64,000 nt of DNA, from NCBI GenBank assembly GCA_963931865.1, contig OZ007507.1, forward strand, positions 7,809,847 to 7,873,846. The letters run 5' to 3'. Made by a program: the position numbers and the translations under genes. Under the pieces are notes generated by a model that ran no database searches, was not told the DNA's origin, and saw nothing but the letters and a program-made list of their open reading frames with translations. This DNA comes from Axinella damicornis. Lineage: Eukaryota > Porifera > Demospongiae > Axinellida > Axinellidae. Below, piece by piece: positions 1-64,000 of this stretch (positions are counted from its first letter, which is position 1; each line of letters begins with the position of its first letter).

Positions 1-139
1 AGACAGTCAATCCGAAACTCAGGGCACTTATGAATGACAGCGTGGCAAGTTTCCAGACACCTTACACGCACAGAAAGCGCTTTCTCACTTGTTTCTTTTC
101 GATGATACGGAAGTGAATCGGACGTATACGTATAAATTT

Positions 140-254
140 TACTGACCATTTACAAACGAAAACGAATTCCCAGGTTTTTCTGGGAATGCGGCGCTTGTGC
201 GAACAGTGGATACCAGGCCGTCTTTCTCCACCCACGCGGCCTGGGAACGAGGCT
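140..254. mobile_element. MITE fragment, TAGCCTCG family, long type
   Basis: The right end reads CTGGGAACGAGGCTA, the terminal motif of the short palindromic family found throughout the window. The body (CAGTGGATACCAGGCC and a small TTCCCAG..CTGGGAA hairpin) is shared with 32565-32684 and, in the other orientation, with 32087-32160. This shows a dispersed repeat. The left end is not clearly defined. Confidence 0.55.
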
Positions 255-360
255 AATCTAGGGTATGCAAATTACAAGCTAAAAGACTGACCTCCGGTGT
301 AGTTAAGGTGGTCTTGCATGCATATTATTGTATGGCATTTTCCACCAGGGGTAGTGACAG

Positions 361-415
361 AAGGTGGTAGTGAGGGGAGGTGGTAGTGAGGTGAGGTGGT
401 AGTGAGGGGAGGTAG
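361..415. repeat. Short GGTGGTAGTGAGG tandem repeat
   Basis: Three imperfect copies of an 18 bp G-rich unit (GGTGGTAGTGAGGGGA). It is a simple minisatellite with no coding evidence. Confidence 0.7.
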
Positions 416-505
416 TATTGATTGGAAATGGGAGGAGGTAAGTGGGAGAGAGGGCATAATTCAGACAACAGAGTCCTTTACACCTTGCTCCTTCCTTGTC
501 TGCAG

Positions 506-618
506 CAGTGGTGATGGATCTTTAGCCGGCCTACAGAGCGAGGAGCGGTCCCCAGCTGCCATGGCCCAGGCTGTTTGAGTTCATGAGGAAAATCAACAAA
601 GTCATGTACTTTGCCTGA
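506..618 (+). other. Possible decayed exon, unidentified
   Basis: A pyrimidine tract ending CCTTGTCTGCAG could be a splice acceptor. The sequence after it reads as protein-like in one frame (GSLAGLQSEERSPAAMAQ) and then in the next frame (RLFEFMRKINKVMYFA, then stop). Joining the two needs a one-base shift, so if this was ever an exon it is now broken. I do not recognise the family. It may equally be chance. Confidence 0.2.
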
Positions 619-1610
619 CTCGAGCTCAACTCCCCAACCCACTTCAGCTCTCATTGTAGCTCTCATTATAGCACTAGAGGTCCTATATAGTTGAATTCAC
701 ACAAGTAACTGGTCACTATAATTATAATATTATTTTTTCTGGTCGCTCAGGTTTGTACTTCCTTCAATAATTATTGATGACTGCAGGTAGCTCATTATGC
801 GCTCCTGACTGTATTCAGCTCATTGCAGTGTATAGCTGCAGGAAGCCGGGTCGAGATTGGCACGCAATTTCCGGATTCCGAGAATGTGCAGCGCAATCTC
901 GAGATTGCGCAAATTCCTACATGTACATTGCGCGGAACATTATCTACTTCCAACTATACCCAGACCACTCACAGTGGAGGCGACAGAATGCCTCCACCAG
1001 ATACTAACTACAACGACGGGAGAGTATCGAGGGAGAGAAAGAATAGTCACTGTATAGTTTCCTGATCATTGTTATTGTCCAGTCATGCAGTTCTGAATGA
1101 CCTGGAGATTTACTAGCTGATCGATTATTACCTATACCTCTGACAATTACAAACACTGGATGCATACATGGGCATGCATGTAATGATGGCTTGGAAATGA
1201 GGCAAGAATAACCATGCAGCTAGCCTCCTCTATCTATAGCAGCTAGAACTGTGCAGTTGATGATTCTGCAGCCATAATAATATATTATGCATTTCATCAG
1301 CATAATAATTATGCTGCAGCTGATATATCGATGTGATCCTTGCACAGGGCCACAGGCCTGCAGTGTTCAGCACACTATACGTACATCATCTTTTAACTAT
1401 AAGTATAATATTAATTTGTACTACAGTGATGACGTAGGCCTAGTTGAAAGGTGCCGACCACAGTTTATATAGCGTAACCCACTAATTGGAAGTTATACCC
1501 GTCGTATAACTACCATACACCCTTGTCAGCACATTTTAGTGTACACAGAAGCCACTTTAGTATACTCAGGAAGTGCACTTAGAAGCCACTGTAGTACAAG
1601 CCAGTTGTAC
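619..1610. other. Non-coding stretch, nothing recognised
   Basis: No convincing exon, RNA gene or repeat was seen. Reading frames here are short and have no recognisable motif. Confidence 0.5.
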
Positions 1611-1733
1611 TGCCAGCTGCTGTGGTTTATGAGGAACACACTCGGCTGTTATTCAATTAGAAGCCTCGGCTGCGCCTCGGCTTCTAATTGAATAACCGCC
1701 TCGTGTATTCCTGATAAACCACAGCAGCTGGCA
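1611..1733. repeat. Palindromic fold-back element
   Basis: About 57 bp arms, starting TGCCAGCTGCTGTGGTTTAT and ending with its near-perfect complement, surround a short loop. The inner arms (CTTCTAATTGAATAA and complement) also match. The structure resembles the palindrome at 54828-54996 in size and in its CTCG-rich centre. It is probably a non-autonomous DNA element. Confidence 0.75.
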
Positions 1734-2301
1734 GTATAACTATAACTTATGAAAACATCTTCCAGGCAACAGTCTAGTGGGCTATGCTAGCCCCTTGAAT
1801 TTCCCCAGCAGTGATCTACTCATGTGACCACACAGGGATAATTCATGCCGAAGAAAGTGAAGGCTAGCTTGCATGTTAGACTACCCACACCACGCGACCC
1901 ACACTATATATTTTTTTATTGTATACTTGGAAAAGGATCAATGTTAGTTGTGCATAATTATTTACATTGGTACGTATAATCCAGTGACTTGGTAATTGGC
2001 AGGAAGTTACTCTATGAGACAACAGGGACATATACTCCAAAAGTGGTCCCACAACAAAATATAGTGTGTGGTATAATATTATTACTAAAGGGACCATTCT
2101 CTGTGTTCTGGTGACTTACGTCCCATGGGACACCTATGGGAAGGGGGGAACCCAAGTCAATTGCTTCACATCTGTTAAGTATAATTTTAGTGTTAGGCAC
2201 ATGAAGATCTTGAGCTGACGTTTGCCATCAAAGAGCAGCAGTGCTTCTTATTGAATGCACGGCCAATGATACTAGTTTTAAAGTAAAATAGGGTCAGTGT
2301 A

Positions 2302-2356
2302 ACTGAAAGGTAGCCTCGTTCCGCGTGAGGGCCTGGGTACGAGGCTAACTGAAAGG
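2302..2356. mobile_element. Micro-MITE, 37 bp, with 9 bp target duplication
   Basis: The element is 2311-2347, beginning TAGCCTCGTT and ending ACGAGGCTA. It is flanked on both sides by ACTGAAAGG (2302-2310 and 2348-2356). Complementary ends plus a perfect 9 bp direct repeat are direct evidence of transposition. At 37 bp it is one of the smallest insertions in the window. Confidence 0.85.
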
Positions 2357-2455
2357 AGGGATCCCAGTGCACCCAGAACATTCCTTTTTTTTTTTCGTTT
2401 TTGTTTTCTATGAAAATTCTAGCTTTGAAGGCAAAGGACACACAATAGCATTTAG

Positions 2456-2911
2456 CTAATATAAAGTGAGCCCTAGTTGACCAATGTTCACATTCGGATA
2501 TTGGATTCTAGATCGAGTTCGTGCAGCAACAGGCGTGGGAGCAATCGGAATCCAGGATATGCTGGAGAGTGTGCATTCTTTACGGACCTTCAGCCCAGGA
2601 ATTCCCTCACGGGTCTGGAAGACCACACCTCGGGCTGACTTGATGGAGGCTTGAAGTTTGTGTTCAGCATCTTCTTCATCACTGCTGTCAGATTTTGACC
2701 TCCTCTGATGCCTTCGATGCCGAACAGGTGTCCACCCTGCCTCTCCTGATGTAGTGAGATAGCTCACACCGGGAGTGCTTTCCTTTTCTTCAAACACGGC
2801 TTCCTTGCAGGCAGCCAGGTCGAGCTCTGGCGCACTCTGTTCGTCAACGCCACTAGCAACAAGCAGTTGAGCATCTTCAGTGCCGCCCCCACTCAAGTCG
2901 CTACCATGTTG
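2456..2911 (-). CDS. Unidentified open frame, possible exon or gag-like remnant
   Basis: An open frame of about 150 codons with protein-like composition. It has an acidic start, a basic patch (WTPVRHRRHQRRS), an acidic serine run (SDSSDEED) and a conserved-looking end (IPIAPTPVAARTRSRI) before the stop. It has no ATG: it opens after a TAG and could only begin by splicing or belong to a broken gene. The mixed acidic/basic layout would fit a structural ORF of a transposable element, but I do not recognise a family. It lies directly downstream of the ADAR-like remnant on the same strand. Confidence 0.35.
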   Translation of the reverse strand, partial: QHGSDLSGGGTEDAQLLVASGVDEQSAPELDLAACKEAVFEEKESTPGVSYLTTSGEAGWTPVRHRRHQRRSKSDSSDEEDAEHKLQASIKSARGVVFQTREGIPGLKVRKECTLSSISWIPIAPTPVAARTRSRIQYPNVNIGQLGLTLY

Positions 2912-3423
2912 CTATCTTGTCACTGCAGGCATGGTGAGGTGACATTCCTTTCCATTCTTGAGATCTTCCCACATCGATTTTCACGATTGATGCTGTTTGG
3001 ATGTTCGTTGATATCTGTACCAAATCAACCTGCAGCTCCATATCCACATGGCGCTTTGCTTATAGCAGAAATGAAGTACCTGACCGCAACTTGTGCTTGC
3101 CATGGATATACGTAGTGCTCTTCTGAGTATGGACTCTTCCTCCTTGCCTTCTGCACAGAGATTCATCAGTTAGGCATAATATTATAAGAATCTCAAGCCT
3201 GAATCATGGATCTTCTTGCAACAATTTCTGCATGGCAGTCATTGACAGCCAACCCATCCTCATTGAGATGTTCGTGAGAGATGCACTTTGTACCTGTTCC
3301 AATGGCAACAACAGTTTCTTCCCCCGAGCTCTCTGTAGCCATAATAACTGAGGACAGCACTTTCTTGAGTTTCTCAGCATTTTGTCGGGCAGCAGAAGCT
3401 ACTTCACAGTATTTGTCATGCAT
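2904..3423 (-). pseudogene. ADAR-type adenosine deaminase domain, decayed
   Basis: ADAR-family enzymes convert adenosine to inosine in double-stranded RNA, using zinc held by one His and two Cys. All three zinc-binding motifs are visible here in order on the minus strand. The first exon-like block, from ATG at 3421-3423, contains GTGTKCI and NDCHAEIVARRS (the HAE motif, 3226-3240). The next block, after a possible acceptor at 3151, contains ISKAPCGYGAA (the PCG motif, 3031-3051). The third motif is CSDKIATW (2904-2927), preceded in another frame by WEDLKNGKECHLTM. The blocks lie in different frames: a stop follows RRSMIQA with no nearby GT donor, another follows PCGYGAAG, and a one-base shift precedes CSDK. 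NDCHAEI and CSDKIA favour ADAR over tRNA deaminase ADAT1. No double-stranded RNA-binding domains were seen. It is probably a pseudogene, although assembly errors could explain some breaks. Confidence 0.6.
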
Positions 3424-3600
3424 GAGTTAGTTGTTGGACTTTACGAGCAATTCCTTGTATGTGTAAGTTCAAATTGGTAAGTTTAGAGTAAGGTAACACA
3501 CAAAATCCTAACCAGTCAAGTGAAATTGGTTGTGAAATTCTCTAGTTCCTTGTTAGGTGTTAACTCTGGATCTTCTTTGTGGTTAGCTTCTTTGTGGTCA

Positions 3601-3828
3601 TTATCCTCTAGCTACACCATTGCTTGCACTTTTGCTGGTAGTCTCTTCGCTATCCTCGTTCGCACTTTTGCTGGGAGTCTCTTCGCTATCCTCGGCATTG
3701 TCGCTCGCACTTTTGTTGATCATTTCGTTGCCGTTCGTGTGTCTTCGAATTCGCTTTGCTCTCGCTGCAGCTTCCTGCTCTACCAGATCTATAGATAGTC
3801 GTCTCTTAAACTGTCTTTCACAACCACA
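3601..3828 (-). CDS. Charged low-complexity exon, unidentified
   Basis: The minus-strand frame reads RLSIDLVEQEAAARAKRIRR, then NGNEMINKSASDNAEDSEET, then a repeated EDSEETxSKSA motif, then a stop. The charged, repeat-bearing composition is unlike random sequence. It lies just upstream of the ADAR-like block on the same strand and could be its N-terminal exon. A possible donor (CAATG/GTGTAG) lies near the end. There is no ATG at the start. Function is unknown. Confidence 0.3.
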   Translation of the reverse strand, partial: CGCERQFKRRLSIDLVEQEAAARAKRIRRHTNGNEMINKSASDNAEDSEETPSKSANEDSEETTSKSASNGVARG

Positions 3829-4101
3829 TCATGCTTCTTTCGCCTTTCTCAGCCATTGCATAGTATGCTATAAAAGACGTAATTTTGGGGGAATTTCCAT
3901 GGGTCACTCATGGGAAAGAATTACGTTACCTTTCCCATGGGTTACTCATGGGAAAGAATTACGTCATTTACTCCTTGGGTTACTCATGGGATAGAGTTAC
4001 GTGCTTTCATTGAACATAAAATGCCCCAAAGTAGGTACACAGTGTAACCTTCTCTAGGGAAAGACTTACGTCAATTGCCTCAAAGGGTTAATTATAATAT
4101 T

Positions 4102-4378
4102 ACAAGTAATAAAAAACATTTGAAAATGTAACAGGATGTAGGGATACCAGAACGGTAAAAAGTAAGGAAACAAGGCAGGGATGATCGCACAAAACGGTGA
4201 AGTATACAACCCCCCTACAGAGATCTTTTTCCATATACGTGTATAATGAAAAAAAGATATGTAGGGGGATTGTATACTTCACCGTTTTGTGCGATCATCC
4301 CTGCCTTGTTTCCTTACTTTTTACCGTTCTGGTATCCCTACATCCTGTTACATTTTCAAATGTTTTTTATTACTTGTT
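4102..4378. mobile_element. Near-perfect fold-back palindrome, ~277 bp
   Basis: Arms of about 120 bp (ACAAGTAATAAAAAACATTT at the left, its complement at the right end) enclose a loop of about 30 bp around 4225-4253. The two arms are identical or nearly so, which is why both strands give the same predicted peptide. The near-identity implies recent formation or gene-conversion-like maintenance. Confidence 0.85.
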
Positions 4379-5918
4379 TACGTCTTTTTTTTTAGCAGCA
4401 GCGCATGCAATTTGCCATCAGAGAGCAGAAGTCGGTGTCCACACAAGCCTACATGTAGGAGCCCTTGCTTTGGTATATGGACAATATTGACTCCGGTATT
4501 CACATTGGCTGAAGAATCAGACCCAAGTCAACCCTTTTCTGGATGGCAGTAATCCCTGTCTGAACTCTGAAGACCATAATATTATTAGCTATACCAGAAG
4601 TAGCAAGATTTATACATTGTTGAGTCTTTAGATAGGCATTCAGCCCTCTCACAGAACACAGTAGGCAGTAACATACATAAATCATACGCAGATTAACCAG
4701 TGTTTAGAATTTACCTCGGTTTTATGAAGTACGAAATTTAATAATACAACGGCGCAAGACACTTCTAATTCAGCGATCTTGAGTAATATTTACGTTCGTT
4801 GCTAAGTGATCGCGCATGCGTACAAACGAGAAAATGGCGTGACTAAAGAAGCCATAGTTATTGAGTGGGCAGCTGCAGCGGCCTGGTGAAAACTTGGAGG
4901 TTGCGAAAAAGCGATGGCCAGGTGCACTACTCGGTGTGAAATGCTGCTGTTTCGTGCGAAAACCATCATGAGAGATTGAGGCAACGCTGAGCTAGCCCGT
5001 CTGAAGAAGAAAGAAAGAAGAAGAAGAAAGAAAAACAATTTGCCCGTTTCGCGAGTACCTGGTGTGGTACTTTCGCGACGGTTTTTCGCGACGCGAAGAG
5101 TCTTGTTGGTCATGAAAACACTCGAAGATGAACGGTATGTGGTTATAAAGGCTTATAAGTGTACCATTTCTGAGATTTGGAGAGATTCTTTTGTATTAGC
5201 ATATATTGCGTGTACGTCGTATCCCTACATAGAGAGTCCACCGACTCTGTGATAATCCTGCAAGGAATTGACTCATTTAGATTCCCTCAAAAGTTACCGA
5301 AGGGGTACGTACCCCTGCTATTGATTCTTATCTAACGTAAAAGTTTCCCTATATATATATATGTGCAACCACCAACCTTCTCTGGGGAAAGATTTACGTC
5401 ATTTGCATCAAAAGGGATATTCCTGCAAATCATATCAAAGAATTGACCATGAAGCTCATTTAGATTCCATCAAGTCACCAAAGGGGTACCCCTGCTATTC
5501 TAACGTTAAAGTTTCCCTAATATAGGTAACCAGCAACCTTATCTAGGGAAAGAATTAAGTCCTTTATCTGAGGAGGGATTTCTGTAATATTATTTTTATG
5601 ACAGAATTGGTTATAATAATTATGAATCGCATTTAAATACATCCGGAATCACCAGTGGGATACCCTATATCGGACCTTCCATGGGTAAAGAAATACGTCT
5701 TTCACATGAACGGAGATTTTTCTGTAATTTGATCGACCATGAATCTCATTACACTTTTCAATCCTTGCCAATGAAGAGATTATCAGTTACGTATGGCATT
5801 GTATCATCATATCAACAGTTACTGACAATGTTGAAAGCAATGGTGAGTGAGAGAATCTCGTGTGAGGCTCCAGATATTTTATGTGATTCCAGTCATCAAG
5901 GATGGAGGAGAGCCTATA

Positions 5919-5980
5919 GCCCTTGTGTTCCCAGCGATGAAAAGCTGGGCGATGGCCTGGGAACGAGGCTAGCCCTTGTG
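5919..5980. mobile_element. Micro-MITE, left-truncated, with 9 bp target duplication
   Basis: GCCCTTGTG occurs at 5919-5927 and 5972-5980, flanking a 44 bp insert that ends GGGAACGAGGCTA. The left end starts TTCCCAG, lacking the usual TAGCCTCG. An AGCGATGAAAAGCTGGGCGA-type inner palindrome remains. Confidence 0.75.
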
Positions 5981-6239
5981 TACAAGTCAGAAAATGCAGC
6001 AGAACTGATAACTAGGTGCAGCCATACAGAGAGAATACATGAATATGCTATAATTATCATGTATGGTGTAGTTCCCAGGGTCCTTCCTCTGGTGAGTCGT
6101 GACTTTCATGGTCAATTCTTTCAGGAATTGCAGGATTATTATATAACCCTTTGAGGCAATTGACATAAGTCTTTCCCTAGAAAAGCTTACACAGTGTACC
6201 TACTTTGGTGCATTTTACGTTCAATGAAAGCCTGTCTAA

Positions 6240-6312
6240 TTCCCGTCATTCCGTTTTATTCCATTCATTCCATTTCATTCCATTTCACGTTCAATAGATT
6301 CGGGTATGCCTG
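6240..6312. repeat. ATTCC-rich dispersed repeat
   Basis: CGTCATTCCGTTTTATTCC is followed by ATTCC/ATTTC repeats and then CACGTTCAATAGATTCGGGT. The same string occurs at 23870-23965 and inverted at 22712-22842, so this is a defined mobile repeat and not only a microsatellite. Confidence 0.65.
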
Positions 6313-6995
6313 TTCTTGCTCCAAGCTGCACACAAGATTGCACTCAGCCATCCCAACCCAAGTACATGTACATACATGACTTCAACCACACCCACTCAAG
6401 GAATAAATTTAAAAATTGGCCGAGGAGGCCCTACAAGGTGAGAGAATTGCTTTCTAGGTCCATTTACGGTTGCCCACCTGGCTCCAAATGAGGGCTTCTC
6501 AAACCCAGACATGGGCATGCTGCTTCACCCTTCAGGTGAACCTCCTATCTCCCTCTTTCCCACCCTATGTGTTCACACAGAACCTTTCTACCAAGGATAT
6601 TGCAAAAAGTGACATCATGAAGCTGAAAGTCTTCACAACTGTGTTTGCAGCCATAAAGGATTGCATGCAGCTGCCATGCCCTCCCCGTGATTCGGAGGTG
6701 GCATTCACCTCAATCAAAAATTTGCATACTACAGTGGAACCTGTCTAATGCGGTCACCTGGGGGCCAAAAATATATAGACAGGTGGCTGCATTACCGAAA
6801 ACCTCTCTAAAGCGGTCATGTGAAGTTTTAGTGTGATTGACCTCACTACAAAGGTTCTTGCGACACTGAACAACTTTGATTCAAGTAAGTTCCATGAGGA
6901 AGACAACTAAGGACTTTAACTCTTTGCACGCGGGATATGCACTTATGAATAATTAATGAGTTAGAAAAACCAAAATGGAAGATAAAAAAAAAGAG

Positions 6996-7069
6996 TTCCT
7001 CTTTCTGGATTCGAACCACCGATGTCCGCATTAACACTCAAGCGCACTGCCGACTACACCAAATCGCCG
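6996..7069 (-). repeat. tRNA-derived SINE head
   Basis: On the minus strand an A-box-like TGGTGTAGTCGG and a perfect B box GGTTCGAATCC are spaced as in a tRNA. The acceptor and anticodon stems do not pair well, so a working tRNA is unlikely. It interrupts the region between ACTCTTTGCACGC (about 6923) and the left inverted repeat of the neighbouring transposon, which suggests an insertion. Confidence 0.5.
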
Positions 7070-7163
7070 TACTATCCTTCCCTAACGCATACAGGTATTT
7101 AAAAGCTAACCGTTCAAAATCGCCACGGGCACATAAATGTGCCCGTGGCGTGGTCGTGCATAT

Positions 7164-9243
7164 CTTTACGTAAAATAGTAAAAAATCCCACGTGTAGTAC
7201 GTGGGACGATTTTACGTGCCCAATCCCACGGGTAGTACGTGGGACGATTTTACGTCAACAACTCCACGTATAGTACGTGGGACGATTTTACGTACGCCCA
7301 AATGACGTAAAATCCCCCAGTGTAAGTTAGGAAAGTATAACTTATGTGGCAGGATTTTACGTCGATTGAAGTGACGTAAAATCTTCCCTCGTAAGATGCG
7401 TGGATCGACGGACGCAAGATACGACAATATGCACGAGTGATATGGAATATGAGTGGGAGGAGCTGGGTGAAACTGCAATTAGAGGGCGGGGCTAGGCTTA
7501 CTGTACAACTAGGGGGTGGGAGGAGCTGGGTAAAACTGCAATTGGAGGGAGGGCGGGGCTAGGCTAGCTGTACAGCTAGGGGGTGGGGCTAAGCTTGTGA
7601 GAGGGCTGCACGGATACTGTTCCATGACTGTACTTGATTATGCTGCAATTGGCATTCTCTAAGCACAAGGCATCCTCACAGTTGGGGGTGGGGCTGGACA
7701 TGTTCTATGGAATGGGTGGGGCTGGACATGTTCTATAGAATCTCCAGCACTAGACTTGACATGAAATAAAATACATAATGACTAATAATGTAAGATCTTA
7801 TCCATTGGATCTTATCCATAGAATCTCCAGCACTAGACTTGACATGAAATAAAATACATAATGACTAATAATGTAACCAGGGTTCGGTTATCCAGCTGAA
7901 GCATACAAGATAGCATTTCAGAAGGTGTTCAACATCTGCAAAGCAAGCCATGACGACATCAAGGGCATTGTAATCGATTGGAGTAAGGCAGAAATGAAAG
8001 GACTTAAACTGGAGAAAATCTTCCATGCAGCTCCTAAGAGGATGTCTGGTCCAATGGATAAGATCTTGTCAGATCGCATATATAGCGTCATCCATAGACA
8101 AAGGAAAAGAGAAGGCATGCAGTGTTCAGGACTTTGGCTTGAGCAATTACATATCTTGATGACCATGGACATTATATTAGCTTGTTTTCAAGCACTTTGC
8201 ATGTGGTGAGAAGAAAGTATCAGCTGTACGCAAAGCAATTCCATCACTCTCCGTCACCAACACATAAGCTGTCTGGGTTGACAAGAACTGTAAGTGGTTC
8301 ATTGCAAAGCGCTGGGCAAGTTGGTGGAGCAAGCCTGAACATTTGAAAATGTTGTGTGAGTCCATTCACTGATATGTCAGCTGAAACCTGGAAACTATGT
8401 CCAGCCACAACAAATGCCGTGGAAAGGAAGAATGTAAGGAAAACCAACCCCTTCCACTTAAAGTTGCCATAGCTAATGTGTACAGGTTGGACAAAGCAGT
8501 CTGCTTCAGGCACTTTGCAAGTCTAAGAAGTACAGGTACCTCCATAGCCCACCAAAGCAAGACTGCAGAATCTCAAGCAACTGAAGCAGGACATCGTAAG
8601 GAGGAACAGAGGAAGAGATCACACCAGGATCCGGATGCCCAATACGGCCCACCTGATATTTAGTCATTGGTCCGGCATGCAGGAAGTAGGGCAATCAGGT
8701 TAAGGTAAGGGCCAAGGCCAGTGCTGAATGCACATGCATATCCTTTAGCTACCTATATACTTAAAATACGTAGCTACTTCCTGCAAGACCAACCCCTTTA
8801 TTAACTGCACATGGCTATGGATCTGCTTAATGAGATTCATGGTTGACCTACGATTAATTCAGTGATCCTCCCAGCCCATCACGTCTAGCCCCGCCCACCA
8901 CGTCTAGCCCCGCCCACCATCTGTGCAGGCGGCGCCTTCTCGCGTATCTTCCACTCATATAATATAATCACTCATGCATATTCCGTATCTTGCGTCCGTC
9001 GCTCCACGCATCTTACGAGGGAAGATTTTACGTCACTTCAATCGACGTAAAATCCTGCCACATAAGTTACACTGTCCCAACTTACACTGGGGGATTTTAC
9101 GTCATTTGGGCGTACGTAAAATCGTCCCACGTACTGTACGTGGAGTTGTTGACGTAAAATCGTCCCACGTACTACCCGTGGGATTGGGCACGTAAAATCG
9201 TCCCACGTACAACACGTGGGATTTTTTACTATTTTACGTAAAG
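7164..9243. mobile_element. DNA transposon with 261 bp terminal inverted repeats
   Basis: The left arm 7164-7424 and right arm 8983-9243 are inverted copies of equal length, differing at a few positions only. Each arm holds three copies of a CGTGGGACGATTTTACGT-type subrepeat. The inside carries a degraded transposase-like gene (7886-8440). ACTCTTTGCACGC lies further out at the left (about 6920) and its complement just outside the right arm (about 9255), so the true ends may be slightly wider, with a SINE inserted on the left. No clear target duplication was identified. Confidence 0.8.
7886..8440 (+). pseudogene. Transposase-like gene remnant (possibly MULE-type)
   Basis: The frame reads GYPAEAYKIAFQKVFNICKA, then IKGIVIDWSKAEMKGL, then stops at 8207-8209. 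Protein-like sequence continues in other frames: CGEKKVSAVRKAIPSLSV, WFIAKRWASWWSKPEHLKML, and finally TNAVERKN (8409-8432). The pattern of a D-W-S core, a basic WxxRW-like stretch and a final TNAVERKN resembles uncharacterised invertebrate proteins with MULE-transposase-like domains, by memory of the pattern only. At least one frameshift and one stop break it. Its position between long inverted repeats supports a former transposase. Confidence 0.5.
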
Positions 9244-9695
9244 CTCTACGCGACGCGTGGCGTGCAAAGAGTATTGTAAAATACCTTGATTGTTTCATTT
9301 TTGTTCAGTTTGGCACTTTCTATAATGTTAAACTCACACACGCACGTACGCAACCCACGCGTGCACGTACGCAACGCACGCGCGCACTCGGTAGCCGTTA
9401 TTGGCAGTGTGCTATAGCGTGCTTGGGGTGGAGCAACGTAACCGCATTACGCAGGTGACTGCTATAGAAGAACAGTAAAGTATGGAGACTATGGGCTCAA
9501 ATTTCGGGACTTTCCCAAGTTGACCGCAATGTGGAGGTGACCGCGTTATTCAGGTGGCCGCTAAGGCAGGTCTCACTGTATCACTATTCAGGTGTGTATA
9601 TCTGCACCAGTAACTTCAGCATAATTATATAGTTGCAGTCTGGTTGACAGGATTCTACAACTGCAAAGTGCATCCACTGTTACCACTATAATATT

Positions 9696-9983
9696 ACTAG
9701 GGGCAAAAAAATTTTCCCCAAAAATTCTAGGAGATTTAGTGATGGCCTGTCACATTCCATGCACCTCATGAAAAACCTAAGAAACAAGAGGAAATGCCAT
9801 TAACCAGCCTCAGTCCCATCCCATTTATTAAAAAATGTAGAATTTAGGGATGGGATGGGATGGGACTGAGGCTGGTTAATGGCATTTCCTCTTGTTTCTT
9901 AGGTTTTTCATGAGGTGCATGGAATGTGACAGGCCATCACTAAATCTCCTAGAATTTTTGGGGAAAATTTTTTTGCCCCTAGT
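9696..9983. mobile_element. Perfect fold-back palindrome, ~288 bp
   Basis: Arms of about 129 bp begin ACTAGGGGCAAAAAAATTTT and end with its complement; the loop near 9825-9854 is about 30 bp. The arms look identical. It is similar in size and design to 4102-4378 but not in sequence, so two separate fold-back families or hairpin-forming events are present. Confidence 0.85.
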
Positions 9984-11525
9984 TTGTGCACTTTTTTGAG
10001 CGCATGAAATGCGTAGCTTATTAGTCATGGTATGTGCAACATCACCATAAGGGTACAGGCATTGGGTACAGGGGTACTGGATGTAGCTATGCCCTGATTT
10101 CAGATTTTAAGGTGTTGTTACATGTACCTAATCACAATGTCAGCAAAGGAAAGCTATGACAGTCTCTCATGATGGCAGTGATGGATGTGGACCTTCTGCT
10201 GGGCATTGAGCAGGCTTTGTTGCTTCCATTAATAATATTGTTCTACGCACGTTGCTCATGTCATCAGCTACAAGTCTGTGGTGGGCGTTCACCCTTCATC
10301 AGATCAGAGAGCTTGATGGCAGTCATAATTATAGGTCACGTACATGCAATGGCTCCATATAATAGTTTAAAACTCCACAGTTGAGGTCAGTATTGGTACA
10401 AGTACAAAGTCTTGTTCTGCACTGTAGCTACGTCATGAAAAAGAAAGCCACGCCCCCATGATGGCACAGCCACGATAGATCTTGACAAGAACAGGTTGGT
10501 AGAAATTCCTCTCAGCGGTAGTGAGCCACCAGATGACGGATTGACAAGGATTCAGTAAGTGTCTCAAACGCAGCTATCACAAGCAAAAAGAACACAACAT
10601 GCGCTTGCATGTGAAATGCGCATGCGCAATTGGCCGAACGCGTGACCTCTGGCTGCCTCAAAATGGCGTCGTGCTACAATTTCGTCGAATGGCAGCTAAC
10701 CAAAACTGCTGTTCTTGCCAGTTTGCAGACATACGGACGCAAAGACTCTACTGCGGAGAAAGCGGTGTTGTTCTGTGCTTAAATCAGTTCAAGGACTCCT
10801 TCCGTTGGTGAGCTATGCTTGACTATGAGAAAGAAGAAGAAGAAGAAGAAGAAAGAAGATGACGAAATCGGAATTTACAGCGACTTGTCTCTCGACTCCC
10901 GCGTACTCTCAGGTACGTTTAAGAGTGTTTTTGTGAACTGCTAGGCAGTGTCATTCTGTCTGTATGCTTGGTTTGGGCCTTTGTAGCTTCTTTTGCCGTT
11001 TTCCTTCTAGTGCATCAGTATGGTAAATTCCAAAATTCCTTGGCCATCCCTAAATAGAGAACGCTATCACGTTCTCTGATAATTACAGTATCAATTATAT
11101 TTTGCACTGCCACTCCACCATCCTTCCCTAATGAACCCTATAGTGTTTCTTCCTCCCAATTTCCACCAGGGTTCTGCTGGATTAATACTAATCCCAATGA
11201 GGGCTCTCCAACATGAAAACCTCAACTATAAACAGGAAGTTGAAGATCATTACAGAACCATACAACACTATTGAACTTTCTTATAGTGGAATGCGACAAC
11301 CAGTGGCACAATCATCCATCCTTCAAAAGTCAGTACATACCAGAACCCGTTACCGCGGGGCTGCCAGTACCATCACTATGGTCTCTGTTAGTCTCTGCAC
11401 TTGCTGTTCCAGGGTCCTCACTCTTTGTTGAAAATCTGCTGGGATGGCAGGAGGCGCTGGTGCTGGGGTCACACCACTGCAGTGAGAACGTGGGAGAGAT
11501 GGGGGACATCAAGGTACAGAAAGAG
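9984..11525. other. Intergenic, no feature recognised
   Basis: A GAA-rich run near 10829-10855 is the only feature of note. Frames are short and lack motifs. Confidence 0.45.
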
Positions 11526-11585
11526 TAACACAAGTCACTGCTTTTCACATATGCGTAACACAAGTCACTGCTTTTCACATACGTG
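11526..11585. repeat. Two direct copies of a ~30 bp unit
   Basis: GTAACACAAGTCACTGCTTT followed by TCACATA occurs twice in tandem. This is a recent small duplication. Confidence 0.7.
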
Positions 11586-12324
11586 AGAACCAAAGAGATT
11601 TCAAATGAGGGGACGAGAGTCATTGGAGTAATCTATGGACTAGACTACGTTTCTATGCTTGGCATGGACATAGTTTGTCTCAGCACCATATACCAACAAA
11701 GCTCCTCTCACAACATGTTTACAAGGCCAGCTCGTACCACATGGCTGCAGTTCTGACCTACTGGGCTTCCTCGGGTGCAGGAATACAGCTAGAGACATGC
11801 ATGCTAACTGTTTACCAATCACTGATGATGTTTACCGCGCAGACTCACATAAACAGGACTTTAAACTGTAGCTAGCTACTCTGTGGTATGCACACCATAA
11901 GAATCGTCTATGAGGTGGGTCCCCTGTAGATACCCACAGAGTCACAAACTGACAGACTTTGAGTATCTGCTGAGTATGTGTCACACACTAGCTACCACTG
12001 TAGAGTTTAAAGCTCTTGCAGGCCCGAGATTTCCCTGAAAAGCTTCTTACAAATATGTACTTGGGCATTAAGTTACTCCTGATATTGCTGGAAGTGACAT
12101 CACAGGGTGAGAATCTCATGACGGCTATATTCGTCATCAGTAGTGATAGGGTTTTAACGGTTGCTTAATATGCTGTTCTTCCTTACATGATGCAGGTACC
12201 ATTGAGATCATAGTATACGTTGTGAACGGGTTAACTTAATAGTATCAGAAGTGTTACAGCAAATGGTTCCAGTACCACCACCAAGCTGTGAATACTATGA
12301 CAGGGTTTCATACTGAGGGGGGAC

Positions 12325-12325
<1 letters not shown>

Positions 12326-12369
<44 letters not shown>

Positions 12370-12375
12370 ACACAT
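12326..12375. repeat. 30-base C homopolymer followed by (CA)n
   Basis: Thirty consecutive C (12326-12355) run into ACACACAC. The left flank contains GGGTTTCATA, whose complement TATGAAACCC flanks another long C tract at 53358-53389, so the homopolymer may belong to a dispersed element. Confidence 0.9.
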
Positions 12376-12429
12376 GTCCACCTGACATGAATCAATCACG
12401 TGATGGACACTTCCCCATTTTTTGCCGCC

Positions 12430-13400
12430 CTCCACACCGAGTCCTCCTCTCCCAGCATCTACTACACCTGGCAGCATCAGATCTATGCACACAGGAGCAT
12501 TGCTCAGTATACTATAGTATACTATCCCAATACCCCTTCAAACCAAGCCAGTCTCCTCTCCCAGCATCTACCACACCATGCAGGCAGCATTAGATCTAGC
12601 GATCTGTGCACACAAGAAGCATTGCTCAGTATAGTGTACTAACCCAATACCCCCTTCAACTAAGTCCTCCTCTTGCAGGCATCAACCACACCAGGCAGCA
12701 TCAGATCTGTGCACACAAGGAAGCATTGCTCGGTATACTATAGTAGCCTCGTTCCCAGGCCCGCACGCCGCTTTCGGTTGCACGAAAGAATGCGGAGGGC
12801 CAGATTTCTCAGGACAGTCCTGTGTGTATACTTCGCCCACCAATGTGCTTATGGGGATGTGTCGTACTAATCAGCGCATGCGTAGTTGATGGATCTGCCA
12901 GAGACTAAGTCGAAAGTGAGTCCCAAAAAAAATTTCGCAGGGTGCGGTGTGTTTCCTCACGTGCGTGACGTCGACGGTAGAAAGGTGGTAGATAGGACTT
13001 AATTGAACGTGGGTGAACTGGGGCTCAGAACAGCAAGAAGAGCAAATGTACCAGGTAACTTACCACATGTATTTTGCTAGCGGGGTTGAACGTGTTGTTG
13101 GTTGAACAATACGCGAAACTTCGTTTTTTCGTTCTGAACATTTTGGCCGTTTGTCGATTACGTAATGCTCACGTGAGGAAACATACCCCCTTCAACCAAG
13201 CCCTCCTCTCCCAGCATCTACCACACCAGGCAGCATCAGATCTGTGCACACAGGAAGCATTGCTCAGTATACTATAGTATACTATCTATCCCAATATCCC
13301 CTTCAACCAAGTCCTCCTCTCCTAGCATCTACCACACCGGGCAGCATCAGATCTGGGCAGACAGGAAGCATCTCAGTACACTAGCTATAGACTATAGATC
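12430..13400. repeat. Tandem repeat, ~110-130 bp unit, interrupted by a MITE
   Basis: Units contain CTCCTCTCCCAGCATCTACC, GGCAGCATCAGATCTG and GCATTGCTCAGTATACTATA. Copies start near 12436, 12553, 12660, 13195 and 13305. An element occupying 12744-13190 splits the array. Confidence 0.75.
12744..13190. mobile_element. Long TAGCCTCG-family element inside the tandem array
   Basis: It begins TAGCCTCGTTCCCAGGC. Its right part (GATTACGTAATGCTCACGTG, ACATTTTGGC) is related to the interior of the 215 bp element at 62858-63072. The right end is not the usual inverted motif, so it may be a fusion or a truncated copy. Confidence 0.55.
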
Positions 13401-13611
13401 TCAGTATGTTATAATTATATAGAAGCACGACCCAAAATACACATGTACTATCCCAAGAGAGGTTAGATGCGTTCTCCCTGTAGCCATGGCAACACTTGAG
13501 GCCAGGTAGAGACACATGCAGGGCAGCATCTCAGGCAGCCACCAGAGTGCGTACACCATGTCAATCTCGGGGTTTTCACCCTACAAGCATCACACAAGTG
13601 CCCTCAGCTAG

Positions 13612-13665
13612 CCTCGTTCCCAGCTAGCTAGGCTACTCCCATGCAGCCTGGGAACAAGGCAAGCC
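13612..13665. mobile_element. Micro-MITE, TAGCCTCG family
   Basis: TAGCCTCGTTCCCAGCTAGC at the left and CAGCCTGGGAACAAGGCA at the right are inverted. The flanks GCCCTCAG and GCCCTCTG are similar but not identical, consistent with an aged target duplication. Confidence 0.6.
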
Positions 13666-13672
13666 CTCTGAA

Positions 13673-13913
13673 CATTAATAGTTGGCCGATGACCAGCCGT
13701 CCACACCCTCCTTCAGCAAGTTTACTGAGATGATGCAACCAGGGCTACAATATTAATGCGTACACTCATGCACACATCCCACACTGACACACCCACTCAT
13801 TAATGAGCTTTCAATAGTTGGCCGTTGACCACCCATCCGCACCCTCATTCAGCTAGTTTACTGAGCTGACGTACAACCAGGGCTACAATGTGTACACTCA
13901 CACATCCCACACT
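13673..13913. repeat. Tandem duplication of a ~125 bp unit
   Basis: Two adjacent copies share TAGTTGGCCG, AGTTTACTGAG, CAACCAGGGCTACAAT and CACATCCCACACTGA, at about 13673-13790 and 13806-13913. Confidence 0.75.
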
Positions 13914-16230
13914 GATTTCTCTACTGACCTATCCTGTGATGAGCAGTACCGATGTGGCAGCAGTGGAGGAGGGAGGCGGTGGGCAGGGGAAGGCTGAAAC
14001 AGATTGAAGACAGAGTTATTAGTTTTGTGTCACATGTGTACACCAGAGCCAATAATTATGGTTACAAATATTGTGTTTACACAGCTACAACTATAGCTAT
14101 ATACTAGTGCATACGTGAATGCATGCAGAAGAGCCTCGCGGGAAGCGAGTTAATACTTGTAGTCGCAGCCTGGTAAGTATATTCATGTAGCTCACCCTGA
14201 CTATAAACTCTGTGTTATATATAGCAGCCAGGTACTATATACTGTAAGGACGACATTCGCTGCGTGAATGCCCCCGGCACTGCATATGTGCATATTAGTG
14301 CCCCCGCGCACTTACACATACATAGTGAGTACGAGTGACGTCCTTATTGCATTCCTGAGCATTACAAACATATATATATATATATACGCTAGCTCAGATT
14401 CGGCTGCCCTGCTGCACGATTAGTTGCCTCGCTTCCCGCTCGGCAACTACTGTAATGTTGAGAATAAGAGTACCTTTGTATGGTACATTGCTGTTCATAA
14501 AGTTAGCCATTGTACTCAACAAGCGCGGGGGGTATGTGTCCTCCAGACACTTCTAGTTCTGCCCAAACTGAATGTGAAACTAAGGAACAGAGCTGATGCG
14601 GAACAGAGCTGATAGACTACATTAAAAGTTGCAGCTGCCCAGTCCAAATTCTCTCTGGTGGAGGGAGGCACTCGTGGTGAGATGGGCATACAGACATACG
14701 TTCGTTTTATCGAGTCTCTCAGCTACCGTTTGATGGGGTGATCAACAGGCATTGGGCATGCAGCCATATTGCTTCCACTTCTACGTATGAGGGACGTGGT
14801 CCACATGATATTCCTACTGGAAACATTATACTTCAGCTAGGTGTTAGACATGGTGGCTGCCATGCAAATCCCTCTCCCTGACCTTCTGGCACTATGCAAT
14901 AGCCTCAGAGTCCCAGCTAGCACGCGCACCCTCTTTCCCCGAGATTTCTGAACAACGTCTACAGAGGAAATCTGGAACTCCCCTCGTGGCCACGTACCCA
15001 GTGATGTCATTCTGTTCCACCTACTACCCCAGTATGACTGGTTCATCAAAAACAGACACACCTGGTGATGAGATTAAAACTTCACACAGTGACAATGATG
15101 TACCACAAGACGTCCGTACCTTGAGAAGTGGTGGAGGTCTGGAACTACGAGGAAGACCCTCCGGTAATATGATGTGGGGTGATATGGGAGTGCCAGATTG
15201 TGGTGAGGTTTGTGAGTGTGCGGAGGGGGGAGTGTTGCCCTGTGCCGAGACTGGGCATCACAGCGTTACAACCTGGTCATTGCATATTGCAGCGATTGTA
15301 CATTAATAGCCGGTGGTCACGTCAAACTGATTCTTCCACCTACTGAAGGTAGTCACGGTGACCTGCCGCCTGGTCTTGTTGGATGTGCACTGTTCTCTTT
15401 TCAGCTTCACATGGCTAGCTGCACGTGTGAAAAGTGGGTGTGGCACAAATGCATAAACCTTGACGTTGGGATATAAAGGACTCCCAAAATGCAAGTTTGT
15501 GGCTATTGTAGAAGAAATGGTTGGCATCTGGAACGGTCAGTCAGAATGTCACATAGCTGTTCCTGTTACTTTGAAGAGTTAACCCCTCAATTATAGTTCA
15601 ATGCAGTTTCTGAGGAACCGGTTTCCACGTCATTCTGGGGTAGTAGGGGGAACAGAATGGAGTCACTGGGTACATGGTCCGTAAGGGAGTTCCAGGGAGG
15701 AGAGGAGGGACTAGCTGTGAGGATGAGAACAAGAACCAGGGAAATAAACAGCTGAAACAATGCTGGAGGGTAGGCCCCTGCAAATTATGCTGGAATAATT
15801 TTGTAATGCAAGAAATGGAGGCCCATCCTGCAGGCGAGAGGACGGTTTTCTCAGTCCATTTGTGCAAAGGAGGAGATAAAGTGCTGAAACCCACCCACCT
15901 CCCCTTGTCCCGCCCTCTCTGCTGGCGCAGAGCCTAAGTCCCAAGCACAGTGCCGGAAGTCTAACATCACTGATGGAAGTCTCATGCCGTCTGTAGACAG
16001 CTAGCTTTATCGGTTAAAGTGTTAATGAACATGTACACTACACATTTAATCCACACAGACATATTAGTCTGTGCAGTGAGTGCGACGTCTAAGTCCAGAG
16101 TACCAGCAGCTCGACCGTCCACACAGTGCATGAAACCCCCCACACTGTCTGAGCTGAACCACAAGGTCCCTGCCAATACACCAAAACGATAGTCCAGAGG
16201 AGCAAAGACAGCAAATTCATTTTTTCCAAC
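13914..16230. other. Mostly non-coding; contains an inverted repeat pair
   Basis: About 65 bp around GTACCCAGTGATGTCATTCT (14990-15045) recur inverted at 15615-15680 (complement of GAATGGAGTCACTGGGTAC). A plus frame at 15300-15473 reads IAGGHVKLILPPTEGSHGDL and ends CTCEKWVWHKCINLDVGI, protein-like but unidentified. No splice context was established. Confidence 0.4.
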
Positions 16231-16974
16231 TATTAGAGAAGGTATCGTATGCCATCCATATTCGGACGTGCTAGCAAGGAAGTTGTACCTTCCGTCGATA
16301 GTGCACTTCTATCTCATGGATGCCGCCAACGCCGCTTTGGGGCCATGTCATGATGCGGCCATCACTGGAATCTGCAGCTTCTCAGCAACACAACGGTACA
16401 AGTCCGGTGTTCATACGACGTGTTGTTCTCGAGATGGAGCTGTTCTTCTCCATTTTCTTCTAGTCTATCGAACATGATGCTGATGTATCAAGTAATACAG
16501 GATGGAAAGACAACTCTATCTCGAAAATTATAATCATACTGCGCATGCGTGGAGAGGACGGTTGGCTCTGAAGAGCTCTCGCAATAGCTGGTTCCAGGAA
16601 TCACTCTAGGTATGTCCTTGTGGTTGTAACTGTGTCAACAGTGTCCTATTAGTGTTTCCTCCTTGGCGTGTGTATACAGTTACTTTCCGCGAACTACAAC
16701 CCCACTTAGCTAGCCCCTCCCTCAGGTGTGAACTTTTCGGCACTGTAGCTAAGTGTACTTTCTGCCGCTTCCGCTTCCAGGAGTACTACTAGTTTTGGGT
16801 TAAGTGTGTGAATACCATTGGTATATATCGAAGTGGGTGTAGTGTGCGCTTGGCTGGTGTACCTAACTAGTTCTATCCTTTAAGTGTGACTTGAAGTCTG
16901 ACCGACGTCCTACCGACATATGTAGCTTGCAAAACACAGCTGTAACTATTACACTCTGTTTTATTCCAACCATC

Positions 16975-18188
16975 ATGCCCATCAAAAGCAAGATAAGCTG
17001 CCTCTCATGTTCCAATACTGTGAGTACAAAAAGCAAGGCTCTGTGTTGTGACCTTTGTGACGGATGGGCACACACCAAATGCATTGGAGTGTCACAGGAT
17101 GCTCTTGACCTCCATAGCCGCATGGAAGGTCTCCCCTGGTTTTGCCCAAACTGTATTGTGGAGGTCAGGTCTCTCAAGACAGCAATGTCCGAACTTGCAG
17201 ATGATAACAAGGCCCTTTTTGCCAAGGCCAAAGAATCGGAAGAAAACATAAAGAGCCTTCAATCCTTGATTAACAAGCTTACTGAGGATGTCAGTTTCCT
17301 GACTTGTGACCCAGCCCTTACGGCAACCAAGCCACTGGTGCATCAATCCCTCCACATCCCTGTTCATCAAAACCCTTTTGAGAGCTTAGCTACACTTGCT
17401 GATGACTCCCCCCCCCCATTGATACAGCACCTGAACCTACCCTGCCTTTGTCCCAACCCCCTACCCCTGCACATGTTAGTCAATGCAAAGAACCCTCCGG
17501 TCGGGTCCATAAGGATGTTGTGCAAAGGGTGCAGACCAGGCCCTCCCCAGACCAGGCCCTCCCCCCCTGTAAATCCCAATCCGCACCCCACCACCTCCCC
17601 TCCAGCCCTAAACCTCTCCCTAGCCCTGTTCACCTACAACACTCCCAATCCTCCCTCCCAGTGACTCCTACCACTCAATCTACTCCCCCTCAAGTTGTAG
17701 TTTTCTTGCGCAACGTACCTCGGCATCTCAGCATTGATGAAGTACAAACCAAACTCTCATCTGACGGAATTGAGTTGGATGGATGTAGCATAACGCAACC
17801 CCTACGAGACTCTACTTTCACTGGCTCCAAGAATTTCCTGAAAATTTGTTGCCATAATCTAGACAAGTGTAACTCTCTAGACAAAGCTCTGAAATCACAA
17901 CCCCATCTACCATGGTTCCTTAGCCTATACCCGCCTCGTAGACCTAGCAAAAGCGACAAGGGGCAGCTTACACAGTACCCTTTTTTATTGCCACGCCCCC
18001 AACCCCTAATGAGCCCCCCCTTACCCACCAAAGATACCAACCCCCAGAAATCTCCAGAACCACAAAACTCCCAAATTCCACCCCTGATGAGCCTCCAACT
18101 CCCACCACTCCCAGCCCAGACACTTCAGCCCACCCTCATTCCTTGGTTTCCCCCCGACCAGCAAGCCCAACAAAGAAAATTGAGATAG
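16975..18188 (+). pseudogene. Retrotransposon ORF1, frameshifted
   Basis: ORF1 proteins bind the element RNA and act as chaperones. From ATG at 16975 a zinc finger spans residues 9-60: C9, C12, C25, C28, H33, C36, C57, C60, in PHD-like order. A helical segment follows (about residues 64-115), then a proline-rich linker. The first frame ends at 17664, but the protein continues in a second frame to 18188 with an RRM-like stretch (VVVFLRNVPRHLSIDEV). The frames are connected at a run of ten C (17408-17417): before it the frame reads TLADDSPPP, after it the second frame reads IDTAPEPTLPLSQPP. A homopolymer indel, real or an assembly error, is the simplest explanation. The end overlaps the start of ORF2. 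Confidence 0.75.
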
Positions 18189-21100
18189 GACTTTGGAATG
18201 TACGGGGGTGGGGGGGTGGGGGGGCAGGCTGTGGAAAGTTACGAGAAGAGGTGATTTTCCACCTCAACTTAGACATCATTTGTTTGTGTGAAACCTTTCT
18301 CATCAAGGAAGAAGTAATATCTCTACCTGGGTATGTCTGGTATGGTAACAATAGAAAATCAATCTCCAAAAGAGCAATAAGGGGCTCCGGAGGAGTGGGC
18401 ATTCTTGTTAAGGACTGGTTAGTGCACCAATGCGATGTTCATATCCTTGATAACTCTTATGAAGGAATCTTGTGGCTTCAGCTAACCAACAAGCAAACCC
18501 AATATAGCCTCGGGGTGTGTGTGTGCTACCTCCCACCTAGCAACTCCTCTAGAGGGGACATTTCACATGATTTCTATGACTCTCTGAAGACTATGGTTTA
18601 TAATTACCACTGTGAAGGTGACTTCTTCATTTGTGGGGATTTCAATGCTAGATGTGGGAGCATTCAGGACTCCAAGGAGGAATCCGTAGAAATACCCAAC
18701 AGGTTAACAATAGATCACTCTTCCAATGCATCAGGAAAGCTCCTATTAGACTTCCTCCAATCTGCAGATATGTGCATGCTAAATGGTAGGTTTGGTGTCC
18801 CCAGTAACAAGTTTACTTCTTTCTCTCCTCTTGGCATGTCACTGGTAGACTATTGCCTGGTCCCAATAGAGCTTTTCAATACCTTCAATCACTTCTCTAT
18901 TCACCATATCCCAGAAATAGTTGACCATCTGAACATCCAGGTTGACTCAAGACTGCCTGACCATAGTATCCACACTTGGAGCTTCCCCATGAAAGTAACA
19001 AATAACCTTAGTTCCCATAACCCTCTATCACCTCGCTACAAGGTACTTCAAACAGAAGATTACTTTAGGTCAGCTGAAGCTAGAGAGGAGATGCAAACTC
19101 TCTGTGCATCTATTAAGCACCTACCACCTGAACAGGCTGCCTTAGACTCTGTGTATGGTCAATTCTGTACCCTAGTGGACTCACAGCTTCAACATAAACC
19201 TATCCGCTCTAGCCCAAAGAAACACTCCCACAAGCCCTGGTGGGACCCTGAGCTTTCTCTGCTGAGAAAACAGCTGAGGAAGGCTTTTCATTCTTGGTCA
19301 AAGGATAGGAAAAACCACTCCAAGCTACAGACCTACAGACTGACCCAGAAAGCATTTGACAGTACAGTCAGATATGCAAAACGTCTATACAAAGCTAAAG
19401 AACACCAGGAGCTGTTGCTCAAATGTAAAAAGAACCCCAAAGCCTTTTGGAAATATTTCAACAACCTTGGTGTTCGTGCTAAATCAAAACTCCCTGCCTC
19501 AGTGATTGACTCTAGCGGTAATGAAGTAAAACAGCCTGAAGCGGTAGTAGACTGTTGGGGTGAATACTTTAGAACCCTGTTTTCTGAAGGACCTCCAGTC
19601 ACAGGACAACCTTCTTCCGACCTGGACACGCCCCTCCACCACCAGAACCCCATAGATGCCACTGAACTAAATGCAGACATCTCATATGAGGAAGTAAAGG
19701 CAGCAGTTATGAGTGCGGATAACAATAAAGCTGCAGGAGCTGATAACCTGAAACCAGCCTTCCTCAAACAGGATGACTGCATTCAGTTTCTGCACCAACT
19801 CTTTCAATTTTGCTTCAAAAATTCAATAACCCCTTCACCATGGGGTAAAGGTATAATTCAACCCATTCCCAAAGGTAACAGTGAGTCCCGAAAACCCCAA
19901 GACTATCGAGGCATTTGTCTCCAGTCTGTGGTCCTGAAAGCATACTCTAAGATCCTAAACCAGAGGTTAAATGTCTGGCTGGAGGATAACAATTTGCTAG
20001 AGGATGAGCAAAATGGTTTTAGGAAGGGTCGTTGCACACAAGACCACCTGTTCACCCTGGCTTCAGTGGTAGAATCTAGGAAAGCCTGTGGGAAGTCTAC
20101 CTTTGCAGCTTTCATAGATCTCCGAAAAGCCTTTGACTCAGTGCTGCGAGATTGCCTTTGGCTGAAGGTGGGGGGTTATGGGGTGCATGGGCTCTTTTTA
20201 GATGCTCTAAAAGCGATGTACTCCAGTGTTCTGAGCAGTGTTTGAGTGAATGACAAACTCTCTGATTGGTTCCCTGTAGACAAAGGAGTCAAACAGGGGT
20301 GCCTCCTATCCCCTGCTCTGTTTAGCATGTACATTAATGACCTGATCCAGCATATCAATGATCTAAACATAGGCATTCCGTGCGATAGCAGAATGATCTC
20401 CTCACTTGTCTATGCAGATGATATAATCTTACTCACTGAAAATGAGCAAGATCTACAGAAGTTGTTGGACGCTGTACACTCCTGGTGTAGTAAATGGGGT
20501 CTGAGTATCAATACAAAGAAATCCAATGTGATACACTTCAGGAAAAAAGGCAAAAGATTCCCCCGAACAAGTTTTAATTTTCAGGTAGGAAATCTAGACA
20601 TCATAATCTCACATAACTACAAATACCTTGGTTTCTGGGTGAATGAACACTGGGATATGGCTGAGTCAGTTAACCACATTGTAACAAATGCCAACAGATC
20701 CCTAAACAGATTGATCAGTAAGAGCAGATCAGCTGGTGGCTTCCCATACTCAGCTTTCACTAAACTCTTCCAGTCCCTTGTGATCACTGTAGTGGACTAC
20801 TCAGCAGCATTGTGGGGCTTCAAGTTTCACAATAAGATACAAGTGATTCAAAATAGGGCCATGCGTTTCTTTCTTAATGTGAGTATGAGGGTCCCTATTG
20901 TTGCATTGCAAGGGGAAATGGGTTGGGTACCTATGAAAGTTTACACCAGACTTGCAGTTGTGAGATTTTGGCACAGGCTTTGCACCCTACCTGAAGGGAG
21001 GATAACACGGGATGTATTCAGATGGAGCTGCAACCTGGCTGATGGTGGAGTGCATAACTGGGCAACAGAAGTCAGGAAGCTACTAGGAGATTCACAGTGC

Positions 21101-21643
21101 AATTCTGATCAGATGAATTTCAACAGGAAGGACTTCCTAGATTCTGCCTGGGATGCATTGGCTGCCAAAGAGCTTGAAGAGTGGAGTAGATCCCTCTGGA
21201 CCTTCCCCCGGGGCTCTGAGACAACAGGCAGGCTCAGACTCTACAGGACATTGAAACCCCAACCTATCGCAGAGGCCTATGTGACTGGTCCAATTCCAGC
21301 AGACTGGAGAAGAGTAATGGCTGCCCTGAGAATGGGGTGCCTCCCATTGGAGGTGGAGACAGGTCGTTTCGGGTGTGCTGCAAGACCTCTCCAACAGAGG
21401 CTGTGTAAACTCTGCTCCTTAGATGTGGAGAATGAGGAACACTTTTTACTGCACTGCCCTGCCTTACAAAATGAAAGGACAGACCTCTTCAACGTCATGT
21501 GTGGGATAGAGGAAAACCAGTTTCTGTGTTTGAATCCCACTGAAAAAGCCCTCTCAATTCTAAAGCTGTCCCAACAACCAAGACACCTTTGTAAACTCAT
21601 TTTCTGTATGTACACCAAACGATGTGCACTCCTTGCTATATAG
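18143..21643 (+). pseudogene. Retrotransposon ORF2: endonuclease/reverse transcriptase with one in-frame stop
   Basis: ORF2 nicks target DNA and copies the element RNA onto it. The frame is open for 1166 codons except a TGA at codon 701 (20243-20245). Endonuclease motifs are IGLWNVRGW, DIICLCET, GDFNAR, DYCLVP and LPDHS. Reverse transcriptase motifs are QNGFRKGRCTQD, FAAFIDLRKAFDS (motif A), GVKQGCLLSPALF (B), SLVYADDIIL (catalytic YADD, 20406 onward) and YLGFW. The C-terminus has CKLCSLDVENEEHFLLHC, a Cys/His motif. The stop falls between motifs A and B, so the copy as read cannot make active enzyme without readthrough. No ATG opens the frame; it overlaps ORF1 by about 45 bases, which may mean coupled translation. 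Confidence 0.85.
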
Positions 21644-21654
21644 CAGTGGTACTC

Positions 21655-22385
21655 TCAAAAGGGGTGTCAGGGAAGCCTTGTCTGTCCTGTCTGTCCTATA
21701 TGTTAGTCTGCCCTCTGGCATTCCGAGAGGGGTACACCAAGGGAAGGCTTTGTCTGTCCTACATGTAGTCTGTCCTCTGGCATCCCGAGAAGGGTACACC
21801 AGGGGGAGGCTTTGTCTGTCCTACATGTAGTCTGTCCTCTGGCATCCCGAGAAGGGTACACCAGGGGGAGGCTTTGTCCGTCCTACATGTAGTCTGTCCT
21901 CTGGCATCCCGAGAAGGGTACACCAGGGGGAGGCTTTGTCTGTCCTACATGTAGTCTGTCCTCTGGCATCCCGAGAAGGGTACACCAGGGGAAGGCTTTG
22001 TCTGTCCTACATGTAGTCTGTCCTCTGGCATCCCGAGAAGGGTACACCAGGGGAAGGCTTTGTCTGTCCTACATGTAGTCTGTCCTCTGGCATCCCGAGA
22101 AGGGTACACCAGGGGGAGGCTTCGTCTGTCCTACATGTAGTCTGTCCTCTGGCATCCCGAGAAGGGTACACCAGGGGAAGGCTTGTCTGTCCTTCATGTA
22201 GTCTGTCCTCTGGTGCTCCGAGAGGGGCACCAGGGGAAGGCTTGTCCGTCGTACTTGTAGTCTGTCCTCTGGTACTCCGAGAGGGGTGCCAGGGGAAGGC
22301 TTGTCCGTCCTTCATGTAGTCTGTCCTCTGGTATTCCAAGAGGGGTGCCAGTGGAAGGCTGTCTGTCCTTCATGTAGGCTGCCTC
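21655..22385. repeat. 62 bp minisatellite in the 3' region of the retrotransposon
   Basis: About eleven to twelve copies of a 62 bp unit containing GGGTACACCAGGGGGAGGCT and CTACATGTAGTCTGTCCTCT. Central copies are almost identical; the last three or four diverge (GGTGCTCCGAGAGGGGCACC). It begins within 20 bases of the ORF2 stop. Confidence 0.9.
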
Positions 22386-22711
22386 TGTATCCACACCTCC
22401 CAGCACATCCCACAGCATGTATATTATATTATATTATTCTTGCAAACCACAAAATTTTTATGCATTTGTAAACTATCCGATTATATCACAAATAATATCA
22501 TGTTGATAAATACCCTGTCTCATAAGCCTCCCCAGGCTGGTTGCTTTTATGCAAGTGACATAAAATTTTGATTGATTGATATAATATTATGAATACTGGA
22601 CTTGTACCGTTGTGTTGCTGAGAAGCTGCACATTCCAGTGATGTCCACATCGTGGCCCCAAAAGCCGTGTTGGCAGCGTCCATACTAAAACACGGCGAAA
22701 TCCACTGTCCG

Positions 22712-23965
22712 ATCAAAGGGCATACCCGAATCTATGGAACGTGAAATGGAATGGAATGAAATGGAATGGAATGGAATGAAATGGAATGGAATGGAATGAA
22801 ATGGAATGGAATGGAATGAAATGGAACGGACTAATAGTAGCTGGACCAAGCACGCACGTGCACGATTAAGTAGCTATAGGTAGCTAGCTGTATAGCTAGC
22901 TGTGAGAGTGTGCTCTTACTTTCGAAGATAAGACTGTGGTGAGGGCCCCTCGAAAGAGTGTGCAGCGGTGTGATTTTCTTGGGGACATGCCACCGGGAGC
23001 TGTGAGAGAGCTCTTATTTTTGACTTGCTCGAAGTGACACTGAGACTTCTGTGGTACCTGGTGCAAGCCCATAAGACTTACATGTACCTTGAACGGGTGT
23101 GCAGTGGAGTTGTATTCTTTGGGGACATCCTACCGGGCCTGTCGTGAAAGTTAAGAGCTTTTTGACAGTGACTTTTGGCAGATTTTTGTGCAGCTACAGT
23201 CATGATTGCCCCCTCCCTCTGTTTTGCACGTATGTGACCAAAAAGAGTGGCCAGAGGAATCTGATGGTTCACTCCAGGTGGTTCGCTTCAGGATGATGGT
23301 GATGGGAGAATGTTGTCGTGTTTGGGGTGCCTCGGCGTATTCACTGGTCCTCATGACATGATACATCGATAGCTAGCTACAGGTTACAGCCCATTGGATG
23401 AGACATGACATGATCTGATGTGTGCTTGTGTTGCATTATGTGTTGGCTGTTGTATTTATTCTCTCTGCTCGAGTGAGCTCGATAGCTATGTCAGTCGTGA
23501 AACAGCGGAAGTGGGCGTGGCAATATGCATAAAGCCGGCTGAGGCTCGGAACGAGGCCTGGGATTGCTGGGAATCTCCATGGACAATACACTACCAGACT
23601 GCTGTCCATGGTACCGGGTAACTAAGTACCTGGAAAGCTTAAGAGTAGCGAGGTGGCGTGATACAGTCGCCATGTACGTAGCCTCGTTCCCTGGCCGTTT
23701 TGGGAGGGAAAACGCAAAGAACAAGTCATGTATTAACGGTGAGCGAAGCAACTACTTACCACGTCATGTCTTGATAGATGTAATTCCTTCTCGCGCCTTG
23801 TTTCAGAGAGCATGGGTAGCTACACGTGGAGGCAATTGCGACAATAGCATAATAGCCTGTCTAGTATTACCGTCATTCCGTTTTATTCCATTCCATTTCA
23901 TTCCATTTCATTCCATTTCATTCCATTTCACGTTCCATAGATTCGGGTATGCCCGATCAAAGAGG
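22712..23965. repeat. Inverted ATTCC repeats bounding ~1.25 kb
   Basis: CCGATCAAAGGGCATACCCG plus an AATGG array (22712-22842) is the inverse of the ATTCC array ending in CGGGTATGCCCGATCAAAG (23870-23965). The interior has no recognised gene. It holds one TAGCCTCGTTCCCTGGC motif near 23683. Confidence 0.65.
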
Positions 23966-24638
23966 GGGAGACTTGGTCAACATTCCAATGACATGCTTCA
24001 GCGCCTGAGGCAGCTACAACACCACGTGCAGCAGAAGGGTCTTGGGGCTCCACCAAGCTGCAGAAATCCCACCGAAGACTGGGTCAAAGGAAGTAGCGGG
24101 GAACGGCGTCCGATAACGCATACAATTGTCCGATTATAGCTGTTTCAGAGTTTTGTCTTTGACAGACTATAACTCCAAAGCCAAACGAGAGCAACACCAA
24201 TTAAACCTGCAGCGCACAGTGAGATAGATGTGCACTATCGACGGAAGGTCACGCCCACTTCCAAAATTGTACAACTTCCGTGCTAGCATGTCCGAATATG
24301 GATGGTATCCGATAATTTTCTATACACTGGACTGTCATTTGCATAATAGTGGAGACTAGTAGGGACACGAAATGTGGAACAGAATATACTAATTATTGGT
24401 ACATACAGGCCTGGGCACCTACTGGGGAGTCATGAGCTCTACTCTGAGTACATGGTACACACAACTCCAAACTGGATTACAGTGTACTGACATTGTCATG
24501 GATATATAGCAGTCTAGCCACTAGCCCCTCTCCATCAGGCCGTTACACGCACACGCGGCGAAGCCACGCGCGGAAGGTGGAGAGGGTCTAGCAAATATTG
24601 CACTAGATGACGTTCCCTGGAATGCCAATTACACGTAC

Positions 24639-25116
24639 CTGTGAACTGGTGAAGTGCCAGCTCGAGTTGAGGACGAGTTCTATACCCTTGGAGGCATCCA
24701 GGTTCCATGGACTAGTTTAACTCGAGTGTAGGCTTTTAGACGCTTGCCCGCTTGACCGGCCTGGCGGAGAGGGGCTAGCGGCTAGTACTGTGGATACAGC
24801 CGATGTATTATGTGTCACCCACCTCTTAATCCTCTCACACCTGCGAGGGATGATGATATTTAGTGAGGATAGGTGGGCGGAGCTTCCAGGGCTGTAGGAA
24901 AAATAATAATGAGGTAACTATAATGATAAAATAACAGGGGCAATGGTTGTGAGAGTGTGGACCAACCTATGGCGGGAAGACATGCAGGATATGAGGGGAC
25001 AAAGGGGTCCAAGGGTGCATGGGACAAGCACTCTAGTGGAAATGGAGTAAGGTGGGGTTGTTATGGTAACCCACCAGGATGCTCTCTTGCTACTGTCTGG
25101 GCAGGAGCAAGGTTGT

Positions 25117-25152
<36 letters not shown>

Positions 25153-25721
25153 ACGTGGTCCTCCACAGTCTCCTCCATGTCGGCTTCCCAAACCTCTCCA
25201 CCTGGAGGTGCAGCGAACAGACACAAGCACAACTGTTCAGGACTAGCTGCCACAGCATGTCCACTGCACATGGACACTGTGCACATTATGATGTCCTGGA
25301 ATAAGGAATTTGTTTTTCATTCTGATTCACATGACATTGTGGCCTGTCCTTGTTGGTCTGCAGGTACTGAGTCCACTCTGATATTGGGTGAGTAAAGAGT
25401 TAATTAATGTTAGTCTCCAACTTCCTAGTAACATAGGCAAGGGGTTAAATTTGAAGGAGGTTTCAACTTTGACCCCTACTAGCCACAGAATCCAACAGTA
25501 GCCTCGGAATAAACAGGTATGAAGCTGCATAGTCCACACCTTGTAGTTCTGCCTCAGCCACAGGGTGAGCACCTTCCTCAGACAGTCGCTGGGAGCGTCG
25601 GCACTGACTGAGATGATGGCTTCCAGATCACCCAGGTGAATCCCCAAGGAGACACCGTGGTTCTGCCACCTCCCAGCGAGGTCCGCCACTGCAGACATGA
25701 CATCTCGAAGATCATCCTCAT
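24639..25721 (-). CDS. Death-domain protein, partial (four exons seen)
   Basis: Death domains are six-helix adaptors used in apoptosis and innate immune signalling. Exon 25540-25721 follows the acceptor TTCTTGCAG and reads EDDLRDVMSAVADLAGRW, then VSLGIHLGDLEAI, then SDCLRKVLTLWLRQNYK. It joins in frame to exon 25075-25201, VERFGKPTWRRLW, then GNNLAPAQTVAREHPG, which completes the domain. The style (LG..L.AI, CLR..L..WL, FGKPTW, GNNxA.A..VA..HP) is that of sponge death domains. The second exon contains a run of 34 C on the plus strand (25119-25152) read as polyglycine, so its length and frame may vary. Two further possible exons follow: 24841-24891 (PWKLRPPILTKYHHPSQ) and 24639-24711 (NLDASKGIELVLNSSWHF), both with good splice sites. 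Upstream exons may lie with the helicase exons at 28-29.8 kb, but a shared transcript is unproven. Confidence 0.6.
25119..25152. repeat. 34-base C homopolymer within a coding exon
   Basis: Thirty-four uninterrupted C on the plus strand, encoding glycine on the minus strand, inside the second death-domain exon. Confidence 0.9.
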
Positions 25722-25749
25722 CTGCAAGAATTAAGTAAGGAGTATACAT

Positions 25750-26600
25750 GACATTGTACTATTGATTCAGAAGCAGCAATTGACTGGACCTCCCTCACTG
25801 CATGATCACCTCACTGCTAGTACTGGTGTTTCTACATATAGAATCCCTGTTTGAGGTACATGCATGAATTGAAGTGATCACTTGTACAAAACTGAGTGTG
25901 ACCAGCTGGACCCCCTAACTACAGCTGTGAAATGCTCCCTCCAATGGACTGTCATTTCCACTCCAGTTATATAGCTTACCGAGCACAGTGGTATCCATTC
26001 ACACCCTCCAAGTCCAGACCTACAGAACAGCTAGGAGAGGTAGAACACTGTATGGTGGTTGGGAGGTTACCAAAATTATGGCACTACTAATATTTGAGAC
26101 TTACATAATGATATACCCATTCACTGTACACCCACACAAACACCATTTTTACCCCGCGCGCGCATGCGCAAAGCGGGGTTAAGCAATTGGTTTTGTCCGT
26201 CAGTCAGTCAGTCAGTCGTCTGTCCGTATGGTGAAAAAATTGAAATCTCGCCACATAGACCCTCATAAACCATCGAAAGGGGGTCAAACAATAGCAAATA
26301 GCAGAAAACTGCTCTATGTGTACTTGACTGAAGTCAAGGCGCTTCGTTTCGCTGTATTTCGGCTATTTCCTACTTTTCATAACTATTCATAACATTGGCT
26401 CCACCTCTTCGTCCCATCCAGAACAGAACACGTAATGCATTTGGAAACTTCATGCTTTGAGATAACCGCTAGAAAACAGTACTTTCCCACGATTTATGTA
26501 CTTTACAAACGTCGTGACTATTGTTTAGGCTGTTTTTTTTCCTATAATTAGTAACATTTGGCCCCACCTCTTCAGCTTCAATATGCACATTGTTGTATAT
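25750..26600. other. Non-coding; dispersed GC-palindrome repeat
   Basis: Around 26154 there is a CCCCGCGCGCGCATGCGCAA motif followed by CAGTCAGTCAGTCAGTC. This resembles the repeat at 50995 in design (a CG-rich hairpin, then a GTCTGTCTGT-type tract). No gene was seen. Confidence 0.4.
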
Positions 26601-26935
26601 ACGGTAAGCGGTCACTCCCAAGGCTTGGATATGGCCATACCCGAACACAGTATACTACGCGATAGCATCTGTTCGATGCTCATCGGCAGAGATGCCACGT
26701 CCATTGTAGCTGCACTGTATCCTGTAGACATCCCGCACTGGGTATGTGTTCTATGAACACCTCTAGTTATACGGTAAGCGGTCACTCCCACACCATGGAT
26801 ATGGCCATACACGAACACAGTATACGCGATAGCCGCGCCTCGGCAGAGATGTCACGTCGATTGTAGCTGCACTGGTCTGTAGACCTTCAGCGTGGGGTAT
26901 GTGTTCTACGTATATATGAACACCGCTAGTTGAGT
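26601..26935. repeat. Tandem duplication of a ~167 bp unit
   Basis: Two copies begin ACGGTAAGCGGTCACTCCCA (about 26601 and 26771) and end GAACACC(T/G)CTAGTT. They share GGATATGGCCATAC and GGTATGTGTTCTA. Divergence is perhaps 15%. Confidence 0.8.
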
Positions 26936-26996
26936 TGAGGTAGTTTGTTGTACTGCAAGCAAACAACAACTGGAACTGGAACAGCCTTGGAAGAGG

Positions 26997-27200
<204 letters not shown>

Positions 27201-27591
27201 TGCACACACACAAACACTAAATCCCAATCGAAATTCTACTGCTGCCATTTGCGACAGCTAGGCTGCCTGTGCACTAAGTAGGCTCTATGAGCCTGTGCAA
27301 CCCAAACTCCTGGATCCAGGCTAAGTGTGAACCACGCACGTACAGACAGACAAACTCACACACAGACAGACACACACACATAAGTTTTCTCTACTGACCT
27401 ACGTATCCAGGGACGGGCGGTCCCGGATCCTGTGGCAGCTGTGGAGGAGGGAGGGGGTGGGGAGGGGAGGGGTGGAGGGGAGGGAAGACAGAGGCATAAA
27501 GTGTTGCATGGAAGTACAATACACATACTGAAAGTGAACGGTGTTCCCTGATCGTTCACTATACATGAGCCAGGCTTCACTAAAGACTCAC

Positions 27592-27960
27592 CATGCAGTT
27601 TCTCCTGGGGACATGCAGTCTCCCTTGTTGCTGCCTTCCACTGCACGTGATAGGATATGAGGTAATTACGGATAAAATTAGAGGGGATGGTCGTGAGAAT
27701 GTGGACCGACCAATGCATGGGACAAGCATATTATGTCATCTAAGCTATCCCAAGAGTGTGTGTAGGGTGGGGTTGTTATGGTAACCCACCGGGGTGCTCT
27801 CTTCCTACCGTCTGCATTATGACGTCCTGGAATAAGGAGGAATTTTCACATGACATTGTGGCCTCGCACCCAGTCAACTGCACCCTTGTTGGTCTGCAGG
27901 TACTGATCCACTGGGATATTGGGAGAGTAAGGCACAGTTACCAAATTGCCAGACGCAATC
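27592..27960 (-). pseudogene. Paralogous intron/exon fragment of the death-domain gene
   Basis: This region is a diverged copy of 24.84-25.41 kb. Shared strings are GGTGGGGTTGTTATGGTAAC, ACGTCCTGGAATAAGG (ATGTCCTGGAATAAGG in the other copy) and CACATGACATTGTGGCC. It keeps only the last ~25 bases of the second death-domain exon (reading QTVGREHP), so the rest, including the polyglycine tract, has been lost. A possible exon at 27592-27640 (WKAATRETACPQEKLHG) sits at the position equivalent to 24841-24891. Confidence 0.55.
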
Positions 27961-28061
27961 CCCCTTTTTGCCTTGATCATGGCTGGGGGGAAGCGGCGAT
28001 TGTGTATCAGCTAATGCATGACACAGATAGGAAACTTGTAACGGGTTCTTTACGCACGTAC

Positions 28062-29774
28062 CACATCTCAGGCTCTGCATCAGATGCTTCTTGGGAATAC
28101 CTCCACAAATGAGAAGTGAACAGTACCAGTCGTTGCCTTGGCTAGGACCTGGGATGATGATGATGGCTTTCATAGACACAGTTCTCTGAAGAAACTGCTT
28201 GGCATAGTCATGTATATCTGTGAGTAGGAAAATAAAATTCAGCTCTGAGCCAAACTATCAACTTCCAGATATACATTTCACAGATACTGAATCACACTAA
28301 CTGATGTGGTCATGTGACATCACAATCTATTGTACGTATTGGGCCAGTTCTCTGGTTGGTGCCACAATCAGTGTTGTTGGAGATTCACCTGAAGAGTGAA
28401 AACTTGGACTAAAGTGCACACAATTAGCAGTCCTCAATGTAATTAGGTGAAACCTCACCTGCCCATTGGGTGTGTAGTACATGCACCACATGTCACCCTG
28501 TGGTCAAAGTACATAATGGTTAGAGCTCACTTTAGTTTGTGGTAGCTGATAGTACTACTTGCATAAGCATTCAAGGGAGCATGAGGGGGCAGAGGAAAGA
28601 GGAGTGGGAGGGAAGGAAGGGGCAACAATCTTGGTTTCTACAGGCATACCACATTGTACAGGTAGGAACAAGGACAGCAGTATGCACAATGGCAGTAGGT
28701 AGGCAAGTGTCTTCCCAGAACCCTGGGAGAGAGGAGGGGAGGAGAGGAGGGGGACAGAACAGGAAAGGAAAAAGGAGGGAAGGAGAGGAGGAAGAGAGAG
28801 AGAGGAAGGGAGAAGAGAAGTGGAGGGGAGGAGTGGATGGGGAGAGAGGAGGGGAGAGAGAGCAGGGAAGTGAAGGAGAGCATGGAAGGAGAGGTGCAGT
28901 AACCTCTAGTAATCCCTAGTAATCCATAGTATTCTCTAGTAATCTCTAGTAATCCCTAGTAATCTCTAGTCTACTTTTGTGCATGATAGTAAAGTAAATG
29001 GATACACATGAATGTTGTGTATGCAATGACAAATTTAATAATGATAACAAGTTTCTGTATAAAACACCTATCGCAAGAGTGTAATTATTTCTGTAATCTG
29101 CTTTGCTTTCAGCCAATCAGCTGCTTGAGATGGTGGCAAAAACAGTGTGGCATCACAGTAGCTACCACTGTCTGAGGCTAGTGCTGGTGACAATCAATTC
29201 AAGCATGCAATACGCTACTACACAGCATCAAGGACCTCGTGCCTACATAATAGGGACTGATAGCTGCATCCGTGTCGTTTCAAAGAATCTTTGTTGTGCA
29301 ACTTGTGTAACTCAGTTTCTTCACTCGGCTTTGCCTTGTGAAATTACAAACCTTACTCATGCAATTAATTCCCAAATTGCACTCCAAATCATGCTATTAC
29401 TTATACCAACCATAATACATAAAATTCAGGAGGGCCCTCCTGGCTAAGACACAAGGAATGGCCTGCATTAGTACTGCAGTGGGGACTGTATGCATGTGCA
29501 TGTAATGGAACATTAGATGGTCATGTGACATCTTTCTTTTCTTTCTTTGTCGCTTCCTCTTTGGGAGAGTACCGCCAGGCTGCCATCATGTGACATTACA
29601 TGTGACGCTACATGTGACATCTTGTGAGCTCATGCAAGAAACACAACTCACCTTGTGTATCCAAGTTCATTGAGTTAGTGGTTGCAGCTGCAGCTCAGGG
29701 AACTGTTGGATGGAGGGGGACGGGACACTTTCCCCACTGACCTCAATACCATGGCAACAGCGAAGCTTAGTTAC
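28062..29774 (-). CDS. DEAD-box RNA helicase, N-terminal half, multi-exon, probably damaged
   Basis: DEAD-box proteins unwind RNA using ATP. Successive minus-strand blocks match the order of conserved motifs. 29652-29774 reads LRCCHGIEVSGESVPSPSIQ then QFPELQLQP, the upstream aromatic/Q region. 29407-29485 reads PTAVLMQAIPCVLARRALL, the Q-motif region, but with Leu where Gln is expected. 28688-28722 reads GSGKTLAYLLP, motif I for ATP binding. 28336-28388 reads TLIVAPTRELAQY, motif Ia. 28062-28217 reads DYAKQFLQRT then LLICGGIPKKHLMQSLRC, the GG region. Most blocks have a good acceptor and donor. A small block at 28459-28498 is doubtful. Frame does not hold at several joins: LTQ* before NELGYT, and motif I after the Q exon. 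This suggests a pseudogene or unseen splice choices. Motifs Ib, II (DEAD) and later were not found before 24.6 kb. The subfamily is not assigned. Confidence 0.6.
28725..28900. repeat. GGA-rich purine tract
   Basis: A long purine run (GAGAGGAGGGGAGGAGAGG and similar). On the minus strand it forms the pyrimidine tract directly before the helicase motif I exon, so it may be part of the splice acceptor. Similar tracts stand before exon-like blocks at 27400-27480 and 54170-54340. Confidence 0.6.
28902..28972. repeat. Tandem CTAGTAATCC/T repeat
   Basis: Six to seven copies of a 10-11 bp unit, CTAGTAATCC or CTAGTAATCT. Confidence 0.85.
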
Positions 29775-30299
29775 CTGTAGAGTTCAGAGATCAACTTTGT
29801 TTAGTTGCCAAGCTGCAGAATTATTCCACAATCCTGTCATGGTTTGATTGTTTGATGTCAAGTTACAATTTGTGATTTGTTCTGCCTGCCCGACACTTTT
29901 GGGAGTCACAACTCTCTTGGCTACTGCGATCACAGAGGACCGTTTCACAGCTCATTGGTGCAAAGGAGGAGAGAAATGGCCCACCCGGCTCCAACAAAAG
30001 CCCAGAAGCAGAAGATCCCCAATACACTACAGAAAATTGAACAATGAGCGGTAGTTAATGCTGCTGATATATAGATGCTGAATGCTGAACAAAGCCTCTA
30101 GTCTACAGCCATTGGAACAGCCATACCACCAGTGAGACGTTGTGCCAGCACACTCAGAAGCAACAACAAGCTGATACATGCATGGTCGCCAAGCACGGCT
30201 ACCAAAACGTCTCTTTATCTATGCTGTAGTTAGTCGATCAAATATCCCTCCAAAGAATCTTGAAGACAGGAGGTTTTGTGGAGCGTTAGCAATGCAGCA
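29775..30299. other. Non-coding, nothing recognised
   Basis: This is upstream of the helicase block on its strand. No further helicase exon could be recognised. Confidence 0.4.
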
Positions 30300-30463
30300 T
30301 AAACCACCACTCGTTATTCTTGGGGTTGTGCCTCTCCTCCCCTCTGTTGACCCAGTGGACATTGACGCCACTCACGTCATATTTTATCCCAGGCCTCCCC
30401 CTACCACATTTGCATACTGGAAGTGATCAAATACTGGCGACAAGAATGGCTTGGGAATGAGGC
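30300..30463. mobile_element. Partial copy of the ~400 bp TAGCCTCG-family MITE
   Basis: CACATTTGCATACTGGAAGT, then AAATACTGGCGACA, then TGGGAATGAGGCTA match the right end of the elements at 39572, 43689 and 46004. The left end is not recognisable. Confidence 0.5.
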
Positions 30464-30784
30464 TAGGTTTCAGCAATTCTGTGCAACATTGTGAGCACCA
30501 CCGGCCTGCATATACTAATAGCAAGAGTTGGTGAATTCGACAGTGCCGTGGCACATTATCTTTCTAGACGCAATTGAGACCGACATAATTGCCACACCTA
30601 CCACCTCTCCCACTACCGCTAAACTGCTTGCGCTCTGCCTTTGAAATTGTGCATTTGTAGATTCTCACATGTTAGTCATATACTACACTGCTCTCTTTCA
30701 ATAAGGATGAATAGTGTAGCTACACAAGAAGACAATGTCATGACAGTTTATTATGACTAACATGTGATAGCATGGCTTGCAGTG

Positions 30785-30887
30785 CAATTTGGGTAGCCTC
30801 GTTCCCAGTCCCATGCCCAGCGTTTCGTCCCTTGCAGTACGGTACTTCAAGCTGGGAGTGGGACTGGGAATGAGGCTACAATTTGGG
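30785..30887. mobile_element. Micro-MITE, 85 bp, with 9 bp target duplication
   Basis: The element 30794-30878 begins TAGCCTCGTTCCCAGTCCCA and ends TGGGACTGGGAATGAGGCTA. The flanks are CAATTTGGG on both sides (30785-30793 and 30879-30887). Confidence 0.9.
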
Positions 30888-31370
30888 ATAAATCGAACGA
30901 GTAATGCATTCATGAAGGTGATAAATTGCATGAGGCGATAAACATTTACAAATGTGCCCTGCATCACCGGTAAGGCATACATACGTACGTATCAATTGCA
31001 TCTCAACACATACTGGAAGCATTCCTGGTGCATCACTGTGTTTGCCGAGACAGCAGGGCCATAGGAAGCGGTCCGGCCAGTCAGGCAATGGCCAGACCAC
31101 TTTGTGGCCACTTTTTTTAAATCATAGTTCTGTTTAATTTTTCTGCACTTCAAGTCATGCATTTAGCTAGTACTTCTGACCTTTCTGTTGCTGGATACAC
31201 TGCGATAACACTTGGTGCTACAAGTACAGCATCTCAGACTCTCAGCGCTGGTATAAAAGGCACAAATGCATAACAATGCACTCTGTGTAGCAGTACGTAA
31301 CTCGATTGCCACGTGCTGATGTATTAAATGGTTAGTACGCGTGGGCTACCAGCTTACATTTAGTTTGGAT

Positions 31371-31575
31371 GGCACGGAAAACAGAAAGCAGTGGAAATGT
31401 AGTGCAAAGCAGCGAAGGTGCTACGAGAGCCCATCCAGGTAACTGAAAAACGACCTTGAAAAATTTTTCTCCGCTTCGCGCGGACTGATCAGCACTACAC
31501 ACCTCTATTCACTGCCTTCGGCAGTGCTTTGAAAACCCCTTTCCAATGTTCAGCTACCCCCATGGAGGAGCCTGA
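31371..31575. repeat. Dispersed repeat related to 52756-53167
   Basis: AAAGCAGTGGAAATGTAGTG, GAAGGTGCTACGAGAGCCCA and AAACCCCTTTCCAAT match the right half of the hAT-like MITE near 52990-53150. No matching left end is seen here. Confidence 0.55.
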
Positions 31576-32086
31576 CCACTATCAAATTGCTTCCTATAGC
31601 CCTGCATAGAAGCTGTTACCGTATATCTGGAAATTTTCGTGTAGTAAAATTTTCGTGTTGTATTATGTCGTGTCATAATATTTTCGTGGATTGGGTTACC
31701 CACGAAAAAATCTTTTACGACAACTTCTCTGACACGTCGGAGAAAAGAAGTACTGACGAAGGGCTTGCTGCGAGGCTACCACGTTTATCCGGAACCTTGG
31801 AAGCAGCTGTTAGCCAAGAACTCGTGAATGAAAACCTAGGAATGCCACAGACAGGTAACCGCATACACTATGGCAGTAAAGAACAAAACGATTATTGGAC
31901 ACTTACCGCCCGGCGAGAAAGGGCCGCCATGTTGGTGTACTCATCCGTATCCTCAAAATGATGACGTCAGTTGCAATGGGTACACCATGCAAGATGGAGG
32001 CACAAGTTTTAGTACAATTATATAATTATGGAAATGGCACGGAAAAATGGACCAGACCCTTCGCACAGGGAGGAAGGGTATGGGAC
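31576..32086. other. Non-coding; short inverted pair
   Basis: TTTTCGTGGATTGGGTTACC and CACGAAAAAATC (31680-31712) form a small inverted structure within an AT-rich repeat starting ACCGTATATCTGGAAATTTT. No gene was seen. Confidence 0.4.
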
Positions 32087-32160
32087 TAGTCTCGTACCCA
32101 GGCCCCGACTGCCCGAGAAAGAAAGGGCCTGGTATCCACTGTTTGCGCGTAATTATCTAG
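32087..32160. mobile_element. MITE fragment, TAGCCTCG family
   Basis: It starts TAGTCTCGTACCCAGGCCCC and contains AAAGGGCCTGGTATCCACTG. It is the inverse of 32600-32684. The right end is truncated near GCGCGTAATTATCTAG. Confidence 0.6.
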
Positions 32161-32564
32161 GCCACGAAGGGGGAGGGAGGGGCATATGACACAGGACATG
32201 GCCACGTGCCGATGCTGTGATGCTCTACCAGAACGAGATCGATCGAGCCGGGATATCACCAGAACTACACGACAACTAGCGCTATACTGCCCTGGATTGC
32301 TAGCAATTCTTGCTAACTTACAGTCCATGACGAACGGTAATCCTTCGTGTCACACAGACGTTTCAAACTCGGTCGGTGAGCCGTGAAATATCGTCTTTCA
32401 TTGTGCAAACAGCTGAAATAGAGGCGACCTGTTCCAGCTGGAGACACATACAGAAGTACTTACATGTAGGTCATAGGAGAGCGCTCAATCGTCGAACTCC
32501 GTCGTTGTTCAGGAAAGTTGCACGGACCACATAGTGGTAGTACACAATTTTGACGTCGCGGTTG

Positions 32565-32684
32565 TACAGACGTAACATGGTAGTCCACGATTTTCCCAAG
32601 ATTTCTGGGAAATTATGCGCATGCGCAAACAGTGGATACCAGGCCCTTTCTTTCTCGGGCGGTCGGGGCCTGGGTACGAGGCTA
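32565..32684. mobile_element. MITE, TAGCCTCG family, inverse of 32087-32160
   Basis: It ends GGGCCTGGGTACGAGGCTA. Its body (TTCTGGGAAATTATGCGCAT, CAGTGGATACCAGGCC) is shared with 140-254. With 32087-32160 it could form a 0.4 kb hairpin. Confidence 0.6.
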
Positions 32685-35459
32685 GTATGGGACATGCTCT
32701 TACATTCGAGTTGTCCCGAAGACGGAATGTTGACCTGATGGATCAGAAGAGTGATTGCTAATGACATCATGGGAATGAGGCTTCAGTGGCACCAGTGACT
32801 AGACATGGCAAATTTCAGTGTTAAGCTGTGTTACCTGCAAGTTCTTTACAAAAGTAGAGGAAGCATGCAGCGAGCAGGTTGACTGTGATTGTACGTATGG
32901 TATCACAGTTGATCGCCACTTACCCACACAATGTCATACTAAATTGCATTCCGTCAGGACAATGCGAATATGTATAGGCACGTGCCCAGACCCTTCCTCC
33001 TCCTCCCGTGCGAAGGGTATGGTTCCTCGACTAGGAAAAGTGATGTAAACCTTGTAAGTGCAATGGGTCTATATGAAGAAATGATTACAAATATCGGTTT
33101 GCCTGGCCCATGACCACGTGCATCACATAACCTTTTTCAAGTCCTCTCCACTAGCACTGCTGCCTGCAGATGGCAGGGATTCAGGACGGTAGGAAGGAAC
33201 GAAGGTGTTCTTTTTCTGGTTCAGCTCGCCTCATGCTTCTTACGCCGATATCTTCTAAAATCTAAAATACCTATCTAAAATAACGACGATTGCAAGATTC
33301 CAGCCCCACCCATTCAAGCCCATGTAGACAAACCGATAACATGCCACCACCTTCCCATCTGCTAATGCTGGAGCCACATCGCCAGCACCTCTGCAATATG
33401 CTAGAGCCACCTCTGCAATGCTGGAACGAGCAAGCCAGCACCTCGAAGTTGCTTTTGAAACTTGGCAACTATGTACCAAGGTCGTGATGGTCCAACCTCC
33501 TCTACAAAATATCAAAATCACATCACCTTCAGGATGCTCGATGTGTGGGGCTGGTTTTTCCAACACGTCGGCTCGTATTGGGCGAGGCTAGCTCGGTCCT
33601 CGCTGTGCAATGGGCGGGGCTGGATCCTGAGTACGGTAGCCAAATCTAGCGTCTGGTTCCGAAACAAGTTCCCTCACTGCAGCAGGTCGTGGGCTATATC
33701 GTCGGTCCTTCAACACAACATCAATCGTCCCAGGACTGCTAGTGCTCGCCATGTTCACCGTTGGTGAGTGGTCTGGAGGAAGGGGCTGGTAAATAATTTG
33801 TGATCCTGTTGGTGGGTGCCTTTATCATATTAACACAAGGGATCTATCAGTGTAGTCACAGGTGGCACAGATAGTGGCAGATTGTGACCAATCACTATAA
33901 ATTATGCATTGCTAGCCCCAGTCTTGCATACACACCTTTATTCCATTATACGGTGGTCGGATCGTTTTTGCTTCGAAGGCCACTAGTAAAGATAATCTGT
34001 GGAGGATTGATTTTACTAGTGGATTCATTCGGACGGATTGATTCCGCTAGCGGATACGTTTCACCTGGATCGCTATAGGTCCGGATCGGATTTCCTGTGA
34101 CAACAGCTGTAGTCTCGCGTAAATGCTTCAACACTTTCACACACTGAGAAAAACTCATGGAACTCAGCTATACATGTACCAAATGATCCATGTTTGCTTC
34201 GGAGAGCACCCAGGCAGCGCGCAGCAACGACAATCAGCTACTCCCAAAAAGGCAAATACATTCATCCAAATGCATTCTCATTTTATCTTTTCACCGTAGA
34301 ATAACTATGCCTTCACAGATTAGGTACAGTCCCGTTTATATTTTTCTTCAGTTAGCTGAATGGGCTCTCTTAGCACCTTCCCTGCTTTGCACTGCACTGC
34401 CACTGCTTTTTGGTTCCCTGCAATCCGTGACTATCGACGTCGACAGGAAATATATAAGCTGGTAGCCTACTCCTATAGTTATACAACCAGGTGACAAAAA
34501 GTGGTACTTGCCATTGTTTTATAATTAGCTGCCTTTCAACTTCTGCCAAACCAGAAAAATAACCTGAAATGGATGTCCGGCAGGGCTTCTTGGCAACAGG
34601 CTCACCATCGTTTGTTATTGGGATGGGCTTTGTAAACTTGCTAATCACGTGATTGTGTTTCCGTTCCCCAGGTAACTGTTGGATAACGGCAGAAGAAAGA
34701 CTGTGGATCACTGGTACATGTACGTATGTGGTGTTTTGTGTTTTACACAATGCACTTCTATCCTGTGTGGCCATTTCCAATTCTCCATGTTGGCCTGGGA
34801 GCAAGGCTGCCTCATTCCCAGGATGGATTCAGATACCTAACCATGCATCTACCACTCATGCTGGTTCAGTAGTACCTAGATATTCAGTATTACGCATGTA
34901 CTGGCTGTTTCCATTGGTAGACGTAACCGAGGAATGCAGATGCTTACCAGCGTTCAGCGGTCAAGTTCAGTTGCTATTACATCTGCACAACTCACCGTAA
35001 CTCAGTAGTCTCAAGTTTGTTTTGACTCCTTGAAGTCATCAAATGGAGTGGCTCGAACAGCAGGCAGGATTTCATTTGGGGGGACCAAAGGGGAGGGGCA
35101 TTCACTTGAATTTTTGCTCCCCCCCTCCCCCTTGAAGAATACCCATCAAGTGTAATTTTGCAAGGTCATGATTGGTCATGAGAACTTTGACAGTATTGGT
35201 CATGAGAACTTTGACCTGCTGAATCACGACATTGTCAACCCCCTTATGTTGGAAGGTGAGAAATATACCTCCATCCACTTTAGTTGATGCTATTAATATA
35301 TTAAGATTTAACGTGTGTGTGTGTGAGTGACGGAAGTGGGACGTTCATGTGGCGGGACTAGACTGGTGACACGCGACCTTCGTACTTCAATTATTTACTG
35401 CACCTATGAAGAAAGTTCTAAAACATTGGGCATTGGCTTGAATCTTCAAGAACAGGTGA
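32685..35459. other. No gene recognised
   Basis: Short frames only. Near 34370-34420 a stretch (TTTGCACTGCACTGCCACTG) resembles the inverse of the repeat at 31390 and 53000. ACTAGTAAAGATAATCTG-type inverted AT motifs lie at 33985-34020. Confidence 0.4.
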
Positions 35460-35610
35460 GGCTACAAGCAGATGCAATCATGGAGCAGCAGTCGAAGCGG
35501 ACGCAATCGGGGAGCAGCAGTTGAATCGGACGCAATCGGGACAAAGCGGACGCAGTCGGGGAGCTGTCGAAATCGGGGACTGAGAGCAGCTGTAGCGGAC
35601 GCAGGCGGCG
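35460..35610. repeat. Imperfect ~35 bp GGACGCAATCGGGGAGC repeat
   Basis: Four to five degenerate copies of GGAGCAGCAGTCGAAGCGGA / CGCAATCGGG units. Confidence 0.65.
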
Positions 35611-36116
35611 GGATGGAATCTTCCAGAATGTAGTTTCGATGAATTCGATTACTCAGTTTTTCGAGCAGTAGCTGAAGACTGGAGGGCATTTTGGCCATTA
35701 AGTTCACATGTTAGCTGATGAATGACAAGCCCAAGCATACAACCACATACAGGAATAATGGTGATTGGCCACTGGTGTAGCTATGTGAGGGATGGAATGC
35801 CATGTGGTAGTTTAGCTGAACACATAATTATGGTGTTGTTCATGCCTTCCAGTGGACCAGATACATCACTTGGCATCCCGTCAAAAATGATGTAGAACCC
35901 GGTCAAGACCATCAATCAACACTATTTGCACCATCAACATGCTAGGTAGGATTACCATGACATCACTCCTATGACATCACCATGATATCAACCAATGCAC
36001 ACATTGCAGTGTTTCATTTAGAGAGATTGTTCAAGGGGGAACGAATCATAGCGCCGCAAATAAGGGGGGAGGCATGAGTTAATTGGGCTGCAATGCTTGT
36101 ACATGTATACAAATAT

Positions 36117-36247
36117 CCCCCCCCCCCCCCCCCCCCCCCTCCCCATTGTCATACATACCAATCACATTCAAATTACACAGACTGCAAATTGCTGAGAGAG
36201 CAACTGTACCAGACTCCCCCTCTCCCTTTGGGGAGGGAGTCTGGCAC
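36117..36247. repeat. 23-base C homopolymer and a nearby hairpin
   Basis: Poly-C occupies 36117-36139. At 36209-36247 CCAGACTCCCCCTCTCCC pairs with GGGGAGGGAGTCTGG, an isolated hairpin with the look of a micro-MITE but no clear target duplication. Confidence 0.7.
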
Positions 36248-37261
36248 CGAGACTGTTGGACACAGTGCATGTCTCCAACTCACCAGTAGTCTCCAACACA
36301 ATACTTTCTCTGTTCTATGTACTTTCTTGCACGGTGAGGCCTCTCCTGCGTCATACTCTGACTTACTCAGCTTTCCTGGTCTCGAAAGCATTTCCTGCAC
36401 CTAAAAATTATATCTACAAAGGTGACACGGCTGCAAGACTTCCTATGTAGTAGCACTATAGCCATCAACTCGAACCGTGTATGCAATGACTCGTATATAT
36501 TCTGTACACTAGACTCTACCAAATTGCTGGACTTGGAGTGGAGTGGGTGTTATTTGTCTGGCATCTACTCTATATCACCTTCAATTAGCATTAAATTTTA
36601 GGGATCCCTCATAATAATGTAGCCCACAATAGCTGCTGCGTGCAACTCTCCCTTACCCTTTGGGTTAGTTTTGTTCCCAGCTGTTTTTTACAAACTTTGG
36701 AGGGGAAAAATACATCTTGTAATCCGCCTATTCTGTTTTGGTTCCGGTACACCAGAATTATTGTTGTGACATAACGTCCATATCTTAATTCCATAAGCCA
36801 CAACAGGTCGACTTTTCTTCCCTCTCATCAGAATGAAAAGTCTGGTTTAATATCTACGTACTGCCTTGCATTACTAGTATTGTGTGGCATGAGGATGCTG
36901 ATGACATCTTGCTATGCTAGATTGGCATCCTGATAGCTAGATACATTAGATCCTCACTTGATGATGAATGCTATTAGCATGTTAGTGAAGTGAGAGCTTG
37001 AAAGTAGGATTTGAACTTATGACTCTGATTCATTGCTCCAGGTCCTAGTTATAACTCACCAAGCAAGTTTTCAAGACTAACCAGACTACATTAATTTGTT
37101 CTTTTCATGTAGGTACCACTGCGAGGACCACGATTGAGTATTTCATAGGAAATTGTACACAGTTATGTTAGTTTTATAATATTATCAGAGTACTATTCAT
37201 GATCATTCAACTGACTAGTGCACACACAGTACAAGTGTGCTTTCTGTTTATTATGATTGTG
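36248..37261. other. No gene recognised
   Basis: AT-rich with short frames. Nothing was identified with confidence. Confidence 0.4.
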
Positions 37262-37505
37262 TAATCCCCCATGCAGCCCCACCCTCCTCCACCCCCCTTC
37301 GCCCCATGCAGCCCCTCCCACCCCCTTCACCCCATGCAGCCCCTCCCACCCCCTTCACCCCATGCAGCCCCTCCCACCCCAATACCCCCAGGCTGCCCCA
37401 CCCCCCCAGGCTTGCCCCACCCCCCAAGGCTTGCCCCACCTCCCAAGGCTTGCCCCACCCCCCAAGGCTTGCCCCACCCCCCAAGGCTTGCCCCACGCCC
37501 CAAGC
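37262..37505. repeat. C-rich minisatellites, two adjacent types
   Basis: A ~35 bp unit containing CACCCCATGCAGCCCCTCCC (37262-37378) is followed by a ~18 bp unit AGGCTTGCCCCACCCCCC (37389-37505). It lies immediately upstream of the promoter-like region. Confidence 0.85.
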
Positions 37506-37608
37506 AGTGAAAGGTAGAGCAAGGGTAAGGTTATGGTGAGGGCTCACCTCACCTTAACCTCACCCGAGCAGTTCCTAGCCCGAATGACTTCGGCACTGCG
37601 GGACCCTC

Positions 37609-37779
37609 TTTATATACTCTCAGAAGCCGGCCGGCAACGCGCGCGCCGGTAGACCCTAATGCTCTAATTTGATTGGTTGGTTCACATTTTGGCGCGAAAA
37701 TTATGCCAGCTGTTCACTGGTACAGCTGTAGGCGGTAGCCATTCTGTCTCTGTCGATCTTCTTCGGTCTCCAATGGCGT
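37609..37779 (+). promoter_or_regulatory. Promoter-like region with E2F-type site
   Basis: TTTATATA (37609-37616), an inverted CCAAT (ATTGG) near 37674 and a perfect E2F consensus TTTTGGCGCGAAAA (37687-37700) precede CCAATGGCGTTGGCCTCC at 37770. An E2F site would imply expression linked to the cell cycle. The first ATG (37773) opens only a five-codon frame, so the true start codon is unclear. It probably serves the exons at 38.07-38.58 kb. Confidence 0.4.
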
Positions 37780-38068
37780 TGGCCTCCTGATCAGGTAGGC
37801 CCTCTTCCCAATGGTGTTCCCTCTGTTGCTGTGGTTATAGAGTCTAGTTGAGTCCGAATGCTATCCGGTAGGCCAGTTAGGTCCCACGCCAAGTTTGAAG
37901 GCTGCAATGATGGGCGTCTGTGGGGGTGAACGAGAAACGTTTTGTTGCTGTGCCAGTGGATCTCTTTGAAGGTGAGTGGGAGTGGAGAATGGGGATGGAG
38001 AGGAAGAAAAGTAACTGACTCGGGAGGCAGATGTCAACCCTCCTGCACGTTTTGTGCTGCATGTACAG

Positions 38069-38576
38069 AGATGGTCATGCTGGCTAGATTAATCCAGTCA
38101 GTATTGCATGCGCTTGCAGGTGACCTAGCTGTCTACAGTGGGAAGTAGCTCACCTAGGATACAGACAGAGAGTACATGTTGTGACCTCTGCCTCTGCCAG
38201 CTATACACCTCAAAGAAAAATGGGACCCACAAGATTGTATTGTGAGGCAATCTGTGGGCGTTGCTAAGTCTCTAATTACCCAGAAATACAGGACAAGATC
38301 CTAAGAGAGATTGAGCAAGTGTGGGTAGTGAGATGGGAGGGGAGAACTAGTGGTGTTGGTAGTCTCACAGGCCAGAAGATGTTTGTGGTGCATGAGGTGA
38401 AGGGAATAGAATGTCCAGTCACTATTGACAGGTATTATTATTATTATATAGGTGGCGACCGAGGAGTCATCATCAGGCAAGCACTACAAGCAAACTCGTA
38501 TCAGACAGCATCAGCCTACAGCCAAGACAGTATATATAGTTTCCACTATAGTAACTCACCATTGTACTCCCTCTGA
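38069..38576 (+). CDS. Unidentified gene, two possible exons
   Basis: A possible exon 38069-38119, between ATGTACAG and a CAG/GTGACC donor, reads MVMLARLIQSVLHALA. A second open stretch, 38268-38576, reads NYPEIQDKILREIEQVWVVR, then GQKMFVVHEVKGIECPVTID, then a run of five Tyr, then GVIIRQALQANSYQTASAYS, and stops at 38576. The Tyr run comes from a (TAT)n microsatellite inside the reading frame. Composition is strongly protein-like. I do not recognise the family. The upstream E2F-type site hints at a proliferation-linked gene, but that is inference. Confidence 0.4.
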
Positions 38577-39337
38577 TTGGATCTCCCATCACAATTCAAC
38601 TGATTGTTGTTTGAATCTATGCCCAAGGCAATCATCCTTGTATTAACTTTATGTCTAATGTCAATCATGATCATAAGGGAGCAGAAAAGCATTAAAATGC
38701 CATACACTTTCGAATCCATAGCTATATACGATATGCATGGGAGATATATAGTCTTGCGGGCTAGCCATATTTTTCTTCTTTTCCATAAAAGAATACTGCT
38801 GGCCCGCATATATGGGAGACCATGATACGATTGCAAATTAATAATGCCATCCTTGATTTCATGCATGATTGTTAACTTGCATGGGGAATGTTTGTTCTGA
38901 TTGACAAGCCTGAACATTGATCAGCACTACCATGCATGATCGATTGTACTAACTAGGCATTAGACTGGCATGCATGGTGCACGTGCTTTGAATTAATGAG
39001 GTCTCTAAAATCCAAGACACTTCATCAAAAATTCGTATTAAATTTTCATACAGAGAAACTGGAAGACAATAATTATAACCCATAGTCTATTGCATGCACT
39101 CAAGCAGGTCTCTTACCTGCATGCTAAGAGACTTGCTTGAGTGCAATAACCTACGTACATGTAGCCCACACACTGTATAGTGCATGCATCTACAAGGAGT
39201 CAGCAGCCACAGTCTCCCATGATCATCAAGTTGTGAAAGGTGATGGCACATAAACAACTGATCCTGATGACATGGAAAGTGGGACTCCTGGTTGATAATT
39301 CTTACATGTCATGAATTACAGGATGTGAGTGAAAAAC

Positions 39338-41642
39338 CTAGGAAAAGTTCCCCATATCCTGCTTCTTTGTGGCCAGCTGCAGGAGGTCACAAGAGCATCA
39401 CAGATCCGTAGTCTGGTTTCCCGATGTGGAATGACGTCATCAATGAATCCTGTGAATAGAAGATGCTCATGTTAGAAGCTCAGCAACAACAGCACAAATG
39501 CAAAGCACACTAATCATGCATACACACACACACACACATGTACACACCACACATGTACACACACCACATATGCATGTAGCCTTGTTCCCAGGCCGTTCCC
39601 ACCGCCAGTATTTCATCGCTTCCAGGATGAAATGGCGGGGGGAGGCCTGGGAGATCTGGTCATGTGCAATGACATCAGGTAGACAGATGGTAGACACATG
39701 GATGGCGGTGCCCAACCCTTTATAATACCTGTTTTGCGTCGGTCCGTCCCCGGCATTGTGAACAACGAACAGTATCGATCGGCTGCCTTGCGAATGTTCT
39801 GACATCCAGCCTTTGGATGGACAGTACAAGACAGACGTTGAGATTCTTCATTGGGTACCACCCTCCGTGTGTCTACCACGTGTCTACCTGATGGCACCGC
39901 ACGTGACCAGATCTCCCAACCTTCCCCCTGCCGTATTTCATACTGGAAGTAAATACTGGTGGTGGGAACGGCCTGGGAATGAGGCATGTATACACACTCA
40001 CAGTATGCTACCGTATCCTATCAAAACTGGAGGTGTAGAAGGCTTGCATGGGAGTGAGGCTGATCACTTCAAGCTGAACTCAAGAAGCTGAAAACCTGTC
40101 ACAGTGCTACAACATGGCACATTCGACAGTTAAACTAATACTTAGCAGACAGACCAAGCTTACTCTTAGCAGCTGCCTGGAATGGAGGGCAGAATGTGCT
40201 TTCATACTCTTTCTCCAGGGCACCTACGTAGTTCTGTGTGCACGTGGAAGTGGATAAACACATGTACAGACAATGGCGTATCAGTGGTCAGTATTTTCCT
40301 CACAGTCTAGAACAATAACAACGAGCTCAAGTGGGTTTACATTATGTGACCATGCCGCACAGAAAAGGTAGTCTCATGCCCAGACCACACCCCATCGTGG
40401 GGAGAAATGGTTTGGTGAACGAAGTCAAATTTCTTGGGCTTATTATTGGAATGTGGTAAGAGAGATGGCGAGATTGTTATTACGTAGTAATCGCTTTGAA
40501 TACTCACAAGCTGGAGAAGACAATGGTGCCTTTGCCATGCCAGTTTGCCCTTAGGGCTAGACTGTGTATGGCAATGCTACGTATGTTGTGGCGACAACTT
40601 CTGTGCTCGATTGTGCTAGTTGTGAGCCCTGTGACATCGTTTACGAAGGATCAAGGTGAGAGATTATGAAGCGAGGTCAGTAAAGGGATCAAGTACAAAG
40701 AACGGCCCCCTCTTGGCGCAAACTAATGCTGCCCTAGCCCTAAGGGGCTGTTCTTCAGATTTGACCCCAGCAAAGTGCCTAAAAGGACTGCCAAACAAAC
40801 GGGAAGCAGATTCGATGGACGGCGAAGGATGTTTCAAGAACCTTCTATGGGCCGTGAGTGAGCAGCAAAAGGCTAGTATGTACACTGTACATCTATCCCG
40901 ATATGAGTAGCCTTGGTCGACACAGGAGCCTTAAGCGGACACTTTCACAGGTACTTAACACCATGGTATTATACATTGATTACACAGTCCGTAGTATATA
41001 TTATGTTCAAGCCCAAGAAATTCGACTAGACCATTTCACCCTGCAAGAGGGTGTGGCCTGGGCACGAGACTACACAGTGGTGCTGAACAATGAAATGTGT
41101 GTAGATATGGTAATACTGTAAAGGCAATGCGTCATGCATGAGCATCAAGTGACCAAACATGGCCTATTATCACATGTGCACTATTTCTGGTCTGGTAAAA
41201 ACTCATGCAGGAAGGATTACATGTAGGTGCCTGCAATAACAGAGTTCATTTCTGATGTTGCAATAATGTAGGGTAGTGGAAAACATGTGGCAAGAGTTTT
41301 ACGGAATGCCATTACTCATCCCAAATGAAATACCACATTCTCCAATATAACTTATCTCTCTTACCTTCCGGACTCTTGGTATGATGTAAAATTGCTACAG
41401 AATGGGAACAGATAATAACGCATGTAATATCCACATGCTCCAGCATCCAATGCTTCTGTTATGCTCATCTTGTAGAATCAGATACCCGGTAATATAATAA
41501 TGGTGCTCCTCTATTACAAAAGAAAGCTACAAGTACAACAGGGCCGAATCTTCATGCAGTGTTGACTGACCTTTGTACCCATCACAGCAATGGGTCCGGC
41601 ATAGTTGATGTCACCACGAAGATGTCATCACGTCATTGGCAC
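39338..41642 (-). CDS. Acyl-CoA carboxylase beta (PCCB-like) carboxyltransferase, C-terminal exons, decayed
   Basis: Propionyl-CoA carboxylase beta transfers the carboxyl group from biotin to propionyl-CoA in mitochondria. Three minus-strand exons match the conserved C-terminus in order. 41571-41642 contains HLRGDINYAGPIAVMGTK (family pattern HLxGDxNYAWPTAEIAVMGAK), preceded in another frame by GANDVM. 40164-40223 reads ALEKEYESTFCPPFQAAAK (family: EYxxxFANPFPAAxRG). 39338-39449 reads FIDDVIPHRETRLRICDAL (family: GFxDDIIxPxxTRxRIC). The splice phase between the last two joins as AAKRFIDDVI. Damage: the first exon lacks codons and carries a stop in the expected frame; after RICDAL the usual LLATKKQDMGNFS lies two bases out of frame. 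The exon for the intervening segment was not found. A duplicate of the first exon is at 43452-43523, also with a stop. Confidence 0.6.
39572..39985. mobile_element. ~410 bp MITE, TAGCCTCG family, copy 1
   Basis: It starts TAGCCTTGTTCCCAGGCCGT then CCACCGCCAGTATTTCATCG. The right end (ATACTGGTGGTGGGAACGGC, CTGGGAATGAGGC) is its inverse. The interior has inner inverted arms (GGTAGACAGATGGTAGACAC / GTGTCTACC...). It lies in the intron between the PCCB-like exons. Confidence 0.75.
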
Positions 41643-41730
41643 CTACAGAAACATTGAATGACATCATCAAGTAACAATAGAGTAATTGTTCAATGATCGG
41701 ATGGTACAGTCAGGCAGTTTACTCCCTTTC

Positions 41731-41924
41731 TTATATTAGGTACACCGGGTCTTCCATCACCACTGTGAAGGTCGACAGCAGTGTGTCTGGGTAGAGAGCA
41801 CGGGGCTTACTGGCCTGTAGTTGGCAAAGACAGTGGCTTCCAAAGACAAATTTTGGATTCAGACAATCTATCTCAAATGTAGATGTTTTGCTTGGGAAGG
41901 TGCCCTCAATCTCAACACTATACA
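41731..41924 (-). CDS. Unidentified terminal exon
   Basis: After a possible acceptor (TTGCTGTATAG) the frame reads VEIEGTFPSKTSTFEIDCLN, PKFVFGSHCLCQLQ, SKPRALYPDTLLSTFTVVME and stops after DPVYLI. It is protein-like but I do not recognise it. It ends 90 bases before the first PCCB-like exon on the same strand. Copy B of the duplication breaks off just before this point. Confidence 0.3.
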
Positions 41925-42054
41925 GCAATAGTCTTGTCCCAGACACTGACCCGACTATACATGCATTTGCGGCACACATGTGCATGTGCATGTGCATGCC
42001 GAGTCAGCAGACCGTATCACACACATGGCGCAAAGTTCAGGAGGTGAATCTCTC

Positions 42055-42124
42055 TCCCTCCCTCCATCCCCTCCCTCCCTCCCTCCCCTCCCTCCCTCCC
42101 TCCCTCCCTCCCTCCCTCCCTCCC
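42055..42124. repeat. (CCTC)n / (CCCT)n microsatellite
   Basis: About 70 bases of CCTCCCTC repeats at the left boundary of duplication copy B. Confidence 0.95.
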
Positions 42125-42429
42125 CATGCACAAAGAACGGCCCCCTCTCGGTGCAAACTAATGCTGGCCCTAGCCCTAGGAGGCCATTCATGACCCCAGT
42201 AAAAGTGCCTAAAAGGACTGCCAAACAAACAGGAAGCAGATTCGATGGACGGCAAAGGATGCTCAAAAAATTTCTATGGGCTGCGAGTGAGCGGCAAAAG
42301 GTTAGTACATCTTCTCTCCCGATATGAGTAGCCATGATTGTGCTTGGTCGACACAGGAGCCTTCAGCAGACACTTTCGCAGGTACTTAATACCACGGTAT
42401 TATACATTGCTTACACAAGTCCATAGTCT

Positions 42430-42953
42430 ACCGTATTTCCAGGAATAGATGCCACGGCGTTTATTTATTTTGTTGTTCAGTTTGGTGCGGCGACTATTCG
42501 AGGGCGGTGTTTATTACTTTGGGCAGTATGACCGCGCCACGTACACAGCACTCCTCCCTGTCGAATTGCATTGACAAGCTGGTGAGAAGGAATTGATCTT
42601 ACAAATTCGGCCTAGAAACACACAGCAACTCACAATGGGCAAGATTCGGCAAGTGCCGTCAGCGACTTGAGCACTGAGCGCTTTGATTAGCCATCGCTTT
42701 GCGACAAAGCGGTATCCACGGGACGAGGATGATGGTCTTCGTGGGATGCATATGGAGGGGGATGACGACAAGCTCGAGGACTCAGACTGTCTTTCATGGT
42801 ACGACTAGACTGTTGGAAAGTGTCCACGTCGTGTTGTCATACTTTGCGCACGTGCTAACCCGCCACGGCGCTTATTCGAGGGGGCATTTATTTCACTCAG
42901 CGCCTCCAATTATGCGGCGTTTATTCGAGGCGGCGTCTATTTGCGGAAATACA
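42430..42953. mobile_element. MITE with CCGTATTTCC / GGAAATACAG ends
   Basis: It is present in duplication copy B but absent at the same point in copy A, which defines it as an insertion. The ends ACCGTATTTCC and GGAAATACAG are inverted. Inside, TTATTCGAGG-type units recur in both directions. It contains no gene. Confidence 0.75.
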
Positions 42954-43688
42954 GCAAGCCCAAGAAATTCGACTTCGTTCACCAGACCATTTCTCCCCGC
43001 AAGAGGGCGTGGTCTGGGCACGAGACTACAGAAAAGACGGTTTTAAGTGGTGCTGAACAATGTAGATATGGTATTACTACGTAGAATATGCAGTAAAGGC
43101 AATGCATGGGCATCAAGTGACCAAACATGCACACGTGCCTAGAGCTCTGGTCTGGCAAAACTCATGCAGGAAGGATTAGGTGCCTGCAATAACAGAGTTC
43201 ATTTCTGGATGTTTACCATTACTCATCCCAAATGAAATACCACATTCTCTGATGTAATTTATCTCTCTTACCTTCCGGACTCTTGGTATGATGTAAAATT
43301 GCTACAGAATGGGAACAGATAATAACGCATGTAATATCCACATGCTCCAGCATACAATGCTTCTGTTATGCTCATCTTCAGATAATGGTGCTACTCTGTT
43401 ACAATAGAAAGCTACAAGTACACCATGGCAGAATCTTCAGTGATGACTGACCTTTGCACCCATCACAGCAATGGGTCAGGCATAGTTGATGTCACCACGA
43501 AGATGCCATCACGTCAGTGGCACCTACAGAAACATTGACATCATCAACTAACAATAGAGTAATTATTGTTCAATGATCGGATGGTACAGTCGGGCAGTTT
43601 ACTCCCTTTTCTCCATGGGAGAAGGCTGCATTGCGCCTTCAATGCATCTTGAAGAGTATCTTCCATGCAAAGACTTTGAGCAAACTGC

Positions 43689-44092
43689 GTATCACCACTG
43701 CCAGTATTTCATCGCTTCCAGTATGAAATACGGCGAGGGAAGGCCTGGGAGATCTGGTCACGTGTGATGACGTCAGGTAGACAGATGGTAGACACACGGG
43801 GGGCGGTGCCCAACCATTAAAATACCTGTTTCGCTTTGATCCATCCCCAGCGTTGTGAACAACAAATGGTATCATTGATCGTCTGCCTTGCGAATGCTCT
43901 GATATCCAGCCATTGGACGGACAGTACAACACAGGACGTCGAGATTCTTCGTTGGGCACCGCCCTCCGTGTGTCTACCATGTGTCTACTTATTGGCATTG
44001 CACGTGACCAGATCTCCCAGGCCTTCCCCCACCGTATTTCATACTGGAAGCGATGAAATACTGGTGGTGGGAACGGCCTGGGAACAAGGCTA
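43689..44092. mobile_element. ~400 bp MITE, TAGCCTCG family, copy 2
   Basis: It shares CCAGTATTTCATCGCTTCCA, GGTAGACAGATGGTAGACAC and ACCGTATTTCATACTGGAAG with copy 1, and ends GGCCTGGGAACAAGGCTA. The left TAGCCTCG end is missing. Confidence 0.7.
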
Positions 44093-44668
44093 CTTATCAG
44101 CCACTACACCAGTGTTCTTGCTACTGTAGCCTCCACCAAAGGGCACTGTGCTCTTTGGGCTTCTAATGTGCCCTTTGTGGTCTGGTCTAAAAGCACAATG
44201 TGCCCTTTGCCCAACCACTTGAAATACATGGCTTCAAAAGGTCACTGACCTCATTATGTGCCCCTCTTAAACAAATTTCTGGCAGAATTCTGCCAGAGCA
44301 GTTATGTATGTGACCATGCAGACTCACTGAGAATATCAGTGAATGCAGACTTGTCGACTGCACTCAACTGTTTAGCATCAGGTAATTACGACATCAATAC
44401 AGCAATTGTGCCCCACTGTGCCCTGCTAAACTTCAGCACTAGAGCTGTTACTATTGTACTAGTTCCGCATACTTCATTGTGCACTATACCTATGGAATGT
44501 TAACTCTACCACGTGCGCAAGGCCTTGTCCGACACTCCCATTTTAAATCCTCACTGATCATGTAGGGACAGCTGGGTTAGCATTTAAATGTAGGTAGGCC
44601 CTATATGTAACAACTGATTAAATCCTGGAGATACAGTCATGTAGAAATGCCCGAGGCCAGACCACAAC
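44093..44668. other. Non-coding; short self-similar CCCTTTG stretch
   Basis: GTGCCCTTTG / GTGCTCTTTGG motifs recur at 44140-44215. Nothing else was recognised. Confidence 0.4.
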
Positions 44669-44737
44669 ATGGATTCTGGGCAACTGCTGCACTTGTATCA
44701 GAGTTTGGTGCATGAGTTCTCTGTAACTAGACACAAG
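44669..44737 (+). CDS. Possible first coding exon, unidentified gene
   Basis: An ATG (context ACAACATGG, G at +4) opens 23 codons, MDSGQLLHLYQSLVHEFSVT and three more residues, ending exactly at a strong donor (CACAAG/GTAAGAG). A strong acceptor follows at 44872 (CCTTACTCTCAG), but the next exon has a stop in the expected frame after about 25 codons. The family is not recognised. Confidence 0.35.
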
Positions 44738-45069
44738 GTAAGAGACCTATATAATTATGTTTTACACTTCACACAATCACATGAATATGTTTATAGGGGC
44801 GGGAATGGGACAGTAATTCTGCTGCATATGACGTGATGTCTTGTAGACATCTTTATCCTATCCTTACTCTCAGAAGTTCAAGTCGCTTAGCTCCATATCC
44901 CACATACTTCTCCCTCAGTTCCAAACTGGCTCTACAGTTAGACTATCATAGTCTCAATAACTCAGATACTGGGATCTATCTAGTGCCCTCACTGCACTTG
45001 AGCTGCTACAGCCCAGAGCCCTTGGGTTTCTATGGGCTGTAGTCTTGGGATGTGAACACATCACAATGA

Positions 45070-45302
45070 AGTCTCATCCCCAGACCCCCCCTCGGAAAAA
45101 TTCTCAATTTTTTCCAAGGGGGGTCTGGGAACTAGACTATAGCCACAATGTCCTTGAACCATTCTCATATGGGGACCCAATGGGAGACTTACTTGTAGGG
45201 CGTGTGGACATCACTTGTGAACCACACCTGTGGGAAGGCAGATACATACCAGGATTACACAAGCTTCTAATCCAGACTGGCTCCAGTGTTCTACAACCTT
45301 GA
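45070..45302 (+). CDS. Unidentified reading frame beside a hairpin MITE
   Basis: The hairpin 45070-45139 (AGTCTCATCCCCAGACCCCC and GGGGGGTCTGGGAACTAGAC) belongs to the TAGTCTCG branch of the MITE family. It is followed by a frame reading NVLEPFSYGDPMGDLLVGRV, DITCEPHLWEGRYIPGLHKL and a stop at 45302. The frame looks coding and may belong with the exon at 44669. The insertion seems to have landed in or next to an exon. Confidence 0.3.
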
Positions 45303-46003
45303 ATTCACTTGTAGAAAAAGTCAAACAAGAAGCTTGCAACAAAAGTTTCTGCTCGATTTCAGACCCTGGCTAGCTACACGGAAGGCAGAAAAGCATGCAG
45401 GTATTTGTACAACTTACTACCTTGGTAGGCTGGTCGTTCGTCGGCTGAAGGTAGTCATGATCAGTTGTTTGTAGCTGCTTGCTACAGAATTTTAGTTTTA
45501 CATAAAATTGTCTGCAAACACGTTTAATTAGAAATGCAGTTAGCATCCACGTGGTCAAATTTTGACTACCCTACAATGTATATAGCTAGGCGCCTAGCAA
45601 GCAACTGACTGCAGAGAGGAGGGAGGGTGCACCATACAGACGTGGTCACATTGGCCAAGGTTCGTTATAAAGAGTCACCTTTCGCACATACCCGTCAGAT
45701 GCCAATTCCTTGGTGGCTAAATGATGGGATCTTGATTGCAGCCATTGAATTGTAGGGCCTGCTCCCTCCATTCATATTCCATAGTACTGATTGGGATTAG
45801 TGGTGTGGAACAGAAGGGTCCCATGTGACTAGGTTCTCCCAGCTAGAGAGTTGTGGTAGAATGGAATGGACTTCCTATTAAAGAGGTTTGGCAAGGGTTT
45901 GGGAATGAGGCTAGGCATGGGAACAAGGCTAAAGGCCTGGCAGTGAGACTAAGCCTGGGAATGAGGCTAGGCCTGGGAACGAGGCTAGGCCTGGGAATAG
46001 GGT
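45303..46003. other. Non-coding; start of GGCCTGGGAATGAGGCTA tandem motif
   Basis: From about 45890, repeated GGGAATGAGGCTAGGC-like units lead into the MITE at 46004. Nothing was recognised before that. Confidence 0.5.
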
Positions 46004-46358
46004 AGCCTCGTTCCCAGGCCGGTCCCGCTGCCAGTATTTCATTGCTTCCAGTATGAAATACGGCGGAGGAAGGCCTGGGATATCTGGTCACATGCGGTGC
46101 CATCAGGTTGACACATGGTGGACACACGGAGGGTGGTGCCCAATGAAGTATCTCGACGTCCTGTCTGTCCAAAGGCTGGATTTCGGAGCGTTCTGTCGTT
46201 GTTCACAATGCCGGAGACGGATCGACGCGAAACAGGTATTATAAACGGTTGGGCACGCCCCCCTTGTGTCTACCATCTGTCTACCTGATGTCAGCGCATG
46301 TGACCAGATATCCCAGGCCTTCCCCCGCCGTATTTGAAATACTGGTGATGGGAACGGC
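46004..46358. mobile_element. ~360 bp MITE, TAGCCTCG family, copy 3
   Basis: It begins TAGCCTCGTTCCCAGGCCGG. The interior matches copies 1 and 2 (CCAGTATTTCATTGCTTCCA, CTACCATCTGTCTACCTGAT). The right end grades into a minisatellite built from the terminal motif. Confidence 0.75.
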
Positions 46359-46662
46359 CAGGCTAGGCCTGGGAATGTGGCTAGGCCTGGGAATGGGGCT
46401 AGGGCCTGAGAATGGGGCTGGGCCTGGGAATGGGGCTGGGCCTGGGTACTAGGCTAGGCCTGGGAATGGGGCTAGGGCCTGAGAATGTGGCTAGGCCTGG
46501 GAATGGGGCTAGGCCTGGGAATGGGGCTTGGCCTGGGAACGGGGCTAGGGCCTGGGAATGAGGCTGGGCCTGGGAATGTGGCTAGGGCCTGAGAATGGGG
46601 CTAGTCCTGGGAATGGGGCTAGGCCTGGGAATGGGGCTAGGCCTGGGAATGAGGCTAGGTCT
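46359..46662. repeat. 18 bp minisatellite derived from the MITE end
   Basis: About seventeen copies of GGCTAGGCCTGGGAATGG with variants. The unit is the MITE terminus (CCTGGGAACGAGGCTA) repeated head to tail. Confidence 0.9.
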
Positions 46663-47079
46663 ACTGCCATCTGCTGCTGTAAGCAAAGCAATCCAATCTC
46701 ATCTTCAAGGACCTCTCACAGCTTGTTTGTTATGGGAGAACCCATGTGCCCTACCTCCTCTCCAGGTCTACACCGACCAGGATGTGAGAGGGTGAGATGC
46801 TGTGGGGAGAAGGACGGAGAGGAGGAGGAAGGGAGGAAGTAAGGACAAGAGCTGGTGCACTTTGGCTGGAGACACAGGTGAGCCAGAGCTTGTGATTCCA
46901 ACCACCACTTCTTCAAAAGCTAGCATAAAAGGTATTTATGCAAATTACACTCCTGGTAGGGGAAAATTGTGGTGTGTAATCAAAACTGAATAAATACTTA
47001 GGAATGACCTATATACAAAGATTTTGACTACACTGTTGTGATCACTGTCATGCACTGACCCAACCGTGCAATTTTAGTA
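46663..47079 (+). other. Possible small exon, otherwise non-coding
   Basis: CTACCTCCTCTCCAG at 46770 could be an acceptor for a short exon reading VYTDQDVRG before GGTGAGATG. Too short to identify. Confidence 0.25.
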
Positions 47080-50000
47080 CTGAAAGTCACCTTGGTGGTG
47101 GAGATACAAGCGCTTTTGTCATGCCGTCAGCCACCATTGCTCGACCGCTCCGACTTCCGTTGCCAGTACAGCTCTTAGGAAAGGCACACAAAGATTCTGA
47201 CCACAAAGTCGTCATCACTGTCGTTCACTGACACATGCCAAAACTCGCTGTGCTGGCTAAGTTGTGAGCGCTGTAATAATGTCTTGTCTTTCTTTTGGTC
47301 GCCATTGCTAGCGATCGACTGAGCGTGGTTTTTCATGTGGCATGTGCGTTAATTGGAACAAACTGCAATACTTAGAGCTTGCGCTACGGCGAGTCGCAAC
47401 CGAGGTTGCAATGGCTACCAGCACCTCGTAATACAGTATTCAAACTTCACTAGGATTGGAAATTCAGGAAATGAATTGTGCTGTTAGATTGAATCTGCCA
47501 GATAGAAATGGGCAGGGACATGCACGCTGCATTTTGCGCTGCATTTTGCACTGCATTTCAAGTAGGGCCTGAATGAATGGGGAATCCCCCCATTCGAATG
47601 TTCGGTAACTAACATTCGAACAACATTTGGTAGAATCAAGATATTACATAACGAAGATCTTGTGCGACCATATCGGCAATTTGGTCGGTGATTAGCTTCG
47701 CACGACTGGTGGGGCACTTTGATCGGGCGATAAAAGCATCCAGAGTTGGATCGTGTTTCGATTTTGTCTTTTATTCGTTGCTGTGTACACGGTTCAGGTG
47801 GTCGTGTAAGTTGGTCGTCCCTCCATGGTAAGCGTAACTTTTGTTGCACAACTTGCACTTCACTGTCTTGTGTCCTGTTATCACATGAGCAGAGCTACCT
47901 GCATCGCTATCAAGAACGCCACCAACAGCGCAGCAGTCTCCGCCATCTTGCAGCTAGCTTACAGTAGCACGTGGGGTGTGCGTTGATTAGAAATAGGTAA
48001 CGTGCGAACATAATTTTGCCTTCGAACGTTTGGGGATTCGAACGAACGTTCGAATATTGGTACATTCGTTCAGGCCCTAATTTCAAGTGTTTGTGACTGT
48101 TGTGGCTGTACATGCAGTCACTAACATGGGCCATGCCACAGACTGCAATTCGGGCTGCATTTCAAGCATCCTTTGTGGCTGTTGTACATGTAGCTACATA
48201 CCAGGAATTGTCAACAGGGAATGGGCAATTTTGAGAGAACTCCTCTGAATTTCAGAGAACTCAGAGAACTCATCAGAGAACTAGGCAGAGAGAACTCAAC
48301 TGTCTGTGACCAAGGACTGTGTATTGCAGGAAATGGGCATCAACTCTGCCTGTGCACTGCATTTTGATGTTTGTCCCTGACACCCCATCTGACTGACTAA
48401 TAGTGCACTTCTAAAATAATGTGTACTTGTAAACGAGGGGCAACCACACTCCACATTGCAACCGGTTGCAACCCTCGCTGGAAGCACAACCTAGGTATTG
48501 CAGCTCATTCCAATTAACGTACATGTCACGTGAGGACCATGCTTGGTCGTCGATCGCGATGTCGAGTCAGCAATGGCGTCCGAAATTAAGACAAGAGCTT
48601 AATATTACAGTGCTAACAACTTCGCCAGCACGGTGAGGTTTGGCATGTAAGCGTCAGTGAACGATAGCGATCACGGCTGTGTGGTCAAAATCTTTGTGGG
48701 GCCTTCATAAGACTGTACTGGCAACCAACGTCGAAGAGAGCGATCGAGCAATGGCAGCCGACAGCATGACAAAAGCGCTTGTATCTCCGCCACCAAGGTG
48801 AGTTTCAGCACCGTCATTGCACCGTCATTGCACCGTCATTAAGACTGTACTGGCAACCAACGTCGAAGAGAGCGATTGAGCAATGGCAGCCGACGGCATG
48901 ACAAAAGCGCTTGTATCTCTGCCACCAAGGTGAGTTTCAGCACCGTCATTGCATCATAGCGATCGCGATGTCGAGTCAGCAATGGTGTCCCAAAGTAGGA
49001 CAAGAGCTTATTACAGTGCTAACAACTTCGCCAGCACGGTGAGTTTTGGCATGTAAGCGTCAGTGAACGATAGCGATCACGGCTGTGTGGTCAAAATCTT
49101 TGTGGGGCCTTCATAAGACTGTACTGGCAACCAACGTCGAAGAGAGCGATCGAACAATGGCAGCCGACAGCATGACAAAAGCGCTTGTATCTCCGCCACC
49201 AAGGTGAGTTTCAGCACCGTCATTAAGACTGTACTGGCAACCAACATCGAAGAGAGCGATTGAGCAATGGCAGCGGTGGCATGACAAAAGCGCTTGTATC
49301 TCCGCCACCAAGGTGAGCTTCAGCACCGTCATTGCATCATAGCGATCGCAATGTCGAGTCAGCAATGGCGTCCAAAAGTAGGACAAGAGCTTCTTACAGT
49401 GCTAACAACTTCGCCAGCACGGTGAGTTTTAGCATGTAATCGTCAGTGAACGATAGCGATCACGGCTGTGTGGTCAGAATCTTTGTGGGGCCTTCATAAG
49501 ACTGTACTGGCAACTAAGGTCGAAGTGAGCGATCGAGCAGTGGCAGCCGAAGGCACAACAAAAGCGCTGGTATCTCCGCCACCAAGGTGAGTTTCACCAC
49601 AATTATTTTGATTTTGTGTCACTGCATCATAGCGATCACGACGGTGTAGTCAGAATCTTTGTAGGCTATTCCAAAGTAGTCAAACGTTTATTAATTACGA
49701 GGGGCAACCGTACTCCTGGTAGCCGCGTTGCAACCCCGGTTGCGACTCGCCGTAGCGCAAGCTAAGTATTGCAATTCGTTTCAATTAACGCACATGCCAC
49801 GTGGCAACCACGCTCAGTCGATTGCACGAGCAATGGCGACCGAAAGGAAAACGGCATTATTACAGCACTCACAACTTATCCAGCACGGTGAGTTTTGGCA
49901 TGTAAGCATCAGTAAACGACAGCAACCATGGCCGCTCAGGTCACTTAAGGCAGTTCACAAGTGCTCTAATAGCAAAAAAGGAGGCAATATGGACTCAGGA

Positions 50001-52400
50001 AAGCTGCTGCTGAAGACAAAGTGCATGGTCTAACTCAACAATCACCTACTAACAAAGTAGGAAATAGATTGTAGATTATTATTAACAAGCGTTACCATGG
50101 TAACATGCTTACATGTACATAATTGGGTGGGGTCAAAGTTTAATTGCCTTAACTTTATTTTCGCTTTTGCGGTTACGAAATCGTGTACAAATGCCAAGAA
50201 AACGGACACCAATGGAATCAGCACAACACGAAGAAGCATGAATCAACTGGAAACGCTGCACAGAGATAAGCCCTCGAGAGATACGAACGGATTTGCATGA
50301 ATTCACTAGCCTGAACTGTACTAATTAAATATTCATCAACTTACTTCGCACTCCAAGTTGATCCTGGACAGTGTTTCCACCCTGCATCACCTCAAGCATT
50401 CATAAATGAACGCAGAGAGCAACCAAAAGTTCCGAGATGGGTAGGTTTTCGTACCCGCAAAAGCCATTAAAGCTTCACACTATCGTGACGCTCGTATTCA
50501 CTTGGCAGTTTTCACAGCCCTAGTGCCCACACCAAGCGCGGACGAAGACTGCTCTTTCCTACACTCAAACGCCATTCATCATAGTCAAAAACAAACGACT
50601 AACAGAAGACTGATACGTTGGATCGCAGAAACAGGAGCCACACAGCGCTCCATACAACACAACTGTGCCGCGAGGTATAGTCCGCGGATCAATAATGTAA
50701 TTCCGTAATCTATCCGCTTACGCGAAATTGATTGAGGACACGCCTTAGGCGACCTGAGCGTGTGGTCAGAATCTTTGTGTGCCTTTCCTAAGAATGGTAC
50801 TGCCACTGGAAGTCGAGAGAGCGCTCGAGCAATGGCGACCAACAGCGAGACAAAAGCGCTCATATCTCCACCACCAAGGTGAGTTTCAGCATCAACTTTT
50901 ACGTTCAGGTCAGTGCATGATAGCGATCACGGCGGTGTAGTCAGAATCTCTGTAGGCCAATCCTAAGTACTCAAACATTATTGATATTATTAACCTCGCC
51001 CATGCGGGGGCGAGGTTCTAGTAATCATTGTGTGTGTCTGTGTGTCTGTGTGTGTGTCTGTCTGTTACCGTTCTAGCGGGCGCTGCGGGTACTTGACGAG
51101 CAAGACCAAGGTATCAAAAGAAAGCGCTCGACGTAAGGAACTAAATTAACATAGCAATATGGATAAAAATGTTTAGTTCGAGAGTTATGACAGTTTTTAG
51201 CTCACCGCAAAAACTTTACTTGGTGCTTGTGCCACAAAATCGACATCAACGGGTCACTAGCGCTGTTACTAGACTACTGGTACGTGAAGCGTGGCGTCTA
51301 GCGACACCAGCTACCACAAACCAAGCGGCACAAAGTGACAAACTCATGAGCTAGCGAGCTATATATATTGTCTGGTTCCCGATACCAGACCCCGAACGCG
51401 CACCGGATGACACGTGATACTTGCACGTGCAGTGCAGTATCGTAGAGTAATACCTATGGCAGTATGCGCAACATGTAAAGACTAGATGGAGTGACCACTC
51501 GTGAATGAACCTACCTATCTCATTGGCTAATAGAGCACCATGAACTTCAAGTTCTGCCTCCTCGGTGGCGACAACAAAGGCGGAGACAGCTCGTGGGTCT
51601 ACCGCCATGGTCGGTGACGTACCTGCTAGACTGCTTCAGCTATTAAACGCTAACCTGACTCACAGTTGCTGTGATGTGCACGAGTGTATGTTTAGTGTCA
51701 TAATTTCTGTGCAGTCACATAATTGAGTCCAATGACCGTCATGTGAATGCAACTGCTCCATGCATATCCTGCACCTGCATTTCGCTCAGGCTCACCCTCC
51801 AATGTCCTGCATTCCACTAGTAGATCTTATTGGTACGCTTCGCTACATGAGGGCGAGGTTTGCACTTTAGTGCTTTTTCATGTTGGATTAGTTACTCGGC
51901 ACAATTTTTCCCCCACCTGGAGTGTAACATTACGCAGCACAATTTTTCCCCTACAAGGAGTGTAATTAGTCTTTCTGGGATCTAGTGCTGTTTTGATAAG
52001 TGCATTTTCTGGTATTGGGTTAACAGAAAATAGTTAGTGTCCCAGCCTGCTGTAAAATTGGAAGGTTGAATGAAATTCCAGGAATTGAATTTCTACTGTT
52101 ACGAGGGGCTACCACACTCCTGGTAGCCGCGTTGCAACCCCGGTTGCGACTCGCCGTAGCGCAAGCCAGAGCGCAAGCTGAGTATTGCAATTCATTCCAA
52201 TTAATGCACATGCCACGTGGCAACCACGCTCAGTCAATCGCGCGCGAGCAATGGCTGAAGACAAGAAATTATTACAGCACTCACAACTTAGCCAGCACGT
52301 TGAGTTTCGGCATGTAAGCGATAGCGATCACGTCTGTGTGGTCAGAATCTTTGTGGGGCCTTCGTATGGCTGTACTGACCACACAGACGTGATCGCTATC
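47080..52400. repeat. Cluster of repeated promoter-plus-first-exon-like units
   Basis: Two unit types recur. Type A has CAATGGCAGCCGACAGCATG, then CTCCGCCACCAAGGTGAGTT. Type B has CAATGGCGTCC, then ACTTCGCCAGCACGGTGAG, then GCGATCACGGCTGTGTGGTC. They form a B-A-A array of about 400 bp period near 48573, 48981 and 49364. Further copies lie at 49690-49910, 50760-50980 and 52090-52340, and an inverted copy at 47090-47430. Each unit has an ATG, a short open frame (for example MATERKTALLQHSQLIQH at 49832) and a GTGAGT splice donor. Confidence 0.75.
50995..51330. repeat. Dispersed repeat with CG-rich hairpin and GTCTGT tract
   Basis: AACCTCGCCCATGCGGGGGC and GCGAGGTT form a hairpin, followed by TGTGTGTCTGTCTGTTACCG. 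A similar layout occurs at 26154. It looks like a dispersed repeat family. Confidence 0.45.
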
Positions 52401-52755
52401 GCTTACATGCCTCTCTTAGACTAGTGGATGAGTCTTGATGGAAGTGCTGTGTACTACAAGGGAGACAGTTCTGGATGTGAACGAGAAGCTGGTCATTGCT
52501 GCAGAGACTGACGTGAAAATTAACATACGTAGCACGGGAGGAGTATCGCCCAGTATATCTACTTACTCACTGTGGAGATGTCCATGGTGAATGCAATGTG
52601 AATGCAATGTACCATGCAGCAGTATAAGTAGTGAATGAGTGAAGCGTGCTAGCTACATCTTACAGGCAAATACGGTGGTTTTTCTCTTTAAAAACATCTA
52701 CAATCTCATTAAAGACTACTTGTAAGCAAAAATCAATTTGTGGATTTACCCTCTT

Positions 52756-52772
52756 CAGTGGCGGATTTAGGT

Positions 52773-52805
<33 letters not shown>

Positions 52806-53167
52806 GGCCTTTGGTGGCACATGAATGATTATGCAGCAGTGGCATGCAGCAACAACAACCAGGGCTAGGCTGAGGCACAGTTACACACTCACGTATCAGT
52901 TCCTTACTGATCTTCAGACGTTTGACTAGGCCTAGAGTTGCTTCGGTTCTGACTTCCGGCAACTCACTTAGCTAGCACGGAAACCAGAGAGCAGTGGCAG
53001 TGCAGTGCAAAGCACGAAGGTGCTACGATAGCCCATCCAGGCAATTGAAAAATGACCGCGAAAATTTTTTTTCCGCGCTTTGCGCGGATGACAAATCAGC
53101 ACTTCGCACCTCTGTTCACTACATTCACCACTGAACACCCCTTTCAGAATTTCTAGATCCGCCACTG
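52756..53167. mobile_element. hAT-like MITE with 32-base G tract
   Basis: It starts CAGTGGCGGATTTAGGTG and ends CTAGATCCGCCACTG, its inverse. CAGTGGCGGA ends are typical of hAT-type MITEs. A run of 32 G (52773-52804) lies 17 bases from the left end. Flanks do not show a clean 8 bp target duplication. The right half matches 31371-31575. Confidence 0.65.
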
Positions 53168-53355
53168 CTCTTCTTTCTGATGTTGCAAGCTTCACTAAAT
53201 TTACATGTACTGTACATGATGACATGAATGAGGTAGGTAGTCTAATACGTACCCAGATCTGAACATGTCAAAACATGTCAGTTGGTCACAACCCTGTGTA
53301 TGATATGACGTGCCGAGGGAATGGGAGGGGGTGGGGCTTGCATGGGTTGCCATGT

Positions 53356-53357
<2 letters not shown>

Positions 53358-53389
<32 letters not shown>
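53358..53389. repeat. 32-base C homopolymer
   Basis: Thirty-two C followed by AGCAAAAAATCCTGTATGAA. The flank is shared in inverse orientation with the C tract at 12326. Confidence 0.9.
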
Positions 53390-53662
53390 AGCAAAAAATC
53401 CTGTATGAAACCCTGCTAATGTACCTGATAAAGCATTGCCATTGACTCCTACATGTACATATACAGTGTTCAATCTTAATGTTTACCACAGGTCAGAGAG
53501 GTCCCCCTTCCCAAGCAATCGAAACATCATTTTGAGTACCTGACCTTTGAGGTCTTTTCTACCCCTGCTGGGGGCTCTACGAGAACTAAAAGTTTCACTT
53601 CGCCCTCCTCCCACTCATGACTGGCCTGCAGAATGGTGCCATCAAGCATGACAACTTTCTGA

Positions 53663-54559
53663 CCTCCTTCAACTGCTCTTGATCTGAAGGCTTGCCCCCC
53701 AAAGCCAGCCAAATGGATCACTGACATGACTGTTGAGCTGAGCAAACTGCCTCAAATCCTTGACCAGGTGTGTTTTATTTGTGAGGCTATGAGCTCAATT
53801 GTGAAGTGTATATGTTTTGTAGTTATGTGCCTACAGTTTTATTGTGGAACTGGATGCACATATGTAGGGCATACTCTAGCAACCACCTGATTATCATACT
53901 GTAGCATTTTGTGGTTAAGGACAGTAACCATTCCTTATCATGTAAACAACAGCCACACCCACCAGCTATCTATGTGTGTGCTCAGTGCTCTGAACTCTAT
54001 ATTGCCACACACAGTAAAGGAGAACTTTCTACATTGTAATTGCTTGGTACGTGTTACATGCACAGTCATGTCTTTGTTGCAGGTGCTTGCAGTAATGAGT
54101 GAACTCGATGTAGATGTAGAATACCTCCAGAAAGCTGCCACTTTGGATCCTGCGCAGAAAAAGTAAGAGATGGGGAGGATGGAAGAGAGAGGATAGCATG
54201 GAGGGGAGGAGGGAGGAGGAAGGGAGGAGGGAAGGAGGTGGGAGGGAAGGAGGAGGGAGGGAGGAAGGAAGGACGAGGGAGCTAGGACAGGAATACAAGG
54301 AGAGGAATAGGGAGGAGGAAAGGAGGGAGGAAAACAAGACAAAATCTTAAGTACTGATTGCGGTATGGTACAATGCAATATGAGGTGATGATGACATAGT
54401 ACTGGCTACCCCAGGCAATCCAGGTGGAGCTGCGGAGTACACTAAAAGCAGGTGAAGAGCAAGGAGGAGGAGGAGGAGGCCCTGTGCCGGAGGGTGGTGA
54501 GGGGTGTGGGGAGTGCTCCTCCCAAGCAGCGGGCCACCTTGAGACAGCAAGAATCCTGG
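53663..54559 (+). CDS. Unidentified gene, three consecutive exon-like blocks
   Basis: Block 1 (open 53663-53767) reads [31 protein letters not shown] and ends at a CAG/GTGTGT donor. Block 2 (54083-54162), after TTGTTGCAG, reads [27 protein letters not shown] and joins block 1 in phase 0. Block 3 (54415-54559), after TACCCCAG, reads [16 protein letters not shown] and then glycine-rich sequence, ending at CTGG/GTGAGT. The join of blocks 2 and 3 is out of phase by one; six A instead of five before the donor (54158-54162) would restore it. Helical, charged sequence with no recognised family. A minus-strand frame over block 1 is also open, so strand is not certain there. Confidence 0.4.
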
Positions 54560-54827
54560 GTGAGTCTCTTTCAGCTCAGCTTATAAAATCTCCCCTCGCA
54601 CAACTCTCACAGTACAAGCCTTTAGAGCTGCAACAATATTGTGGTTTGCTGTATTGATATAATTATGTATTGCGATCTATTGATTTAGTACTACTCACGT
54701 GACCCTCAACAAATCAGACGCCGCAGAATCGATCACGTGACTGAGCATTATATCGTTTAGTGTGCATTATCCACTTTTCAAAGATCAACAGCTATTTCGG
54801 GTCAGTGAGTTGCACTAAATAGTTTAG

Positions 54828-54996
54828 ATACTAGTTTGCAGTGGATTACGGGTTTTAGTGCACTTGGGCAATCTAGTTGACGGTCTCGGGCAGATAATGC
54901 ACAGCTCGCCTTCGGCTCATGCATTATCTCACCCTCGACCGTTAACTAGATTTCCCTCGTGCACTAATACCCGTAATACACAGTAAACTGGTATTT
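54828..54996. repeat. Palindromic fold-back, ~169 bp
   Basis: Arms contain GGATTACGGGTTTTAGTGCA / TGCACTAATACCCGTAAT and GATAATGCA / TGCATTATC. The centre is CTCGCCTTCGGCTCATG. It resembles 1611-1733 in layout. Confidence 0.75.
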
Positions 54997-55005
54997 AACT
55001 CTTTA

Positions 55006-55611
55006 ACTCTTTAGGGCCCAAATTTATTGAAATCTCCCCCCACAGCATAAATTGGCATTTACACACAGCGTTTAGCATTGCCTAGGGCGCGCAGTGTCCA
55101 GCAAAACTCGGGGGAGTGCCCCTGGCTGTTAGCAGTAATGATTACACTCACCGTTCACCAAGGCAGGAAGGGGCGGAGGCACTGGGTGGAGCCGGTAACT
55201 GAGCTATCTGTCTAGTTATTGCGCCGTTCGACCAGCTGCTAAAACTCGACTGTTGTCTTGCCATACGCGGAGCACCATCGCTACTTACTTTATTGCTGGA
55301 GAGGGGAGACCAACAGTAAGTCGAAACAGGAGCGTTATTGCAAGTAAGCGTATACTGACGGCGAGATAAGGCTTTTTAGCTTTACCGTTCGATCGACTTA
55401 CAATGGCGGACTTGTTTCTGCCCATAACAGCTGCCAGCTAAGACACTTGGCGCCCTTGATTCTGTTGTTATACAGAGGGGGATTACCAACAAGTCTCCAG
55501 GAATAGTGCTGGTTCAAGCCCGTCCATCGCTAGAAAGTGAGAAGCCATAGTACATCGTTCTGTAATACACGTGACTTTTGGCGGATATATCCGCTATGGG
55601 CCCTAAAGAGT
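55006..55611. mobile_element. ~606 bp MITE with ACTCTTTAGGGCCCA ends
   Basis: ACTCTTTAGGGCCCA (55006-55020) and TGGGCCCTAAAGAGT (55597-55611) are perfect 15 bp inverted repeats. Both are flanked by TTTA. TTAA at the left edge leaves a piggyBac-type origin possible, though the right edge is TTTTAA. It has no coding content and lies 0.5 kb from the piggyBac gene. Confidence 0.75.
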
Positions 55612-56144
55612 TTTAATTACTGATATACGTGTTGCAGGGAATACCCCCCGTTACGAAATTATTTGATCACGCGACACGTTTCTTCGTGCTCACGATCAAA
55701 CGCTGGCTATCTCGGAGTCCAGGAGCGGGGAAGTGGCGAACAGAACGCCGATGGGCACTGGCAATACCTCTGTTGTTCCGCTAGGGCATCGAAGATGACG
55801 GAGACATCGACAACTTGGCGATTACAAGGTGTCCTACCTGATCTATCAACGGCGTGACGTTCTTGACGCGTATTCGACGCCCAGGCATCCTTCACAATTT
55901 GGCAACGGGACGTCAGGACGGACTTGTAGGTAAGTAAGTAAGCCACACAAGAGAGCTAGGTATGATACAGGCTATGTAGTGTATAAGCGGGGGAGGGGGG
56001 ATGGTAAATAAATACATCCTAGTACAGTAATTATTTACAGTCCATGTTCCTGTGTACATGTACATGTAAGGTATCATTGCCCTGAACCACGTGCACAGGG
56101 GACCACCCAAAGTAGTATAGTATGGTGTAGTGGCGTGCTCAATC
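55612..56144. other. Spacer between MITE and piggyBac gene
   Basis: Presumably 3' untranslated or flanking sequence of the transposase. No inverted end matching a 5' end beyond 58500 was found by eye. Confidence 0.4.
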
Positions 56145-58500
56145 CTATGGGTGGTTGTATAGTCCCTGGGAAAGGTGGTATGTTAGGAAGCAGTCTGTTT
56201 CGCAGTGGCCAGTGTGACAAAGTCTTATCCTGCACTCTTCACAGAACCAGGTAGTGGAGGTTCGTCTACCCTGCTGTGTGCAGTACCCACATCTCCCAGT
56301 GTTGACTTTGACAGGGTAGTGTGGTAGCTTGATTCTCCTGGTGCGTGATGCTGTCTGATGTTCATTGCTGGTTGGTCGCCCTCGATATTTACGGGAGTTG
56401 TATGTGCCAATCATCTGTTTTGCCAGGTCCACTCGAAAGTCCTTGGTTGTCAAGTTCTTCTTCACCCCAGGTGAGTACTGAAACAGACTGAAGGCATTGA
56501 CGATTGCTAGCTCGAAGAAAAACCAGAATATGTATTTGTAACACTTCCTTGATTTCAGCCTCACTTGGTAATAGCCCCGAAGTTGGTCACTACGATCAAC
56601 CCCACCCATGAACTGATTGTAGAGACGTACAGATTCTGGGCAAGGAACCAGTGTACGCACGCCATCTTTCTGCTTTCTTCGTACTGGTACTTCCACATTG
56701 GGCTGGGAATTTGTTGAGAGCACAGTTACACATTTGGTATCCTGCCACACAGTAAGCAACGTTTCCTCTCTTTCTTTGTACAGTGTACTACCTCGGCTCC
56801 CAATTCCCTTCTTCAAAGATGGTCTGATCTCCTTGGGAAAACACTTCCTACCGGAGCTGTATGTTCCACATGCATAGATCCCGTCTTTCAGGAGGTCAGC
56901 AAAAAGAGGTAAGCTGGTAAAGAAGTTATCACAGTACACACGGTACCACTTCCCAACCAGATTCCTTGTTAGCCGCTTTACCACGTTGCCACCGAGCCCT
57001 ATCTCTGGTTCGCCGTCCTTTTTGCCAGTATAGATCTCTGCCTCACAGACATACCCTGTCACAGAATCAGCTCGAACCCACGCTTTGAAACCCCTCTTTG
57101 TCGGTTTCTTAGGCATGTATTGTTTCATGCTCGACCTACCCTTGAAGGGAATCATGCCTTCGTCTATTGCATTCTGGCAGTGGGGTGCAAAACAGGCTAG
57201 AAATCGTTCCGACAGGATGTTGATCACAGGTCGTACCTTACCAAGTTTGTCATACGTGGGGTCATCTCTACCAACAAGTGCTTCATTGTCCGCAAAGTGT
57301 AGGTACCTGGAGATCTCAAAGAAACGGTCACGAGGAATTCGGTCTGCTACAGGTGCATAGTGGTATGTTGGATCTTTTCTCCAGTAGTCACTGAGAGCAG
57401 GTACCCAGTTGATCCCCATCAAAATCATGAACCCAAAATAGGCCCAGATCTCCTCTGTGTGCACTGCTTCCCATGTAGCATACCGCTCCTCTCCCATGAC
57501 TTGCCTAGCGTACGTGTTCGTTTGCTCGACAATCATGTCTATGAGGGTGGTTGTGAAGAACAGCTGGAACACATGGAGGACAACTGCTGGGAGGAAGACT
57601 TTTGGGCCTACGAACTCAGCAAAAGGCTGGAGTGACACTGTGGAAGGAGTACAACTCCACTGTGGTGCTGCATCCTGGGTGGTTGATCTGCCACATCCAC
57701 GTGTAGAGCCTTGTATTCTGGGGGGTGGGGGAAGTGACAGGATTTTTCTGGTATAGTTATGTATACAATTTGGATACCTCTGGGTCCTTCCTCCAGATCC
57801 TTGACCTCGTCCTCGCCCCCTACCTCGTCCTCGACCCCCACCTCGTGCTTGACCCCTACCTCGTCCTCGACCTCGACCCCGTCCTCGTCCTCGACCTCGA
57901 CCCCGTCCTCGTCCTCGACCCCGTCCTCGCTGCCCTCTCCCACGTCTGTAAGTGTTTGCATACAAACATTCAATGTCTTTTTGTGTAATACACTTACCCT
58001 CAGGCCTTCCATCCCCACTCTAAATACTTCCTATTCCTGTTGCTCTTTTGTTGTTACATCTACACTAACTTGTGTGGTTATTTAGCATCAACCCTTGTTC
58101 TGAGTATGAACTACATTCAATGTAATGGAGTCTCATGCATACCCACATACACATACATTAGGTCACTGGAAGTGGAACTGCCGCCACTCATCTCCTGGTC
58201 ACTTTCCTCCTCGTTATCACTGCTATTACTGCTCATCTCCTTGTCACTTTCCTCTTGGTTACACAAATCTCCCTGAAATTCACCACCACCTTGCACCATC
58301 TCATTGTAATCAAGCTCCATCTGTTCATCCAAATTGCTTGCATCGTCCAGGTCACTGCCTCTGCCCATCTGTAGCTCATCATCACTTGGATAACCCATCT
58401 CTTCATCGCTACCATCACACATAGGCTCATCCAGTCCATCATCATCACCGTCATCGTCATCAAGCAAATCCAGCACCTCTGTAGCAGTGTACCTAGCCAT
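56145..58500 (-). CDS. piggyBac-family transposase, two exons, apparently intact
   Basis: piggyBac transposases cut and paste DNA at TTAA sites. Exon 1 (58500-58157) starts MARYTATEVLDLLDDDDGDD and is strongly acidic, like the N-terminus of PGBD proteins. A GTATGT donor and an ACTTACAG acceptor remove a 211 bp intron and join in phase. Exon 2 (57945-56145) begins with about 45 residues of RG repeats. The catalytic core follows: EIWAYFGFMILMGINWVPAL, AIDEGMIPFKGR (first Asp), YRVYCDNFFTSLPLF (second Asp) and MGGVDRSDQLRGYY (third Asp). The C-terminal Cys-rich domain is CGYCTQQ, WFCEECRIRLCHTGHCETDC. There are about 715 residues with no stop or shift. The RG-rich insertion is unusual and comes from a DNA microsatellite (57790-57945). 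Terminal repeats were not located, so mobile element or domesticated gene cannot be decided. Confidence 0.9.
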
Positions 58501-59853
58501 TTTGCTGATTTGGCAACACCTACTTACTTTGGTTACAAATTAGGCTATGAATAATCACAAAGACAGCTGTGAAGTGCGTTGGCAGTTGCGATTGTTGAGC
58601 TAGTTCGCGATCGCGATCGAAGAGCAGCAGTACAGCAGCTGTATGTCAGGTAAGCAGGGGGAGTAGATCGCGCGTTAGCTGCATGCATTCATGGCGCGCG
58701 ATCGCGTGCGCAACACGGGCAGGTGGACGGGGAATGTTCCGTGAAGCAAGCCTTACCTTAGCACGCTACAGTGCACAGGTGTTCATGGAGATAGCTGCTC
58801 TTGTGGGAGCGCTCTGACGCTGTAAAGACTGCATGTATACCATGTCAACAAAAGTTGACATTCGTATTTCAGGAGAGCTAGTGCAATGTCAACTAAAGTT
58901 GAAAACGGCTCAGTTTAAACAGCTCATAACGAGGACTAACTTCGCTGTTGGTTGATGACACTCCCTCGTAGTTTCTAAGAACCTTTCAGCCATGGTGAAC
59001 CTAAGACAGCCATCTCCCACTTCGAAGAACAACGGTTTACGGCAAACCCCCCCCCCCCCCGGAATAACGAAGAAATCCACCGCCCTTCTGTTAGCAGCCA
59101 ATGTTTCGGGAGTTACGGGACGTTGCTGACTACTTGAAGGTAGGCAGAAAGGAGTGTTTATCTGCATTCTTAGTGCAATCAGCACTTCAATTACACCTAC
59201 GCTGGACACGCCTTTGTGTCAAGAAATGTCAGATGTTCTCCGCCGGTGGGCGTGGACGTCTGGGCACGAGACTAGGCACTACATGAAGAAATTGTGGCAG
59301 TGTCAGCATCGCGAATAGTGAACGTTTTCCGTCCTTGTTACTACTCTTAAGTATGGCCTTGAGAAGCACACGGGTAGGTGGGGCAATGGACACATATAGC
59401 TCACTTTACTTTGCATTACGTAAATTCAAACCCAGATGGTCAATTGAGAGGGTCACATAATATTATTGTTGCAGTTCTACAGCCCTGTTCAGTTGGTAAT
59501 TGCATCCACTTGACATCTCAGCTGTTCGTCTAACCCCCAAGTATGTAAATGCCCCAGATTGAGTGTTTCTAGCATTAGAAATGCCTGTTCTTTTAGTTCA
59601 ACACAAAGTCCCGGGTGTGGTGAAGTCGAAAAGATCACAACGACAACTGTGGTCAAGCACCATGGAAATCGTCTGCTAGTACTTCTTACAGAGCTAATGG
59701 TCTAATAATCCCCCTTCCCACCTTAGGCTTAGATAGTGGTGGTGGGGGGGCATACATGTGATAAGGAGACTGTGATAGATGATTCATTGTGATTGCACCT
59801 TGAAGTCTTCTACCTCTTCTCTTCCTCCATACAGGGTCTCTTGCCCTTTTAAG
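58501..59853. other. Non-coding; likely piggyBac upstream region
   Basis: 58600-58710 is rich in CGATCGCG. A 14-base C run is at 59047-59060. One TAGTCTCG-family end (TGGGCACGAGACTA) is at 59255-59268. No gene was recognised. Confidence 0.45.
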
Positions 59854-59928
59854 ATGTCTTTGCGTGCTGTACTGATCCCTGCGGCAGTTATAGCAGCCAA
59901 CTTAATAGTAACTGTTGTATTTGTGTAA
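59854..59928 (+). CDS. Possible 24-residue hydrophobic microprotein
   Basis: A strong splice-acceptor context (TCTTCCTCCATACAG, ending 59834) precedes an ATG with a 24-codon frame: MSLRAVLIPAAVIAANLIVT VVFV. It is one membrane-spanning helix with a basic start. Tiny single-helix membrane proteins exist in eukaryotes, but I do not recognise this one and the frame may be chance. Confidence 0.25.
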   Translation: MSLRAVLIPAAVIAANLIVTVVFV

Positions 59929-60910
59929 TGCTGTTTTCTGAATGATTGCCAATGATTATTCAGTCACTCCTGTACTGAAATCCTAGTGCCTGCGTCATAA
60001 GAGTCGAGTCAGTGGCCAGTAAACTGCATGATTGCCACGGTTTCTGTGTGGTAGTGCTGTGTTCTCAATTGTATCTCCACTTTGTTGTCTCCTATACAGG
60101 TATAAAGCAGTTATAATTATACCTCGGCACATTCCTCGGCAAAACCCATTCACCAATTATTAGGAAATTATACAGTAGCTAGCTATGCATTAATTTTGTG
60201 TAACTGTTGTCATAATATTATAATTATGGATGATGTATCCTCTGATCGATGATCCCACCCAATCCAATCATCTTGACATAATGGGTGTTTGCCAAAGCAC
60301 GTCGTATGAAATGGGAGAACCGGCAGTGCAACACCAAGGAGGTGAACCCCTCTTTATTATAATGGAGCTAGTGCAGGAGTTCCTGCCTTACCTTGATGAG
60401 AGTGTATAGAGGGACAAGAAGGGTATTATGATGCATGCTGAGATTATTATTATAATGACTATATAGCTGCATGGCATGATGCCTTGATCCATGATGGAAG
60501 TATAGCTAAATTGATCGAATTTAAAGGATCCAGCCTAGTTTGGTTCTAATAATTATGCATGAACTTGTGAGCCTGTTGTATCAGGAGCTTATGAGCGCCG
60601 CGAAGCGGCGGGCTCCTGGTTGTATAGATCCACGTGATTGTTTAACATGACTTCTGGTGATGAGAGTGCTATAAGCTGCTTCATCGATCAGCATGGTTGA
60701 ATGCAATATTGACTATAATTAGGCAATGTACTATAGTAAATTGTTCTGCATGGTCTTCAGCACGTAGTGTTCTTTGTGCCACGACATTCTCCACAGGCTA
60801 TAGCTGTCATGTTCACAGCAAATGACGGGAGGTCTTGTTGTCAGCACCAGTCACGGTAAGGAGGTGTTGCATGGTAGCCTTCAGCCAAGTTGTTGATGGC
60901 AAGTGTGGGT
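59929..60910. other. Non-coding, nothing clear
   Basis: A small CG-rich hairpin GAGCGCCGCGAAGCGGCGGGCTC lies near 60592. The end may include the 3' untranslated region of the F-box gene. Confidence 0.4.
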
Positions 60911-61504
60911 TCACAGTCTGCGCAGCCTCTTCTTGCTCTTCTTGGTGCCACAGATGGCCTCTGACTGCCTGGGCCTTTTGCTGGGGTTCACTCTCCCACT
61001 ACTCTCCCCCCTCGTGCCTGCAGGGCTTGGCGTTTGGGATGTTGTTTTTGATGTCTGGAAACGTGACTGTGTGTTTGGTGTGAAGGCAGCTAATGGTCTA
61101 CGCTTAACTGGGGATACTGTGGTCTCCATTGGTTCTTCAGTCTTGTGCAGGTTTTCAGCATTCTCCTTGCACTGCCTGCAATAGGTGCTGACTTTGCTCA
61201 TGAATTTGGCACCAGAGGAGACAAGGTGATTCCACGTTGTGCAGACTTGCTGAGAGCTGCAGAGGTCAGTTGGGTTGAGGTGGGAGATGATTCTCTCGGC
61301 AACTTGGGGTACTCCTCCCAGGTACAATGTACTCAGGATGTCCTTGTGAGCTGGAGGGGAGGGGGGAAGACTAGTACTCTTAGGCGTCACTGCTGGCGAC
61401 AACAGGGAGAGGGGCGAGAGAACTCGGGGAGAATAGACTACGGTCTTGGTGGAGGAGGGCGTCATGAGGACGGAGGAATGCTTTGGTGTCATGAGTTTCC
61501 CCAT
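60911..61504 (-). CDS. F-box protein, Emi1/FBXO5-like, with LRRL tail
   Basis: Emi1 and Emi2 inhibit the anaphase-promoting complex (APC/C) and so control cell-cycle timing. From ATG at 61502-61504 the protein has 197 residues. Residues 20-52 are rich in SP/TP sites (VVYSPRVLSPLSLLSPAVTP), typical of CDK-regulated proteins. An F-box spans about 56-100: GVPQVAERIISHLNPTDLCS, QQVCTTWNHLV. KRRPLAAF (134-141) resembles an RxxL destruction box. The end, CGTKKSKKRLRRL, matches the LRRL tail of Emi1-type inhibitors, also seen in the E2 enzyme UBE2S. The zinc-binding region that normally lies between D-box and tail is absent; only CRQC (109-112) remains. The frame extends upstream without an ATG to an alternative acceptor near 61577. 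It is intronless as read. Identification rests on domain order and tail. Confidence 0.6.
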   Translation of the reverse strand: MGKLMTPKHSSVLMTPSSTKTVVYSPRVLSPLSLLSPAVTPKSTSLPPSPPAHKDILSTLYLGGVPQVAERIISHLNPTDLCSSQQVCTTWNHLVSSGAKFMSKVSTYCRQCKENAENLHKTEEPMETTVSPVKRRPLAAFTPNTQSRFQTSKTTSQTPSPAGTRGESSGRVNPSKRPRQSEAICGTKKSKKRLRRL

Positions 61505-61942
61505 TTTCGCAGTATTACTGTTGAATAATGCATGGCTGTACACTGAGGTGACAGGAGATATGATGAAATCCACAATCTGAGATGACTATTCCAAGGAGAT
61601 AGCGTCCTTTTACCTCTCGCCAGTCACACGTCCAACAAGGGTCTCGGCTGAAGTCCATCGTGCGCCACAAGGATTTCTAATTTCCCACCCAAGAAAGCAC
61701 AGCTTTTTCCAATGACCAATCAGAATGCAGCATATTTACTGACTTCGCGGGCTGCTTTGTGTTTGCACGGGAAAGAATCTACACTCAAGGTGCGTGACCA
61801 CGCTATACACACATCCAAGATCTTGACCTAGCCTCGCACTCAGACCTTGATGTTACCCCTGCGTCATGCACCAGTAAACTACAATCATGCGATTAAGTTG
61901 TCCAACTAATAGACCATGGGAGGGGAGGGGAAAGTGACGGTG

Positions 61943-62009
61943 GGCATGGCCTAGCCTCGTTCCCAGGCTCTCGAGAACGAGAGCCCGGGAACGAGGGCTA
62001 GGCATGGCC
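61943..62009. mobile_element. Micro-MITE, 49 bp, with 9 bp target duplication
   Basis: GGCATGGCC at 61943-61951 and 62001-62009 flanks an insert that begins TAGCCTCGTTCCCAGGCTCT and ends with its complement. The centre is CTCGAGAACGAGAG. It is almost fully palindromic. Confidence 0.9.
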
Positions 62010-62394
62010 CAACCTTCAAAGGGTTCTGGGTCTGGTATCCCCCTCCAACGTTTGAGGCTTCCAAAACCGGTACAGCAGAGCTACCGGAGGGTTTTCTCGA
62101 GATGCTGTTCACATCCACGCAAAAATAGTAAGTACGCGGAACAGAGAAATTAGTATTTTGGGGGATGTGCAGCCCTATTCTTTGAAGAAATGCTTGTGGC
62201 AGTGGGAACGAGGCTAGGTCATGATCACTTGTTTGTGCTTCCATGGTCACTAACACTAGTTTGTGTTTGCACTTTGCACAGAAGTAATGTTTCCATAACG
62301 CAGTTGTATGGTTTACCTTTCCGAGACAGAAGACTAGTTAGAGTTCTGTCTTTCCGGCATGATTCAGAGTGAAAACTGTTTACCTTCTTTGCAG

Positions 62395-62588
62395 AGAATG
62401 TTCCGGCATGGCCGAACCTGCCTTGGACACTACAAGACACCTCAGATTGCAATTGACTTGACTACCCTTGACGGGTTTACCACGATGGTGGCTAACGAGG
62501 GCCTGGAGAAGGCTGAGCCTATGGACCCAGGCCCCCCGGGACCGACGGCTTTACATCCCCTCCGAAGGATGTGGTGTGAACTATTTCA
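62395..62588 (+). CDS. Possible exon of an unidentified gene
   Basis: Between TACCTTCTTTGCAG and TTTCAG/GTGAAAC, the frame reads MFRHGRTCLGHYKTPQIAID, LTTLDGFTTMVANEGLEKAE and PGPPGPTALHPLRRMWCELF. Composition is protein-like over the full 194 bases and both splice sites are good. A preceding stretch (62281-62370, SNVSITQLYGLPFRDRRLVR) may be another exon but lacks a usable donor. I do not recognise the family. Confidence 0.35.
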
Positions 62589-62670
62589 GGTGAAACGCCT
62601 TCAAGAACACACCTACTCATTTTTTAGGGGGTAGAGCTGAGTCAACTCCTAGGAGAAAGAAAATCTCCTA

Positions 62671-62745
62671 TGGCAATGATGGGATTCGAACCTGCAACCT
62701 TTCGATTAGCAGTCGAATGCTTTAACCACTAGCTCGGCCACCAGC
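62671..62745 (-). repeat. tRNA-derived SINE head (tRNA-Ser-GCT-like)
   Basis: The minus strand has A box TGGCCGAGCTAGTGG, a perfect anticodon stem TTCGA/TCGAA around loop CTGCTAA, and B box GGTTCGAATCC. There is no long variable arm, as true tRNA-Ser requires, and the acceptor and T stems pair poorly, so this is a SINE or tRNA pseudogene. A short hairpin (GGAGATTTTCTTTCTCC) follows. Confidence 0.6.
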
Positions 62746-62848
62746 AGTGTGCAGAGAATGCACTGACATAGCCCAACCCTGGTGGACACTGTATGACTTA
62801 GCTCAGCTGATATGCGTGGTTCTGCAGTTCTCAGGATGACTCACTGTA

Positions 62849-63081
62849 CCAATCCCTTAGCCTCGTACCCAGTCCCACACCCAGCTTTCTGTCGCTTGCA
62901 GTGCAGTAAAGCGAGGAGATGGCTGAATAACACGCAAAACGTAGCGTCTTCGTTCTGAAAATTTTGCCATTTTCGATTACGTCATGCTCATGTGAGGAAA
63001 TGTACCAGGCCCTCCCCGCTTTACCGTACTGCAAGCGATGGAAAGCTGGGCATGGGACTGGGAACGAGGCTACCAATCCCT
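62849..63081. mobile_element. MITE, 215 bp, TAGCCTCG family, with 9 bp target duplication
   Basis: CCAATCCCT at 62849-62857 and 63073-63081 flanks an element beginning TAGCCTCGTACCCAGTCCCA and ending TGGGACTGGGAACGAGGCTA. The outer arms are about 45 bp. The centre (AACGTAGCGTCTTCGTTCTG) also occurs in the 12744-13190 element. Confidence 0.9.
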
Positions 63082-63125
63082 AGCTGTGTGCTCAGTCATG
63101 CTATTATTGTAATATAAACAGGCAG

Positions 63126-63840
63126 AATGAAAATCAGTTCATTTCGTTTCCGAGACCATGCTAATGCTGAAAATCACCTCTGCTTCAATGTAAGCCAGTG
63201 CAAATCAATGCTCATTAATTTCTAGAAAAAGAAACCCTCTTCAATGTCCAGAGTTGACAGTTTGTGGTCAAGTATTTGAACAGGTGGAATGCTTTAAATA
63301 TTTGGGTGTACTACTCACCTCCGACCTGAGCATACTGAAACCAATTTTGCTCGAAGGCCAAGAAACTCTTGGGTATGATATATCGCCGCTTTTCAGAACA
63401 TTCAAACCCTGACACTCTATTGCATCTGTTTGAAAGCATGGTTCGGCCACATCTTGAGTATGCTTCCCAGGTATGGGACCCATACCTTCAGAAAGATATC
63501 AAACTGCTTGAGGGAGTCCAGAAGTTTGCCCTCAGGATATCAGTGTAGCAAGAGCTATTACATGAGCTATGAGGACCTACTGGACACCTTCCAGCTTAGC
63601 CTCGTTCCCAGGCACTCGGTAATTGGAGCGCCTGGGAACGAGGCTACTTCCAGCTCCCTGACCTATCAACGAGGAGACTTTATCTCAGATTCTCATTACT
63701 GTTTAAGATTGTACACGAGTCATTCTTTTTCCCTTCCAACATTTTTGTAACCATGAACTCCACATCACGTCAGGCTAAACCGTACATGTATCGTCAACCT
63801 TTTGCTCATACCAACGAATATGACAACTCTGTCTACTTTT
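63126..63840 (+). pseudogene. Reverse transcriptase C-terminus of a second non-LTR element
   Basis: Fragments in different frames match the end of a retrotransposon reverse transcriptase: FEQVECFKYLGVLLTSDLS (about 63279 onward), then KKLLGMIYRRFSEHSNPDTL, then MVRPHLEYASQVWDPYLQKD (63438 onward), with a stop after KFALRISV at 63547. Beyond a 50 bp MITE the frame resumes (PDLSTRRLYLRFSLLFKIVH) to a stop at 63840. Several shifts show decay. This is a different lineage from the 16.6-22.6 kb element. Confidence 0.7.
63588..63655. mobile_element. Micro-MITE, 50 bp, with 9 bp target duplication
   Basis: CTTCCAGCT at 63588-63596 and 63647-63655 flanks the 50 bp insert TAGCCTCGTTCCCAGGCACT ... GCCTGGGAACGAGGCTA. 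The insertion splits the reverse transcriptase remnant, and removing it with one target copy rejoins the reading frame. Confidence 0.95.
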
Positions 63841-64000
63841 AACCATTTAAGCCCCATTGACGTCTATGGACGTCATTTAGACCCTATGCACTTGTAGGGC
63901 TTCTCGTCAGTCCAAAAAGAGACCAAAAAGGCTTCAGAGGGCCTAGGGACAACTTGTCGTGGGCGTTTTGATTTTAATGAGATTCATAGACCCCACCCAG
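63841..64000. other. Window end, nothing recognised
   Basis: A short palindrome TTGACGTCTATGGACGTCAT lies at 63877-63896. Sequence ends at 64000. Confidence 0.4.

What the first reader, a model, noticed from the sequence alone, without database searches (positions are those of the whole stretch)
2302..63655. Family of 37-215 bp palindromic micro-insertions with perfect 9 bp target duplications
Six copies (2302-2356, 5919-5980, 30785-30887, 61943-62009, 62849-63081, 63588-63655) share TAGCCTCGTNCCCAG ends and have identical 9 bp direct repeats: ACTGAAAGG, GCCCTTGTG, CAATTTGGG, GGCATGGCC, CCAATCCCT, CTTCCAGCT. Elements as small as 37 bp are below the usual MITE size, and different cores suggest that only the ends matter for movement. 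A 9 bp duplication fits MULE, Merlin or some other superfamilies, so the mobilising enzyme is unknown.
Basis: seen in the sequence. Interest (0 to 1): 0.8.

Follow-up and report, generated by a model that had tools for sequence, protein, structure and literature searches.

The report
Mobile DNA hairpins of 43 bases
This genome carries very many tiny hairpin-shaped jumping DNA pieces, some only 43 bases long, which have settled in new places and each time duplicated nine bases of the target; they are remarkably small for mobile DNA, and the enzyme that moves them is not yet known.

Summary
In detail: all six copies have exact 9-bp flanking repeats, though three have damaged ends, and a seventh copy (32087-32684, 598 bp, exact repeat) was missed. 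The 15-base end occurs 32,117 times in the 226.5-Mb genome, 0 times reversed. Exact repeats in the sample are 9 bp long, bar one 4-bp match. Empty sites with a single 9-mer exist for four of 29 elements searched.

The new result is the size. A 43-bp unit matches at 67 places. I read 13 of them; with the sampled L009 site they make 8 independent insertions, each with its own 9-bp repeat (0-2 mismatches), and 2 without. 49- and 50-bp units also have independent sites. Of 28 places with the 43-mer's left half, 24 are 43-mers and none of the other four is longer than 58 bp. So these units moved at this size rather than shrinking afterwards.

They are ultra-short MITEs. A MULE transposase is the likeliest mover, but none with these ends was found and one candidate was rejected. 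How 43 bp is synapsed is unexplained.

The parts
2302..2356 (.). 37-bp element with 9-bp duplications ACTGAAAGG
5919..5980 (.). 44-bp element, left end lacking 8 bases, exact duplications GCCCTTGTG
30785..30887 (.). 85-bp element with duplications CAATTTGGG; empty paralogue at window 29353-29400
32078..32693 (.). 598-bp element with duplications GTATGGGAC; member of a ~600-bp subfamily
40360..43037 (.). probable 2,660-bp composite element (duplication with 1 mismatch); only short open frames; holds another dispersed repeat
45900..45998 (.). 18-bp tandem array of the end motif
46361..46659 (.). 18-bp tandem array of the end motif, beside an element starting at 46003
61943..62009 (.). 49-bp element with duplications GGCATGGCC; one extra base in the right end
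62849..63081 (.). 215-bp element with duplications CCAATCCCT
63588..63655 (.). 50-bp element with duplications CTTCCAGCT inside a decayed LINE; the same flanks occur at three other places

Best explanation
These are non-autonomous DNA transposons (MITEs): a large set of related subfamilies with ends TAG[CT]CTCG..CCCAG and a fixed 9-bp target duplication, moved in trans by a DDE transposase that reads the ends, most likely of the Mutator-like (MULE) kind. Complete copies range from about 35 to 600 bp (perhaps 2.7 kb). The smallest recurrent members, hairpins of 43-50 bp, are mobile units themselves: one 43-bp unit sits at eight unrelated sites, each with its own 9-bp duplication. After insertion some copies decay, are truncated, ride inside other repeats, or expand into tandem arrays whose unit is one duplication plus the element or its end. 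Shown: insertion, 9-bp duplication, recurrence of the same unit with different duplications. Inferred: cut-and-paste chemistry, action in trans, MULE identity.
For: Exact repeats are 9 bp and of no other length from 5 to 12, beyond re-dealt flanks. Empty paralogues with one 9-mer (0-3 mismatches) for the 40-, 42-, 43- and 85-bp elements. 43-mer: eight independent sites with own duplications at 0-2 mismatches, counting the L009 site and a 3-mismatch variant found at five places with shared flanks. 50-mer: window site plus three further sites with own duplications and one shifted by a base. 49-mer: two sites. Left-half test: 24 of 28 places are 43-mers, the rest 42-58 bp or truncated. ~600-bp subfamily. 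51 MULE-domain matches; animal MULEs make 8-9 bp duplications (PMC5225508, passages).
Against: No transposase gene between these ends was found. One MULE family that stood between two exact ends has other termini. Many end pairs have no repeat; 2 of 13 43-mer places read lack it. The 49-mer exists at only two sites. Several repeated copies are passengers in larger repeats, not separate insertions. Only three micro-units were tested genome-wide; the general count did not complete.
Confidence: 0.8

Rival explanations
1. In-situ collapse: longer foldback elements insert with a 9-bp duplication and later lose their middle by slippage on the palindrome or by incomplete repair after excision, leaving hairpin stubs that never move as such.
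For: Hairpin DNA is prone to internal deletion (established knowledge). The 37-bp window copy looks like a deleted form of the 62-bp hairpin in L020 (comparison by eye). The 49-mer is nearly confined to one array. Many micro cores in the sample occur once.
Against: The same 43-mer sits at eight independent sites with different duplications, and none of 28 places with its left half is in an element longer than 58 bp, so no longer source is in the assembly. Collapse may still explain single copies.
Confidence: 0.12
2. The mover is not a MULE but another transposase that also makes 9-bp duplications, possibly undescribed.
For: No MULE with TAG[CT]CTCG termini was seen in the 25 of 51 MULE matches held as DNA. 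KDZ-type transposases are also encoded (24 matches).
Against: Merlin has no match. KDZ groups are described with 7- or 8-bp duplications (PMC12730594, passages). 8-9 bp is typical of MULEs. Most MULE loci were held with 1.5-kb flanks only, so ends further out would be missed. The PF00872 search did not complete.
Confidence: 0.35
3. The repeated micro copies spread as parts of larger repeats or segmental duplications, not by their own movement.
For: True for some: four copies of the 50-mer and five of a 43-mer variant share flanks; six or seven 43-mers lie together at C4:2.99-3.09 Mb, and the two of these that I read share flanks and the duplication GCTCGCCCC.
Against: Other copies have unrelated flanks and their own 9-bp duplications.
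Confidence: 0.03

Closest known systems
MULE-derived non-autonomous elements, e.g. derivatives of Muta1 of Aedes aegypti (PMC5225508; passages read)
   Same: Non-coding, shared ends, 8-9 bp target duplications, many copies, variable interiors.
   Different: Muta1 has 145-bp inverted repeats and the tested derivatives are of ~500 bp; here ends of about 15 bp suffice and whole elements are 43-50 bp. No autonomous partner found here.
Tetris foldback transposon of Drosophila virilis (PMC4079207; passages read)
   Same: Foldback structure, mostly 8-10 bp duplications, no autonomous copy found, gives rise to tandem satellite arrays.
   Different: Inverted repeats up to 1,735 bp; its arrays grow from internal repeats, whereas here the array unit is the target duplication plus the element or its end.
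Tm1 Mutator/Foldback family of root-knot nematodes (PMC3169594; search listing only)
   Same: Mutator/foldback type; the listing shows the phrase '9 bp target site' in the paper.
   Different: Not compared in detail; not read.
Bacterial REP hairpins moved by RAYT enzymes (recalled, no call)
   Same: Very short mobile hairpins.
   Different: As recalled, moved as single strands without target duplication; here there is a 9-bp duplication.

Membership tests
MITE (non-autonomous DNA transposon) | inverted ends and a target duplication of fixed length | tested here: met
   not every copy keeps the repeat
MITE (non-autonomous DNA transposon) | no transposase gene, many copies of the same unit | tested here: met
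   units of 37-600 bp; ~600-bp unit with 943 candidates of which 40 scored, 43-mer at 67 places
MITE (non-autonomous DNA transposon) | insertion shown by empty sites | tested here: met
   clear for 4 of 29 elements searched
MITE (non-autonomous DNA transposon) | ends shared with an autonomous element | tested here: inconclusive
   none found; only part of the genome could be read
MULE (Mutator-like) | 8-10 bp target duplication | tested here: met
   9 bp; range from PMC5225508 passages
MULE (Mutator-like) | MULE transposase gene between the same ends | tested here: inconclusive
   one family tested and not met; 25 of 51 matches held as DNA, most with short flanks
MULE (Mutator-like) | long inverted repeats (over 100 bp typical) | tested here: not met
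   64-nt arms in the 598-bp copy, about 15-20 in micro-units; typical, not universal: two of 14 families in PMC5225508 have under 60 bp
Merlin | IS1595-type transposase present in the genome | tested here: not met
   0 matches to PF12762
KDZ (Kyakuja-Dileera-Zisupton) | 7- or 8-bp target duplication | tested here: not met
   duplication is 9 bp; 7-8 bp from PMC12730594 passages

The most novel reading that the evidence does not exclude
The 43-50 bp units move as folded strands (a hairpin or an extruded cruciform arm) and not as looped double-stranded DNA: the transposase reads the duplex stem, joins the folded strand into a target cut with a 9-bp stagger, and replication opens it. That would explain how such units escape the stiffness limit, why the recurrent ones fold as near-complete hairpins, and why some copies lack 8-12 bases of one end right next to an intact 9-bp duplication (three cases).
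Probability: 0.12. Interest if true: 0.92.

Novelty: new variant of a known kind. Interest (0 to 1): 0.62.

Why it matters
If a 43-bp duplex can be transposed, a DNA transposon needs little more than its two end sites, and models of end synapsis need either pairing of ends on different copies or a folded substrate. Such units are easily missed by repeat annotation (inference): an estimated 10,700 complete copies of up to 65 bp (4,600-21,000, from 8 copies in 170 kb) are a hidden source of short duplications, hairpins and satellite seeds.

Tried and rejected
MULE family with a 967-aa frame (L041, L043, L044) as the mobiliser: rejected; its right end is ...AAAACGCCCG and the TAGCC end lies inside all three copies. 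At first the two exact ends around it looked like its termini.

MULE loci L021-L040: separate small elements or single ends lie nearby in L027, L028, L031 and L040, but where two or more copies could be compared the family boundary is not a TAGCC end (L024/L025 and L027/L029). L042 and L065: no good ends in the stretch held. Merlin: no match. The 2,660-bp window element: only short frames; it shares a 75%-identical stretch of about 510-550 bp with L028, but that stretch lies outside the part of L028 shared with its MULE relatives, so it is another repeat.

The exact hairpin pair in viral and prokaryotic collections: 0 and 0. End motifs as letters in the paper library: 2 unrelated papers. Searches on very small MITEs or minimal transposon length listed no report of animal MITEs near 43 bp; listings only, open-licence library, those terms. 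Other searches did not identify the host. The F-box protein at 60911-61582 matches 78 proteins, none with a name; the organism stays unidentified.

A 26-bp candidate (L013, 8286-8311) was set aside: three copies of ACTCCCCAC show a compound or duplicated insertion.
Full report
OBSERVATION. The six reported copies are in the window. Their 9-mers are identical pairs and the elements are 37, 44, 85, 49, 215 and 50 bp. Three have damaged ends (2302 altered inside the left end, 5919 without the outer 8 bases on the left, 61943 with one extra base on the right). A seventh copy of 598 bp with an exact repeat lies at 32087-32684, and a probable eighth of 2,660 bp (one mismatch) at 40369-43028.

HOW COMMON. 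The genome (G000, 226.5 Mb, 120 contigs) has 15,493 and 16,624 exact copies of the 15-base end on the two strands, 0 of the reversed control. I read 20 stretches of 10 kb: 17 (L003-L019, 170 kb) chosen by round coordinates, three because one search showed clusters there.

DUPLICATION LENGTH. In the 170 kb, 42 nearest end pairs gave 9 exact repeats of length 9, one of length 4 and none of 5-8 or 10-13. With a mutual-nearest rule over the window and 39 loci, ends exact to the degenerate consensus and length up to 130 bp: 8 of 15 exact, 2 with one mismatch, 1 with two, 4 with three or more; no exact repeat of another length from 5 to 12. With up to two end mismatches the exact share is 12 of 40. 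Pairs with good ends and no repeat exist, e.g. L003 1442-1482 and L018 2715-2793. Re-dealing flanks among 314 pairs gave mean 0.75, maximum 4, against 22 observed. A search blind to the end sequence (L001 left out as an array) found 20 pairs with an exact 9-bp repeat, 15 with TAG[CT]CT[CT] ends, one of them a cross pair of two L009 copies.

SIZES. The 170 kb gave 15 copies with repeats of at most one mismatch. I drop one, the 26-bp candidate in L013. Of 14 left, 8 are 35-56 bp (two are one duplicated insertion in L009) and 6 are 87-381 bp. Scaled up, 8 copies give about 10,700 (4,600-21,000) and 14 about 18,700 (10,200-31,300) genome-wide. The 598-bp unit has 943 candidates, of which 40 were scored: the window copy and 39 others at 83-97% identity, mostly full length.

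EMPTY SITES. I searched the flanks of 29 elements, joined over one 9-mer, against the sample. Clear empty paralogues were seen for four: the 40-bp element of L012 (two paralogues), the 42-bp element of L010 (two), the 43-bp element of L009 (window 51747-51822) and the 85-bp element of the window (29353-29400); the single 9-mer there has 0-3 mismatches. One more, for 32087, is too diverged to judge. For the others no junction-spanning paralogue was found.

DO THE MICRO-UNITS MOVE AT THAT SIZE? Three units were searched genome-wide with up to 3 mismatches, reversed controls 0. The 49-mer: 23 matches, 22 in one array on C1 and one on C12. The 50-mer: 8 places. The 43-mer: 78 strand matches, 11 places being matched on both strands, hence 67 places. 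I read flanks of the 7 further 50-mer places and of 13 of the 67 43-mer places.

For the 50-mer, the window copy and three others share flanks (one insertion, CTTCCAGCT, in a decayed LINE). Three others have their own repeats (GAGATACAA/GAGATACGA, ACTAAGACT exact, AATGCAGAG/GATGCAGAG) and one has the repeat shifted by one base.

For the 43-mer, of eight places with 0-1 mismatches six have their own repeats with 0, 2, 1, 0, 1 and 0 mismatches and two have none (7 and 4). Five copies of a 3-mismatch variant share one insertion (CTGCTTGCT), one of them with a different right flank. With L009 (GCTCGCCCC, in the sample) that makes eight independent sites with a repeat and two without.

The alternative was repeated collapse of a longer element with the same end hairpin. 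Of 28 places with the 29-base left half (at most 1 mismatch), 24 are in the 43-mer list. I read the other four: one is 42 bp with repeats of one mismatch; one has an altered right end and repeats of one mismatch; one lacks 9 bases of the right end next to an intact repeat; one is 58 bp, with extra bases in the right end and inverted instead of direct flanks. None is part of a long element. The C12 copy of the 49-mer has its own repeat (TATCTTGCC/TATCTTACC).

ARRAYS. At C1:1337812 there are 22 head-to-tail units of AGCCTGGAC plus the 49-bp element, closed by one more AGCCTGGAC: an ordinary insertion expanded together with its duplication. Two other arrays repeat 9-11 bases of left flank plus the first 16 bases of an element. 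The window has two arrays of the end motif. Unequal exchange or slippage between the duplications is the simple reading (inference).

MECHANISM. A fixed 9-bp duplication points to a staggered cut by a DDE-type transposase acting on the ends (established knowledge). MULE is the best guess: 51 domain matches, many with long open frames (domain confirmed in four of four predicted MULE proteins scanned, one of them below the curated cut-off), and 8-9 bp duplications in animal MULEs (PMC5225508, passages). Merlin has no match; KDZ elements, also present, make 7-8 bp (PMC12730594, passages). The direct test failed so far: a MULE family standing between two exact ends has other termini, and the other loci held show no matching termini.

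How 43 bp is synapsed is open: it is under a third of the 147-bp persistence length given in PMC3687335 (passages). Pairing of ends on two copies, or a folded strand, would avoid the problem. All twelve micro sequences folded form a single hairpin, from -9.2 kcal/mol (the 35- and 37-bp ones, interrupted) to -34.5 (62 bp) with DNA parameters. Two inverted ends fold anyway, so this alone is no evidence for the folded model.

ODD ENDS. Three copies lack 8, 9 and 12 bases of one end directly beside an intact 9-bp repeat (window 5928, L067, L015). I cannot explain this; a one-sided joining or trimming of one end before joining would do it (inference).

TARGET. In 42 duplications from these calls, partly gathered by hand, the first base is rarely T (3 of 42) and the last rarely A (3 of 42), a weak symmetric bias.

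VERDICT. A real, very abundant MITE superfamily with an exceptional lower size limit: a new variant of a known kind. Host species and enzyme remain unidentified.

Noticed in passing
window 5928-5971; L067 21-54; L015 1843-1888: Elements lacking 8, 9 and 12 bases of one end directly beside an intact 9-bp duplication.
   Followed up: partly
L001 4813-6097; L002 6311-6840; L020 2733-2922; window 45900-45998 and 46361-46659: Tandem arrays built from one target duplication plus an element or its end, or from the end motif alone.
   Followed up: partly
window 56145-58019 (-): Long open frame of 624 aa with a piggyBac-type domain (PF13843, E 3.6e-89).
   Followed up: no
window 16867-21643 (+) and about 63073-64000: LINE-type reverse transcriptase frames (PF00078); the second, decayed one holds the 50-bp element (by eye).
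   Followed up: no
window 22719-23953: 1,235-bp element with GGCATACCCGAATC inverted ends, flanked by CGATCAAAG on both sides, ends rich in ATTCC/AATGG-like repeats.
   Followed up: no
L014 4325-4736: 412-bp element with TAGTGATGCACCGATA ends and an 8-bp duplication CAAAGTAT, hAT-like by recall.
   Followed up: no
L011 6023-6086; L006 4904-4987; L018 9287-9547: Other palindromic or inverted-end elements with exact 9-bp duplications and different ends (CAGTCTAGCC, TAGTCTCGCG, AGGAGTGC), perhaps relatives.
   Followed up: no
window 62671-62742 (-): Weak tRNA-family match (RF00005, 32.2 bits) not called by ARAGORN; perhaps a tRNA-derived repeat.
   Followed up: no
window 42429-42941; L028 1887-2395: A dispersed repeat of about 510 bp with 27-base inverted ends in L028, found inside the 2,660-bp element and beside a truncated MULE.
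   Followed up: partly
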